From Odiellus spinosus (taxonomy: Eukaryota; Arthropoda; Arachnida; Opiliones; Phalangiidae), in NCBI GenBank assembly GCA_963920705.1, contig OY987232.1, positions 14,137,726 through 14,201,725 on the forward strand: a DNA stretch of 64,000 nt, written 5' to 3'. The notes beneath the pieces are model-generated. The model made no database searches. It saw nothing but the letters and a program-made list of their open reading frames with translations, and was not told the DNA's origin. Shown one piece after another: positions 1-64,000 of this stretch. Position numbers and translations under genes: made by a program. How positions within the stretch are numbered: the first letter of the stretch is position 1; the number at the start of each line of letters is the position of its first letter.

Positions 1-110
1 TTTCTCAGAAACCTTTTACTTCCCCGTTAAGTAGTGTGTAATGTATTGGACTATAGCTTCTCAAGTAATCAAAATTATAACGCGCTCAAAATGATACCTT
101 TAATATACAG

Positions 111-3100
111 GGTATAAGACTTCCTAAGATGTCACCAGCAACCACAGTTTCTAAAATGTTGAGCAGTATGCACTCCACCGTTGAAGGAGTAAAACGTACA
201 ACATCTTCACCAATTGTTCAAGCGCTGTCGTCAAGCCAACAACTTGGTTCCCAACAATCCCCTGAATCTTTTGATGCCACTCAATTAGATCCCTCAAATG
301 TAAGAGTTATTGAATTTATTTTAAAGGGATAGACTCTTCAGAGATAGGTTTTTTTATCAATTTGGAAATAAAATATGTATAAAAACTTTATACAAACTCA
401 CCAAAGGTTTCTCTGCAATTCTGTTAGTTATCATAGTTGGCCTCACCAAGCCAAACACTCTTTAGAAAAAAATAGAAAGGTGACCACAAAAAAAATGTTA
501 TTTCCTATTTTTAGAAACGTAGGAGAGTTTTAACTGAACTTATAGGAAAATATTGGTTTCAAATATGAACAAATGCTTTTCGATGGTTTAACTAACATCG
601 AAGTAACCCCCATATTTGCCATTCCAAAACTAAACACATAGCAGATGACACGACCCAATTTCCCAAGATTTAATTTAGTTGTGGAGTGCCATCTATATTA
701 AAAATATGCAGTAGAAGAGTGCAAATTTGAAAAAGGATAATATAGGAAAATAGTCAAAATTATAGGAACTTATAGCAACAAGTACATAAATGCTGGCGTC
801 AATAAGAGACGGTCTTTAAAATGATACATAAACCAATCTAACAGGTCTATTGATTCACGTAACATTTGTAAGGCAGCGACATCATGGCATCGAGATTTCA
901 ATAAGATTTTTGCATTCCCTTAAAACCTTTAGTGAGTTTGAATGTTTTTACGCACCGTCTAAATAGGTTTAACATAGTATGCCTATTAAAAGGTAAAATA
1001 TTTTTTTTTATATAGTTGGATCCTAAGAACACTCTTTTAGCGGATTTGATTCAAGCCGCTGGAATCGTATTACCAGAAGGTACAACCGCTACTATGCCAG
1101 TTTCAGCTTCAGCTTTTAAAACGCTCCCCAGTAATATCGCTTCATCGAGTTTGCGTAAAATTGCCGGTCTTACTGGCGCTGGTATACAATCTGCCGTTAC
1201 ACCAACCGGATTACCAGTTTCATTTCCAACTAGAAAAGGACCTCAAATGAGAGCTCCGCCAAAGTCTACGAAGCAAAATATATCACCCCCGAAGAAAGTT
1301 ATTACTCAAACTATACCGAAATATCCACCTTCCATTACCATATCGCAACAAATGGATACAGATATTGACGAAATTTCATCGCATATACAACAAACAACGG
1401 TGCCCAAAGTTAAAGTAGAATCCGTTAAGGTTTCTGACATAACCATACCAGAAAAAACAACAACCGCCACAACATCCCAAGATAATCCAGAAATGGTTTC
1501 TTTAAAAAACGAAGATTTAATTACACAGAGCATCATATCTGAATCATTACCAGAAGTTAAGTTGGAAACTACCATGTCAAACAGATCTGAATCTATTGCG
1601 CTTGTAACTGAAACCACTGCAGCGTCAGCATCATCTCTCGTCACAACTTATCATTCTGACGTTTTTACCGCTGATATTACTCCAGAGACATCAATGGCTG
1701 ATAATAGCGGTCTTAGTCTACAACAGGATATATTTACCACCGAAATTATTACAGCGGATGTGGATACAGTAACCGTTACGCCAACGCCTGAAGTTGAAAA
1801 TACTAAAATAGAAGCAGATTCTGTAACATCCATTACGCCCGCAGTTGTGGAGGAGACTATGGTCTTAGATCCTACTACATGTACCACTACTATCGTGGAT
1901 GAGTCTGGGAACCCTATTGAACATCAAGTTGAAGAGGGTCAGGTGTTTGAAATACGTAAATATACAATTTTTTTTCAACAATAAATCAGGGTTCAAAACT
2001 TGGAAATGACAGGGAATATTAATGTTTGACAAAATATCTGGGAAACACTTTAAAACTTTCTCGTAAATCAGGGTAACTTATGCAATTACTTCATCGACCC
2101 CCAGTTGGCTCGAGCTAAATCCATAGATTTAATTACGGTCTTACTATATTGTAAACCTGGAACTTTCAAGGAAATTGGTTTTCCAAGAGTTTTATGAACC
2201 TTGAAATTTAATTACTTTCCTGAAAGAACTCATTTCAAAACAAGAAATTAATCTTTTCAATTCACGTTGATTAACTTTTTTGTTAGAATCATTCACCTAG
2301 ATAACAAAACGAAATAGTTTCAATCTCGATTGGATTGGAGCTACTCTGTGCTAGCCCAAAGACCCCATTCTAGGGACATTTTCCAAACTTAGGGCGGGTA
2401 TTTTTGTATTACTAGCTGATGCGTGAACTGTCTCAACCTTAAGTTTTCCATGATTGCAAGCATCAAAGTGGCTCGTGAAATTTGTCACTTATGTTCTAAT
2501 TAAGCGATACTTCGTTATAACATTGTATTTGGGAAGGCCTGGCTAACTGATAATTAAATGTAGAAAGGGTCTTTTCTTTATTTTAACGAAAATTATACCA
2601 AAATTGACTTGGTTCTAAATCTTTTTTTCAGAGGCGTCAGAAGACGTAATCAAAATGTTAGCATCTGGTCAACTGACTAAGGAAGTATTAAGTCTTTTCC
2701 AAAAACTTGGAGTAAAATTTGACGGAGATACTCCACTTACGCTCGAAACAACAATCACTGAAGAAGAAATAGAAGAACCAGCCGGTACTTCTAATACCGA
2801 TGACATAACTACTACCACCATTATAACAACACCTGTGACCACTTCAACAGTTACTTCCGAGGAGTTAAATATCCAGTTAGTTGAGCAGCAAGAAAACCAG
2901 GATAAGCCAGTTGAACAGTCTGGTAAGTAAAAGCTAACAATGGGAGACATTGATACATCAGAGGTTTCTATCTCTCACCTCGGTGTCATCCCCCTTAGTG
3001 AGGGAGTTACAGTATTCGCCCTTACAAGCGCTGCCCCCGTAAGGGGTTCCATGGCGTCAGGCTTTCTTTCCCCCTCGGCTCTACGCTGTCTCCCTATATA

Positions 3101-4384
3101 GAAATGCCTAGTTAGAATGTCTATTTGTTTGTGAGAGCTTGAAGAAAAAACACCAATTATGTCAAAATTAGCCAATAAATACCATCTTCCAAAAACCACT
3201 CTTCCTTGGTTAATATATCGTAATTGTCACACGTGCAATTTTTCCATTTTTATATGGAATAAGCAAAGCTCCCACTATGTCCCTAAAATGCCTAAAATTC
3301 CCTAATTTCAATTATATTGCAATAATCTGAATATTTCCACTTTAGCGGACGGTTAAAACACATTATTCTTCCCTTGAAAGGAAGTATTCTGCATGAATTA
3401 ATGTTTTATGAATTATGACGCACTATTTTAAAAAATATTTGCGTGTATTTCATTAAGTGGGAGAAATGATGCGTTAATAAAGATCTCAATTGGTCCCTAT
3501 TCGGTATAATTTGGTTGCTCTCTGTGAATTCCATTGAAATAATCTGGGTAATGAAAACTTGAATTTAAATGTTGCATGTTTTAATTGTAGGATCATCTAT
3601 CGTTGATGTTTTTGATTCATCTGAAAATATGTCACTGATGGACGTCACCCAAGTAGATCAGTTGAGTTCAATGCAAATAGTACAAGGAGATGATATGAGT
3701 GCGCACAGTGAATTGGACCAACAACGGGTAATGGTAATATGTCAATTTTGAATCAAAAGATGCTCTGAAGTTACTATAACGATAACTCAACCCTCATACC
3801 TTGTTACGGAAAAACTAAAGCCTAAAATAAACAGTTTCACTGTTTAAAACTAGAATAATTGAAGTATGTAATGAATTAGTTGTTTAATCTATACGAGGAA
3901 AGGTCAGAGTTGTCGCTACCGTTATAAAATTACGGTTTTGGGAAAAGTCCCAGTTGGGATTAGGCAGATATTTTTAGATAGATGGTCGTTATTATATTTG
4001 TAAAAAATTGTAATTAACTGCTTACCTTTCCTATAGGTTTTAACCGAAGAAATTGCTTCTCAAGAATTTGTACCTACTGAACCGAATCAACACTTTGTTG
4101 TTGGTGAATGCGTAACTATAGAGCAACAACATTCCGATCTCCTTGTTAGCGAAGAAGTAATTGGCTCTTCAGATGTTGGTGAATTAATGTCTGTTGAAAC
4201 CACGGTGGTAGAAACGACTCAAGGAGAAGTTCTCGATATGCCCATGAACGATAAATCTGAGATGGCGCAAACTGATGTAAAAGAGCAGCAATCCGAGAGT
4301 GAAATGAGCGTAGATACATCCGGACACGAAGCTATGTCTCTTCTGGAGGAATTGATGAATCAGCACAAGGATAATTTCAATTAA
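111..4384 (+). CDS. 3' part of an unrecognised Ser/Thr/Glu-rich protein (five exons, 5' incomplete)
   Basis: I do not recognise this protein. Five exons join in phase: 111-299, 1016-1955, 2632-2922, 3591-3727 and 4037-4384. They give 634 residues ending at a TAA at 4382-4384. Each exon is bounded by AG acceptors and GT donors (for example GTAAGA after 299, GTAAGT after 2922). The donor of exon four could also lie 6 bp further on, adding two codons. Exon two is long and rich in Ser, Thr, Val and Pro, with basic patches early (FPTRKGPQMRAPP) and acidic, Thr-rich sequence later. Exon three opens with a more ordered segment (VIKMLASGQLTKEVLSLFQK). The C terminus is acidic and Met/Glu-rich, ending LLEELMNQHKDNFN. 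No signal peptide, membrane segment or zinc finger is visible. Composition suggests a mostly disordered nuclear or regulatory protein, which is inference only. The first exon is preceded by an acceptor, so upstream exons lie outside the window. Confidence 0.72.
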
Positions 4385-4460
4385 AAATCATTTGTAATAT
4401 TTCATTTGTTATTCAAAACATACTTGCATACTGCATAACTAATGTATCATTTTCTTTTAT

Positions 4461-4466
4461 AATAAA
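4461..4466 (+). other. Poly(A) signal of the 1-4.4 kb gene
   Basis: AATAAA lies 77 bp after the stop codon of the upstream gene. It fits a short 3' UTR before the convergent DOCK gene. Confidence 0.5.
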
Positions 4467-5228
4467 TTCGTTATTACATGAATTTTTTTTATCAACTTTT
4501 ACTTTACCAAAAGTTTGCACCCATGAATCTAGAATGCAGGAGGTAGGTGATCGTTCTGGGACCACGAAATAAAGGTGCCCAACAATGAACGAGTGTGATC
4601 TAACCCTGATTCTATGCCCCAAGATGTATAGGCTCCTGCCACAGGTTTGTAAGGCTCAGATTTCATGCAACAACGTTCAAGTAGGAATAAAATTTTGTTA
4701 TAAACACGCCATCTGTATCTCCTCCTCTATTAGACCTCTTTAATCCTCTAAAAGAAAAACTAAATCCTTGATGGTAAAATTTATTAATAAATCTTTTTAA
4801 AACAAATACTAAAAATTAAAATCAATTATACGCTTATTCTATATTGGTTTTCACATTTTTGCTCCATTTTCATTTTATACTAATAATAAATATGAAATTA
4901 TCGATATTATACAGTTTGCATCTTCGCTGCGGAACATTACGGTAAACTATCACAATTAGCCAGCTGTTCATAAACCAATCTTTCGAAGATGCAGTCTATC
5001 CTTTTTAAATAGTCAATAACTTACCTCCGAGGGTTAAGAAGTTACTTTTGAATTAGATTTCCCCATAAAATTTGAACTTATACCGTACTAGACCCTGGTG
5101 AACCGCTGATGAAATTGAAAACTTCTATCGACGTTCTCTTTAACAATTGCGAATGTAGTTCGTCCCTGCAGTTAAGATCCTAGAAAAAAAAAATTGGGGC
5201 TGTTAAAATGGTCTCAATTTAGAACCGC

Positions 5229-5345
5229 AACCAGACTCCATTAGGGCCTTGTCAAACTGATCTTTCGACATGCTAACGAATTTAATCTTTAGAATTTTTA
5301 TTCCGTAAGACTGTTTTTTCACACGCGTGACATCGGTTCAACTTT
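5229..5345 (+). mobile_element. Single end of the AACCYGACTC inverted-repeat element
   Basis: About 115 bp matches the left arm of the element at 10968-11471. Both start AACC-GACTC-ATTAGG, then share a CCTTGTCAAAC block, a stretch resembling TTTAGTCTTTAAAAATT, and a GTGGCATCGGTT-like block. No second arm was found nearby, so it is a solo or truncated end. Confidence 0.5.
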
Positions 5346-5643
5346 TCATTTTAATGCGAACCCACAGAATAACAAATGAGGACGGTTATGACGTCAACCA
5401 GAGGCAAGCAGTGGAATCATACAATGAGAGACAACCGGAAAAGAAAAGATCCTTTAAATGGGGGTGAAACAAGAGGGGTGCCCGTGCCATTCTAGAAATG
5501 CCTGTACAAAAGATTATCTTCTATTCAACGCCTCCTATATTTTATCAAAGCCTGTGCACGCGGAAAAAAAATAATTCCAAAGGTGGAAATTTTGTTTGCC
5601 AATTTTCAACTAGAGGCGCGATTAACCAATGATTTTGCAGAGG

Positions 5644-5716
5644 CGTCTTCCCATTACCGTGGCAACCCGACGCCGTGACATCTACATCAGGTTGCCACGG
5701 TAACGGGATAGACGCG
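5644..5716. repeat. Short inverted repeat (hairpin)
   Basis: Two arms of about 26 bp, sharing an uninterrupted core TTACCGTGGCAACC, face each other across a spacer of about 20 bp. It is probably a remnant of a small foldback element. Confidence 0.55.
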
Positions 5717-6277
5717 TCCACAAAAACGCTGAATGATCCCACCACCTATCGAGAAAAAATGACAATCCTACACAAACTGAAGTCCCCTCCTGCTTCAGGA
5801 GCATGCACTAGACTTTCAAAATCTCCTCAATGTCTATCAACTTTACTAATTTTCTAGTGAAATTTTTATACATAAATCTATCACTGTAATGAAAACTGAT
5901 TTATTTAAGTCCGCCAATGTTAAAAATATACCATAAAGACCTGAGAAACCTTAATGCTTACAATGACCAGGATATTAATTCTATTTTCTACTCTGGAATT
6001 AAATGGAACAATTTATCCATGCCTCAAAGGCTCAAAACTCCGCTAACATGCATCAATATAAATAATTATTAACGTTGAAAACAATACCCTAAATGGTAGA
6101 TTTATCTCTAAATATCCCAATATATATTTGAACTTTGCGTTTGTTAAAACAAGGCTAAAGTGCATGGCCTAAAAGTCTTATAAGACTTGGTACTGTAAAT
6201 ATATAAAAATGCTTTTTAGCAAAAAAACCCTAAAAAACAACTAATTTGACAAAGCCCGAAACGAGTCAAGGATATTA

Positions 6278-9200
6278 TTAGCTGTTCTTGAACTTGCATC
6301 TCTTTTTCAACTCAATAACTTTAAAACTATATTGTACCTTATAATCAAAAAGCAACAATGGCTGTAATTCTTGAACCATCTCTTGGTAGGTTGACCGTAG
6401 TGCAGCTTGGTAGTCAAATTGATCAGAATTAATTAGACGTTCATTGAGGTCTAAGGCTTCCCCGCATACTTCAACAAATTGACTGGAAAAAATAAAGTTC
6501 TTGTACCATCTGGTAAAGCAATAGTACAATATATTTTTGAGGACTATGCAAAAAGCTATATACCTATAAACTTCTTTCAGTCTGAAAATTTGTTCCGAAG
6601 TTGGTTTTTGTTGAGCATTGGATTTAGTTTTCGTTAAAGTCACTGAAGTAGGATTTTGGGACATTTTATCCGTTTCATCCAGGTTTTTGATACTCGGCGA
6701 AGGTTGAAGGAAAGCTTTGGCGTAAGCCAATGGACCCGCATTGACTTGAACGCAGATACTTCCTTGTAATTTGAGCTGTAGCCTTTTCACATCCATCGGT
6801 AAGGATGATTCCAATATCTCGCGCAATTCTCCAACTCTGGTGTTCATTTCTTGAATGGCAACTTCGATAGGACTCAGGTCTTTAATAACTTTCGATCGTA
6901 CGCTAATTCGTTTTTTCACGTATGGAAACGCTTTAGTCGCTGAAATTTTGCAAAGTTAAAAGATTTATGTTTCCAGCCACGTGGAAATAGTTTGGAGAAG
7001 AACCTATTGATGACCCAAGAACGTATGAAGATAGATTCCCTTTTCTCTCTTAGTTTCTTATAGCGACACCTGCCTAGTCTTTCAGTTTTGCCTTAGCCAC
7101 TAACAAAAAAATCTTTAAGCTAGAAAACAATTTTTAACTATGTTAAATCTCATCGCACAAATCTGGCAAATCAACAGATTTTTTGCCATTAATATATGAT
7201 TGGTCCATGACGTCGGAGACTGAGATTTCACAGTCCCTCTTTAAAATTTGTTTGTTAGAAATTTTAACCTGACTTGAATTTAGAAACATAATATCCCCAT
7301 TCTTGGGTTATCAATGGGTTCTGGTTTTCTGTATTCTCACTAGTTAGTATTGTTTGTCTTTTCCACTGTCTGGTTATATCATCAGAACGGGCTTTACCCG
7401 AACCATCACGAGTAAAAGGAGTTTCATAAATAAATCGCGTGATATTATTCTGTCTTTCAAACTCAGTCGGTCTTTCCAAGAACTCAGTCTCATCAAAGTA
7501 AGGAATAACGTGCGTCACTTGAACGTGAGCGAATCTTGGATCTAAATCTCTCTCATCAACCTAAAATTTCACAAATCAGATTTATTTATGCAATATATCT
7601 ATAATCCTAAATCCTCTTGTAGTCATAAGTAACCTAATATTCATAAGTATGACACTTCTCATTGTTAAAATTTGTGTTGGGGTGTTACCGATATATCGGT
7701 ATCAGCTTATAAATTACCGATATTTTGAAGGGATCTTTGCAACTTGTTTTATTTATTCATTTCACGCCAAAAGCCTATCCAATGAGAGCGCGTATTGACA
7801 TTGTAACTAAAATAACCAATTGTAAGGGTTATATTTCTACTTAATTAAATTCAATCATTTCTTTGCTTTGAAAATATGTATATATTCCAATGCGCTAATG
7901 CATGAATTTGAAGTGCCATTGCCAACCTAGAGGCTAAAATTTCTCGAAAGTTTGCAGCTTGTAGGCTAGAGGGAAAATGGTTGCATGCATTACCCCATCT
8001 GGCTTTCTTTCCAGCCAAGCGTATTAAAGGCAAGTTGCCACAATGCCCGCTATGGCACCTCAAGTAAGAGCTAAAATGGTGTATTTAGGCCCAAACCCTG
8101 ACCACAATATATCCTAATTTAAATTCTATTTAAATTTTTGTTTGGGCAATCTTTAAATATCATCTCTTGGGATAGAAAGAACCTTATTCCAAGAGATCCC
8201 ATAATTATAATCCTTAAAAATTAAAATAGTAGGCTTACTTTCTTGGTGGCATTTGATCCAGTTCCTTCTTTAGTAAGTTTCAAATAATTTTTCTACAAAT
8301 GACAACTAAAATTTCATGCTGTTCTCCTATACTAACATCTTTCTTTGTCTTAATCGATTTTCTTTGTGTATAGGTTTGTGTTTTGGGATTCCTAGCCAAA
8401 CAATTAGACACTAAAAGTGATTATAAATTAATGTTAAGTCATAAGCCTAGCCCTACAGATAATCCAAAATTTTAGTACAAAAGAAAAAAGCACCGATTAA
8501 TTTTTGATAAATTGTAATACTAAAGATTATATGAAGTTACTCATGTAATCTTAAAACTAAATATAAGGCTACGCAACTTACTTGTACAGAATCCATTATT
8601 AGTTTAACGCACTCTTTTCCATATTTTTCTGAGTAGAGTCTTAAAAGTCTTTGAGATATTTCAGCAAGGGAAGTCACTTTTGGTTCTTTGTAGATAAATT
8701 CTTTAGCACTTTCACCCTCAAAATAAGCCTTTAATAACAAAAAACATAACAATTGAATATATTTCAGAATGCCTCGAGTCCCAAAAAAGGGGTCAGGATA
8801 TAAAAATAAATAATGTAAAAGTAATTAAATAAGTGCAATTGCGATTGGAGCATTCAGATCGACACCCAAATACTTAAAATAAAGGTGATAAAACTATGTT
8901 ATTTGGGAGAGAATTCCATTTAACATTAGTCTAGCAGAAAAATAACTTTCTAGTATTACCAAGAATAGATCTATATCCACACCGGCATAATGAACTGTAC
9001 GCTACAGCTCCAGTATAACGCTAGTCACAAATGGGAGGAGCTTGTTAGCATTGAAGTAATATACGTTATGATTTACACCCTATCACAGGAATGAGAATTC
9101 CCCAGTAGTCCGAGATTTCCTCTCTGCCTGCTGACTCTTGTAAGCCATGCTTATTGTAGAAAACCGCTTCCATTGCACATGACAGTAAACGGGGCTTAAG

Positions 9201-12200
9201 GCCCCCCATAGGCACTGCCCAACTGCAACTACAAAGCTATAGCTGTTCATTATTCTTGTGTGGTTTAGATCTATTCTTGGTATTACTGCGCATAAAAGAA
9301 GTTAAAAGTGTGCAGGCCTAGGGCAGCAGGCAACATCCCTTAACAAGACACCAAGTAACTTCAATCTGGGTTTTGTGATTTTGCAGTGGGGGTTTACGAA
9401 GCATTCCTTAGAGAGTGTTCCTTTAAAAGATCATACATTGTCTAAAATAATTCGGGTGAAAAAAAAAAAAAAAAAAATGCTGGGGAAATTGTGAAAGAAA
9501 TTGGAAAAAGTATCTAATGTCTGCCTGATTTCATTCATACAATCGTGATTAATATTAAGAAAGATTTCACTTGAACAATACCTCTCCAAAACAGACAACC
9601 CTATAGTATCTTCCAAGAAGTCGTCTCCCTGATCTTGTCACTTCTAGTATTCTTGAATAGGCAGCGTGTAGGGTCTTGTGACAGTTCGATAGTGCTTCAA
9701 AATTTCTTCTTCTTTCAAATATGGGGATAATTAATTTGTAAAGTGACGCCATGACTTCGTACCGCTCGGCTTGCTGCAATAACTCGGCACATTGCTTCAG
9801 TTTATCCAAGAGAGTTTCCTTTATTTAAATAATAAGACAATTTTATTCTAAAGAGATTCATAGCAAGGTTAAAGAATTAAAGGGAGACACGTAGCAAAAT
9901 AAACTCTGTACAAACCTATTGAAATGGTCTAAAAAGTGTCTAAAATTAAAAATTTCGCTCAAAATTGAACAATTTTCTAGCAAAGAGCATACGAAATTTG
10001 CATTTTCCCCTTGTTTTTTTATGTTTTTCCAGAAAAAGGCAGTGTTCAAATTTTTTGCTCCATTTGTATCTTTGCCTTGGAATTGTATTTATTACATTCA
10101 TTTTGTAACAGTTTCAATATGTTTGACCCCTTTTTAGCTTGACGTCTTAGGCCTACTTTCCTTCTATCATAAGGTACACACCCATCACTCTTGTTTTCAA
10201 TTATAACTAATTAGCAGCAAATTAACTATTTTTTCGTGCTTTATCATTCAATATTTATATCACAACTGATTATTATCATATCTCAAATTCAAACAGGGTT
10301 TCAAACTAGTATTTAGCACAAATGCAGTTTCTCAAATCCTTCAAAAGTGTGAGAAATAAGCAGCTAGGTCATCATTTACTTACTTCCGTATAGTTCAAGT
10401 CATTAATTCCTGAAATTCCAGCAGCACCAGGTGCTGAATAATCTTCCTTCAGTTGACCTTCATCCTCAGGAATATTAGGCGCAAATGGTCGAAAAACTTC
10501 GCAGCCTCCGAGAAATATTCCCCAATGTTTTAGATACTCGGCTTCCAACGCTGCCATGTGCAGCCAACAATGCGCAGCCTGAAAAGCAAGTATCCATGAA
10601 TACGGTCAGCTCACAGTGTGTATTTTTTCTTGATCCTAATTTACCTCAGAAAAATCTCCTCTTTTCAAGTGTATTCTAGCCATGCTTTGCAACCATGTTT
10701 CCCTTAAGGCTGGAGTGGCTGCGTAGCTATTGGCTAAAGAGTGCTGTAACTCAACAAGCATTTCAGCATCATTTTCGTGTTCTTTCAGTTGAGAAGTGGC
10801 CATGAGAACCGTTCTTATCCTTTTTGTCAAATCCTTCACTTCTCCAGGGAAACCTGGGTTTAAAATAATTGAGATTACCCATAAGGTACTTCCCATCGTT
10901 TCGTTAACGCCAAATTTTTTCAGTCAATGTGTGATTAAATATGATATATATATTTAAGTAGGCACGTAACCCGACTCTATTAGGTCCTTGTCAAACAAAT
11001 CTCGTGCTAAGCTTGCAAATTTAGTCTTTAAAAATTGAAAAAATTAGGGAGGCTGTTTTACGTAGTGTGGCATCGGTTTTACTTTACGTAGAATATCGAA
11101 AGCAATCGACTTACTCAGTGACGAAGAATCTTTTATGGTCAAAAATGCAGGTCCAAAATGGAAAATTCAACCAATTAGACAAAATAAAATAAAAACGTAA
11201 TTTAACAAAGTTCGTCTCCTTTTAATTGGTTTTTTCATTTTGACGTATACGGAAGAAATATTCCAATTTGGAGCATCTTTAATTGAGAAAATATTTTCCT
11301 CATTGGGTAAGTAAGCACATTTCTTTCATTATTAGATGGTAGCATATTGAAACGAAGAGTAAAATGACCTCCTGATGTAAAAACAGCCTCGTGGATTTTT
11401 TCAATTTTTAAAGATTAATTTTGCAAGCGTGGCACGAGATCAATATGACAAGGACCAAATCGAGTCAGGTTGCATTTGTACTATATGCCAGAATAAAATT
11501 TTAATTTGTCTCGATCATCCACAGCCCAAATAATCATAATAATAAACCATTTTTTTTTAAAGAATGGTAACGGTGGCTCACTAGTGGTAGTAAAGCTGTC
11601 AGCTATTTTACATGCTATTTTATTAATTTAAAGTTACTACTTAATTTAACATTTGCTACTTAGAGCAGCGCTTCTCAAATAAGGTCATGAAATCTAAAAC
11701 CAATTCTAACGCGCGAGAAAATCATTTCACACACGAGAATCATCAAATCTAAAGGAAAAAAAGTGTGTATAAAGTGATATCCTTGTGAGCTTGCAAGAAT
11801 TTCTTTTAAAAATCATGCAACCACAAGCTTTTAGCTTCTATTTTTTCGATTTCTTGCGAGCTTGCAAACCCCCCTTAAAGATACAAAACATAAATATGTT
11901 TTAGACATATAAATTAAGTATGTGACACTAAATTTTAATTTTTTTCATCTGCCAAACGCTCTAAACTAACTAAACTAGCCCACAGATTCTTGAAATGTAT
12001 TATAAATGGTATACAGAACCTCTAAACCCAAATAATGAAAAGTTGAATGTAAAAATTATTACCCGTATGCTGCATTGCTTTGTCACTGTCAGCGTACTTG
12101 CAAATGATCGAGAGACTTTCTTGAAACCTCGAGTTGTTTAAACTAATTACTTCTCCTAGTAGTCTCGAGACAGAGACAATTAACTGTTGACGAAAAAAAA

Positions 12201-15200
12201 AAACAGCAAACTATAATTATACAATTATATAAAGAACGACATAATTGAATAAGGGCTTTTATTAATTTTCTAATTTGGCTCAGCTAAGAAATCTTCATCT
12301 ACAGTATTTTTGGTTCAGGAAAATCTATTTCATTAAAATTCCTTATTTTAAAGGAACCCACAGCTCACGATTTCAACCCTGAAAGTAGTTTTCTCTCACT
12401 AGATGTCACTAGTGCTGTTGGATGGCCAATGTAGCCTGCTTGTCATGTTAAAATTCTCACTCTTCAATGGGACTATCTGCGATTTATAGAGACCCTTTAA
12501 AGTCCCCTTCTTCCTGCTAAACAGACCATACCCTTACGAAAAAAAGTTAGTCTTTAGAGGTCTTGTGGAAGTCTTCCATTACGTCAAGAAGTCTTGAAGA
12601 CCTCTTCAGATCAGACTAACTTTTTCCATAAGGGTAACAAATTGTGCAGTCAAAGCTAGGCTTTGAATAAGTATTATATAGCTGCAACGAAATCCAGCTA
12701 GGGTAGTTGTATATGAACGTTTTTCAGATCTTGTCTGCGAACAGTGCCTAAGTTAGTTGATTTCATAGTTCATTGCTCAGTCAGTTCTCCTACAGTTCTA
12801 ATTGTTATAATTGATCTGCGGTTCTAATATTTTATAATTTATAATCTTCAGTTCTTATACGTTATAACTTTTTTTGGAAAATAAATTACGCATGTACAAA
12901 CATGTTTTTACCTGTAAATGCACCCTTGTCAGATTCCTTCTCGAGGTGAATTCAAAATTACTTCGCATCAGTAAATAAAGAAGAGCGCAGGCTTCATTTC
13001 TCATTGTTGAAAGTTTAGAGTCGCAGCATTTGAGTAACTAATATAAAATCACCACGCGAAAAGCATTAAATTGGAATTCAGCTAGATCTAGTTGACGTTA
13101 AAAATATTCATGCTTTACCGACTTAATCGACCCAAGCAATAAAAATAAGTCTTACTTGAAAACAAAGCTTTCCACAAAGATTGGCATTTCCTTGAAACAA
13201 AGCGACTGGATAATGATTGAGCATAGTCCTTAATGAAGCGAAGAGATGCTTTACTAGAGTTTCTGACTGCCCAACCCGTAGAAATGACAAATAAATATCA
13301 AATAATTTCTTCATTGTTTGGTTTTCGCCGTCATTATGCAATAGTTGGGGCTTGAATCGAGTTCCATAAAGTCCGAGTATATCCAACGTAATGAGGCCAA
13401 CTTCAGTCGCCATATTTGCTTCTAGTAAAGCTCTAAATAACATATCCGCCTGAGATGTAGACGGTGCTAAATAAAATTAAGAAAAAAATGGTAAATTATA
13501 TTATAGCAGGATATAATTAGTAAATTATAAAACCTTGAGTAATGTACACTTAAGCCTGATTCGGATACTCAGAATTATAGGAGGATAGAACCAAGAAGGG
13601 TTACGTCTAGCATAAACTACAAAGTTAAGGTTACGAATGGCCAGAGATATGGTTTTTTCCCCGCCTTGGTTTCAGGATTTAATTCTTGCCCTTATCAAAA
13701 AAGTTAGTCATAAGAGGTCTTGGGGAAGTCTTTCATTATGTAAAGAAGTCTTGTGGAAGTCTTAAAGACTTCCCCAAGGCCTTTGCAGTGTTCTTGAGGA
13801 CCTCTTCAAGATCAGACTAACTTTTTTCGGTAAAGGTCGTTTATGTTCAGCCAAGTAAGGTGATGCATACACTTATAATCATAACTATAAAAGCTAGAGG
13901 TTTAGACGGGATTATTCTAACTAGCCTGTGAATGACGTAAACTTATATGTAAATAAAACTTTTATTAATTACAAACGTCATGTGTGTAATTAAATAACAG
14001 AAATCAGTGACATTATAACTAACGAAACATGTGACCATGCAATTTGCTTACTTTTTGTAGGTGTTTCACTGTAAGTGCTATTGCACCTCTGATTGAATGA
14101 AGGTGGCGCTGTTCTAGCGGGCAGTGTCATGGCTTTATTTGAACTGGCAGTTGCGTTGGGAATAGTGCCACTTGATTCGACATTACCACTTCCGCAAAGT
14201 GTTCTCGTTCTGAAACGATGTAGTATTTTCGTTGGAAGAATTTGAACATTTTAGAAGGTAATTAATAACAAACCTAAACTGGTCCCTGTCCAGCCCTGAC
14301 CCTAAACCTATTTGTTTCTTCCCCAGATATTGGAATTGGTGAAGACATATTCTGAAAAATAAACAATATAAAAATTTATAAATGCAATTTCATTTGTAGC
14401 TTAGAACTTAAGACAAAATAACTCACTCTAATATATTAAAAAAATTCAAAGTATCCGTTTCACTGCAACGAAGCCACCATCCAATTAAAACCTCTGAAAT
14501 AAATTAAAATTATTTTATTAAAAAGGGGATATAATCCTGAATGTTTAAAATTAGGAAAATAATATAATCATAAGTATATTAAAACCTACAACTTGTCAAA
14601 TTTGAATAGTCTATATGGGTCTTAAACTTCCGGTTCGGTAATATATACACCTAACCTTGATAGTAGATTAGAAGTATAGAGAGCCCAGAATACCCTTCCC
14701 CAAAGTATAATTCCTCTTTGGCTTACTCTGAAAAAAGGATAATTTCGAAAATATCTCGCAGCGTAGGGTCTTTGTTTGGTGAACAATTCACACATAAATA
14801 TAGAAAAAATGTTCGACATATGATCTTTACTGTATTCGACCCACGCCGATAAAAACTTTGAAATATTTAACTGCCAACGTTTTGTGACTGCCGAGATGAT
14901 AATGGGAAGATTCGTAGCCTTCAAGGAAGCTTCAAGCTTCATTTTGAGCCAAAATACATATATTCAAATCGCAATGTTAACTTTAGGCAATTTATTGAGC
15001 TTTTTAAGCCGTTGAGTGGCGAGAGTAAACATTGGTGAGCTGCTGGAATGAAGAACACCGCGAGAATTAGTAATGGTCCAGCCGCTATGGTGCCAAAGTT
15101 CTTTCTCCACTAGTCTTGTAGTTAGCAAAACGCCCTAATAAAATAAGAGCCACCTCTTCCTACCTCGATCCTCCCATAGAAGGGGATCATGGAACTATGA

Positions 15201-18200
15201 AGCGCATTCAGTATATTTATATATCAATTTCTGGTTCTAACAACATTGATTCCTAAAACCTCATGTACAAGGCAGATATCTTTATCAACTGGTACCCAAA
15301 ACACAACTACCTTTTCACTCGAAAAGGCGCTACCACGCTCCCAGGAGGCTACAGAGTGTCTCAAATCAATCTGTTCACTACACTAGCTACTTAAAAACTA
15401 TTAATTTTCCTTCAATATTTTTATCATTTGAAAGATGTAAATAAAAATTAGCTCTTACCTTCACTAAGATTCTTCACTATGTACAAAAAACAGACAAGAA
15501 GGTCTTTAACTTCATCTTTGGTCAGTTTATCAAACCTAACAACGGAGCCTTTACTGAAAGGCAAGGAATGAGATCTGAAAAGAAGTTAAAATATTGTGAA
15601 TTGATTACGTTAGGTAAGCAAGCTTGCTTACCTAACGTGACTTGATAGTCTTGACGGAGATGCTGAAGACGAAGAAGAGGCATCTTCCTCATTTACATCC
15701 GCAATATCTTCTTTACTAGATTTAAGGATATGATCCTGGGAAGAACTGTGGCTCATTTTGTCATTTTCGACTCCTCTACCTACAATCATAGAAATAAATT
15801 AAGTGACGTACGTAATAAAGAATTGTTTGATCCATTTTCTATTTAGTCAAAAATTACGATTATATTATAACCTAGTAACGATACTTATACAAATACACAA
15901 AGCTACTAATCTACAATGAAGATAGAATGCAGTAGGGTAAAAATATCGAATCTGATAAAATTTGAAACCTTATGCCTAAAAATATACTATGGTCCCACAT
16001 CTTGCTTACTTATAGGGGTCAAAGGCGGATATGTTGGAGAGTTTCTGAAAGGAAACTTAATTCTAACACAAAAGGTACTACGGTACGATATCTTGCGAAC
16101 TTAAAAAGGCATAGAGGCCCTGTACTCTCTTTTGTGATGTGGGAAAGTTAAGATAATTATATTATTGCATAGTTTGGGGAGCTTTCTATTAAATAACCTC
16201 AAAAATATATCAATGAAGCCTGTGTACTTAAGGTGTTTGAAACTACCTTCAAACAGCCACCTCCCAATGATAAATACGAGGATAATTAGGTAATACCCTC
16301 TTCAGATGCGGAGCAATTAGCAGGGTTAATAAGATTTAACCACGTTTTACAGTTCAATAAACTTTGGTTAATCTGATTAAACCAGCTAATTATGCTTCGA
16401 CTGAAGAGGCTATCAGGATGCTAAAAAAAATACTGTATAACCAACAGAGAAATTCAGGTAAGATTGGGTTGGGTTTGGATATAAACTAGGACAATAACTC
16501 CTATGTTTTGATTATGTGTTTGCCTACTTCTCGAGAGATTTCATTGAAACTATCATAGGGGATAATTTGTACAAATTCATCCCTTGGGTGAAAAGAGAAA
16601 ACGAAATACTAAGGAAAATACTACAATAAGATATGGTAAGGAAAAGCCAATATAGTTTTATACACACTACTAAAAATCAAAACAATCTTACATATCAACT
16701 AAAATTGGCAGGTGATGGCTTTGCTATGAAGAAATACGAGATAGGTAATTTACTATTCAAATAATGCAAATACGATTTCAAGTTACAAATATAACGAGAA
16801 ATATACAAATGAAATGTCGAGCTTAAAATTACCAATTAACCGATCTACGGCTGCGGTTACTAGAGAGGATGCCCTTTGATGTTTATAGGCCATACCTTGC
16901 TTGCCAGCAATGAGAGCCAAGTAGGTAGAGTCTCTCGTGCTATATCTTATGGAACCAGGCAATGAGCCGCCTCCACCAGCGGGTGTCATGGATAATATGG
17001 AAATTTTACTGTCAGTTTCAATGTATGAAGTAAAAGAAGCCGCGCTTCTTTTCGTATCTGGAGTCTTTTGAGAAGATACGCTTTTACAAGGCGTAGACGC
17101 GACTGAACCGGCTAAAAATAAAATTGACAGAGGCATGAATGTGATAAAGAAGCGACGGAACCCTGATTGAAGCTCGGGAGCGAGTGTGGATGGATCCATT
17201 TTAAGATTAAAGATGTGAAAATAATTCCAGGCAAAATCAAGCAAGCAATGCGAGTGCGGTTAAAAGAATTAAACTAAAATTTACTTTCTTTAAAAGAGTG
17301 ATCTACAAAACTGTACCAGAATAGGTATTTGTTTTAAAATAAGAATTTTGAGGTTTAAAATATGAAGGAAACTCAAGAGAAGGCAGTGGATTTTTTGGAA
17401 AAATGTCACAATAATGTCATAAATGGGTTGAAGTTACTTTCATTCATTATTAAGTAACTTTTTGAAATTGGGCCCACTCTCTTAGCTCGAGTTCCTTTGA
17501 AGCGTAGAGACTCTAAAAAACCTGTTATCTTTAACCTAGGATTTTTAACTACTGGACACCTATCATAATAATAACAAAATCTGCGTTCATAAGCTCCCTC
17601 TAGTGGCAAAAGCAGGAACTATCAAAACTTTGTGTGTGGCTGCTACGGATAAAGAATAGGTAGATGTGCACATGGTTTTGTAAGTTCCTACTTTTGTCAC
17701 CGTTTGCTGTTAGAGGGAGCTTAAGAATGTAGATTTTGTTGTCATTAGAGTGCGCGTATGATCGCTAGGTTTCGCTACAGGTGTCTAGCAGTTAAAATAT
17801 AGTCCAAGTTTTAACCAATTTGGACTATTTAAATGAATAAACATCACAAAAAAGGTAGTCTGATCTAAAGAGGTTCTCAAGAACACTTGGGGAAGTCTTT
17901 GAGACCACCAAAGACAGATTTATCACGAAACCTTTCTTCTTTTTAGACATATTCTAACAGTTCAAATTGGTCAGAATTAAATGCTTTTAGAGTCCATTAT
18001 CTCTTTAAAAGATTTAAAATTTAAATAATGAAATATCCTGGTAAATTTGATTGAAGATCAGACTCGAAAGTTCTTGGACGTAGCTTTCTATATAAAAGTA
18101 AATTTTCTTTTTCTTTTAAAGCAACAGCAAAAGCTAGTGTAGTCACAAAAACAACAAACATGCCAGCAGCTTAAATGTTTTGATTGTTTCTAGCGTAATT

Positions 18201-21200
18201 GGAATGCCGCAAAATTTTAAGTACCACGTATCAAATCATTCAATAGAATTTTGATTAATTACAATTCTCATAACTTCTACACTAAATATAGGTTTTATAA
18301 AAAACACATTGTTGACCCGAGATCAGAAGTTTTTTTCCTTTGTATAACGCTCCTCCCTATAGATTATAGTTTATTGAGCCATCATTCGGCAGAACTGGAT
18401 TGAACAAAATATTCCAGGAAATATCATTCTAAAACTTCCCAGGTTGATTGGGAAATTAATTGGGCAATTACTAAAAGCGTATAATTAGTCCATTACATAT
18501 GTTTATTAAACAATAAAACTAAATTGTAATATTCACTTTGAAAACTGTACAAACCACAAACACCAACTGATCGCATATTGAACCTATAATACACACATGC
18601 CCAGATCAGATTTAAATATTACAATTACCATTCAATGAGAACGTTCCTCGGATTCATAAAAATTGAACAAAACAAACTATTTGACTTAAAGTCAAGGCAT
18701 GAATTTATTCACAAGCATATCACTGCATTAAGTAGTCTAACTACATATTCAAGGATGGGAGGGGCTTCGCACTTGGAATGTAGTTTTTATTTCACTTTCT
18801 TGTAAAAGCCAAGATTAACAACTTCGCCTATTGTTTAAATTAGATAAAACGTTGCTCGTACTAGATAGAATTCCTTTTTCACAGTTTGAGACAGTCTTAT
18901 GACACGCTAACCTAGATAACTGGGACAACTATCATCATTTAAAGTGAAAATGCAACCTAGCGATAAGTGATTGTTTATCAGTTCCTTATCGTTAAAATTG
19001 GCCTAATCCACTAAATAATTAAAAACTAATGTTATAAGCTAAAAATCAATTTTTAACTAACCAAGAAAGTAGCTTATCCATAAAGAGTTTTATACTGGTA
19101 GTTAATGGGTTACCACCCTTACCGAAAAACGTTAATCTGATCTAGGTCCTCAAGAACACAACAAAAGTCTTGGGGAAGGCTTTTGGACTTCCTCAAGACG
19201 TCTTGAAATAATGGAAGACTTCCCCAAGACCTCTTAAGACTATATAAGACACCCAAAAGACTTCACCAAGACTTCAGACTAACTTTTTTTGGTAAGGGCA
19301 GAGAATCAAATGAGAGGTGCACTTTATTCCAGCAGTAAATGTTTAAAAGAGTGGCGCACTTTTGCTCGATATCAAAATCTCCCCCTGGATTATTATTAAA
19401 CATACTTTCCAGATCAGTTAAATATTGATTTCAAGCTTAGCATTTGGGTTTAATTTATTTATTAGTGGATTAGGTATATTTAAATGATAACTGTACTTCA
19501 AACAATATTTTTCAACTAAAGTGACATCGCTATGTTTTCACAATTTAAGGGGCTAAACTGAGCAAACATTTACAAGGTTATTAATAAGAAATGAAATTGT
19601 TTATACATTTATCTATAAGATAACAATTTTTTAATTAAAAATTTAAATATCCAATTTAATTATCCGGTTAACCTCAACTTTAATTCCATATTAATTAAAT
19701 TTATTCAATCTATATCCCCAGAAATTAATTTTGATTTTGAGAGGCTTCAGTCCCTCCCTAAAGACCTAGAGATGCCACTGTTGTTTACTGTTTTAATTGG
19801 CTCTGGCGATATTTATCTAGAAAGCACCACCCATCCTTGAAGCACGCGGTAGAAAGGCTCTAATTATACAGATATATAATCATGTAGCAAGATAAATACA
19901 TGGTAACAGTTGGTACACTTGGGATTTAATATTTGTCATTGGAAACACTGCCCATGTTCTCAAACACGTATGTGAATTAGATACACCGCTTACAGGGTGG
20001 AGAAGATCCTTTAAACGGTTCTTTATATTTTGACGCTAACGAAAAAAGCCCTAACTTGAAAGTTTTCTTCCAAACTACCTGCTTATTTTATCTGACCTTC
20101 CATTGGTCTTGATACCAAGGTTCGTGTGACCACTTGCTATTTGTTCATCAAGGAACTAATGGAAATACCACATCGTAATAACTCAATGGGAGATTGGTTT
20201 CACAAACTTAAAGACGTTGAAAATAACTGTCTGCTTAAATTTTGAAATCTGTTTTGCAAATCTTTGTAGATCGGAAAATTTTAATAAAATTAAATGGTAG
20301 TTTTGGTCTTAAATGTCTTTGGGGGTGATTCAATAGAAAATGATTCGTTTGTGTCCTTAAATATTCACTGCATAATCCTGCTAATTGAACTAAAATCATT
20401 GTTCTGATCCAGGAACCATAAGAAATTAAAGAAAATTCTCCGTTTAAGTTGATCATTAGCCTTGACTAACCAAAAGGTCATTTCAAAGTAGGGATACTTC
20501 AACGTTGCCTATTTTATCTTACTTTCTATTAATCTTTATGGCTCAATACCAGAAACCTAGACATAGTCATGGTTTTATCAAGAGAATAACGAGAAGACTG
20601 TATCATTTAAGCAGACGATATTGAATAAGAAAAGGAAGAAAACTTTACAGAGGTGGATTCTCGAGGTTTAAAAATTGTGATCATTAAATAATTAAAAGCC
20701 TATGAATCGAATTACCCTGTTAATTATCAATTCAGAATTTTTTGTATTTCAAGATCTTTACCACTCTGTATAGAAAAGGTTGAGATTTTCACACTGAGAC
20801 TTTACCAATGTCATAAGTTTAACTGACTTCTACCAAGTGGTAACTCAGAAAGATAATTTATCCCCAGTTTGGCTTAAAAATTGTAGAAAGAACGGGAATG
20901 TCTTACAGTGCAATCTTTGATCATGTAACAATATTATGATCAGCACAAGGAGGGGGGTGAGTTGTTACTTTAATTTTACACGCCTAGACAAATCAAAATC
21001 ATGTTTGTACTTAAAGCAAACTAAAATTAAGATAAATAGTGATCAAAAGATTTAAAAATCTGGTCGAAAGATTAAAATGTGTGACGACCTAGGCTTGTAA
21101 CTTAACCAACAATGTCTGTTCCGACTTCCAACTTTTCTATTCAAATGAATTGTGTCTTCTGCTACGATGGAAGAAGACTTACCTCGCAGAAGAGCAAATT

Positions 21201-24200
21201 ACTTGTAACCATGGTCCACATTCCTATTAAGTAAAATTACTACTTTGCGAGGTCTTGTTAAAATTTTTCTACTATGATTCTTAAATCTTACTGATAACGA
21301 CTCTGTCCTTGTTGTCTTAATTGACAATTCTTATTTATTTTCTTTGTGGACAGTTGAGGATAGCTTATATTTAAGATACTTTAATTGTTTGATATTCAGT
21401 TTAACAATCTGGAATCCCACCGAAACTGCTACACTGTAACTGTTAATGCAGTTATACCACGACTCTCCATCTCGGCTGAATTAAGATGTACACATTTTCA
21501 ACCTATCACCTCATTTGCCTTAATTTATCATCCATTATGATTGTAAAATCTTAAACTTGGAATGATCTCTGCCATCTGGCTGTGTTAACTGTCATTTTCT
21601 ATTTTTTTTTTTGCATTTTGGTAAAAATTCTTATTTAGGGGCACCCTTTTTCTGGATTTCCCCCAAAACTGTTACAACACGTGATCAAAAATCCAATTTC
21701 ACCCAAAATAAAAGTGATCTGCCAATTGCGGTGATCACATGTAAGCACTGTACTACATTTTCAACCAATTCCTCAATTTTCTCTAGCATTATAAGTCTCA
21801 TTGGGAAAAAAATGATAGATCGTGTACTATGTACTTGAAAGCTACTGCTAGAAGCGAAGCTGCGCATGTGCCATACTAAGCCATCACCACCACCAATAAA
21901 ATGTAATTAACTATAATTAGGGATGAATTATTATCAAGTTTTTACAACTAGATAAATCTTAAAAGAAATTTAACTTACATCCCGCAACCATTTCGAGACC
22001 CAAGTCGTCTAAAGGTGAAGAATCATCGCTTCCTTCTAAGCCAATAACCGAATAAGCGGTAGAATCAGAGTAAGTCGATTGTTGTAACCTCTGAATATTC
22101 TCCAAGAGGATTGAAATGAAGGGCAAGTATAGAGTAGATAAACGAGACTGTTGGGACTGACAAAACAATAAGAGTAAATGCGTCGCATAGCAAAAATTGT
22201 ATAAGTAAGTTATTTTTAAGCTATTTGAAACGTTAAAATACGCATAAAAACATTAACAGTGCTCTCACCAAAAATGCCTCAAAATAAACGACTTATTCAA
22301 GTGAAATAACGTTGTTTTTAAATTAAACTTTAACCTGCATATCCCTCATAATACCCTTTTCAGACGAGGCGTAATTAGCTGTGGTTTAATCAGATTTAAC
22401 CGAGGTTTACGTAGCCTTCTCAGTTCAATAAACCTCGGTTTATTGTGATTAAACCTGGGTTAAATCTGATTAACCTGGCTAGTTACGCCTCGTCTGAAGA
22501 GGGTCTAAGCGATCGGCATCATGGATTCAAATTATTGAGGAATTCTTCACAACTTCAAAGGGGTTTTCATTTTAAATGCGCTTCAAGAAATTTTCTTAAT
22601 TGGAGCTATATAACTATTTCTTTGATAGTTTTTACAGGCATTATCAGTTATACCTTAAGTGACAACTGTTTTTAAACATAATTTAAGAGTTGAAATCGAT
22701 AAAAATTGCTTTTTTCAGCATCTAGTATCCCTTTAAAAATTTCGTCTTACCTTTCCTTTATATCTGTCATCGAAAGAATGTTTGGCAAGAATGTTTCGAA
22801 GCACTTTGACAGCGATGGTCCTGATATTATGAGTGCACTCGCTAATGGCATTCTTGACTTCTTGCAGCAAAATTCCAACCAAAAAATGGTGACTACAAAA
22901 TTCTTCCGAGAGGAAATACTCCTGCTCAAAATCTAAAATAATAATGATGATGATATTAATTTAAATGGATACTCTTGCTATTTTTGTCAAATTGAAAATT
23001 TTACTCCTGTTTCTAATAGAAAGTTTGAGCGATGTATGAAACGTGCATTGGCGAGACATCATGATTGAAAACGTAGCTAAGCTAATACAATATTTTTGAG
23101 TGCGAACGTCTACAACGACATCTGGCGTTCATGACGTAAAAACGTTAACCAAACTTATTGCCAGTGACAGGAAGTTACTGGCAAGCTGCCTGATCTTTTA
23201 CGGGAATGGTAATGTATATTGATAGTACTGTCATTATGGACATCAATAAATGATCTTTCTAACAGAGATATATTTTTATCTTGTTATATGGTATATGAAA
23301 GAGATTGAATAACAAACCACAGTTAAAGTAGTTCTTAAATTAACACAAGTCTTTCTTCATATACTATTTAGTTAGTAAATCTTCCGTGACAACAATAATG
23401 AAGTTATTTGGTATATGTTTATATTTCAATACAGGATCCTGGCTATATTATTCAATTCTTGGTATATTTGCAAGTAGGCGTACCCGTTTTTATGAATCTC
23501 CGAAAAACAATTACAAACTGCTTCAATAATCACTGACGAAAACGTTTGCATTTGCCTCTGATGCCCTTACCAAAAAAGTCTTAAGAGGTCTTGGGGAAAT
23601 CTTTTGGTTGTCTTTCGTAGTCTTAAGAGGTCTTGGGGAAGTCTTTCATTATGTCAAGAAGTCTTGGGGAAGTCTTAAAGACTTCCCCAAGACTTTTGTA
23701 GTGTTTTTGAAGACCTCTTCAGATCAGACTAACTTTTTTTCGTAAGGGTGTACACTTTTTACAGGGTAACTCAAACTTCAAAATAACTTTTCTTGAGAAG
23801 TCAGTGACGTGGTCATTTATGAAAATTTTATTATTATATAAGAAAACAGACGAACCTTTGTGACTTCTGGTTAAACCCCTAGTAACTGTTCCCTTAACGA
23901 AAGGTAAATTGAGAGCGATGAAATGCTCGTGAGAACACAGAATCTCTATAAACTCAAATTTATATTCTTGTAAGTGACGAGAGTCTCCTGGTCCAAATTT
24001 CTCCAGATAAAAGGTAATAAGACGAAAGACAAAACCTCTATCCATAAAGGTCAGACATCTCTAAGGAAGAGAAGTTTTAAAGGGATTTATGAAGATAAAA
24101 CAGCTTTTTTTATCAAAGTGGGTCAAAATTGGAAAAACGAATAAGATGGTCAATATAGACTATTCATGATGCAACCCCTCTTATAAAAAATGAAAATTGC

Positions 24201-27200
24201 CACTCGCGTAGTAGAGAGACTTTATAAAGAGAGAGACTGATGCTAATTATCTAACTTTTTGGGATGAGATTTGAGTACTGAAAGAGGAAGGTGGAGAGAA
24301 GTTTCGTCTCAAGGGGCTGTTTAGCCAGTGAGGCTAAAGAAGGAGTGCGCAGACAACTTAAATATCCGAGGTCGTTAAGTTAATATAGTGATATAGAATT
24401 GAAACCTTGTTTATGTGAATATTGTTTGATAGGATTAAAAGGGTTCATACAACATTTGAAAAACCAATTTCCCTGATTTTCCCATATTTCCAGGTTCACC
24501 AAAGCCTGTGCCAAGACACAGCAATAATTCGACCTCTGGGAGTCTGATTTTCCCTTCAGCTGAGTTCCCGGACTGATATTTAATATTTTACATGAATCTA
24601 CTCATATTCGCGAGCTAATGGCAATGCCCATTTTTCTATACGTGATCTGACATAGTCTATCAATCAGGGTTGATAGTTTGCCATGAATATATCAGAAAAA
24701 AACGACTTTTAGGCGAATATTTTCAGCTTAAAGTAATTATATATTATAATTTAAAGGCTACCATATAGTAAATATTTCCTTGACCTGTAATGAAATGTTT
24801 TACTTCCATGACTTTTGGGCTCGTTTTTTAAATTCCTTGACTCATTGACTCAATTTCAAATTCCCAGACTTTTCCAGGTTTTTCAGGTCCTGTACGAGCC
24901 CTGTATATTGTAAAACTAGCAATTTAAGCGACTTCCCTGACCTTAAAGGGAATTATTTTTAAAATTCCTGACTTTTCCAGGTTGTGTACCAACCACATAT
25001 ATAGCATTTAGCGGGACTTACCACTCTTGGTGGCGACTGATTTTGCTTGAAACATACAAAATATCAAGCGTACGCGATTTCTCAAGTGACTTTAGTGTGC
25101 ATTCACCTTTAGAAAGTTCTACTTCAACATTGTGGTAACTTAAAATGTGAATATAGAGGAGCTGTGTCCTATATTTAACCTAATGCTACTTAAAAACAAA
25201 TTTAGGATCAAAAAGGGCTTCTATAGCATCTTACAAATGGTTATATATATTAATAGAAAGACGTTTACCTTCAAAAAGTGCGCTAGGCTGTTGTTGGCTT
25301 TTCTGGTCTCAGTAGGAAGTTCCCTGTGTTTTTGAATGATGTGAGGCGCAAAGGCTTGAAGTAAATTTTCAACTCTAAATTGGAAATCAGGTGGAAATCT
25401 TTCGTGTCGATGCATTTTAATTCGATCGGTAGAGATTAAATGAAGAGCCATTGCCTTGACGATAATTTGGAAAAAGAACCACGAATGTTGAAGTAATTTG
25501 GTTACCACTAGAAAATCAGTGGTAGCTGGACGCAAGGTAGAGGTAAGAGCTTTTGTCAAAGCTTCGTGGACAGTGTTACCGGAGGAACTACCGTTCATGG
25601 ATGAAATATGAGGATATTTGCTAGTAGAAATATCACTTTGATCTTCTGGACAAAAGACGTACTAATAACGGATAAATAAGATAAAAAGAAATATTTTGAT
25701 TTACAAAGTTTGGTTTTAAATTAAAACTTAATGTTATAATGAAGACGAGGAATAGTTTTCATTTTTATATGAACATTAAAATACGCAAAGAATTAACTCA
25801 AAACCCTTAGCAAAAAAAGGTCTTGGGGAAGTCTTTCGGATGTCTTATGTAGTCTTAAGAGGTCTTTGGGAAATCTTTCATTTTGTCAAGAAGTCTTGGG
25901 GATGTCCTAAAGACTTCCTGAAGACTTTTGAAGTTTTCTTAAGGACATCTTCCAATCAGACTAACTTTTTTCGGCAAGGGAAGTTTCTCATTATAAGTTA
26001 CAGTTAACTACCAATGTTTAAAATTTAAGCTCCCTAAGCCTAGATGAAAACAGATTAAAATATCTAGTCAATCGAGGAGCATCTTAAATTATTGCACACC
26101 CACACACCTTTAAGACACTCTTTAAATCACTGGAGATATCGACATTATTATCAGACTTCAAAAGAAAACGTTACTTGACTTCGTTACCCCTTTAAAAGGA
26201 GGGTGAAGAGGAAATGTAAGTAAGGAAGATTCTAAAGTGTCGCCATCTATGATCTATCTACTGAAAATAACTTAATAGCAGGACTCCAGTTTCTCTTATA
26301 ATTTAGAGACATTTCATTACTCTTTTAATATGCAAGCAGGTTGTATTTTTAGAAGCAGACCTTTACGGAAAAGGTAGTCTGATCTAAAGAGCTCCTCAAG
26401 AACACTACAAAAGTCTTGGGGAAGTCTTTAAGACTTCACTAAGACTTCTTGACATAATGGAAGACTTCCCCAAGACGTCTTAAGACTAACTTCTTTGGTA
26501 AGGGGAATCAATAAAAAATAACTCCTTTTTCTTCACCACCCTAGATTAAAAATGAAAAATGCAACAAACCTGAATGTAAGAATAAAGCAGATTTGATTTA
26601 CCAACATCATTAACAGTATGCAATATGTGGACAAGGACTCTAACTGTATTTAAGGCAACATCTTCAGATTGTTCATTCGTTAGAAGGCGAAATAAAACGT
26701 TCAAAATAGTTGGTAAAAAAGTAATCAAAGTGCTAGCGTCTACCGCATGGAGGGCCTGAAAATCAGAAGAACAGTACTATAAGGGTCAAAATCAATTAAC
26801 TGTCGATGAGCTGTGCCTTAGGAACAGTACTAAACTATTTGACACACTATATTAATTCGTAGGGAACACTTTGATCATCTATATACGGCTATGCCACTAA
26901 ATTATTGGTTCATAAAATTTTCTAATTTCTTAATTTTGTTTATATGATGATGTCATAGCATTACCGCTCATCAAAAATCAGGTCTGGGAACTTATAATTA
27001 ACTTATAATTAACTTACAAAGGGAATATTGTTAAGAAAACGGACAGCGTTGGTTGATTTTAAGCCACAAATTGTCCTACAACCAGGCTTGGAAATAAGGA
27101 TATTTTATTTAGTAGTCAGACTGACTAGTGAGCCCCCTCGCCTTATTTATTTTAGTAGTCACTGACTACTGGGGGTAAAAATAGGGGTATGAAACAAGAA

Positions 27201-30200
27201 GGAAAGACCGTATTCATATAATGTTTTACCCATCTCGTAAGTCGCATTCGCGAGGACTGAATTTAAGCTTTTCTCCTTTGTGTATAATCTCGTTTTTTCC
27301 CTTTTTGGGTTTGATGAATATTAGAATTGAAGTAAATGTTTCACTAGTCAAATTGACTAGTTACCCCCCTGATTTTTATTAATTTTAGTAGTCAGGGCAT
27401 TTATTTTAGTAGTCAAATGCCGTGACTAGTGCCTTATTTCCAAGCCTGCCTACGACCCTCGGTAAGACCTGAACTTGTTACTATCCCTTTAAAGGGAGAC
27501 TGAAGCCTGACATGTGATTTTTTTAACGATTCCTTTTTGATTAAATAGGCCTAATCTACTTGTGAAGTTTTTAACAAATAAATACTAAACTAGAAATTTA
27601 AAACTTACCCAGAAAATAGGCTTAGCTGGATTCATGGAGATTCTTAATTTATTCACATTTACGGGTCAGCGATCAAACTAATGTTATTGAAAGTCTCATG
27701 GAGATATCACATTATCAACGGGCTTTTGCTCATTGGTCGCTGACCCTTATATGTGAAGAATTCAGAATCTCCATGAATCCAGCCTATTTTCTGGGTAGCC
27801 TTACCGAAAAAGGTTAGTCTGATCTGAAGAGGTCCTCAAGAACACAATAAAAGTCTTCGGAAAGTCTTTAAGTCTTCCCCAAGACTTCTTGACGCATTGA
27901 AAGACTTCTGCAAGACCTCTTAAGAGAACATAAGACACCCGAAAGACTTTCCCAAGACCTCTTAAAACTAACTTTTTTTTGGTAAGGGATAGTTTAATAT
28001 TTGTTTGTAAAAAATTTAACTACTGTTATTGAATAGGCCTATTTAAACGATAAGGAAAACGATAAAAAACATTTGTTGTTTATAGGAAAGTCTTAATTAC
28101 TTAAATAACTTTATAACTTACTTTTAAAAGAGTGCTGGTTTCATTGTCTCTAAAAGAGTTGGAAGAATTATTTATGGGCGCTGAGGATATGGGTTGGTCA
28201 TTGGAAGAGTTTGCACTTTCTCCACTCGCGGAGGAAGGAAGGCTTTTACGAGGAGCTTGGGCTTCTTGGTCCGTCGTGGAATTTAAAAGTAAGGGGAAAA
28301 TTTGTTTCGTTTCGAACACTTTCTGGCAGTGATTGAAAAAATTGTGTAGATGAGGATCAGCCGTATAAACGGTAGAAACCAATTCAAATCCAACTTTGAA
28401 GACTTCTTTCCCGCCATCAACCCATCTAACTTCGGGGCCTGAAAACTGTTGAGTAAATATAATTAATAGAATAACCCTGCTGCCGAATTTTACATAAAAA
28501 TCAATGGAATTAGAATTGTATATTTGTTAAGAAGCAATCATAAATATTTATGGTACTTCAGTTCTAAAATCATCAAAATTTTGGAAATTGGTAAATTACG
28601 AGGTAATAATAAATAAAAAATTTTTTCGAATTTTTATAATTATTTTTGTATTTCAAATATTTTACCAACTTTCAGGATTATTAATATTTCTTAATGTGTT
28701 TCTATTGTTAGGTGTTGAATTTTATTGTTAGGAAACCGGTATTTTAATATTAGGTTCCCTATTCTATGGGAAACAACAAGCTAGATTAGAAACCGCTAAC
28801 TGCCTAAAAATTAGTTGACTTAGAGGGCCTGAAAACACATTCAATGGAAACTTGAGGACTGTAAGGATGTTAGAATCTTGAATTCGTTGCTAACAATACA
28901 CCATTTAGAATAAAGATTGGGGCACTATAGTGACCATTATGAAATCTTTCCGTTAGTGAGCTTGGCTAGAAAGAAAGCCTGATGGGGTAATGCGAGCTTA
29001 TTTCCCCTCTAGCCTACTAGGTACAAACTTCCGGCCCCCTAGTAGTAGTTTTTGCCTATAGGTCGGAATTCTATGACTTGACAAAAGGTTTCCATTACTA
29101 CGGGAAAGTATTCTAAATATGTAGACGAACAATTATAACATTTAAGTTTTTGTAATGAAAACATCTGACTTTTGAGTTTCTTTCGTGCATACTCTACAGT
29201 AAAAGAATTTAATCTAGAAAGTCCTTCATTTTTTAAACTTGTCATCCAATCATGTTTTACCATCTTTATACAGGGTTCATTTGTTAAACCAATTTCCATG
29301 ATTTTTCCAGGTTTTATCTGTGAATTTTTCACCAATATTTCCAGGTGCACAAAATGATTTGAATACCTTAATAAAATCTATGACATAAGCTGATTATGAC
29401 TGTACCAACTTAGTATCGTTAAAGTTTATGATCAAGTACTCGTGCTTCCATAAATTTTCCTCATTTCTCTGATTTATGCAAATTTTTTAAGAATTTCCCT
29501 ACTTTTTGATAAAATTTAAATTTTGAGATTTTAAAGTTTCTTAAAAGCACCAAAGGTGTCAATTTGTAATATACATAATATTTAATTTTCCGAAAATTAT
29601 GACTGGGTCACTTTAAAAAGCCTAGTAAAATAATAAAAAAAAATCTCACCCCTTTGTTCAGCCCTAATGGTTGATGGGAAAGATATCCAGATGGAAGATG
29701 GGCTGCAACTGGAAGGCACTTTTCTTCTATTTGAAGTCTGGAAATAAAATTTTAAGAACAGTTACACCAATAGTAGCATAATCTGGTCAAAATTAGGCAG
29801 GGGACTCTTTAAGGAAACTAGAAATTAGACTTTTTGCCGCGCCTTATGAAGGGGGCTGCCATAATTGCCCGTTCCCCTTAGTTCGCCCCCCCAATCCGCC
29901 ATTTTGGTAACCCAGAAACGAGTAGGCAGAGCCACTACCACCTCGTTTCTGGGTGACCAAAATGGCGGATTGGGGGTAGAAACTAAGGGGAACGGGAAAA
30001 ATGGCAGCCCACTTCATAAGGCGCGGCAAAAAGTCTATACACACATCGTTTTAAATACTTCATAATGCAATTAAATTTGAGTATCAGCTTATTTAAAATT
30101 AAACAGTTTTACCTTCCCACTTTGTGTATAAGCAACGGCATCCAAGCGTACCCAATAGGATTTTCCACTGGAAGTTCCGCTTTCTTTTTTGGTCCCTTAG

Positions 30201-33200
30201 GTGGCTCGCAACTTATGTGGTAAAATGAAAAAAGCAAGTGATGTTGTTCCGTCACGTGACACGGCAACAATATCTTCACCTAAATTTATTTACGAAGTGT
30301 TACGGATTCAATTAGAATTAACATAATTTACACAGGGGCACGTCTCTCCCATGATTAAATTTAAAATAGATTTTAATTCATTTAAATTATTATATGGATT
30401 TAAGGATTAAATCAAGAGATATTAGGTTTCAGTGAATATATCAAATCTTAATGAATAAATTTAATTTTAGATTAATTAAATCATAGACGTTAGAGATTAT
30501 GTCACAGATTAAAAAGATTAAACCCTCGAGATTAAGAGATTATTTCATCGAATAGGATTTAATACACATTCCAATTTTTTATAAAATTTTAATCACCAAC
30601 CTCTTCGTAAAAATCTGGAGCAGAATTGTGATGCGTAACTGCTGTTATTGCTTGGAAAGTCAAAGGTTCATCGACATCAGCACCAGGTCGAGCAAAGATT
30701 CTCTGCAATGGTTTTGAGTGTTCATCATCACGATTACGCAGCTCTATAATGCAAGCGATATTTCGAGCCTAGAACAGAGTGAAAAAGAGGATGACATAAT
30801 TAAGCTTTATCTAAAATTGAGAGTAAATATGCAAAAGTAACCAAAGAGTAACAGTTCGTCGCAGATATTTGGGTTCACATGAGCAATTTTCCACTTGCAC
30901 AGTTTTTAATTTGAGCATTTAAATTGTTGGGATTTCCCATTAATTTATTTGTAGGCAATCTACCTACGAAGTGGACATTTAGTCCCAAATTTTGGGCCTA
31001 ACCTAAATGAAAAATGACTTACTTTGGCAAATGTTTTTTGAGTGTCGTACTTCAGGCTCTTGGGGAAAACGTATAATAAATTTGTGTAACAGGTAAACGG
31101 GTAACTTTGAGTCGGGCAATCCTTAGGAGGAGAGAAACGCGCGATTTCTCTGGTCGCTTCGTGGGTCGGTGGCATCGGGAAAGGAGCCAATGGAATCAGA
31201 GAAGCGGTTAAAGCATCTAAAAAACAAAAAGTGAATTAAATCATACATAACAATAATTATTAATACAGAATGTTTATAAAAATGTTATTGGGGAGTTTTT
31301 AAAAGATTTCAGAAATATTCTGAAGGCTGTCTTGTCGAGGCATTCATATACTCAAGAAGAATCAGATAAGGAGAGGAAAAGTGGGAACGGCGCGGCTCCT
31401 ACTGCGTCGGCCTAAACTCCCACTCTGGGAGAACGGGGGACAGACGGGGGTAGAGATGCTTCGTGGTAAATTGTTGTCACGTGGGTAAAACGAATCCTTT
31501 ATGAGACGCCCTAGCTAGCGACCACGTGACAACAGTTTACCTCGAGAATTTCCTATCCCCCTTTCCACCCGAGTGGGAGGTTGGCTCTTCTCTCTCTAAC
31601 TCAACGCAGCCCCACTTTTCCTCTCCTTATCTGATCCTTCTTGATATACTGTAGTCTCATTACTCCCAACCCTTACCAAAAAAAGTTAGTCTGATCTGAA
31701 GAGGTTCTCAAGAACACTATAAAGGTGCTAAAGGTATCTTAAAGACTTCCCCAAGACCTCTTATGACTACATAAGACACCAGAAGGACTTCCCCAAAACA
31801 TCTTACGACTACATAAGACACCCAAAAGACTTCACAAAAACCTTTTAAGACTACAAAAATTTTGGAGCAATTTTTAAATTATGCCTTTTTCAGATTTTCC
31901 CTGACCCACAGTAGCCCTGCGTAATTTACAGATACGTTGGTCAATTACGAGACCAACTAATTCACGATTCCTACTAGAGTAAAGAGTCATTGACTTCTCC
32001 CGCATATATTGACTTTTGTTAATACTTACTAGGCACTGCGATAGAAGGATCCAGAATTTTAAGTGATATTTTTAAAGATCCTGGTATCACTACTAAATTT
32101 TTCAACTTCTCAGGCCTTGTAAATAAAAATGCAAGTTTAAAAGAGTGAATTTCCCGCATAACTTTGTTACTTTTAAAAGTTTTAAAAAAATCATACCGTC
32201 GATGTTCCGATAAATATCTAGCCAGGTCTTCATCAGAGAGTTTATTGTGCTCTTGGCGATATATTCTACTAAACACAGGTGTAGCGTCGAGCTCTCCCGA
32301 GAATCTTTTGAAAAGAGGTCGGGCTGCCCAAGCAAACGGCATTCTATAATGGCCCAGTCTCTGACAGCACTGTTTGACATGCTTCTGAATCTTAGCGCAA
32401 AGCCTTACATCTCCAGCGTAAGCGTTTGGTCTAAGATACGCTTCTGTCGCCTAGAAAGGAGAAAATTTCAAACTAAAACCACCTGTCTGTTTAATTTGTT
32501 TTATATTTTCCCAAAGCTAGGAATAATTTAGGATTCAAGAATGATTAGAGCCCACAGGCTTGAGAGTTGCTCAAATAAATTTTTTACAATCTTGACCCCT
32601 GTGACCACGCTGGTGTGATATTTTTGGAATGTCAAATAAATGTTCCTATGATTTTTGATTATCTACATATGTATAGAAGCTGCTTAAGAAGTATTTTGTC
32701 ATTAAAGTTATGAATAAGTGCAACTTAAAAGAAGTGAAGCAATGATGTCTTATAATATTTAAACTAGGGGTGTATGTTTACGGCTAGTGCTAGCAGCCTA
32801 GACAATTTTCACACGTTGTATTAAGCTTTTAAAATGCGATACAAGGAATATCCTACCTGCACAATTCCTCCTCGAAGAACTTTCTCTATTCTGACGACTA
32901 AATACAAGTCTGGATCTTCCTTGGCCAAGTTAAGAATGGCTTGTTTGGGGGTAGAGAGCCAGCCATCTTGAGCGAGACTGGATAAATGATATAGAGGGTC
33001 GATGCTGTCTCTCTTCTTTGGTTCCTTAACGGGCGATGATACGGGTGTCGCTGTGCTTTGAAAGTGTTCGCCAACATTTCCATTGCTGTTACTGTTAAAA
33101 GATTTCCTTTTTGACGAGATGTACGTGGGTTTCGGAAGCCAGATTCTAACATGAGGATGGTTGACGTCAAACCGGAATTCTTCAGACACTTTGCGTCCAC

Positions 33201-36200
33201 TTTTTATGTCAAAAATTGCCAGAGTTGCCATGTAAGGTTCAACCTTAGGAATGTAACAATATGGAATATGCATAAAAACCTAGTGGTTTATTCGGCAGAA
33301 ATAATCATTACTATATTAGCCCAAAATTTAGGCCTATATAGGAATGGACATTTAACTTAAAGCAACTGGCGGCTCTGGGGGAGCCCCTGTGAAAGTCTAT
33401 TCCCAGATGCACGCCAAATATGCCTTACCAAAGGCAGGAGCCAATGGGACCCACATACACTTATAAATCCCTCCCTCCTGCCTTTGGTAAGGTAAATTAA
33501 TTGTGTAGCAGTAAAGCGGGAATTTAGGAGAAACTCTAGAGACGCCAGTTGCTTTAATTACGATAGGAAACTTTAGCTATTTCATCTATTTTGGACCCCA
33601 TTAGAGTAGGAAAACGACAAAAACCGTAACAAAACTATCTACCAACCTGACAAAGCTGGCTCATTTCACTCTCAAGTGGCACCTGAAGTTTGAATTTTAC
33701 TTCTTCGCACGAGAGCAGAATTCTAATCCCCAAATCCTCTTGAAAAGGTTCAACAACGGGATCATTTTGACTTTTAGTAGTGGAAACTGAATTTGTCGAG
33801 CTACTGCTACTGTTATTCGTCGCTAAGCTAGGTGTAGGGAGGCTTAAACTACTGGATATGGGATTCCATTCGTACTCGGTTTCGTCTTCCTCTGGACTAT
33901 TCAGAGAAAGTAAACCCAGGTTTCTCTGAAAATAGATCGTGAGTATCTTTCTTGGATTCCTATTTTAGGAATGGTTAAACATACTTGCATTTCCGGATAT
34001 ATTGAGAACAGATTTTGTCGGTTTTCTTTTCTCGCTTGAGTAATGGAAAAGTCTGTTTCTCTAGAGTACCTAACCAACTCTGGGTTTTTGCTATGTTCCA
34101 GACCCCTTAAGGTTCCATACCCACTCTTCTTCGTGTCGTGATTAGGTGGTAAATTTGACGGTGAATCTACACCAAAAAAAATTATTTCCTTATTACGGAG
34201 TGAATAAAGTTGTAACGAGGAAAATATATGAAGATTGTCCATAACTTTCTAACTAGAACGAAGGTATTTGTATACTAAGTACTACTATAGTTTCACAGTT
34301 GTAATTACAACTTAGAATGGACAGCTATAATTAGTTGATTAAATTAAATTTGAATATTTTTATGTTAATGGTTTCATCCTTGGCTCAAGATTGATTAGCA
34401 TTATCGTAAGAAATTTTTGAATTACTCACCGAATGATAAATTACTACTGATTAAGGCACTCTTTCGAGAAGATGACGTTGAGGAATTGCTTTTAGCGCTG
34501 GTGATTGCGTCCTTCAACGCTGTCATCCATTCGTCAAGCTCAGACTCATTTTCAGTCACAAGTAGGCACGGTTTGTGGCCATCAGACAGCTGCAGTTCGA
34601 AACTAAACTTACCACGTTTAGAATTCTGCAGTTTAATAGTAGGACTGATTAAATTTTACCCCAGAAATTCAATTATCATAAGTTTACTGACCCTAACAAC
34701 GTTGTGGCAAAAATCCAAACAGATGGTCCCTTTTGATTCAACTTTTTTTTCATCTTTATGAAATTCAATGATGTGCGTTCCGTCTACCTGAGGTCGCAAG
34801 ATCATATATCGCCTTTTGAAGGACTAAGAGTAACATATTTTAGGATTAACATTCAATATAAATAAGGATGAAGCATAAACGTTCAGCATGAATATAAAAG
34901 ATAATAGATAAGCATAAATGCTCAATATCAAGAAAAACGGGAATTCCGATGCCACAATCAAACTCAGCTTGTGAGAGCTAGACCCGCTTTGTATACATTT
35001 TAAATTGTGACGTCACAAAATGAGAGTTGAGTATAATTTGAGTATTGCGTTACAAGAAGTTAGAAACGAAACCCCTGGCTTGAAAATTCAAATATCTGAG
35101 ATAGATCAAAGCTTAAATTCTCCGTTGAAACCAAATATGCCTGCTTATGTTTTGGTTCTAGCTTCATTTTCATACAGATAAAAAAAACAAAATATCCACA
35201 GCTCATCAAAGATGATCGTAAAATATCTTTTTAGTTTTTACACATTTTTAAACTCCAAATTGACTAAATCTAACTGATAAACATACCAATAGTGACTTAC
35301 TTTAGTAGCTACACTTATGAAACTGTCTGTACCCGATTCTGGTCCTTTCAAAACATAGCCTTCTTTAAGAACACCAACTCCATTCGAATTGGTTCCTCCT
35401 TGTGATATTGTATCCTAATAAAAATAAAGAAAAGCATCTATATACAAGTAACGAACCAAATGAAAGGGCTGGTTCCGACGAGAGCTGAGAGAATACAATT
35501 ACATGGAAAGGTATCACCAGAAATTTTTGGATTTTAGATTGCTAGTCCTGACTTTAGTTGGCCGTAGCGTAGGTACCCATGAAGTTCTTTGTATATTATC
35601 GCGAGACTCATTTACAAGCTTTATTTCAAACTATTTCAATGAAATATCCACCCCTATTCCAGCACTCAAGTGAATATTCGAGCATATTGGATTTGTTAAT
35701 TAGCATGGATTTACAGAATTTGATGTTATTCTTACTATTACAACCATATTTTCATATTTTCAGTTATAAAGCAAAAGCCTCTTAACACTTCGCCAAAACA
35801 AAACAAGCTTCCCATAAATAATTTCTAATCAAAATTTCATACCCTAAGCGTGTAAATTACCCTGCAAATACTGTTGGCATAAACCTCCAAACAGCCTAGG
35901 CCTTGGCAAATTTTTATTTACAAAAGTTTGAGAAACGCTTAGTTAATTTGTTAATCTACTCGATTCGTAACTATAGCAGTTACAATAGAATCCAAAAATA
36001 TAGAATCCATACACCAGTTTCGACAAAAATGGAAACAGAATCACATTAAATGAAATAAATGGGTCTCATATTGAAAAAGTATTAGATGGTTGACAAACGT
36101 ACCTCATCTCTCGCATGTACCTCCGTATCAACTTCGTATAACTGTTCTTGCAATTCATTTGGTTTCACTAACCTGAAATTGGAAATAAGGCAGAACGTTG

Positions 36201-39200
36201 CAAAATAAACACTAAATTCAATTTTCATAAACCTACCCTTACCAAAAAAAGTTAGTCTGATCTGAAGAAGTCCTCGAACACTTCAAAAGCCTTGGGGAAG
36301 TCTTTAAGACTTCCCCAAGACTTCTAGACATAATGAAAGACTTCTCCAAGACTTCTAGACATAATGAAAGACTTCCCCAATACTTCTAGACATAATGAAA
36401 GACTTCCCCAATACTTCTAGACATAATGAAAGACTTCCCCAAGACTTTTAGACATAATGAAAGACTTCCCCAAGACTTTTAGACATAATGAAAGACTTCC
36501 CCCAGACTTCTAGACATAATGAAAGACTTCCCCCAGACTTCTAGACATAATGAAAGACTTCCCAAGACTTCTAGACATAATGAAAGACTTCCCAAGACTT
36601 CTAGACATAATGAAAGACTTCCCAAGAATTCTAGACGTAATTAAAGACTTCCCAAGACTTCCAGACGTAATTAAAGACTTCCCCAAATCCTCTTAAGACT
36701 ACATAAGACACCTGAAAGACTTCTCCAAGATCTCTTAAGACTACATAAGACACCCGAAAGACTTCCCCAAGACCTCTTTAGACAACATAATACACCCGAA
36801 AGACTTCCCCAAGACCTCTTAAGATAACATAAGACGCCCGAAAGACTTCCCCAAGACCTCTTAAGACAATTTTTTTTTTTCTAAGGGTATGAACAAAACA
36901 TTTTAAACTGCAGAACATACTTTGGCAACTGCAAGTAGCTTCCAGAATAAGGGAGATATTTGTAGGAGATAATTTTCCAGTCAGAAGTGTAAGTCTTTAA
37001 ACACTGTCGTACAAAAAGATTTGACAGAACTATTTCACTCTCAGATGGAAAGGAAGCCACTGTAGTTCTGTATCGTCTCGGGATAGTTGATTGCTAAATA
37101 ATTAAAAAAACGTCACAAATACTTTAGGCGAGGCAGTCAAACTTTTTTCATGAATAGTATTTTTGGAAAGATTGCTAAAAAAAGCTTCAAAACATATATG
37201 CTTAGAAAAATTCACTACAATAGCAATACACCTCTTTCATTTATTTTTACCCCTTCCAAAGGGGGTAGGCAACCACAGAATCAGACAAGCAAAGGGGGTG
37301 AAACATCGCCGTCACGGCGCATGAGCTCATCATCCCCCTTTACAGGTGTGATTCAGTGGGTTGCCTACCCCCTTTAGAGGGGGTAAAAATAAATGAAAGA
37401 GGTCTATAGTAAAAATAAATAATTTTTAGTCCCTCATCTTCGAAATTTTTGTAAACAAAGAATCCCCCAATACTAAGTGAAGCCAACTTTTGAGCAAATT
37501 ACGTCTGGAAGTTCGTAGACAGAAGTTTCGTATTAAAGAGAGTTCTAGAAGAAAAAAAAAATCTAGAACTACACTTGTTGTCCAGCCTCAGCCCGTAGAA
37601 AACACCTTAAATATACGTAATACAAGCAGAAAATAAAAATGTATTTGGATAATAGTTTTCTTTCCTCGGGAGAGTCGCAGTATTAGAGTTGGCAGAGAAG
37701 TGAAAAACTCTCACCGAACCCATACTATTTTTGAAGCAGCTAAAGATACTACTACATTTTTCCTTCGGTGTATAGGCAAGGGGGATGGAGCTTCGAAAGT
37801 TATGTTTTAGTTTAAGTTTACAAATGCGTGGATTGAAGCTATGGTTTTTTTTATCTAGATACACTAAGAGGCCATATAAGCTTGCTTCCAATGCCACTAC
37901 CTCCATTTGGAAAATATAAATGCCAACGCCAACAAAACTCCAACTAAATCCAGCAATAATCCAATCCCAGGAAAACTCCAGAATTAAATATAATAATTGC
38001 ACTGACTCCCGTTCATTTCAGAAGCAATATTCCCAAAGTCACCCAACACTGGGATTGGTGTTCTCCCAAAGCCTTTGCAGTCCTCTATAACACGTTTTTC
38101 TCACACCTCAAAATTTATTTAACTGATTTTGGGACGAAAGGCTCGGAGGCACAGAATACGCCCCATTTAAAATTTCAAATGGTTCAATCTTAAGTTTACT
38201 TTGATTAGTAGTAAACGTCTGGAAATTTATTTTCTTGCGAATTATGCTAATAGAACATGGCTTGCTCTGGTTTCATCCTCTCTTTAAAGGCAGTTTAAAT
38301 TCAATCTGTTTCGGCGCAAGATTTAATGTACTAGGGAGCTTCTTAGGACTGTGCAGTAGTGCACAACTATGGAATTTTACTTTTCATTTACAATTCAAAA
38401 TGAACTTACCGAAGCATCGTCAAATGGAAAAAAGAGCAATTCTCTTTGAGGATCATTTTGCAGTAATGTTCGGTTTTTAGTAATGAATGTTTCATAGTCA
38501 ATTGGTTCCACAAGGTGGTGTTTTGGCTGAAAACAAACCAAAACAGGTCAGGAAACACGTTTCAAGGGGTTTTTTCTTTTATAAGGGATACTTGACCCTG
38601 AAAAAGTTGGGGGTTCAAATGACGGAATGGCATCATTAAAACTCAACAAAGTTTTCGAAGTAATTCATATTTAATTGCTAGAGCAGTTGCGAAAGTTCTT
38701 GAAGACATTTCTGACTAAAATACATTTCAAGTCCAGAAATGCTGATACCAATCTTTGAAATGGTACGTGAACAAAAATAGGGGTTTTTATAAATACCACG
38801 TTCCTTAGATATAGGTTTTAATGCAATTTCTAAGACATTGGCATCAGTATTCTGAACTTTTCAAGAATTTTCAGCATCAAATTTCTTTCAAACTATGAGA
38901 AATTGCAATACCTTTGGAGAGTTTTGACAATGTTAATCTTACGCATATTTTATGACCAAATTCATTTTACTTGTTTTCAAAGTACATTATCAATTAAAAG
39001 TAAGGCTTCACCTTTTTTTCCTATGCCTATGGTGTATATTTTTAGTTTTATCAAACTATTAAACTATTAAACTGGATTTATACGTTCTTAAGTAACTAAA
39101 AACTGAATTGTCAAAACATAAAGGAAATTTTTTTCCAATATCTCTAACCAAAAACAGTCTGACCTGAAGAGGTTCTTAAGAACACTACAAAAGTCTTGGG

Positions 39201-40216
39201 GAAGTCTTTACGCCTCCAAGACTTCTTGGCATAATGAAAGACTTCCGCAAGACCTCTTAAGACTACGTAACACACCCGAAAGACTTCCCCAAGACCTCTT
39301 AAGACTAACCTTTTTTGGTAAGGGAGGACTTCATTTATTTTTGGAACATAATCAACGATAACTTGCATACAAAAGGAAGGACTTTCTGGATTGAGTACTT
39401 TTATGAGAAATACCGTGCGAAAAAGACCTTATCACATACAAGAACATGTGAGAATAAGCTGTAGTCTTTTCAATAACCACGCCATCATAGTGATGACGTA
39501 GTATTGCTTTCCTTACATTGCAGAGTTGCCAAGAGCTTACGAGCGCAATTCCAAAACTGAACTGCTAGCCTTTCTCTCTACTTCAGTTTACGCTCACAAG
39601 TGGTTGACAACACTGGGGGGAAATGGCATTTACCCCTTTAGTGAAAACTATGTATAGAAAACCAAAAATTCCTTTTGGATCCAACTGTTCTATACCATTT
39701 GCTACATTACAAATGTACTACAATATCAATACCATTTCACCGATGTTAAATTCTGCCCCCAAATTTAAATAAACTGCTCTCAATAAAAACCTTTTGCTTA
39801 ACTCTCGATTCCCTCCCATATTCAGTCCCACGATATGATGGCAGCATCAACAGAGATCCTTTAAATAACCACATTTTATGTAATACTGTTCCCCTACCAC
39901 CGAAGTTTCGAATCAAGGGCTTGAGCAACTAACAGCGCTGCATTGGTTTAACATCAATGAGAAATAACTAAATCAGTACGAGGGCCATTAAAATGGCTTC
40001 TGTTAACCACCTTAGCAGCAAATGGATTTTTTTTTTTGCTCCGTTTGTTGACGAGCTAGGGCCTGACGACCATAACAGCTCCATAATAATACAAATTAAT
40101 ACAAATATACACCGTGAGAATGGAAGAAAATTCGCGACAATGGTAAAAAATTCCGACAATGGTAAAATTACAATGGTATAAAATCGCGACAAGAGCTGAT
40201 ACACTTGAATAAAGTA

Positions 40217-40259
<43 letters not shown>

Positions 40260-40712
40260 AGTAGTGAGTCCACTAACTTAAATGTGGAGATATTTACGTA
40301 GGTGAGACCTAAATAGAGTGGTGGATCTTATAGATGCCAGGTCAGATGGGAGAGAATTCCAAATGGGAATAGTTCTTCTAAAAAAAGAGTGCTTCATGGT
40401 GTTCTTAAGGGAGTGGCGCTGGAATAGCTTGCGCGAATGACCCCGGGTTGAATAGGTGGAACGAGCTAATGTAAAAAAAGTCTGGTCTGGTTGCTGAAGG
40501 ATTTTGAAGAGACACATAAGATCCATGAAAGTTCGCCGAAGGGAAAGGGGAGACCAACCCAGGGAGGATTGCTTACAACTTTGGGTTTAAATTTTATTTG
40601 AGTATCAACTCACCAAAATGGTACTTTCTCGAACTGCTTGGGAGACAGTTTCCCTGACTTGAGCAGCCGATCCCAATTTGTTTAATCCCCTCGTGAATCT
40701 TCGTTCTGCCAT
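6278..40712 (-). CDS. DOCK-D family guanine nucleotide exchange factor (DOCK9/10/11, Zizimin type)
   Basis: Activates Rho-family GTPases (Cdc42/Rac in this subfamily) by nucleotide exchange. The 38 coding exons are: 40614-40712, 38410-38526, 36921-37093, 36103-36172, 35301-35414, 34692-34823, 34430-34625, 33985-34166, 33647-33925, 32857-33243, 32197-32450, 32030-32115, 31023-31216, 30601-30768, 30113-30279, 29650-29737, 28122-28445, 26570-26755, 25269-25661, 23856-24060, 22751-22932, 21979-22156, 16896-17111, 15632-15779, 15459-15574, 14427-14493, 14274-14351, 14052-14209, 13156-13466, 12912-13037, 12063-12183, 10645-10853, 10384-10578, 9582-9818, 8582-8728, 7341-7560, 6564-6939, 6278-6482. 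All junctions keep phase and give 2367 aa. The start is [19 protein letters not shown], as in Zizimins. The PH domain is at about 165-285 (KEGYVLKG to [11 protein letters not shown]), DHR-1 at about 715-880 ([19 protein letters not shown]) and DHR-2 at about 1845-2345 ([35 protein letters not shown]). Human relatives are roughly 2070-2190 aa; the excess sits in Ser-rich linkers (exons 9, 17, 23, 24, 28). The last 20 residues may be intron read-through, since a GTACAA donor follows at 6337. Confidence 0.96.
7938..8031 (+). repeat. Interspersed repeat, copy 1
   Basis: About 95 bp is similar to the reverse complement of 28950-29042. Both contain GTAGGCTAGAGG, GCATTACCCCATC and GGCTTTCTTTC-AGCCAAGC in the same order. 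Neither copy is long enough to classify, and a SINE or MITE fragment is possible. It lies in the DOCK intron between exons 35 and 36. Confidence 0.5.
8960..9279. mobile_element. Inverted-repeat element (CAAGAATAG), 7-bp target duplication
   Basis: This 320-bp non-autonomous element has inverted ends beginning CAAGAATAGATCTA. It is flanked on both sides by GTATTAC (8953-8959 and 9280-9286). It lies in a DOCK intron. It belongs to the 7-bp-duplication group described in Part 2. Confidence 0.8.
10968..11471. mobile_element. AACCYGACTC inverted-repeat element
   Basis: This element of about 500 bp has arms of about 90 bp that start AACCCGACTC or AACCTGACTC and share GGTCCTTGTCA, GATCTCGTGC and TTTAAAAATTGAAAAAAT. 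No coding sequence and no clear target duplication are seen. A solo end occurs at 5229-5345. Confidence 0.7.
12531..12634. mobile_element. CCCTTACC/GTCTT element, copy 1
   Basis: Short 104-bp copy with inverted ends CCCTTACGAAAAAAAGTTAG and AACTTTTTCCATAAGGG. It is flanked by TA on both sides. Confidence 0.75.
13689..13836. mobile_element. CCCTTACC/GTCTT element, copy 2
   Basis: Inverted ends CCCTTATC and GGTAAAGG enclose paired GTCTTGGGGAAGTCTT motifs. It lies in a DOCK intron. Confidence 0.75.
14494..15458. other. DOCK intron with no further recognised feature
   Basis: This intron separates two short DOCK exons (116 and 67 bp). A 106-codon open frame on the minus strand (14622-14942) has no recognised domain and no exon-like context, so it is not called as coding. 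Confidence 0.4.
15607..15638. promoter_or_regulatory. Perfect 32-bp palindrome across a DOCK 5' splice site
   Basis: The half-site ACGTTAGGTAAGCAAG is followed directly by its exact reverse complement, with no spacer. The donor of DOCK exon 24 (AG then GTAAGC) lies inside it. In the pre-mRNA the donor could pair with the intron sequence a few bases downstream. Confidence 0.75.
16295..16409. mobile_element. ACCCTCTTCAG inverted-repeat element, copy 1
   Basis: This 115-bp, nearly fully palindromic element has ends ACCCTCTTCAGA and CTGAAGAGG. It shares TTTAACC, AGTTCAATAAAC and ATCTGATTAA blocks with the copy at 22353-22504. It lies in the large DOCK intron 22. Confidence 0.65.
17848..17925. 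mobile_element. CCCTTACC/GTCTT element, partial copy 3
   Basis: Only one arm is present: AAAAAGGTAGTCTGATCTAA followed by an AGAGGTTCTCAAGAACAC block and GGGGAAGTCTTTGAGAC. The other terminus is missing. Confidence 0.6.
19116..19298. mobile_element. CCCTTACC/GTCTT element, copy 4
   Basis: This 183-bp copy has ends CCCTTACCG and GGTAAGGG, flanked by CA on each side. Inside are paired AAGTCTTGGGGAAGG and AGACTTCCCCAAGAC motifs. Confidence 0.8.
22353..22504. mobile_element. ACCCTCTTCAG inverted-repeat element, copy 2
   Basis: This 152-bp near-palindrome has ends ACCCTTTTCAGACGAGGCG and CGCCTCGTCTGAAGAGGGT. It lies in the DOCK intron between exons 21 and 22. Confidence 0.75.
23564..23748. mobile_element. 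CCCTTACC/GTCTT element, copy 5
   Basis: This 185-bp copy has ends CCCTTACC and CGTAAGGG, flanked by TG on each side. A central palindrome AAGTCTTAAAGACTT joins the two arms. Confidence 0.8.
25804..25980. mobile_element. CCCTTACC/GTCTT element, copy 6
   Basis: This 177-bp copy has ends CCCTTAGC and GGCAAGGG. AA flanks each side. The internal GTCTT motifs are arranged as in the other copies. Confidence 0.75.
26360..26504. mobile_element. CCCTTACC/GTCTT element, copy 7
   Basis: This 145-bp copy has ends CCTTTACGG and GGTAAGGG. The centre contains GGGGAAGTCTTTAAGACTTC. Confidence 0.75.
27083..27448. mobile_element. hAT-type non-autonomous element
   Basis: This 366-bp element has ends CAGGCTTGGAAATAAGG and CTTATTTCCAAGCCTG. 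It is flanked by 8-bp repeats CCTACAAC and CCTACGAC (one mismatch). CA-starting ends plus an 8-bp duplication are typical of the hAT superfamily. Inside it repeats TTTTAGTAGTCA and TGACTAGT motifs in both orientations. It sits in a DOCK intron. Confidence 0.82.
27608..27795. mobile_element. CCCAGAAAATAGG inverted-repeat element, copy 1
   Basis: This 188-bp element has arms of about 50-70 bp (CCCAGAAAATAGGC and its inverse; also GGATTCATGGAGATTC and GGTCAGCGA). It is flanked by TA. A second copy is at 63728-63921. It abuts copy 8 of the CCCTTACC/GTCTT family with 3 bp between them. Confidence 0.8.
27799..27988. mobile_element. CCCTTACC/GTCTT element, copy 8
   Basis: This 190-bp copy has ends CCTTACCG and GGTAAGGG. 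It directly follows the TA-flanked element at 27608-27795. Confidence 0.8.
28950..29042 (-). repeat. Interspersed repeat, copy 2
   Basis: The reverse complement is similar over about 93 bp to 7938-8031, sharing GTAGGCTAGAGG and GCATTACCCCATC. Confidence 0.5.
29828..30035. mobile_element. GACTTTTTGCCGCGCC inverted-repeat element (TA-flanked)
   Basis: This 208-bp element has two arms of about 85-90 bp that are nearly identical in inverse. They include GCCGCGCCTTATGAAG, CCAATCCGCCATTTTGGT and ACCCAGAAACGAG. TA is on both sides. It is much more GC-rich than the surrounding intron. Open frames in it are a by-product of the palindrome. Confidence 0.85.
31353..31643. mobile_element. Inverted-repeat element (CAAGAAGAATC), 7-bp target duplication
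   Basis: This 291-bp element has ends CAAGAAGAATCAGATAAGG and CCTTATCTGATCCTTCTTG. It is flanked by ATATACT at 31346-31352 and 31644-31650. Inner palindromic blocks include TTGTTGTCACGTGG and CCACGTGACAACAG. It lies in a DOCK intron. Confidence 0.85.
31670..31858. mobile_element. CCCTTACC/GTCTT element, copy 9 (right end lost)
   Basis: It starts CCCTTACCAAAAAAAGTTAG and contains three diverged GACTTCCCCAA-CTTA-GACTACATAAGAC units. The right inverted terminus is absent. Confidence 0.7.
33361..33553. mobile_element. TTAA-flanked inverted-repeat element with nested palindrome
   Basis: This 193-bp element has ends AGCAACTGGCG and CGCCAGTTGCT, flanked by TTAA at 33357-33360 and 33554-33557. It encloses a second palindrome at 33423-33492. 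TTAA duplication is typical of piggyBac-like and Kolobok elements; the family is otherwise unassigned. Confidence 0.7.
33423..33492. mobile_element. Small palindrome nested in the TTAA element
   Basis: This 70-bp segment has inverted ends CCTTACCAAAGGCAGGAG and CTCCTGCCTTTGGTAAGG. It is probably a second, later insertion. Confidence 0.55.
36236..36887. mobile_element. CCCTTACC/GTCTT element, copy 10, internally expanded
   Basis: The ends are CCCTTACCAAAAAAAGTTAG and CTAAGGG, flanked by TA on both sides. At 652 bp it is more than three times the usual length. Between about 36310 and 36690 a unit of about 29 bp (ACTTCTAGACATAATGAAAG plus ACTTCCCCA) is repeated about 12-13 times. Further right, four copies of a unit ending CTTAAGAC-ACATAAGACACCCG follow. 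It lies in the DOCK intron between exons 3 and 4. Confidence 0.85.
37230..37403. mobile_element. ACCTCTTTCATTTATTTTTA inverted-repeat element
   Basis: This 174-bp element has arms of about 50 bp. They include CTCTTTCATTTATTTTTACC, AAAGGGGGTAGGCAACC and the inverse. No target duplication is clear. It lies in a DOCK intron. Confidence 0.75.
39142..39324. mobile_element. CCCTTACC/GTCTT element, copy 11
   Basis: This 183-bp copy has a diverged left end (CTCTAACCAAAAACAG) and a clean right end GGTAAGGG. The internal AAGTCTTGGGGAAGTC and AGACTTCCCCAAGACC motifs are retained. Confidence 0.72.
40027..40565 (-). mobile_element. 5'-truncated LINE fragment in DOCK intron 1
   Basis: Minus-strand coding from about 40565 to 40278 matches the C-terminal tail typical of non-LTR reverse transcriptase proteins ([49 protein letters not shown]). 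It is followed by a 3' UTR ending in an A-run (on the minus strand) at about 40027-40037. A run of 39 A on the plus strand (40216-40254) interrupts the UTR. The reverse transcriptase core is not present. Confidence 0.8.
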
Positions 40713-42133
40713 TTATCCAGACTTCCAAAGCAGTTTACACTTGGAAGACGTTATTCCAATACTATGCTGGTTATTTTTTACTTACAGAAAACAATGGGTA
40801 ATAAATCGAAGCATGTAAAACTTTAAAATACGGTAAATACAGTTTAAACATTCATCTGACTTTCCACAAGGGGTTCAGTAGTTCATACATGGTTCACGTA
40901 ATCAAGGCTTAGTAATTGGGGCAAAACATCATGATACAGCATGGAGTAAAATATATTATTTTATATGGAGTTACCTCATTATTAAAATGAATGAAAATTA
41001 AGAGTAGAGGAGCAGAAGGCTGCACAAAAAGGGTGTCGGAAAGTTTTTTTAATTATTTCCGGTAGCCGAGCTCATTGCTCATTGGAAACCGAGGCTCACT
41101 GAGCCTAGGAGTATATAGGACCTAGACTGGCCACTGGTGAGCTTCTCTTTTCTGTCGTCTGCATATATCAAAGAGGGTTTGCGGCTTTGAACGTTTTTTT
41201 TTTTTAATCTGACTTCCGGAGTCCGGATATTTCCCCGGTATTGTGTCTCTGAACCCAGAGGCACAATAACCAGGGAAGAAAATATTAAAGTGAATTTTTA
41301 TTGGACAACTGTCCTGTAACACCCCCTTCACAAATTCATAGTTATCGGACATTTTAAAAAATAACAGACATTGCCAGATTTTCTGTACCAGAAAATACTT
41401 TTCCTTATCGGACAATTGTCCAGTGACCCCTTATAGAAAATGAAAACTTATGGGACATTTGGAATATTTATTGGACAATCTCCAGTAATGTGTTTATTTC
41501 CGTCCCTGCTGATAATAACAACTTTCACGCGTGTCAAAAATTTTGGTTTTTCGCGCGCTCACAGTTTTGCTTTTTCGTGAGCTCCCAATTTTACTTTCTA
41601 ATACAAAACTTGCGTGCAGTCCTGGATAAAACAGAAGCTTTTATATTAAATGCTGGAAAACTAATAGAGCCACAACAAAAACCCAAAATATTGTAAGAAA
41701 ATTATAAATTTTCCGACGGTTTATAGGAAATTATAGAATTATGTTTTTAGAAATATGGGAAAAATATAGGATAATTACTGAAAAAATTAAATGAAGCAGT
41801 AACATTTGACCCAATTTCCCAAAATATAGGAAAAATATAAAAATTGTGGTTACTCTACATTTGTCATAAAACAGAACAAAAAAGGGTTATTTACTTTTCT
41901 CAATAAAAGTGCATATCGATGTTCAGATCTTTAAATCTTATAAAAAATCATTCGAAAAATTCAGATGTAGTATAAGGCTTTGCTGAAAAACTTGGTAATC
42001 ATTTACAATGTCCCTAACTTTTATCAGAATGTTCTAGACTAGAAAGTGATTGAAAGTTCTAGAAAAATTCCGGAAAATTCAACTTGAAAATTTAGTTTTT
42101 CGCGGGTTTTTGCTAGTAAAATTTATATTTTAG
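40713..42133. other. Intergenic region upstream of DOCK
   Basis: This stretch lies between the DOCK start codon and the stop of the IR gene. It must contain the DOCK promoter and 5' UTR, but I cannot place either. No gene or named repeat is seen. Repeated ATTGGACAA/TATAGGAAA-like phrases occur but are too loose to call. Confidence 0.4.
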
Positions 42134-45100
42134 CTAAAGCTTGAAATAATAGATGAGTGCATTTTCAAGCACGAAGATTACGACGCTAGCTAAATGACAC
42201 ATGGATAAATAATAAAAATACAAAGCTAAAATATTCATGCGGAGAGTGAAATCTTCTTTCGTCGGTTTTTGCCAATTCAAAAATTCGAAGCCCGCTTTGC
42301 TTTGAATGTACAAGTACTCGAAGGGTTGTGTTTCATAAATAGCCATTAACCTATTTGATACGTCAAAGAAAGCAACGTAAGGGCAGGGTGACTTTAACCC
42401 GACTAGAACAGATTAAGAAGAGCTTTGAAAAGATGTCGATAACTTAAGCACCATGAAAAAGCTAGGGATTTACAGTTATCTTCAAAAACATATCTATCTC
42501 TCGCTTCCAAAAGGTCAGGCTAATTGTTAATTTAGGAAAATTGGGGCTTTTTCCCAACTTTTAAGCTCCTTTTTCCCATTTTTTTCTCCATTTTAAAATG
42601 TTCGAGCGATTTCAAAAAGTTTAGTTTTTGAAAACATTTAAGCATTACTTACGAGAGACCGTAGTATTCGAGAAACATTTTGTGATCATCGTGAAACGTC
42701 TTGTTAACTAAAAAGGCTTCAAATTCGCCACCCAGACTTGGAGAAAAGTACAAACCACCGCACTGTTGCTTCAGTTGTGTTTTCGATTCAAATTCCCCGG
42801 CTACCTTCCCGAAGGTCCAATAAAACAGGCGCTTGTTAAATATCGTCGCTTTGCTATCATGGCACATCTCCAGATAAGTTTCGATATCGATAAACTCAAA
42901 AATGTCGCCGTAATTTGATTCGTCTAGCTTTGAGTACCATTTCAATATTTTATCGTCGGTCAGTGACTGTAATATTGTTATTCCGAAAAATATTATAAAG
43001 ATTAGAATCGTCTTAAATAGACCAGGAACCATCCACAGGTTTCATATCGACCTTAAGGCGGTAGTCAATGGTCATATTTTTAATTTATCGTTAAAGCTTG
43101 GATATTTTCCCAATGCTTGGAAAGAAGCATTAGTCTCTCCAATCTTCAAAAAAGGTCTAAGCTCAGATCCGTCAAACTACAGACCTATCTCACTGTTGAA
43201 TTGTCTATCTATGATATTTGACATGTTAATGAGCACTAAACTCTACAATTGGTTTAAAATCAATCTCCCTGATAATCAACATGGCTTTATAAAGGGTCGC
43301 TCAGTTGAAACAAACCTACTAAGTACTTTACAATTTATGGCGTCCAGGGTTGAAAACAGGGGGCAAGTAGACATTATATACATCGACTTGTCAAAAGCCT
43401 TCGACAGAGTATCCCATCGTATACTACTTCAAAAATTGAATTACTATGGCTTAAATGGAAATCTACTAAAGTGGGTTAGTAGCTATCTAACAGATAGGAA
43501 TAATTTATTAAAAATCAATGGAGAATTATCGAACACTGGCTATAAAGTAACCTGCGGTGTTCCCCAGGGTTCCTCCCTGGGCCCATTGTTATTCAACATA
43601 TATACTTCTGACATACCATTGCAAATTCAAATGTCGAAGATATATTTATTCGCTGATGATAATAAGTTAGGCAACGCCATTTATAACGAAGATCATTGTA
43701 AAGAACTTAACGCTGACCTAATTAATCTTCAAAATTGGTGTATTTCAAACAACATCCCTATAAATGAAGAAAAAACTTACGTAGTGTCGTATACGCGAAA
43801 AAAAGAGAAAATCATTTATCCCTACCAATTAAGTGGGAAGCCTCTAAAACGAGAAAAAAGGGTCCGAGATTTAGGTATAATATTTGATGAAAAGCTACAC
43901 TTTATTGATCATGTAGACAACATTACAAGATGTTGTTTCAGTACCCTATGCCTAGCTCTCAAGATTGCGAGAAATATCAATTCACCTAAATGCTTTAAAA
44001 AATTATACATAACCCTAGTAAAGCCAAAGCTGCTATTTGGCGCGGTAGTTTTTAGTGGTTGCAGCAAACACCAAATATCCAGGCTCGAACGTATTCAGAA
44101 AAAGTTCGCTAAATTTTACCATACCTACTTTCACTCAGACACTAGCTATAAGTACGAAAAATTTCTAAATATACTCCAGATAGACTCCATAAAAGATTCT
44201 ATTACCAAAATTGATATAATGTTTTTACATAAAATAATCAACAACACTATTGACTGTAAAGAATTGTTAAAAGAAGTCAATTTTAGCATTCCAAACATTA
44301 AAACAAGAAATAATAATTTTAAACCTTTTAAACCGCAATTAAATACAATGCTCCCTATCAGTCGTATAATGAAAAAATTTAATAAATATGGACATAACAT
44401 AGATATATTTCAAAATAAAACTATATGTCTAAAGACATATAAATTTATGTAAATAATATTTTTAAACAGCTTTTTATCCCTGTACATACTCCCCTTTTTT
44501 TTTTTAATTTAAAACTGTACTGACACTTGCGTGCACACACTTGTAGGTCAAACCACTTTGTACTGTTTGTTTGCACGAAATAAACCATTATTATTATTAT
44601 TATCATTTCCGTACCTATTATCTCACGTTCTAATAACGCTAGAATCTTCAACTTTACTTCTGACGAACCAGAAAAGTCAGACGTAGTTCGTGGTATAATT
44701 TGACAACTTTAAGTTTAATTAGGATAAACACGTTCGTGTTTATATCCCTTTATCTAAACTCGAATTTCATCAGAAACCGTAATGTCTTTTCCAATGGACC
44801 CGCGGCGCTTGATAACTGAAAGCGTCGTCGTCGTCGTCGTCGTCGTTTCCCTCTTCCCACCGTCCACTGAATTCGAATTAATACAGACAAAGGTACTTTT
44901 GAAAAAATTTGATAAAACTTCGATCAGGTACAAGAGTATCTCTAGTTAAACACAGATTTCAATAATGAAATGGTGATTAAGTATATGAAGTAATAGAAAG
45001 TAAGGTACCTGAATGGGTTACAAAAGGGTGAAATCTTAAGCTTAGCCGAGCTTTACTAATTGCTTCAAAATGAATAAACAAAAATTTTATTTCTTAAACA

Positions 45101-48100
45101 GTAGAATGATAAGGAATATCCATCGAATTCGAGTTAATAGAAAGTAAGGTGCCTGAATGGGTTACAAAAGGGTGAAATCATAAGCTTAGCCGAGCTTTAT
45201 TAATTGCTTCAAAATGGTAAACAAAATTTTATTTCTTAAACAGTAGAATGATAATGAATATCCATCGAATTCGAGTTAATAGAGAGACAGATGCCTGTAT
45301 GGGTGACGAAAAGGGTAAAACATATAACTAGCCGAGCTTTATTAATTGGCTTTAAATTGATAAACAAAAATTGATTTTATTAAACAGTTGATAAGTTTTT
45401 TTTAATGGCATTTTTTATCGTTAACGGAAAATTGCATTTATTGGGTTCTTTTACTAGGGTAGCCCTCTTCAGCCGTCTAATTTTGACTATTATGTCATAT
45501 CATGAGTATCCCATTATATTCACCCTAATTCACCGTAATTAAAAAGTTGGAATGATTTTCTTATCATTTGATTTTTTAACTTTAAAAATATATCTCTTCT
45601 CGGCCTATATAAACGAGATTTGCATATTCAGTACTCACAGATGCACTGTACCAATGCGTGGTTTACGTTAGCTTTTAAAATTGTGGCGAGCCCTCTCGTT
45701 TGTGCAATGGTGACGTCTTCGATTGTTTAGGCAATCGTTTCTCACCTATGTTTCGGTGATAAGAGACTCATTTCTCACGATCTTTTGGGTAGAGTACTCG
45801 AATAAACCGAGGCGATTGAATGTAAATCGCCTTACCTAGAAATGTGGCCAATATAATATAGTAAGTCACTGTAAAAACATTTCACAATGAGAGTTCTAGG
45901 GATTAAATATCACTCGAGTTGGACTTCATATCCTGCCAAGTGCTCGATTACACATGAAATTTATAGTTTAACGTTTTCAATCTCTACTTTATTTTTTAAA
46001 ATACTTGAGTTTTGCGACTAGGATGTGCTTTAGATCCAATAGCTTCGTCATTACAACTACATAATAACGTTGCTATTAAGTAGTTGACCAATTATTGAAG
46101 TCTGTATCTAAATCACGTCTAACTCAATTATAATAAAAAATAAAGATTTAGAATTTTAAATATTATATACGAAACGGAAATTGATGTCGGCGAGTTAAAT
46201 AAACGGCCACATACTTCTGGTCTCCAGAATTATGTTCTCATGCTGCTTTAAAGAATTGTTTCGCTTTCCATGCTCATTTTTTGTCGATGCGATTCAATAT
46301 TATAAATTTAATCTCTAGCTCGGTCTAGCCCGTCCCTCTTGTAATATTTTAGGTAAGGCTAGGTTAGTTAATCCCTCGACCTCCCCCGTCCATCTGGTAA
46401 TCTTTAAGGTGAGGTTAGGTTAGTTAATCCCTCTAATTAGCCAATCCCTCCAACTAGTTAATCCTTAGCTCGGGCTATTTGTAATATTTTAGGTAAGGCT
46501 AGGTTAGGTTAGTTAATTCCTCGAATTAGCCCATCGTTCCAACTAGTTAATCCCTCGGGTTACCCATTCCATCAAGTAATCTATAAGGTTAAATTAGGTT
46601 AATTAAACCCTGGAAATAGCCCATCCCTCCAACTAGGTAATCCCTATAACTCCGGCTAACCCGTTCCTCTTGTAGTATTTTAGGTAAGATTAGTTTAGGT
46701 TAGTTAATCAATTGAACTAGCCCATCCCTGTTTTACAACTTAGGTAAGGTTAGGTTAGTTAATCTCTGCCTTTCGAGATTTGTACCAGGGTCTCAATTAC
46801 GAATAGATTGAAGCCTCAATTAAACGCTTTAATTTTTATTCAGCATTAGTAAGAATTAAAGTTCAATAAACCTATAAAGCAAAATAGTGAAATGTGGAAA
46901 AGGTGTATATTTTTGGAGAAAAAAGGACAGAAATTATACAAAAAAGAGGTTGCTTCGCACCCTTAAAAAAACTCTTTATCTAACTCGAATCAAACCCGTG
47001 AAGGGACAGAAATTATTTGTTAGAGAAAGAGCAATTTCATATCTTTAAAATTATAGTTAGTAGATTTAGTCTACTACTTCAAAGATTTTATTACTATTAT
47101 ATATTTTCCAAAAAACGGATAAAGACGACCTAGTTAACCATCCTCTCCCATTGATGTTTATTTTAAATTCTATCAGTATCACTAATAAAATTAGCTAAAG
47201 ATGGAGTTCCTTTAATGTATATATATTTATCATTAGTCCTAGGTCGTCTTTATCCGTTTTTTGGAAAATATATAATAGTAATAAAATCTTTGAAGTAGTA
47301 GACTAAATCTACTAACTATAATTTTAAAGATATGAAATTGCTCTTTCTCTAACAAATAATTTCTGTCCCTTCACGGGTTTGATTCGAGTTAGATAAAGAG
47401 TTTTTTTAAGGGTGCGAAGCAACCTCTTTTTTGTATAATTTCTCTCTAGTTATGATAAGAAATGTGTATTATAACGGTGTTTTACGCGTAAACTCGAAGA
47501 TGTCGCCTCAATAGAGCCTATATCCTAAAATAAATAAAACTAGCTGGAAATCCACGCCCCCAGGCAAGCAATATTTATTGGGGGTATAGAAACGGGGCGT
47601 CACCGACTAGCCTACGCGTGCCCACCCGCCGCGAGAGGCAGCGGGACACCGGGAAGTAAATCATTCCCAAAACGATATTTACCCCCAGACAAGTAGTGAC
47701 ATCGTACTACTGAATAACCCTTTACTACCGCCTTAAGATAAAAATGTGACGGAACATACCTTTTTTTTGAAGTAGTCGTTCGCTAGAGAGTTTTCTAACA
47801 TCTTCGCCTTCAATTTGCCGTCATCGATTAAATCGTAAATGTTATTGATGTAAATGTAGTTTTCTTGCGTTAATTCAGATTGCATAAATGAAGTTAAGAA
47901 TATTACTATAATCAGAGAGCAAAGCAGCCACGTTAAGCATATTATCCTTTCGGGTAAACGTCGTCTTATACTTGGATATGCTGAATATTCGAAACCAAAA
48001 GAAATCGTATAAGAAATCTAATAGTAGGAAACCAATTAAGTTCCGACTTACGTTCGGCTAAGAAAATCGAGACAGTATCCCAAAGATGAATGGTGTAATG

Positions 48101-50086
48101 ATAAAATAAACGCCGGATGCATCGGAAATTGGAGGAAACTTTATATTCTCCATAGACAATGCGACTCAAAATCACAATCATGGAAATAACCAGTAACGCC
48201 AGTAATATGATATATTTCACCTTTACACGACGAATCATTAACGAAAGACCTAAGCCGCGTTCATACTAGGCATTGGAATCGATTTAAAAAGTTTCGCGGG
48301 AGTCGTGTGAACGGGAAACAGTCTTTTCTCGAATCGATTTGATTCGATTTCTCGAAACTGCTTCGGGAACCAGTTTCGTACCGATTCGGTTAGATGAAGC
48401 TACGATAAATGACGCTTAAATCGATTAGTAGCGATTTGAACATCGGTTTGATTTTACCGTTGATCTAATTTGCTAAAATATGACATGTCGATTTCACACT
48501 GATTTTGTTCTAAACTGACATTTAGGCAAATTAAAAGCGCCATCTATTATCGATAGGCAGAAAGAACTCTTTGCACAACTATCGATAATTCCTACGAAGG
48601 ACGTCTGAACTATGATCTTAGGCTTCTAAAGCCTCGTTCATACATAGGCCTATATGCGCTAAGTTGCGGTTCGATTTCTATAACTGGTTATCAAACCAAC
48701 GTGAGAAATCAGTTCGTGTTGGTTTGGGAAGCAGCTTGGCCAAGTCGCTTCGGTTCAATCCGCTTTGAAAATAACGAGGCGGGGAGACAAATTTGCTGAT
48801 AAATCTTAAAATAACGCGATTAAAATTTTACTTTCTGTCAAAAATTATTAACCAACGAGTTACACACACGATTTACTAATTAGTTTGAGATAACTATTTA
48901 AAAATTTTAAATTCTGGGCATTTTTTAAAACGACGCTAAGCCTTGGCTTAGGTCGAACCGGGGCGAATGGCCGCGAACCGTCTTGTCAGCGTGTGAACCA
49001 GGGAAAACGGAAAACGCTTCGAACTGGTTTTGGAACCGATTTTGCCTTCAAGTGTGAACGAGGCTTAATTCACACTACCAATCTGCAGATAGTTATATCA
49101 TTTGGGCAAAGCATTCGTAAAGGGAAAATGAGTTTAATATGCTAATACGAGCATAGTGTAATCATAAATGGCGTCCGCAGAAACGTTTGCAGGAGGAGGG
49201 GAAGCAACAGGAAACTCTTGTATATAACCGGAATTTTTACGGAAACAGTGTCTCTAGCCCTTTAGTACCTTCGTCCCATTTATCAACAACTCTTATCTCT
49301 AGCGTTTACTCACTATCGAATCCATTTGAAAAATTTGGATGTCACTCGTAAGGAATTTTTTGGGTGCTCCAGTTACAATAACGATTTCGGTAGTTCCAAC
49401 CAGCCCAGTTGGAGCCCAAAATAATTCTTTGTTGAAAAGACTCAACTCCCAAGGTACAGCCACGAAATGAAGGTGCTAAAATTACAAGTACAATAATGTA
49501 ATACACTTAACAATAGTGTTTGTAGTCTGAACTAATTTAGGTTTTTACCGGGTTTTTACCCGGCAGACACTTATAGTAGTGCTGTGTGACGTCAGTATAA
49601 CTATGTTTTCGCTAATCGTTTTATAACTTTTGTTTCCGTGGGAAAAAAAAGGGGGTGGTGGTACCGATTTCAAAAATTACGTTAGATGTCGCTTTCTTGG
49701 GGATAAAAAGGCGGGAAATTCAAAAAATATATATCAATTTTAGGTTAATAATCGAGAATACACTTTGTGCAAATTAATAATTATTTGGGATTTATTTTTG
49801 ATGTCGCTAAGGGTTCTACAATCTTACTTCGATAGAGCCTTATCTAATTGGCTCTTGGCGACCCGAAACTCGCGATTGGTTATTCATTAAGTAATCCACA
49901 TATAGATTCCCCAGGAAAGTGACATCTATCTCAGACAAATTGCAAATTGTCAAAAAAAAAGTTTCATTTCGTGGCCAATTATTAGATAATGTAGTGTTTT
50001 GACTAAACTTAGTACTCACGGTGTAATCCTGAGGATTAGTACGCAACATATTAAAAGAATCGAGGTTAATCAAATCCCAAATGAAT
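42134..50086 (-). CDS. Divergent ionotropic receptor (IR-like chemoreceptor), N terminus incomplete
   Basis: IRs are ligand-gated cation channels derived from ionotropic glutamate receptors and used in chemosensation. Six exons join in phase: 50020-50086, 49310-49475, 48052-48249, 47760-47980, 42653-42966 and 42134-42350. They give 393 residues and a stop. In order they show the end of S1 (TTEIVIVTGAP), M1 (VKYIILLALLVISMIVIL), a pore segment (HLWDTVSIFLAEP), M2 (RIICLTWLLCSLIIVIFL), S2 start (IYDLIDDGKLKA), later S2 (CGGLYFSPSLGGEFEAF) and a final M3 (LASVVIFVLENALIYYF) ending close to the stop, as IRs do. M2 and the following TSFMQSEL replace the SYTANLAAF stretch of glutamate receptors, so the ligand is not predictable. 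The exon before M1 fits only if the donor is GTAAAC at 49309, not the adjacent GTGAGT. Further N-terminal exons were not found. The M2-S2 intron holds a 4.7-kb transposon composite. Confidence 0.8.
43071..44606 (+). mobile_element. 5'-truncated LINE with open reverse transcriptase frame (Jockey/CR1-like)
   Basis: An open frame runs from the 5' junction to a stop at 44450-44452 (about 460 codons). It lacks the upstream endonuclease. Reverse transcriptase blocks are in order: SPIFKKG, SNYRPISLLN, IDLSKAFDRVSHRILLQKL, TCGVPQGSSLGPLLFNIY and the catalytic LFADDNK. The C-terminal region carries the usual LVKPKLLFGAVVF block. The 3' UTR ends in an ATT-repeat tail rather than a poly(A) tail. It is inserted close to the left end of the TTAA element. 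Family placement among Jockey, CR1 or I-like clades is uncertain. Confidence 0.88.
44823..44847 (+). repeat. CGT microsatellite
   Basis: About eight uninterrupted CGT triplets. Confidence 0.9.
44991..45410 (+). repeat. Three-copy tandem repeat, unit about 142 bp
   Basis: Copies start near 44991, 45135 and 45277 with TAATAGAAAGTAAGG or a variant. They share GCCTGAATGGGTTACAAAAG, TAGCCGAGCTTTA and TAAACAGTAGAATGATAA. The first two are very similar and the third is more diverged. A partial fourth start may lie at about 44868. Confidence 0.8.
46315..46768 (+). repeat. Degenerate array with telomere-like TTAGG motifs
   Basis: Five or six diverged units combine TATTTTAGGTAAGGCTAGG, TTAGGTTAGTTAATCCCTC and a CCATCCCTCCAACTAG block. 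TTAGG is the common arthropod telomere motif. Here the units are long, degenerate and mixed with other sequence, so this is an interstitial array inside the TTAA composite, not a telomere. Confidence 0.65.
46929..47443. repeat. Perfect 205-bp inverted repeat (foldback)
   Basis: The left arm 46929-47133 and right arm 47239-47443 are exact reverse complements as far as I can read, with a 105-bp spacer. The arms start AGAAATTATACAAAAAAGAG and end GGATAAAGACGACCTAG. Diverged matches to the outer arm sequence occur at 59280-59345. Confidence 0.9.
48254..49064. mobile_element. GCCTCGTTCACAC inverted-repeat element next to the IR M1 exon
   Basis: The ends are GCCGCGTTCATACT and AGTGTGAACGAGGC, flanked by CTAA at 48250-48253 and TTAA at 49065-49068. 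An internal GCCTCGTTCATACA at about 48634 suggests a nested or duplicated end. A fragment of a related end (GTGTGAAAGAGGATTAAG) lies at about 60536. The left end touches the acceptor of the IR M1 exon. Confidence 0.6.
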
Positions 50087-50156
50087 CTAAAAAATCATCA
50101 CAATAAATTGAGAATATTTGTCATTGTCATTGCCGTCTATTAGGATTAGGCTTCGT

Positions 50157-50340
50157 CTCAACCTTGAAAAAAGGCAACATCTTCCATAGAAACAGGTTCT
50201 ATTTAACGGCTCTTATTGTTGGTTTCAAGGTTGGAATAAGTATAGATAATCCTATACTTTGACCCAACCTTGAAAACAGGCAACATCTTCAATAGAAACA
50301 GGTGCTTTTTAATGGTCCTTTTTGTTGGTTCCAAGGATAT
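50157..50340 (+). repeat. Two-copy tandem, units about 75 bp, 107 bp apart
   Basis: Each copy contains CAACCTTGAAAA-AGGCAACATCTT, ATAGAAACAGG and TGTTGGTT-CAAGG. Each unit also starts and ends with inverted CAACCTTGAA-like sequence. Confidence 0.65.
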
Positions 50341-50804
50341 TTTAAATACCAACTATTCTCCTTGATGTTTAGGTCATGAGCAAGTCCCAAAATATATTTC
50401 AAAAATCAACAAAAAACTGTTTCAAAACCCTTTAAATTTCAAAGCTGTTAAATGGTCATTGGCCAATCACAATTAAAACCCAGAGAGTCATATTGGTTGT
50501 GAAATAGTCGGAAACTATGGTTTGGTTAAACCCAATATAGAAAACGTATATATACTTGATGTTATGCATTTTGTTTAGGTAATAAATGATGCCTGATATT
50601 TCTTCCATCGTATTCTCTAGGAGAGTACTTTCCTATATGAAAAGTATATAAATATTTTTGAATTGTCGAAGTACTCTTTGAACCTACTAACCATAATTAC
50701 ACCTAAATTTAACTCGGTTTCGTTGGAAAATCTAAATAATAGGAAAAAGAAAGAAAATTTTCCGTTCAAAATATAGTTATTCAAAAACAAAAGTTCTATT
50801 ATAT
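50341..50804. other. Unassigned AT-rich stretch
   Basis: I see no gene or classifiable repeat here. It lies upstream of the known IR exons and could hold part of that gene's missing 5' end. Confidence 0.3.
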
Positions 50805-51428
50805 AACTTCTCTCAACAGAATTTCTCCCAAGAGAATTTCTCTCAAAAGAATTTAATCCCGAGATAATTTCCTCCAGAGAGAATTTACTCCAAAAAGAAT
50901 TTCTCCAAAGAGAATTTCCTCCAAAAAGAATTTCTCCCAAGAGAATTTCTCCCAAGAGAATTTCTTTCAAAAGAATTTCCTCCAAAAAGAATTTCTCCCA
51001 AGAGAATTTCTTTCAAAAGAATTTCTCTCAAAAGAATTTCTCCCAAGAGAATTTCTCCCAAGAGAATGTCTCCCAAGAGAATTTCTCCCAAGAGAATTTC
51101 TCTCAAAAGAATTTAATCCCGAGATAATTTCCTCCCGAGAGAATTTACTCCAAAAAGAATTTCTTTAAAGAGAACGTCCTCCAAAAAGAATTTCTCCCAA
51201 GAGAATTTCTCCCAAGAGAATTTCCTCCAAAAGAATTTCTCCCAAGAGAATTTCTTCCAAGAGAATTTCTCTCAAAATAATTTCTCTCAAGAGAATTTCT
51301 CCCAAGAGAATTTCTCCCAAGAGAATTTCTCCCAAGAGAATGTCTCCCAAGAGAATTTCTCCCAAGAGAATGTCTCCCAAGAGAATTTCTCCCAAGAGAA
51401 TTTCTCCCAAGAGAATTTCTCCCAATCC
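50805..51428. repeat. 15-bp minisatellite
   Basis: The unit is TTTCTCCCAAGAGAA and variants, about 41 copies. Because 15 is a multiple of three, open frames on the minus strand repeat five residues (LLGEI in one frame, SLGRN in another). A block of about 100 bp of variant units beginning TTTAATCCCGAGATAATTTC occurs at about 50848 and again at about 51109, so a segment of about 260 bp was duplicated within the array. Confidence 0.9.
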
Positions 51429-51679
51429 TATTTCTTCTAAAACTAAAATTTTTTCTCCTAATTCCCATTTCTTCCAAATCAATTCTCAGTTCTAACAACT
51501 CAGCATTGAAGAACTTAAACCAGATTTCATTTTATAGTACTTACTTAACTTAGCCTAGCCGATACAAAACAAGCCGAACCCAAAACAATTTCATTGAAAA
51601 TTCGTTGAAATTTCCTAAACATTCTTAAAACTCCGTTAACTAACCTAAAGCTTACCTCACATAACCAATAAATCTTAAA

Positions 51680-51950
51680 ATATACATTTCTTATTATAAC
51701 TAGAGGAATATTAAACTTAAAATTGTCAAATTATACCATGAACTACGTCTGTACGGAAATAATAAAATTTCGATGAGTTATTTTTAAACCAGATTCGCTA
51801 GTCTCTCGCGTTATAATTATCAAAATTACATCATGAACTAAAGAAGATTTCAATTCAAATTTAAGTGAAAACCGCGAACTGATAGCTTTTATGGTTTCGC
51901 TTGATAATAGGTACAGCAAATGACCCTTTTTTGGTGAGTTACCAAACTTG
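51680..51950 (-). mobile_element. Partial copy of the TTAA family
   Basis: The reverse complement matches 57345-57600: GGTAACTCACCAAAAAAGG, TTTGAATTGAAATCTT, TGATGTAATTTTGATAATTA, GCGAGAGA and GGTATAATTTGACAATTTTA in order. Both termini are missing. Confidence 0.75.
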
Positions 51951-51959
51951 CCCCCCCCT

Positions 51960-52598
51960 TTGACAAGTGAAATTACTTATATTTAATGAACCGGTCATCT
52001 GAAATCTTCACGTATGGATTGAAAGTGTTCTCCATCTGTGGTTTATGAAAATATTAATTAGACGAAATTTAAAAAGTCTGGAATTAAGATTATTGAGTTA
52101 AAATGTCTAATTCCTTTTCAACAATTATTTTTAGGCGAAGAAATGGGTCCTTATTTTCAGGACGCCATAATTCAACAAAAGTTTATAATTTCGTTTTACG
52201 GCTAAGCCTAATTTTGAAATAATCAAAACAGGAAACTGAAAATATACAGTTACTCCGATATTCTAGTAAAACATTACAGTAAAATAAAATTCAAACGCTT
52301 ATTTAGAATTCCCATAGACCTCCAATACAAAAAATTGGGAAATAAAAATGGGAAAAAACCCAAATTCAAAGCTTACCCCTTTCATTTGGGATTGCGAAAA
52401 TTTCTGGCTAGAGGTTTATTATACATTATGCGTTGGACTCAAGTCGATATAGTTACTTAAAAGATTAAATTATGTTCTTAAAGAAACAGTATCACAAAAA
52501 AATATTAAATCTAGAACAGGGCAAAATGGAAGGCAGACTGCATTCTGCAATTTCTTTTTCCTTTGACCTCCTTCCTTTCCATTATTCGTGACGTATAT
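51960..52598. other. Unassigned AT-rich stretch
   Basis: Nothing I can support as a gene or named repeat. Confidence 0.4.
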
Positions 52599-52711
52599 AA
52601 AGGCTGTGATAGGTCAGAAATAGGAGGTCATTCCCAATCATTTTCGAAAATATATGAAGGCCTTTGACGGGGAACCCATGTCAAACTATTTCTGACCTAT
52701 CACAGCCCTTA
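52599..52711. mobile_element. Short inverted-repeat element
   Basis: Arms AAGGCTGTGATAGGTCAGAA and its inverse are separated by about 65 bp. No clear target duplication is present. Confidence 0.6.
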
Positions 52712-52907
52712 GGGGCAAATACATTACAACCAATTAGAAAGCAAAGGGGCATTATTGACGCAATTGAAGGCTAACGAACCAGAAAGCGGGAAAATTATTT
52801 GCGGAATATGGACACTGTGGATATGGGAATTTTTCGTCACTCGTGTCTAGTTGGCGTAACTTCAGGGAATCAGAAAGGTCCTTGGCCATAGGGTAAGAAT
52901 AAACATT

Positions 52908-53387
52908 TTGCAAAGAAATTTCCCATATTCCGCACTGAAATTTCCTACATTTCGCAAAGAAATTTCCTACATTTCGCAAAGCAATTTCCTTCATTTCGCA
53001 AAGAAATTTCCTACATTTCGCAAAGAAATTTCCTACATTTCGCAAAGAAATTTCCTACATTTCGCAAAGAAATTTCCTACATTTCGCAAAGAAATTTCCT
53101 ACATTTCGCAAAGAAATTTCCATTATTTCGCAAAGAAATTTCCATTATTTCGCAAAGAAATTTCCATTATTTCGCAAAGAAATTTCCATTATTTCGCAAA
53201 GAAATTTCCTACATTTCGCAAAGAAATTTCCTACATTTCGCAAAGAAATTTCCTACATTTCGCAAAGAAATTTCCTTCATTTCGCAAAGAAATTTCCATT
53301 ATTTCGCAAAGAAATTTCCATTATTTCGCAAAGAAATTTCCATTATATTTCGCAAAGAAATTTCCAATATTTCGTAAAGAAATTGTA
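52908..53387 (+). repeat. 22-bp minisatellite
   Basis: The unit is TTTCGCAAAGAAATTTCC plus TACA or ATTA, about 21-22 copies. The unit has no stop in any forward frame, so an open frame of 169 codons crosses the array and repeats every 22 residues. TACA-type and ATTA-type units are grouped in blocks, which suggests expansion by block duplication. Not called as coding. Confidence 0.92.
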
Positions 53388-54049
53388 TACTACTATCGCT
53401 TTAAGAAAAACCTTTGAAAAATAAAGCTATTGTCACAATGTTGTTGACTTGGGATTGTCAAATAGTAGAAAAAATGTAAGGAGAAGGAGGTAAATAAGGA
53501 GGTTGTGTTATGAATTATTCAGAGTAAACCCGATTCTGATGGCTCAAGTTACACGATAATTCAATCTTTCACATGGGAGTAGTCGTGAACTTTCATCGAT
53601 TAATGTATTTAATTTAAGTTAACATTGAAAGGCTAGTGTTGCTATATCAAAGGCCCTGTTAAAAGGAAACTGTTTGGTAACACAGGAGCCCTGTTTTACT
53701 GCCGGCCCGTTGCCTAAAATTTGAAATTTAAAAACAAAGCCCGTGCGTGTGAGAATATTTTTCTTGCCAATGTTGGCGACCTTGGACCACTAGAGTCTCT
53801 CGGAGCAGGCCTCGTTCAAAGTCAACACCTACATCACAGCAAGGTTAGTAAGCAAACCTCTACCAAGCCACGTGACTGCTTAAAACAGGCTTGATTTCCA
53901 GAGCAAGGCCATTTTAATTTGTACTATAATTTACAATTGAATAGACAGTGGGAGGATATTGTGACTAGGTTAAACAGTTGATACTACAGTCGTGGGAACA
54001 GACATTACTGACGATAAGATAAAATTATCTTCGAAGAAAAATACATTTC
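53388..54049. other. Unassigned stretch between minisatellite and inverted-repeat element
   Basis: No gene or repeat recognised. Confidence 0.4.
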
Positions 54050-54056
54050 TATGTAC

Positions 54057-54373
54057 CAAGAATCCATTCAGCTTCCATAAGAATATGGGAGCATAGCTTT
54101 AGCCTCTGGTACCATCCTCCCAAACTTTGTAACAAAAGTTCGTCCGCAATTTTCGCAACATTTGTACGCTTAGATCTTTTTTCGGTCGGCTCCATTTTTA
54201 TTACCCAAAATATTATGTCAAGGTCGTTAGTGGCGCGGGTTAATAATGTAATGTCAGGAGCGATTTACTTGAAAAATCGATTCGAAGCGGACGAACTTTT
54301 GCTACAAAGTTTGGGAGGATGGTTATTGAATCGCGGCCCTCCCATATTCTTATGGAACCTGAATGAATTCTTG
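54057..54373. mobile_element. Inverted-repeat element (CAAGAATCC), copy 1, 7-bp target duplication
   Basis: This 317-bp element has ends CAAGAATCCATTCAG and CTGAATGAATTCTTG, flanked by TATGTAC at 54050-54056 and 54374-54380. The arms share CCATAAGAATATGGGAG and CCATCCTCCCAAACTTTGTA. Confidence 0.88.
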
Positions 54374-54705
54374 TATGTACACATACATTCTTATGTGTGC
54401 TAAACAAATAGCAAGGCATATTATGGTTTACAACCTTCTTAGGAGTCTTCTTAATAAGATCCGTTTATATCAAGCTTTTGAGAGATCACTTCGTTTAAAA
54501 GACACTACTGCGGGTTGCATCTTTGCCAAGTGCTCGTAAGGCCCTGCAAACAGTGTCTTTAATCCTAATCATACAGTTACGCCATTGATCGGGTCTAATT
54601 ATACACAGCTATATAGACACGAGGTTTTCGCTTATAATATGGAAAAAATAATTGTACCCAACTATTTTTGACGTTAAGAACTTTTGCAGGTTAATTTATA
54701 GGGTA

Positions 54706-55617
54706 GGGTCGCCTAACTCTGAACGCTTTTTAAGAAATCCGAGATCTCGATTGCTATGGAATAGTCGCGGACCCGTTGCGCTAGTTTTCATTATTCCATG
54801 ACGCGTACTTTTGACGCGGACGAGGTTTTGAAGACTACAGTAGCGGCTTCTAATTCAGAGCGAACGATTCTAATTTTGAATGACCCGATTCCAATTTTTA
54901 ACACCCCCTGCCCATAAATCTGAACTATCAAAAAAAAATCACAAATTTGCAAAAGGAACCACTCAAACTTTACGACGAACTAGGGCGCGTAAGCCCGTGA
55001 TTTTTCCTGAACTCGTAAAACCAGAAGCCGATGAAACCCTCCTTTGAAGTCTATTACTCCCGGGTCTTGTCTACCCCTCTCTGTATGGGTTATTCTCAAA
55101 AGGCGCGATTCGTACCCCTCCTAACGGCAGATGTTTTCGGAGCGGGAGTTCGTCGAGCGAATATCTCTAGCAGCCTTGGAGTTCGTCCAAAAACGTCGTC
55201 GTTTGTGGAGAGAGAGAATTTCCAATTTTCCGTAGACAGGGGGGGATGAAGTAGGACCCCTTCTAACTCGTAAAATTGTGAATTTTACCCATACAGAGAG
55301 GAGCGCTATATGGAACATTGGAGTAGTAGACTTCAAAGGAGGGTTTCATCGGCTTCTGGTAAAACCTTATTCCCTGGACCGTAAAGGGAAACATTCCCGT
55401 AAAAAACGGTCTAATTAGGCTAATTATCGCGGTTGGCTAATTAGGGTCGTATCTTCTCCTGGTCTTTTCCTAGAGTGTTGAAGTCGCGTTCCACGAATAG
55501 CCCCATTCTTAATCTACAAAATGAGCGCTTCCATCTATAAATAGACTCAACCAAAGTTAAGTTATATATTTTTAAATGAAAGTGTTCAGAATTAGAAGCG
55601 TTCAGATTTAGGAGGAC
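54706..55617. mobile_element. Possible element with CCTAAMTCTGAACGCTT ends
   Basis: Imperfect inverted ends (GGTCGCCTAACTCTGAACGC and the inverse of AAGCGTTCAGATTTAGGAGG) enclose about 900 bp. Within it lies a younger CAGAAG element (55022-55358). No target duplication is evident. Confidence 0.35.
55022..55358. mobile_element. CAGAAG inverted-repeat element, copy 1, 7-bp target duplication
   Basis: This 337-bp element has ends CAGAAGCCGATGAAACCCTC and its inverse, flanked by GTAAAAC at 55015-55021 and 55359-55365. An inner block CCTCTCTGTATGGGT is also inverted. The centre holds CGTCGAGCGAATATCTCTAG. Confidence 0.92.
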
Positions 55618-55885
55618 TGAACATATTTAAATATCGTATTTTACGGTCGATACCATCTGGGGGCTATAGCTAGAATTAAGAAAGATTATGTCGAATTCTC
55701 ACGTAGAAACAGTTCTAATGTTATTTGTGGCTCTTATTCGTAATGACCGAAAAAGATGTAATTGCCGGTCTAGCTATTCATAACACGCCAAACGCAGGAA
55801 AAAATGTATATTTTTAGTTGTGTTACTGTTAAGACGAAAATATTTTTTCCTATAATAATTTGTGAATATTGCATTTGGGTTTTAT

Positions 55886-56222
55886 CAGAAGCCGATGAAA
55901 CCCTCCTTTGAAGTCTACTACTCCAATGTTCCATATAGCGCTCCTCTCTGTATGGGTAAAATTCCCAATTTTACGAGTTAGAAGGGGTCCTACTTCATCC
56001 CCCCTGTCTACGGAAAATTGGAAATTCTCTCTCTCCACAAACGACGACGTTTTTTGGACGAACTCCAAGGCTGCTAGAGATATTCGCTCGACGAGCTTCC
56101 GCTCCGAAAACATCTACCGTTAGGAGGCGTACGAATCGCGCCTTTTGAGAATAACTCATACAGAGAGGGGTAGACAAGACCCGGGAGTAATAGACTTCAA
56201 AGGAGAGTTTCATCGGCTTCTG
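55886..56222. mobile_element. CAGAAG inverted-repeat element, copy 2, 7-bp target duplication
   Basis: This 337-bp copy is in the opposite internal orientation to copy 1. It is flanked by GTTTTAT at 55879-55885 and 56223-56229. Confidence 0.92.
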
Positions 56223-56276
56223 GTTTTATTTAACTTATTATAAATATTCAATTATGTCCCATAATTTATTTGAGAC

Positions 56277-56680
56277 ATTTGATCAAATATTAGTTTTTAG
56301 AGGCATTTGATCGAATTAAATTAGTTTTTAGAGGCATTTGATCGAATTAAATTAGTTTTTAGAGGCATTTGATCGAATTAAATTAGTTTTTAGAGGCATT
56401 TGATCGAATTAAATTAGTTTTTATAGGCATTTGATCGAATTAAATTAGTTTTTAGAGGCATTTGGTCGAATTAATTTAGTTTTTAGAGGCATTTGATCGA
56501 ATTAAATTAGTTTTTATAGTCATTTGATCGAACTAAATTAGTTTTTAGAGGCATTTGATCGAATTAAATTAGTTTTTAGAGGCATTTGATCGAATTAAAT
56601 TAGTTTTTAGAGGCATTTGATCGAATTAAATCAGTTTTTAGAGGCATTTGATCGAATTAAATTAGTTTTTAGACGCCTTC
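56277..56680 (+). repeat. 31-bp minisatellite
   Basis: The unit is GGCATTTGATCGAATTAAAT plus TAGTTTTTAGA, about 13 copies with few substitutions. Confidence 0.92.
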
Positions 56681-57318
56681 AAAAAAGAAAAAAAAAAAGT
56701 TACAGCCTCACTTCAAGTTTTTGTTTCTACTTTTACCTCGACTCTGATATACGAGCTATATGCTTCCCAGATGATTTAGAAATGGCCGTGGACCTATAAA
56801 GAGCGAGCCTCGATCAGCCTGGTTATAAAAATACAAAGACTGGAAGGCAAAAATATCATCAAGACAAGAGCATCGAGGTTGTCAGGAGGTTCGTTGGTCC
56901 GAGCGTTCCAATATGGATCATTAGCTTCCCTACTATAGTGACTTCAATAAGAAGTACTTCTGCCTCTGGGTAAAGATTGCCACGAGGGTAACCCGAAACA
57001 AAAGCACTTCACTATAGTCTCTTCTGGTTTTTCAGATAAAAATAATTGTTACTCTACCGTGCAGTATACTATATAGTTGTGTCCGTTGCTTAGAAGCAAC
57101 AGAATATCAATCTACAAGTAAGAAACACAAGCAACGAGTTTGTTACTCGTCCATCTTTCTACTTGGTTTTTACTTTATTGTCTTTAAGTCAGTGGCCAGA
57201 CTAAATATCAACGGACGAAAGTTTTTTTTTTTTGAATGGGAGGATGCAAAGAGGTGTAGTTTTTTGCCACATTTGACCTGTGCCCTTGAAACGTTGCATT
57301 TTGTGATATGCTGCGCAA
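56681..57318. other. Unassigned stretch
   Basis: No gene or named repeat recognised. Confidence 0.4.
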
Positions 57319-57322
57319 TTAA

Positions 57323-57859
57323 GGCGGTATTCAATGGGTAACTCACCAAAAAAAGGTCATTATTAAGCTATTTTAACTTTAATTTGAATTGAAATCTTTA
57401 GTTTATGATGTAATTTTGATAATTATAACGCGAGAGATTAGCGAATCTTGTTTAAAAATAACTTATCGAAATTTTATCCTTTCCGTACCTATTATCTCAC
57501 GTTCTAATATCGCTAGAACTTTACTTCCGACGAACCATAAATGTCAGACGTAGTTTGTGGTATAATTTGACAATTTTAGGTTTGATATTTCTCTAGTTAC
57601 GATAAGAGATGTATATTATAACTCGAAGAGTCCCCACAATAGAGCCTATTATCCGAGACCCGTCACCGTCTGGCCTACAGAATGCCCACCCACTGCGAGA
57701 GGCGAGATACTGGGGAAAGAGGTAAGAGTGAGTTCAGTAGACTGGGAAATAAATCATACAAAAACAATCCTCACCCCCAGAACAACTAAGACCCCTATTA
57801 TAAAAATAGGTGCGCCATCTCGTGCTTTTTATGGTACTAAATAACCCTTTACTACCACC
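57323..57859. mobile_element. TTAA family element, short copy
   Basis: This 537-bp element has inverted ends GGCGGTATTCAATGGGTAAC and TACTAAATAACCC-TTTACTACCACC. It is flanked by TTAA at 57319-57322 and 57860-57863. It is the simplest full copy of the family that forms the composite at 43057-47732. Confidence 0.82.
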
Positions 57860-57907
57860 TTAAAGTGTTTTCGTCCAATTTAAAATCGGGCCAGATAGCG
57901 GTATTAC

Positions 57908-58277
57908 CAAGAATCCATTCAGGTTCCATAAGAATATGGGAGCATAGCTTTAGCCTCTGGTACCATCCTCCCAAACTTTGTAACAAAAGTTCGTCCGCAA
58001 TTTTCGCAACATTTGTACGCTTAGATCTTTTTTCGGTCGGCTCCATTTTTATTACCCAAAATATTATGTCAAGGTCGTTAGTGGCGCGGGTTAATAATAG
58101 ATGTCAGGAGCGATTTACTTGAAAAATCGATTCGAAGCGGACGAACTTTTGCTACAAAGTTTGGGAGGATGGTTATTGAATCGCGGCCCTCCCATATTCT
58201 TATGGAACCTGAATGGATTCTTGTGGTTATTGAATCGCGGCACTCCCATATTCTTATGGAACCTGAATGAATTCTTG
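57908..58277. mobile_element. Inverted-repeat element (CAAGAATCC), copy 2, 7-bp target duplication
   Basis: This 370-bp element is flanked by GTATTAC at 57901-57907 and 58278-58284. It is nearly identical to copy 1 at 54057, but its right terminal block of about 53 bp (ending GAATTCTTG) is present twice in tandem. It begins 44 bp beyond the TTAA element. Confidence 0.9.
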
Positions 58278-58284
58278 GTATTAC

Positions 58285-60072
58285 CCCTTTAAGGACCTAA
58301 GCCGTAGAATCTTCAGGAGAAACCGATTTTGTAAATTTCTAGCCGTAGGGAATTCTAGCCATTCCGAATTGCATCCGCGCCTGCAAGGTGTAATTTCGTC
58401 GTCCTCGAAAAACATCATTTTCTCGAGTTTATTTTCCGCTTCGTTTGTCGCATTTTTCTATTCTAGGACTCGAAGATTCTTAGAAAAAACAGCCATACAT
58501 AAAATCCCATAATCTCTCCCCAAACGCAAAAGGTTTTGACTTTCCGAGTTTATCTGCGCAGAGTCTTACAATCTAATCTAAAAGGACCGAAAATCGGTGG
58601 AAAAATCTGACAGACTAGAATTTTAATACCAGTTTCTAGGTTTTGACCTATTTTTACATGGATAGATGACGTCATAACCCACGTTTTATAGGGATAAGAC
58701 ATACCTTCCATCGCGTTGCAATTATCAATGATTATGGTGCGAAGTTAAGTCAAGAAAGTTGGAAATTGATATAGAGCTCGGAATTCGAATAATTTTTTAT
58801 TAATTGGTTAAAATCTACGAAATTCTGATATATATTATCTGTTTGATTAAAAATAGACTATTTTTCATTCGAGTTAACTTATTCGAAGATAAAAAACATA
58901 ATCCATATCCGTTTTTATACAAAAATGGCCTTATCTTAGAATATTATCCGCGTTATACGTTCGGATAAAAATTCAAAAATTCTTTTCGTGAAAAATAATG
59001 ATAAAAAAGATGATTTAAAATCTTAGTTTCGTCGTTTTATTTATATTCTTCAAATTAAAAGTCAATTTGAAATATTTTTCTTATATTTTAGACTAATTCT
59101 GGAAACGTGAATTTTCTTATCCATCGTTATACGTTTGAAAACGAGTAATTTATAGATAGATAAAGCGCCAAACGCTTATCTTCGGGTAAACCTTATACAT
59201 TTATGAATTATAAGAATATACATTAACTATAGTCTTTCTCTAACTTACTTAATTTCTTTTTTTTTTACGGCGGGGGTTTTATTCGAATCAGATAAAGGAC
59301 ATTTTTAAGGGTGCAAAGCAAACCTTTTGTTGTATAATTTATGAATATTGTATGGGGCTTTTATTTACGGTAAAAAATAATTTATCGTGCTCATGCAATG
59401 TCATAATATTCTATTTATGCTTTAGATATGGCGAGATGAAGTTCGTCTAGTATTCTTATCGTTTAAATCAATTTTTTTTTAATTTGAGAACCAGATTATC
59501 CAACATTTACGTAGTCTTTGTTAAATTTTGTATGTTTTAAAGGCAATTTAAAATCGTCTGCTAACGTGTGCCACGTCTTAACTTGGGCTGATTTGAGAGG
59601 ACAATTGTTAGAAGTCTTGGCAGGAATGTCAAGCTATACCGACCTCCTCGGATCAGATAACAGATCCTAGTTTTACTAGGAAACGAAGGTAAGATTAGGG
59701 CTCTGCGTTTGAATAAAATGATCTGATTTTGCGATTATTATCGATCAACTCAGTTTTCGCTAACGGTTAAACGTTAAAAAATATGGTTAGTTTATGGTTA
59801 ACCATTTATCCATTGGACAAAGGCTCGAAGATAGAATGAATAATATTTTTCGGGAAATTTCGCTTCGAATTATTTTGAACAATACGATGGCGGTCATCGA
59901 TTATTCGGACTAAAGGTGAAATAAATATTATTTCACGAATATCTTCAACCATTCTTGGAAAGTATTACGTAAATACGCGTTTGTAACAATATTTATCGTA
60001 TTTTTCATTTAATTTAATCGAAAACTCGCCTACGAGTTTGGTAATTAATCACGGATAAACCTGAATAAGCGC
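58285..60072. other. AT-rich stretch with repeat fragments
   Basis: No gene. 58825-58880 (ATTATCTGTTTGATT, AAAATAGACTA, TTTTCATTCGAG) resembles 61277-61330. 59280-59345 is a diverged match to the outer arm of the 205-bp foldback (AAGGGTGCAAAGCAAACC). The rest is unassigned. Confidence 0.5.
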
Positions 60073-60408
60073 CAGAAGTAGATGAAACCCTCCTTTGAAG
60101 TCTACTACTCTAATGTTCGATATAGCGCTCCTCTCTGTATGGGTAAAATTCCCAATTTTACGAGATCGGAGGGGTCCTACTTCTACCCCCTGTCTACGGA
60201 AAATTTGAAATTCTCTCTCTCCACAAATGACGACGTTTTTTTGACGAACTCCAAGGCTGCTAGAGATATTCGCTCGACGAACTCCCGCTCCGAAAATATC
60301 TACCGTTAGGAGGCGTACGAATCGCTCTTTTTGAAACTAACCCATACAGAGAGGGGTAGACAAGACCCGGGAGTAATAGACTTCAAAGGAGGGTTTCATC
60401 GGCTTCTG
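60073..60408. mobile_element. CAGAAG inverted-repeat element, copy 3
   Basis: This 336-bp copy has ends CAGAAGTAGATGAAACCCTC and the inverse of CAGAAGCCGATG. The flanks (TAAGCGC and GTGTTTA) do not match, so one flank was altered or this copy arose by recombination between two copies. Confidence 0.85.
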
Positions 60409-60826
60409 GTGTTTATAATAAGAAATAATTTATCCGAGATTAAAATATCTGAAAAAAAGCCGAGTTATCAATGGATTTCTTAAGTTATTCATTAACCGAT
60501 TCCGAGCTCTAAATCGATTCCAAGGTCTGTCTATAGTGTGAAAGAGGATTAAGTCTTTTATTGAGCTTAAAATCGCTTAAGTTCAACTGCGCACCTACTT
60601 AGTTTCCTAGCCTTAAGTCTACACCTGATCCAGTCCCATGCTATCTCATGACATAAAGTGCATAAACAAGAGAAACGTTTCGAAAAATATAAAGTCATTA
60701 TCTGGATTACCATATTATAGAGTACAATATGATTTGGTGCACGTAATATTTATTTAACGTCAAGGGGTTGTTACACCAAATATCTTCTTTCAAGATCTTT
60801 GCGGTTTAAGGGTCATTTCCCCGTAC

Positions 60827-61244
60827 CAGAGGTATATAATAACCCCCTTCGGGAGGAAGTATGAAAGCCCCTATACTACCAATGCTAAAAATCACGAACA
60901 ACAAGAGCCCGCTGCTGACTATCTAGGCCACTAGCTCGCGCTGGACTTCTCAATGTCGCTACTCTAGTAAATGGTCTTTGTATAAACAAGACGGCTCGAT
61001 TTGTGTTTAGCACTTCCTGTCTCAGGAGTCAGACTGTCTGTTAAAATGGAGTCGAAGGTTGACTTCAGCTCGCGAGTTCCGGAAGTGTGCGTAGGGAAAA
61101 TTTAGTGAGGTTCAAAATGGTGTAACTATTTTTTGGGAGTAAAGCGGTGTGTCGATCCGCCGCGATTTACGCCGGGCACTTGTTGTTCGTCGATTTTGCC
61201 TACCTTTCATACTTCCCCCCGAAGGGGGTTATTATATACCTCTG
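60827..61244. mobile_element. CAGAGG inverted-repeat element, 7-bp target duplication
   Basis: This 418-bp element has ends CAGAGGTATATAATAACCCC and its inverse, flanked by CCCGTAC at 60820-60826 and 61245-61251. The empty site would read GGGTCATTTCCCCGTACC followed by TATTATCAAGCG. That matches the TTAA-family sequence near 51920, so it sits inside a TTAA-family fragment. Confidence 0.9.
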
Positions 61245-61251
61245 CCCGTAC

Positions 61252-61857
61252 CTATTATCAAGCGAAATTCAAATCCTAATGTATATTATCTGTTTAATTT
61301 AAAATAGACTAGTTTTCATTCGAGCTCTACTCTGGGTTCCCCAACTTGTTTTTGATATTTGTATTGGCAAACGTTATGTTACTTGATTGTCGTTATATTT
61401 TAGAATGATATTGACCGTAGAATAAGTCGTAGGAATTATCGTATGTCTGCAGTAACACGCATTTTCCCAAACGTAAAAAAAAAAATCAGTAATTATATTT
61501 TCAATATTATAATATTATTTTTATTCGTGGGTAGCACAGAGTACTATTTTACGTGATAAAAAATAGATGCGCGATCAATGTCGTAACTTTATATGATTTG
61601 GATTTAGAACGCTCTTTGCAGGGCTTACGGCCACTTCAAAAAGGTTGCAACGCGATATTAATTTCATGTCTGTTAATCAGCGCGATTATTCAAAAACTTG
61701 AGTTAATTGCTGCTTAAGGTCCTTCAAAGAAAAGTAAGATTTGAAAAGAAAAAAAAAACGTTTATTTCAATTCTGGTTAAGGGATAACTACTAGAGAAAT
61801 CAAGTGCGCAGACTTCCTGATTTCATTTAAAAATTTCAATACTGTCATTGTGATATC
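61252..61857. other. Unassigned stretch
   Basis: It begins with TTAA-family sequence (TATTATCAAGCGAAA) and the short match to 58825-58880. Beyond that, nothing is recognised. Confidence 0.4.
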
Positions 61858-62850
61858 ATTTGATGCCTGGAAATCATTGGGAAATTAATCAGGTGTATGG
61901 AAATCATTGGGAAATTAATCAGGTGTATGGAAATCATTGGGAAATTAATCAGATGTCGGTAAATTATTGGGAAATTAATCAGGTGTCTGGAAATTATTGG
62001 GAAATTAAACGGGTGTCTTTAAATCATTGGGAAATTAATCGGGTGTCTGGAAATCATTGGGAAATAAAACGGGTGTCTTTAAATCATTGGGAAATTAATC
62101 AGGTGTCTGGAAATCATTGGGAAATTAAACGGGTGTCTGGAAATCATTGGGAAATTAATCGGGTGTCTGGAAATCATTGGGAAATTAATCGGGTGTCTGG
62201 AAATCATTGGGAAATTAATCGGGTGTCTGGAAATCATTGGGAAATTAATCGGGTGTCTGGAAATCATTGGGAAATTAATCAAGTGTTTGGAAATAATTGG
62301 GAAATTAATCAATTGTCTGGAAATCATTGGGAAATTAATCAGGTGTCTGGAAATCATTGGGAATTTAATCGAGTGGCTGGAAATCATTGAGAAATTAGTC
62401 AGGTGTCGGGAAATAATTGGGAAATTAATCAGGTGTCTGGAAATCATTGGAAAATTAATCAGATGTCGGAAAATTATTGGGAAATATATCAGGTGTCTGG
62501 AAATTATTGGGAAATTAAACGGGTGTCTTTAAATCATTGGGAAATTAAACAGGTGTCTTTAAATCATTGGGAAATTAATCAGGTGTCTGGAAATCATTGG
62601 GAAATTAATCAGGTGTCTTTAAATCATTGGGAAATTAAACAGGTGTCTTTAAATCATTGGGAAATTAATCAGGTGTCTGGAAATCATTGGGAAATTAATC
62701 GGGTGTCTGGAAATCATTGGGAAGTTAATCAAGTGTTTGGAAATAATTGGGAAATTAATCAATTGTCTGGAAATCATTGGGAAATTAATCAGGTGTCTGG
62801 AAATCATTAGGAAATTAACAGGGGTTTGTAAATCATTGGAAAATCAAATG
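61858..62850 (+). repeat. 30-bp minisatellite
   Basis: The unit is GGAAATCATTGGGAAATTAA plus TCAGGTGTCT, about 32 copies. The forward frame repeats ten residues (NHWEINQVSG), and the reverse strand is also open over long stretches. Variant units recur in the same order: TCGGTAAATTATTGGG at 61945 and TCGGAAAATTATTGGG at 62466, and TGTTTGGAAATAATTGGG at 62284 and 62734. This indicates internal block duplication of about 450-520 bp. Not called as coding. Confidence 0.93.
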
Positions 62851-63380
62851 GTGTCTGGATATTATTTTGAAATTGCTTAAAGACTTAAAATCAATTTGAA
62901 ATTACTCAAATTCCGCTAAACCTTATGAGCGCGAAGACCGAAAAACCAAATCGACTTGGATTTAAATATTAATAGCTTGTTCTCTAATTTTTAATTTCTG
63001 TTCCTTTACGTGTTTGACCCAAATAATACAAAGTACATTCTATAGTGGTGCCACATTACCTCTTTTTTAATTAATATGTATGTTTTTATTGGTTTTCCAA
63101 CGATCTTTCTGAAAATAATACTAACTTCCTATTGGAATTTCTTGAAACTGGCGAAACTAAGAAAATCAGTTATCATTAAAATTGTTTAATTAATTTTGTT
63201 TATTATTCAGCCCACAAATGGAGACAAATTACGCCCCATACGTGAGGGTGTCCGAAGACCACTACATTAAATATAGGTAATTTAGAAAAAAAAATATATA
63301 TATTTGGCCCTCTAGTGAATAAACTTCAAACCTAAAGACCATCTTAAAATCAATTCGTTACCGCCCTTATTAAAATATAA
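62851..63380. other. Unassigned AT-rich stretch
   Basis: No gene or repeat recognised. Confidence 0.4.
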
Positions 63381-63387
63381 ATCTTAC

Positions 63388-63721
63388 CAGAAGTAGATGA
63401 AACCCTCCTTTGAAGTCTATTACTCCCTGGTCTTGTTTACCCCTCTCTGTATGGGTTAGTTTCAAAAAGCGCGATTCGTACGCCTCCTAACGGTAGATAT
63501 TTTCGGAGCGGGAGTTCGTCGAGCGAATATCTCTAGCAGCCTTGGAGTTCATCAAAAAAACGTCGTCGTTTGTGGAGAGAATTTCCAATTTTCCGTAGAC
63601 AGGGGGGTATGAAGTAGGACCCCTCCGATCTCGTAAAATTGGGGATTTTACCCATACAGAGAGGAGCGCTATATCGAACATTAGAGTAGTAGACTTCAAA
63701 GGAGGGTTTCATCTACTTCTG
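63388..63721. mobile_element. CAGAAG inverted-repeat element, copy 4, 7-bp target duplication
   Basis: This 334-bp copy has ends CAGAAGTAGATGAAACCC and its inverse, flanked by ATCTTAC at 63381-63387 and 63722-63728. The right duplication overlaps the first base of the neighbouring TA-type element, so this copy is the younger of the two. Confidence 0.92.
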
Positions 63722-63727
63722 ATCTTA

Positions 63728-63921
63728 CCCGGTAAATAGGCTTAGCTGGATTAATGGAGATCTTGAATTTCTTCGCATTGAAGGGTCAACGACCAATCGA
63801 ATATTGGAAGTTTCACGGAGATCTCGCCTTAAAGACGGGTCTTTAATTGCTCATTAGTCGCTGACTCATCAATGCGAAGAAATTCAGGATCTCTATGAAT
63901 TCAGCTAAGCCTATTTTCGGG
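63728..63921. mobile_element. CCCAGAAAATAGG inverted-repeat element, copy 2
   Basis: This 194-bp copy has ends CCCGGTAAATAGGCTTAGC and GCTAAGCCTATTTTCGGG, flanked by TTA. It shares GGATTAATGGAGATC and GGGTCAACGA-type blocks with copy 1 at 27608. Confidence 0.78.
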
Positions 63922-64000
63922 TTAGATTTAAATCAAAGGTCTATCACTTCATTCCATAATAGTAAACAACTTCCCATAGCTTAATACTATCAGCAAAGGT

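Follow-up and report, generated by a model that had tools for sequence, protein, structure and literature searches.

Abundant miniature elements with 7-bp target duplications, probably of the P superfamily, in the genome of Odiellus spinosus

Five families of short inverted-repeat elements, A to E, lie in a 64,000-nt stretch of Odiellus spinosus DNA (the window), and they are very probably P-superfamily miniatures (MITEs) without a transposase of their own. The elements look like MITEs: they measure 291–418 bp (under about 600 bp), carry inverted repeats (33–41 bp in the four families measured), have a high copy number and encode no transposase, for which they are too short. With the P superfamily they share a target duplication of 7–8 bp and a palindromic target motif with GT...AC edges. 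Duplicating 7 bp is a known habit of part of the P group, which makes the finding solid and ordinary in kind. Mobilization in trans by some DNA transposase is supported.

All nine elements and five families that an earlier note described in the window were found again at their positions. The family E element (8960–9279, 320 bp, + strand; unit with duplications 8953–9286) has the ends CAAGAATAGATCTA and is flanked by GTATTAC at 8953–8959 and 9280–9286; its relatives are 69–93% identical, and the family is old. The family C element (31353–31643, 291 bp, + strand; unit 31346–31650) has the ends CAAGAAGRATCAGATAAGGAG and duplications of ATATACT. Family D is present twice, at 54057–54373 (317 bp, + strand; unit 54050–54380; ends CAAGAATYCATTCAG; TATGTAC) and at 57908–58277 (+ strand; unit 57901–58284). 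In the latter, the last 54 bp are tandemly repeated (58170–58277), placing the outer end at 58277, and the GTATTAC duplications lie outside it. The family B element (60827–61244, 418 bp, + strand; unit 60820–61251) has the ends CAGAGGTATATAATAACCCCC, 41-bp inverted repeats and duplications of CCCGTAC. Family A contributes four elements: 55022–55358 (+ strand; unit 55015–55365; ends CAGAAGCCGATGAAACCCTCC; GTAAAAC), 55886–56222 (− strand; unit 55879–56229; GTTTTAT), 60073–60408 (− strand; no target duplication) and 63388–63721 (+ strand; unit 63381–63728; ends CAGAAGTAGATGAAACCCTCC; ATCTTAC). The copies at 55022 and 55886, being in opposite orientations, form large inverted repeats.

Perfect 7-bp direct repeats sit flush with the inverted repeats in eight of the nine window elements, as had been reported, the exception being the recombined or decayed copy at 60073. 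By hand calculation, a chance 7-bp match at this base composition is expected about once in 10,000 per element, so the eight cannot be put down to chance. The double use of GTATTAC (8960 and 57908) was also borne out. Two other observations of the earlier note held in part. The proposed common end CARRRG fails for families C, D and E, which begin CAAGAA with A as the sixth base, and survives as CA plus four purines. Similarly, a preference for TAC at the end of the duplication is seen in the window (5 of 8) and is lost genome-wide, where 20 of the 99 duplications listed for families A–D end this way.

Across the genome, 132 insertions of families A–E were examined, and the 7-bp duplication is exact in 100 of them (A, 29/39; B, 24/30; C, 30/34; D, 16/20; E, 1/9), a count that excludes the window’s own copies (L001, L009, L039 and L009_747) and flank copies with one end seen. 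Nine further insertions have duplications differing by one base. Variable duplications, which had been named as evidence against a shared transposase, amount to a trivial exception: L045 is the sole clean 8-bp case among the 132, and the 8-bp match at L058 is best read as 7 bp plus a mutated first base. In all, 31 of the 132 copies have no perfect 7- or 8-bp match or, in one E copy, a 9-bp match beside a decayed end. Eight of the nine E copies are without a 7-bp duplication, and the age of these copies makes family E the weakest case.

The insertion target reads RTNNNAY, a weak palindrome flanked by T at −3 and A at +3. Among the 100 exact duplications, T occupies position 2 in 76, A position 6 in 77, T position −3 in 69 and A position +3 in 59, and the information content is low (at most 0.90 bit per position). 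Families A–D have near-identical motifs, with a slight difference in the make-up of the duplications between families (permutation p = 0.022). These data support one integration chemistry shared by the families, namely a 7-bp staggered cut at the same weak palindromic target.

The ends of hAT elements often begin with CAG, and their duplications are of the form NTNNNNAN. Families A and B start with CAG as well, so A–E could be considered hAT-type miniatures, but this is very improbable given that hAT duplications are 8 bp long and those 100 insertions, set against one clean 8-bp case, have 7 bp. The method does not by itself give rise to a 7-bp length, since a family with CAGGGACGG ends, which from those ends we take to be hAT-like, yields 8-bp duplications in the same sequences (4 of 4 pairs listed). 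The published hobo motif GTNCGNAC does resemble the GT...AC pattern, and 99.83% of hobo duplications are 8 bp (PMC3276498).

The same genome is rich in P elements, with at least 144 matches to the P-transposase domain PF21788 above a 24.8-bit cut-off. One P family, g4, has an open frame of 801 amino acids with THAP, TNP-like_RNaseH_N and TNP-like_GBD domains, and its protein matches the Drosophila P transposase structure 6p5a (E 3.3e-21). All seven g4 copies have 7-bp duplications. Two of the copies, each 2,996 bp by its end coordinates, are shorter than the 3,777-bp form, which is what a single derivative with an internal deletion, mobilized in trans, would give. For a second family, g3, four places were listed with the whole query at 99–100% identity, and both of the two examined have 7-bp duplications, giving 9 of 9 copies for the two families together. 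The earlier note’s bracketed hint at P-type elements, with duplications of 7–8 bp, was right. The P duplications have a mean score of 1.99 on the MITE motif, compared to −3.17 for the window, and none of 20,000 random draws reaches that mean; one of them, GACCACC, scores badly (−4.04). In the P families here the ends are quite different: CATGGACTC, CGGTGCC and CACGGACC.

P elements here also give rise to miniatures. The ends of miniature G (L154, 281 bp) align with both g3 ends (76.6% over 145 columns and 75.8% over 91), and 7-bp duplications flank all seven copies examined out of 10 short matches listed. At the level of sequence, this shows that a g3-type P element gave rise to a miniature of about 280 bp with 7-bp duplications.

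The 7-bp habit is known from Drosophila. Galileo, a member of the P superfamily, makes 7-bp duplications with the consensus GTATTAC/GTANTAC and a palindromic target motif reaching beyond the duplication, while 8 bp is rare (three copies in D. willistoni) (PMC4168063). The elements described here are alike in having 7 bp, rarely 8 bp, and the GTATTAC consensus twice in the window. Galileo differs in its very long foldback inverted repeats, compared to 33–41 bp here, and belongs to another genome with another sequence. The 1360 element of Drosophila melanogaster, of the P group, is reported to make 7-bp duplications with the motif GTTNAAC (PMC3276498), a likeness in duplication length and motif type drawn from the published description. 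The Drosophila P element itself makes an 8-bp duplication with the motif GTCCGGAC (PMC3276498); it shares the GT...AC edges of the target motif, as well as a transposase matched by g4, and differs from the 7 bp seen here. The P-MITEs of Anopheles gambiae are short, with P-derived ends, an unrelated centre and many copies, and both they and their P masters have 8-bp duplications rather than 7 (PMC1562414). Miniature G is their direct counterpart; the masters are known in Anopheles, whereas parents of families A–E were not found at the places searched here. The transposase had been called unidentified in kind, which no longer fits: Galileo and 1360 are both on record with 7 bp and GT...AC, and the combination recurs in the P elements found here. 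P-type elements of this genome are also marked by a strict 7-bp duplication and a GTATTAC-like target, and such a duplication, together with RTNNNAY, offers a practical way to label P-type miniatures that might otherwise stay unclassified.

No autonomous element joining A–E ends to a transposase was found in the loci and listings searched. The 5′ stretches fetched at 20 P loci and at one further multi-copy P locus, L119, contain no A–D end below 6 mismatches in 21, although perhaps half of them may not reach the element end; the 16-base E end is too short for this comparison. An A-like stretch in L106 (6 mismatches) was rejected as coding sequence. On contig C1, no listed B, C or D end comes closer than 9 kb to any of the 25–26 P matches, and a C end 9.4 kb from a P match belongs to a plain C copy; this comparison left aside family A, whose listed places cover the + strand of C1 up to 1.86 Mb. 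Eight lone C ends on C1 were also rejected as parents: six represent a single C copy that recurs with its flanks as part of a larger repeated unit, another is where a plain C copy ends, and in the eighth the inverted repeat of the C copy is shortened. Nor did the P loci and C1 ends examined yield distinct autonomous parents from different superfamilies, an outcome the earlier note had named as contrary to its reading. Ends homologous to those of an element encoding a THAP/RNase H/GTP-binding transposase, seen for G against g3, were not found for A–E, and the interiors of A–E do not convincingly resemble g3 or g4. A superfamily as yet undescribed, separate from P and making strict 7-bp duplications, would agree with the missing parents and dissimilar interiors at these loci. 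It is nonetheless most unlikely, because P elements here already account for the duplication length and the motif and generate miniatures of the same size.

Families A–E are inferred to use P transposases and are probably served by more than one. A P-type transposase, with a THAP DNA-binding domain and an RNase H-like catalytic domain with a GTP-binding insertion, would be made elsewhere in the genome, bind the ends of the miniatures and excise them. Insertion would follow through a 7-bp staggered cut at the weak palindrome T-3 nn RT NNN AY nn A+3, and repair of the gaps would leave the 7-bp duplication. The earlier note’s idea of one transposase for all five families, recast as a single P transposase with relaxed recognition of CA plus purines, draws on the common duplication length and near-identical motif of A–D, the CA-purine start of all families and the CAAGAA of C, D and E. 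It is quite unlikely, since the ends are otherwise unrelated, the P families here each have their own distinct ends, and the motif differs slightly between families (p = 0.022). Also, every P-MITE family in Anopheles goes with one particular P subfamily (PMC1562414).

P-superfamily miniatures can be very abundant. Exact ends number 21,562 for A, 3,387 for B, 3,316 for C and 4,749 for D, and the four families are estimated to make up about 1.3% of the genome, taking half the number of exact ends as the copy number and multiplying it by element length. That one or very few loosely end-recognizing P transposases drove several unrelated miniature families to well over 10,000 copies, mainly outside P-gene stretches (a placement seen on part of one contig), so that the main miniature makers of this genome would be P elements and not hAT or mariner, is unlikely. 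Mean divergence from the consensus is 3.2% for A (19 copies, four from the window), 4.1% for C (4 copies) and 0.9% for D (4 copies), in copies met by chance in flanks. This sample is fairer than the top-40 lists, whose identities overstate the youth of a family because they favour the copies nearest to the window copy. Since divergence differs (about 3% for A, about 1% for D and far more for the older E), the families differ in their time of activity, which also speaks against a single transposase. A de novo repeat scan gave 38 rows; its complexity filter omits families B and C, and one row (L001) duplicates the window copy at 63388. Short frames following an ATG, noticed by eye inside the B and D elements, are putative coding remnants.

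All nine of the inverted-repeat elements that an earlier note had placed in five families are present in the window, as seen both by direct reading of the elements and their flanks and by an inverted-repeat scan. The window covers 14137726-14201725 of contig C8. Family A is represented at 55022, 55886, 60073, and 63388, family B at 60827, family C at 31353, family D at 54057 and 57908, and family E at 8960. The perfect 7-bp target duplications claimed for eight elements were likewise seen, the element at 60073 being the one of the nine without a duplication. Families A and B start with CAGAAG or CAGAGG and families C, D, and E with CAAGAA, so the common start proposed as CARRRG stands only as CA plus purines.

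Each family was searched across the whole genome (443 Mb, 286 contigs), giving 132 insertions with both ends. They comprise the window copies (eight outside family E and the single one of E), copies that were fetched, and further complete copies that happened to lie in fetched flanking sequence. Of these, 100 are flanked by exact 7-bp duplications (A 29/39, B 24/30, C 30/34, D 16/20, E 1/9), which bears out the length genome-wide, and nine further copies have a one-base mismatch between the 7-bp flanks. The copy in stretch L045 has a clean 8-bp match at its flanks, the 8-bp match in L058 is best read as 7 bp plus an altered first base, and a 9-bp match in one E copy adjoins a decayed end. Family E is old, its relatives in the genome search being 69-93% identical; this age fits its loss of intact duplications, and the window copy is therefore the main support for E. 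When 73 sequences (320 kb) were scanned de novo for inverted pairs flanked by exact repeats, with a filter that excludes B and C, 38 pairs came up at 7 bp (one duplicating a window copy), of which 35 start with CA and two belong to the P-element family g4. At 8 bp, the scan found four pairs of the CAGGGACGG family, which we take from its ends to be hAT-like. Since the same scan finds 8 bp for this family, the 7 bp is not a product of the method.

The proposed preference for TAC did not carry over to the genome, where just 20 of the 99 A-D duplications have TAC at the end. Together with the base counts over 100 rows (A or G at position 1 in 75, T at position 2 in 76, A at position 6 in 77, and C or T at position 7 in 74), this gives RTNNNAY as the target motif. 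The motif is weakly palindromic, and GTATTAC is almost an ideal instance of it. Outside the duplication, T stands at -3 in 69 of the 100 rows and A at +3 in 59, and the duplications differ slightly in composition between families A-D (permutation p = 0.022). The 7-bp signature had been thought unusual, but it is already known from published P-superfamily elements. Galileo, of the P superfamily, has duplications of 7 bp, rarely 8 bp, with the consensus GTATTAC in D. willistoni, GTAGTAC in D. buzzatii, and GTANTAC in six Drosophila genomes (PMC4168063), and 1360 has 7-bp duplications with the motif GTTNAAC (PMC3276498). The literature gives 8-bp duplications for Drosophila P (GTCCGGAC) and for hobo, a hAT element (PMC3276498), as well as for Anopheles P-MITEs, the ends of which derive from P (PMC1562414). 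Among the open-licence papers listed, none reports 7-bp duplications for P-type miniatures from organisms other than flies.

P elements reside in the same genome. The Pfam profile PF21788, which models the GTP-binding insertion of P-type transposases, has at least 144 matches here and none in any of 14 control genomes. Two P families were read with complete ends. The first, g4 (ends CGGTGCCTCCGAGATCC), carries an open frame of 801 aa that contains THAP, TNP-like_RNaseH_N, and TNP-like_GBD domains and matches 6p5a, a structure of the Drosophila P transposase (E 3.3e-21). With its first 300 bases as the query, seven copies were listed, each 100% identical over that stretch, and all seven have 7-bp duplications. 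By end coordinates, two of the seven measure 2,996 bp and the full form 3,777 bp; judging by span, this is what a single derivative with an internal deletion, moved in trans, would give. A second P family, g3 (ends CATGGACTCTAAATC), has RNaseH_N and GBD domains in its scanned frame and 7-bp duplications in both copies examined; a g3 copy with such a duplication (L070) is inserted within a family A miniature. Scored on the MITE motif, the nine P duplications average 1.99 versus a window mean of -3.17, and none of 20,000 random draws reaches 1.99. One of the nine, GACCACC, scores -4.04.

The first 300 bases of g3, used as a query, returned g3 itself and ten short matches of 76-77% identity spanning only the first ~144 bases. 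For example, the miniature L154 is a 281-bp element (15-295 of its stretch) bounded by perfect inverted repeats (CACGGACCTTCAATCTAATAGGACCAGAAAGCG) and flanked by the duplication CTTGAGC, and it matches g3 at the left end (76.6% over 145 columns) and at the right (75.8% over 91 columns). Six of six further L154-like copies, checked at their ends only, have 7-bp duplications, bringing the count to 7/7. This shows that P elements here give rise to miniatures of the size of A-E with the same duplication length.

Autonomous elements with A-E ends were sought, and no parent was found in the loci examined. None of the A-D ends occurs on the 5' side of any of 20 P loci or of L119, stretches of which perhaps half may stop short of the element end; on another contig, C1, no P match lies within 9 kb of a B, C, or D end among the 100 places listed per pattern; and the A-E interiors do not convincingly resemble g3, g4, or L154. 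With neither parent nor interior similarity found, we infer the P identity of A-E from the length of their duplications, the target motif, the bases at their ends, and the L154 precedent. On these grounds, A-E are very probably P-superfamily MITEs, with higher confidence for A-D and lower for E. A single transposase common to all five families, as the earlier note had it, is unlikely.

Exact end-pattern matches number 10,754 + 10,808 for A, 1,718 + 1,669 for B, 1,671 + 1,645 for C, and 2,389 + 2,360 for D, and reversed-pattern controls gave zero matches. Halving the matches and multiplying by element length gives an estimated total of ~5.6 Mb, or 1.3% of the genome. On C1, 21 of 27 P-transposase matches among the matches listed cluster at 3.0-8.5 Mb. 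The B ends are nearly absent there (of 100 listed places, 77 are up to 3.13 Mb, one is at 3.13-16.4 Mb, and 22 are beyond). On this one contig, transposase genes and miniatures seem to occupy different chromatin. Also, six C1 places (L120, L121, L122, L124, L125, and L126) have the same C copy with an identical 12-base left flank, so a larger unit containing a C copy has itself multiplied there.

Other repeats were seen in the fetched stretches. A sixth CA-purine family of 317 bp (L040:904-1220 and L064:2543-2859), with ends CAGAAATAGATGAACC resembling family A, has the 7-bp duplications CTATTAC and ACGTTAC, respectively. The CAGGGACGGAAATAAG inverted-repeat family (238-240 bp; L006:1024-1261, L041:587-824, L042:2269-2508, and L065:230-468) has 8-bp duplications and is probably hAT-type; L061:2498-2785 (CAGGCTGGG) is a possible relative, yet with a 7-bp duplication. 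In the window, a palindrome at 46926-47446, unconnected to A-E, has two 208-nt arms that are 100% complementary around a 105-nt spacer and is very recent or actively maintained. A 512-aa open frame at 42914-44449 matches the reverse transcriptase domain PF00078 (E 1.6e-31) and is probably a non-LTR retroelement. One or more exons at 6281-6955 (minus strand) with a DHR-2 lobe C domain (PF20421) point to a DOCK-type gene, and other DOCK-like stretches were seen, by eye only, further along. Tandem arrays lie at 36306-36686 (period 31), 50808-51425 (period 15), 52903-53384 (period 22), 56289-56673 (period 31), and 61867-62874 (period 30), some with long but repetitive open frames.
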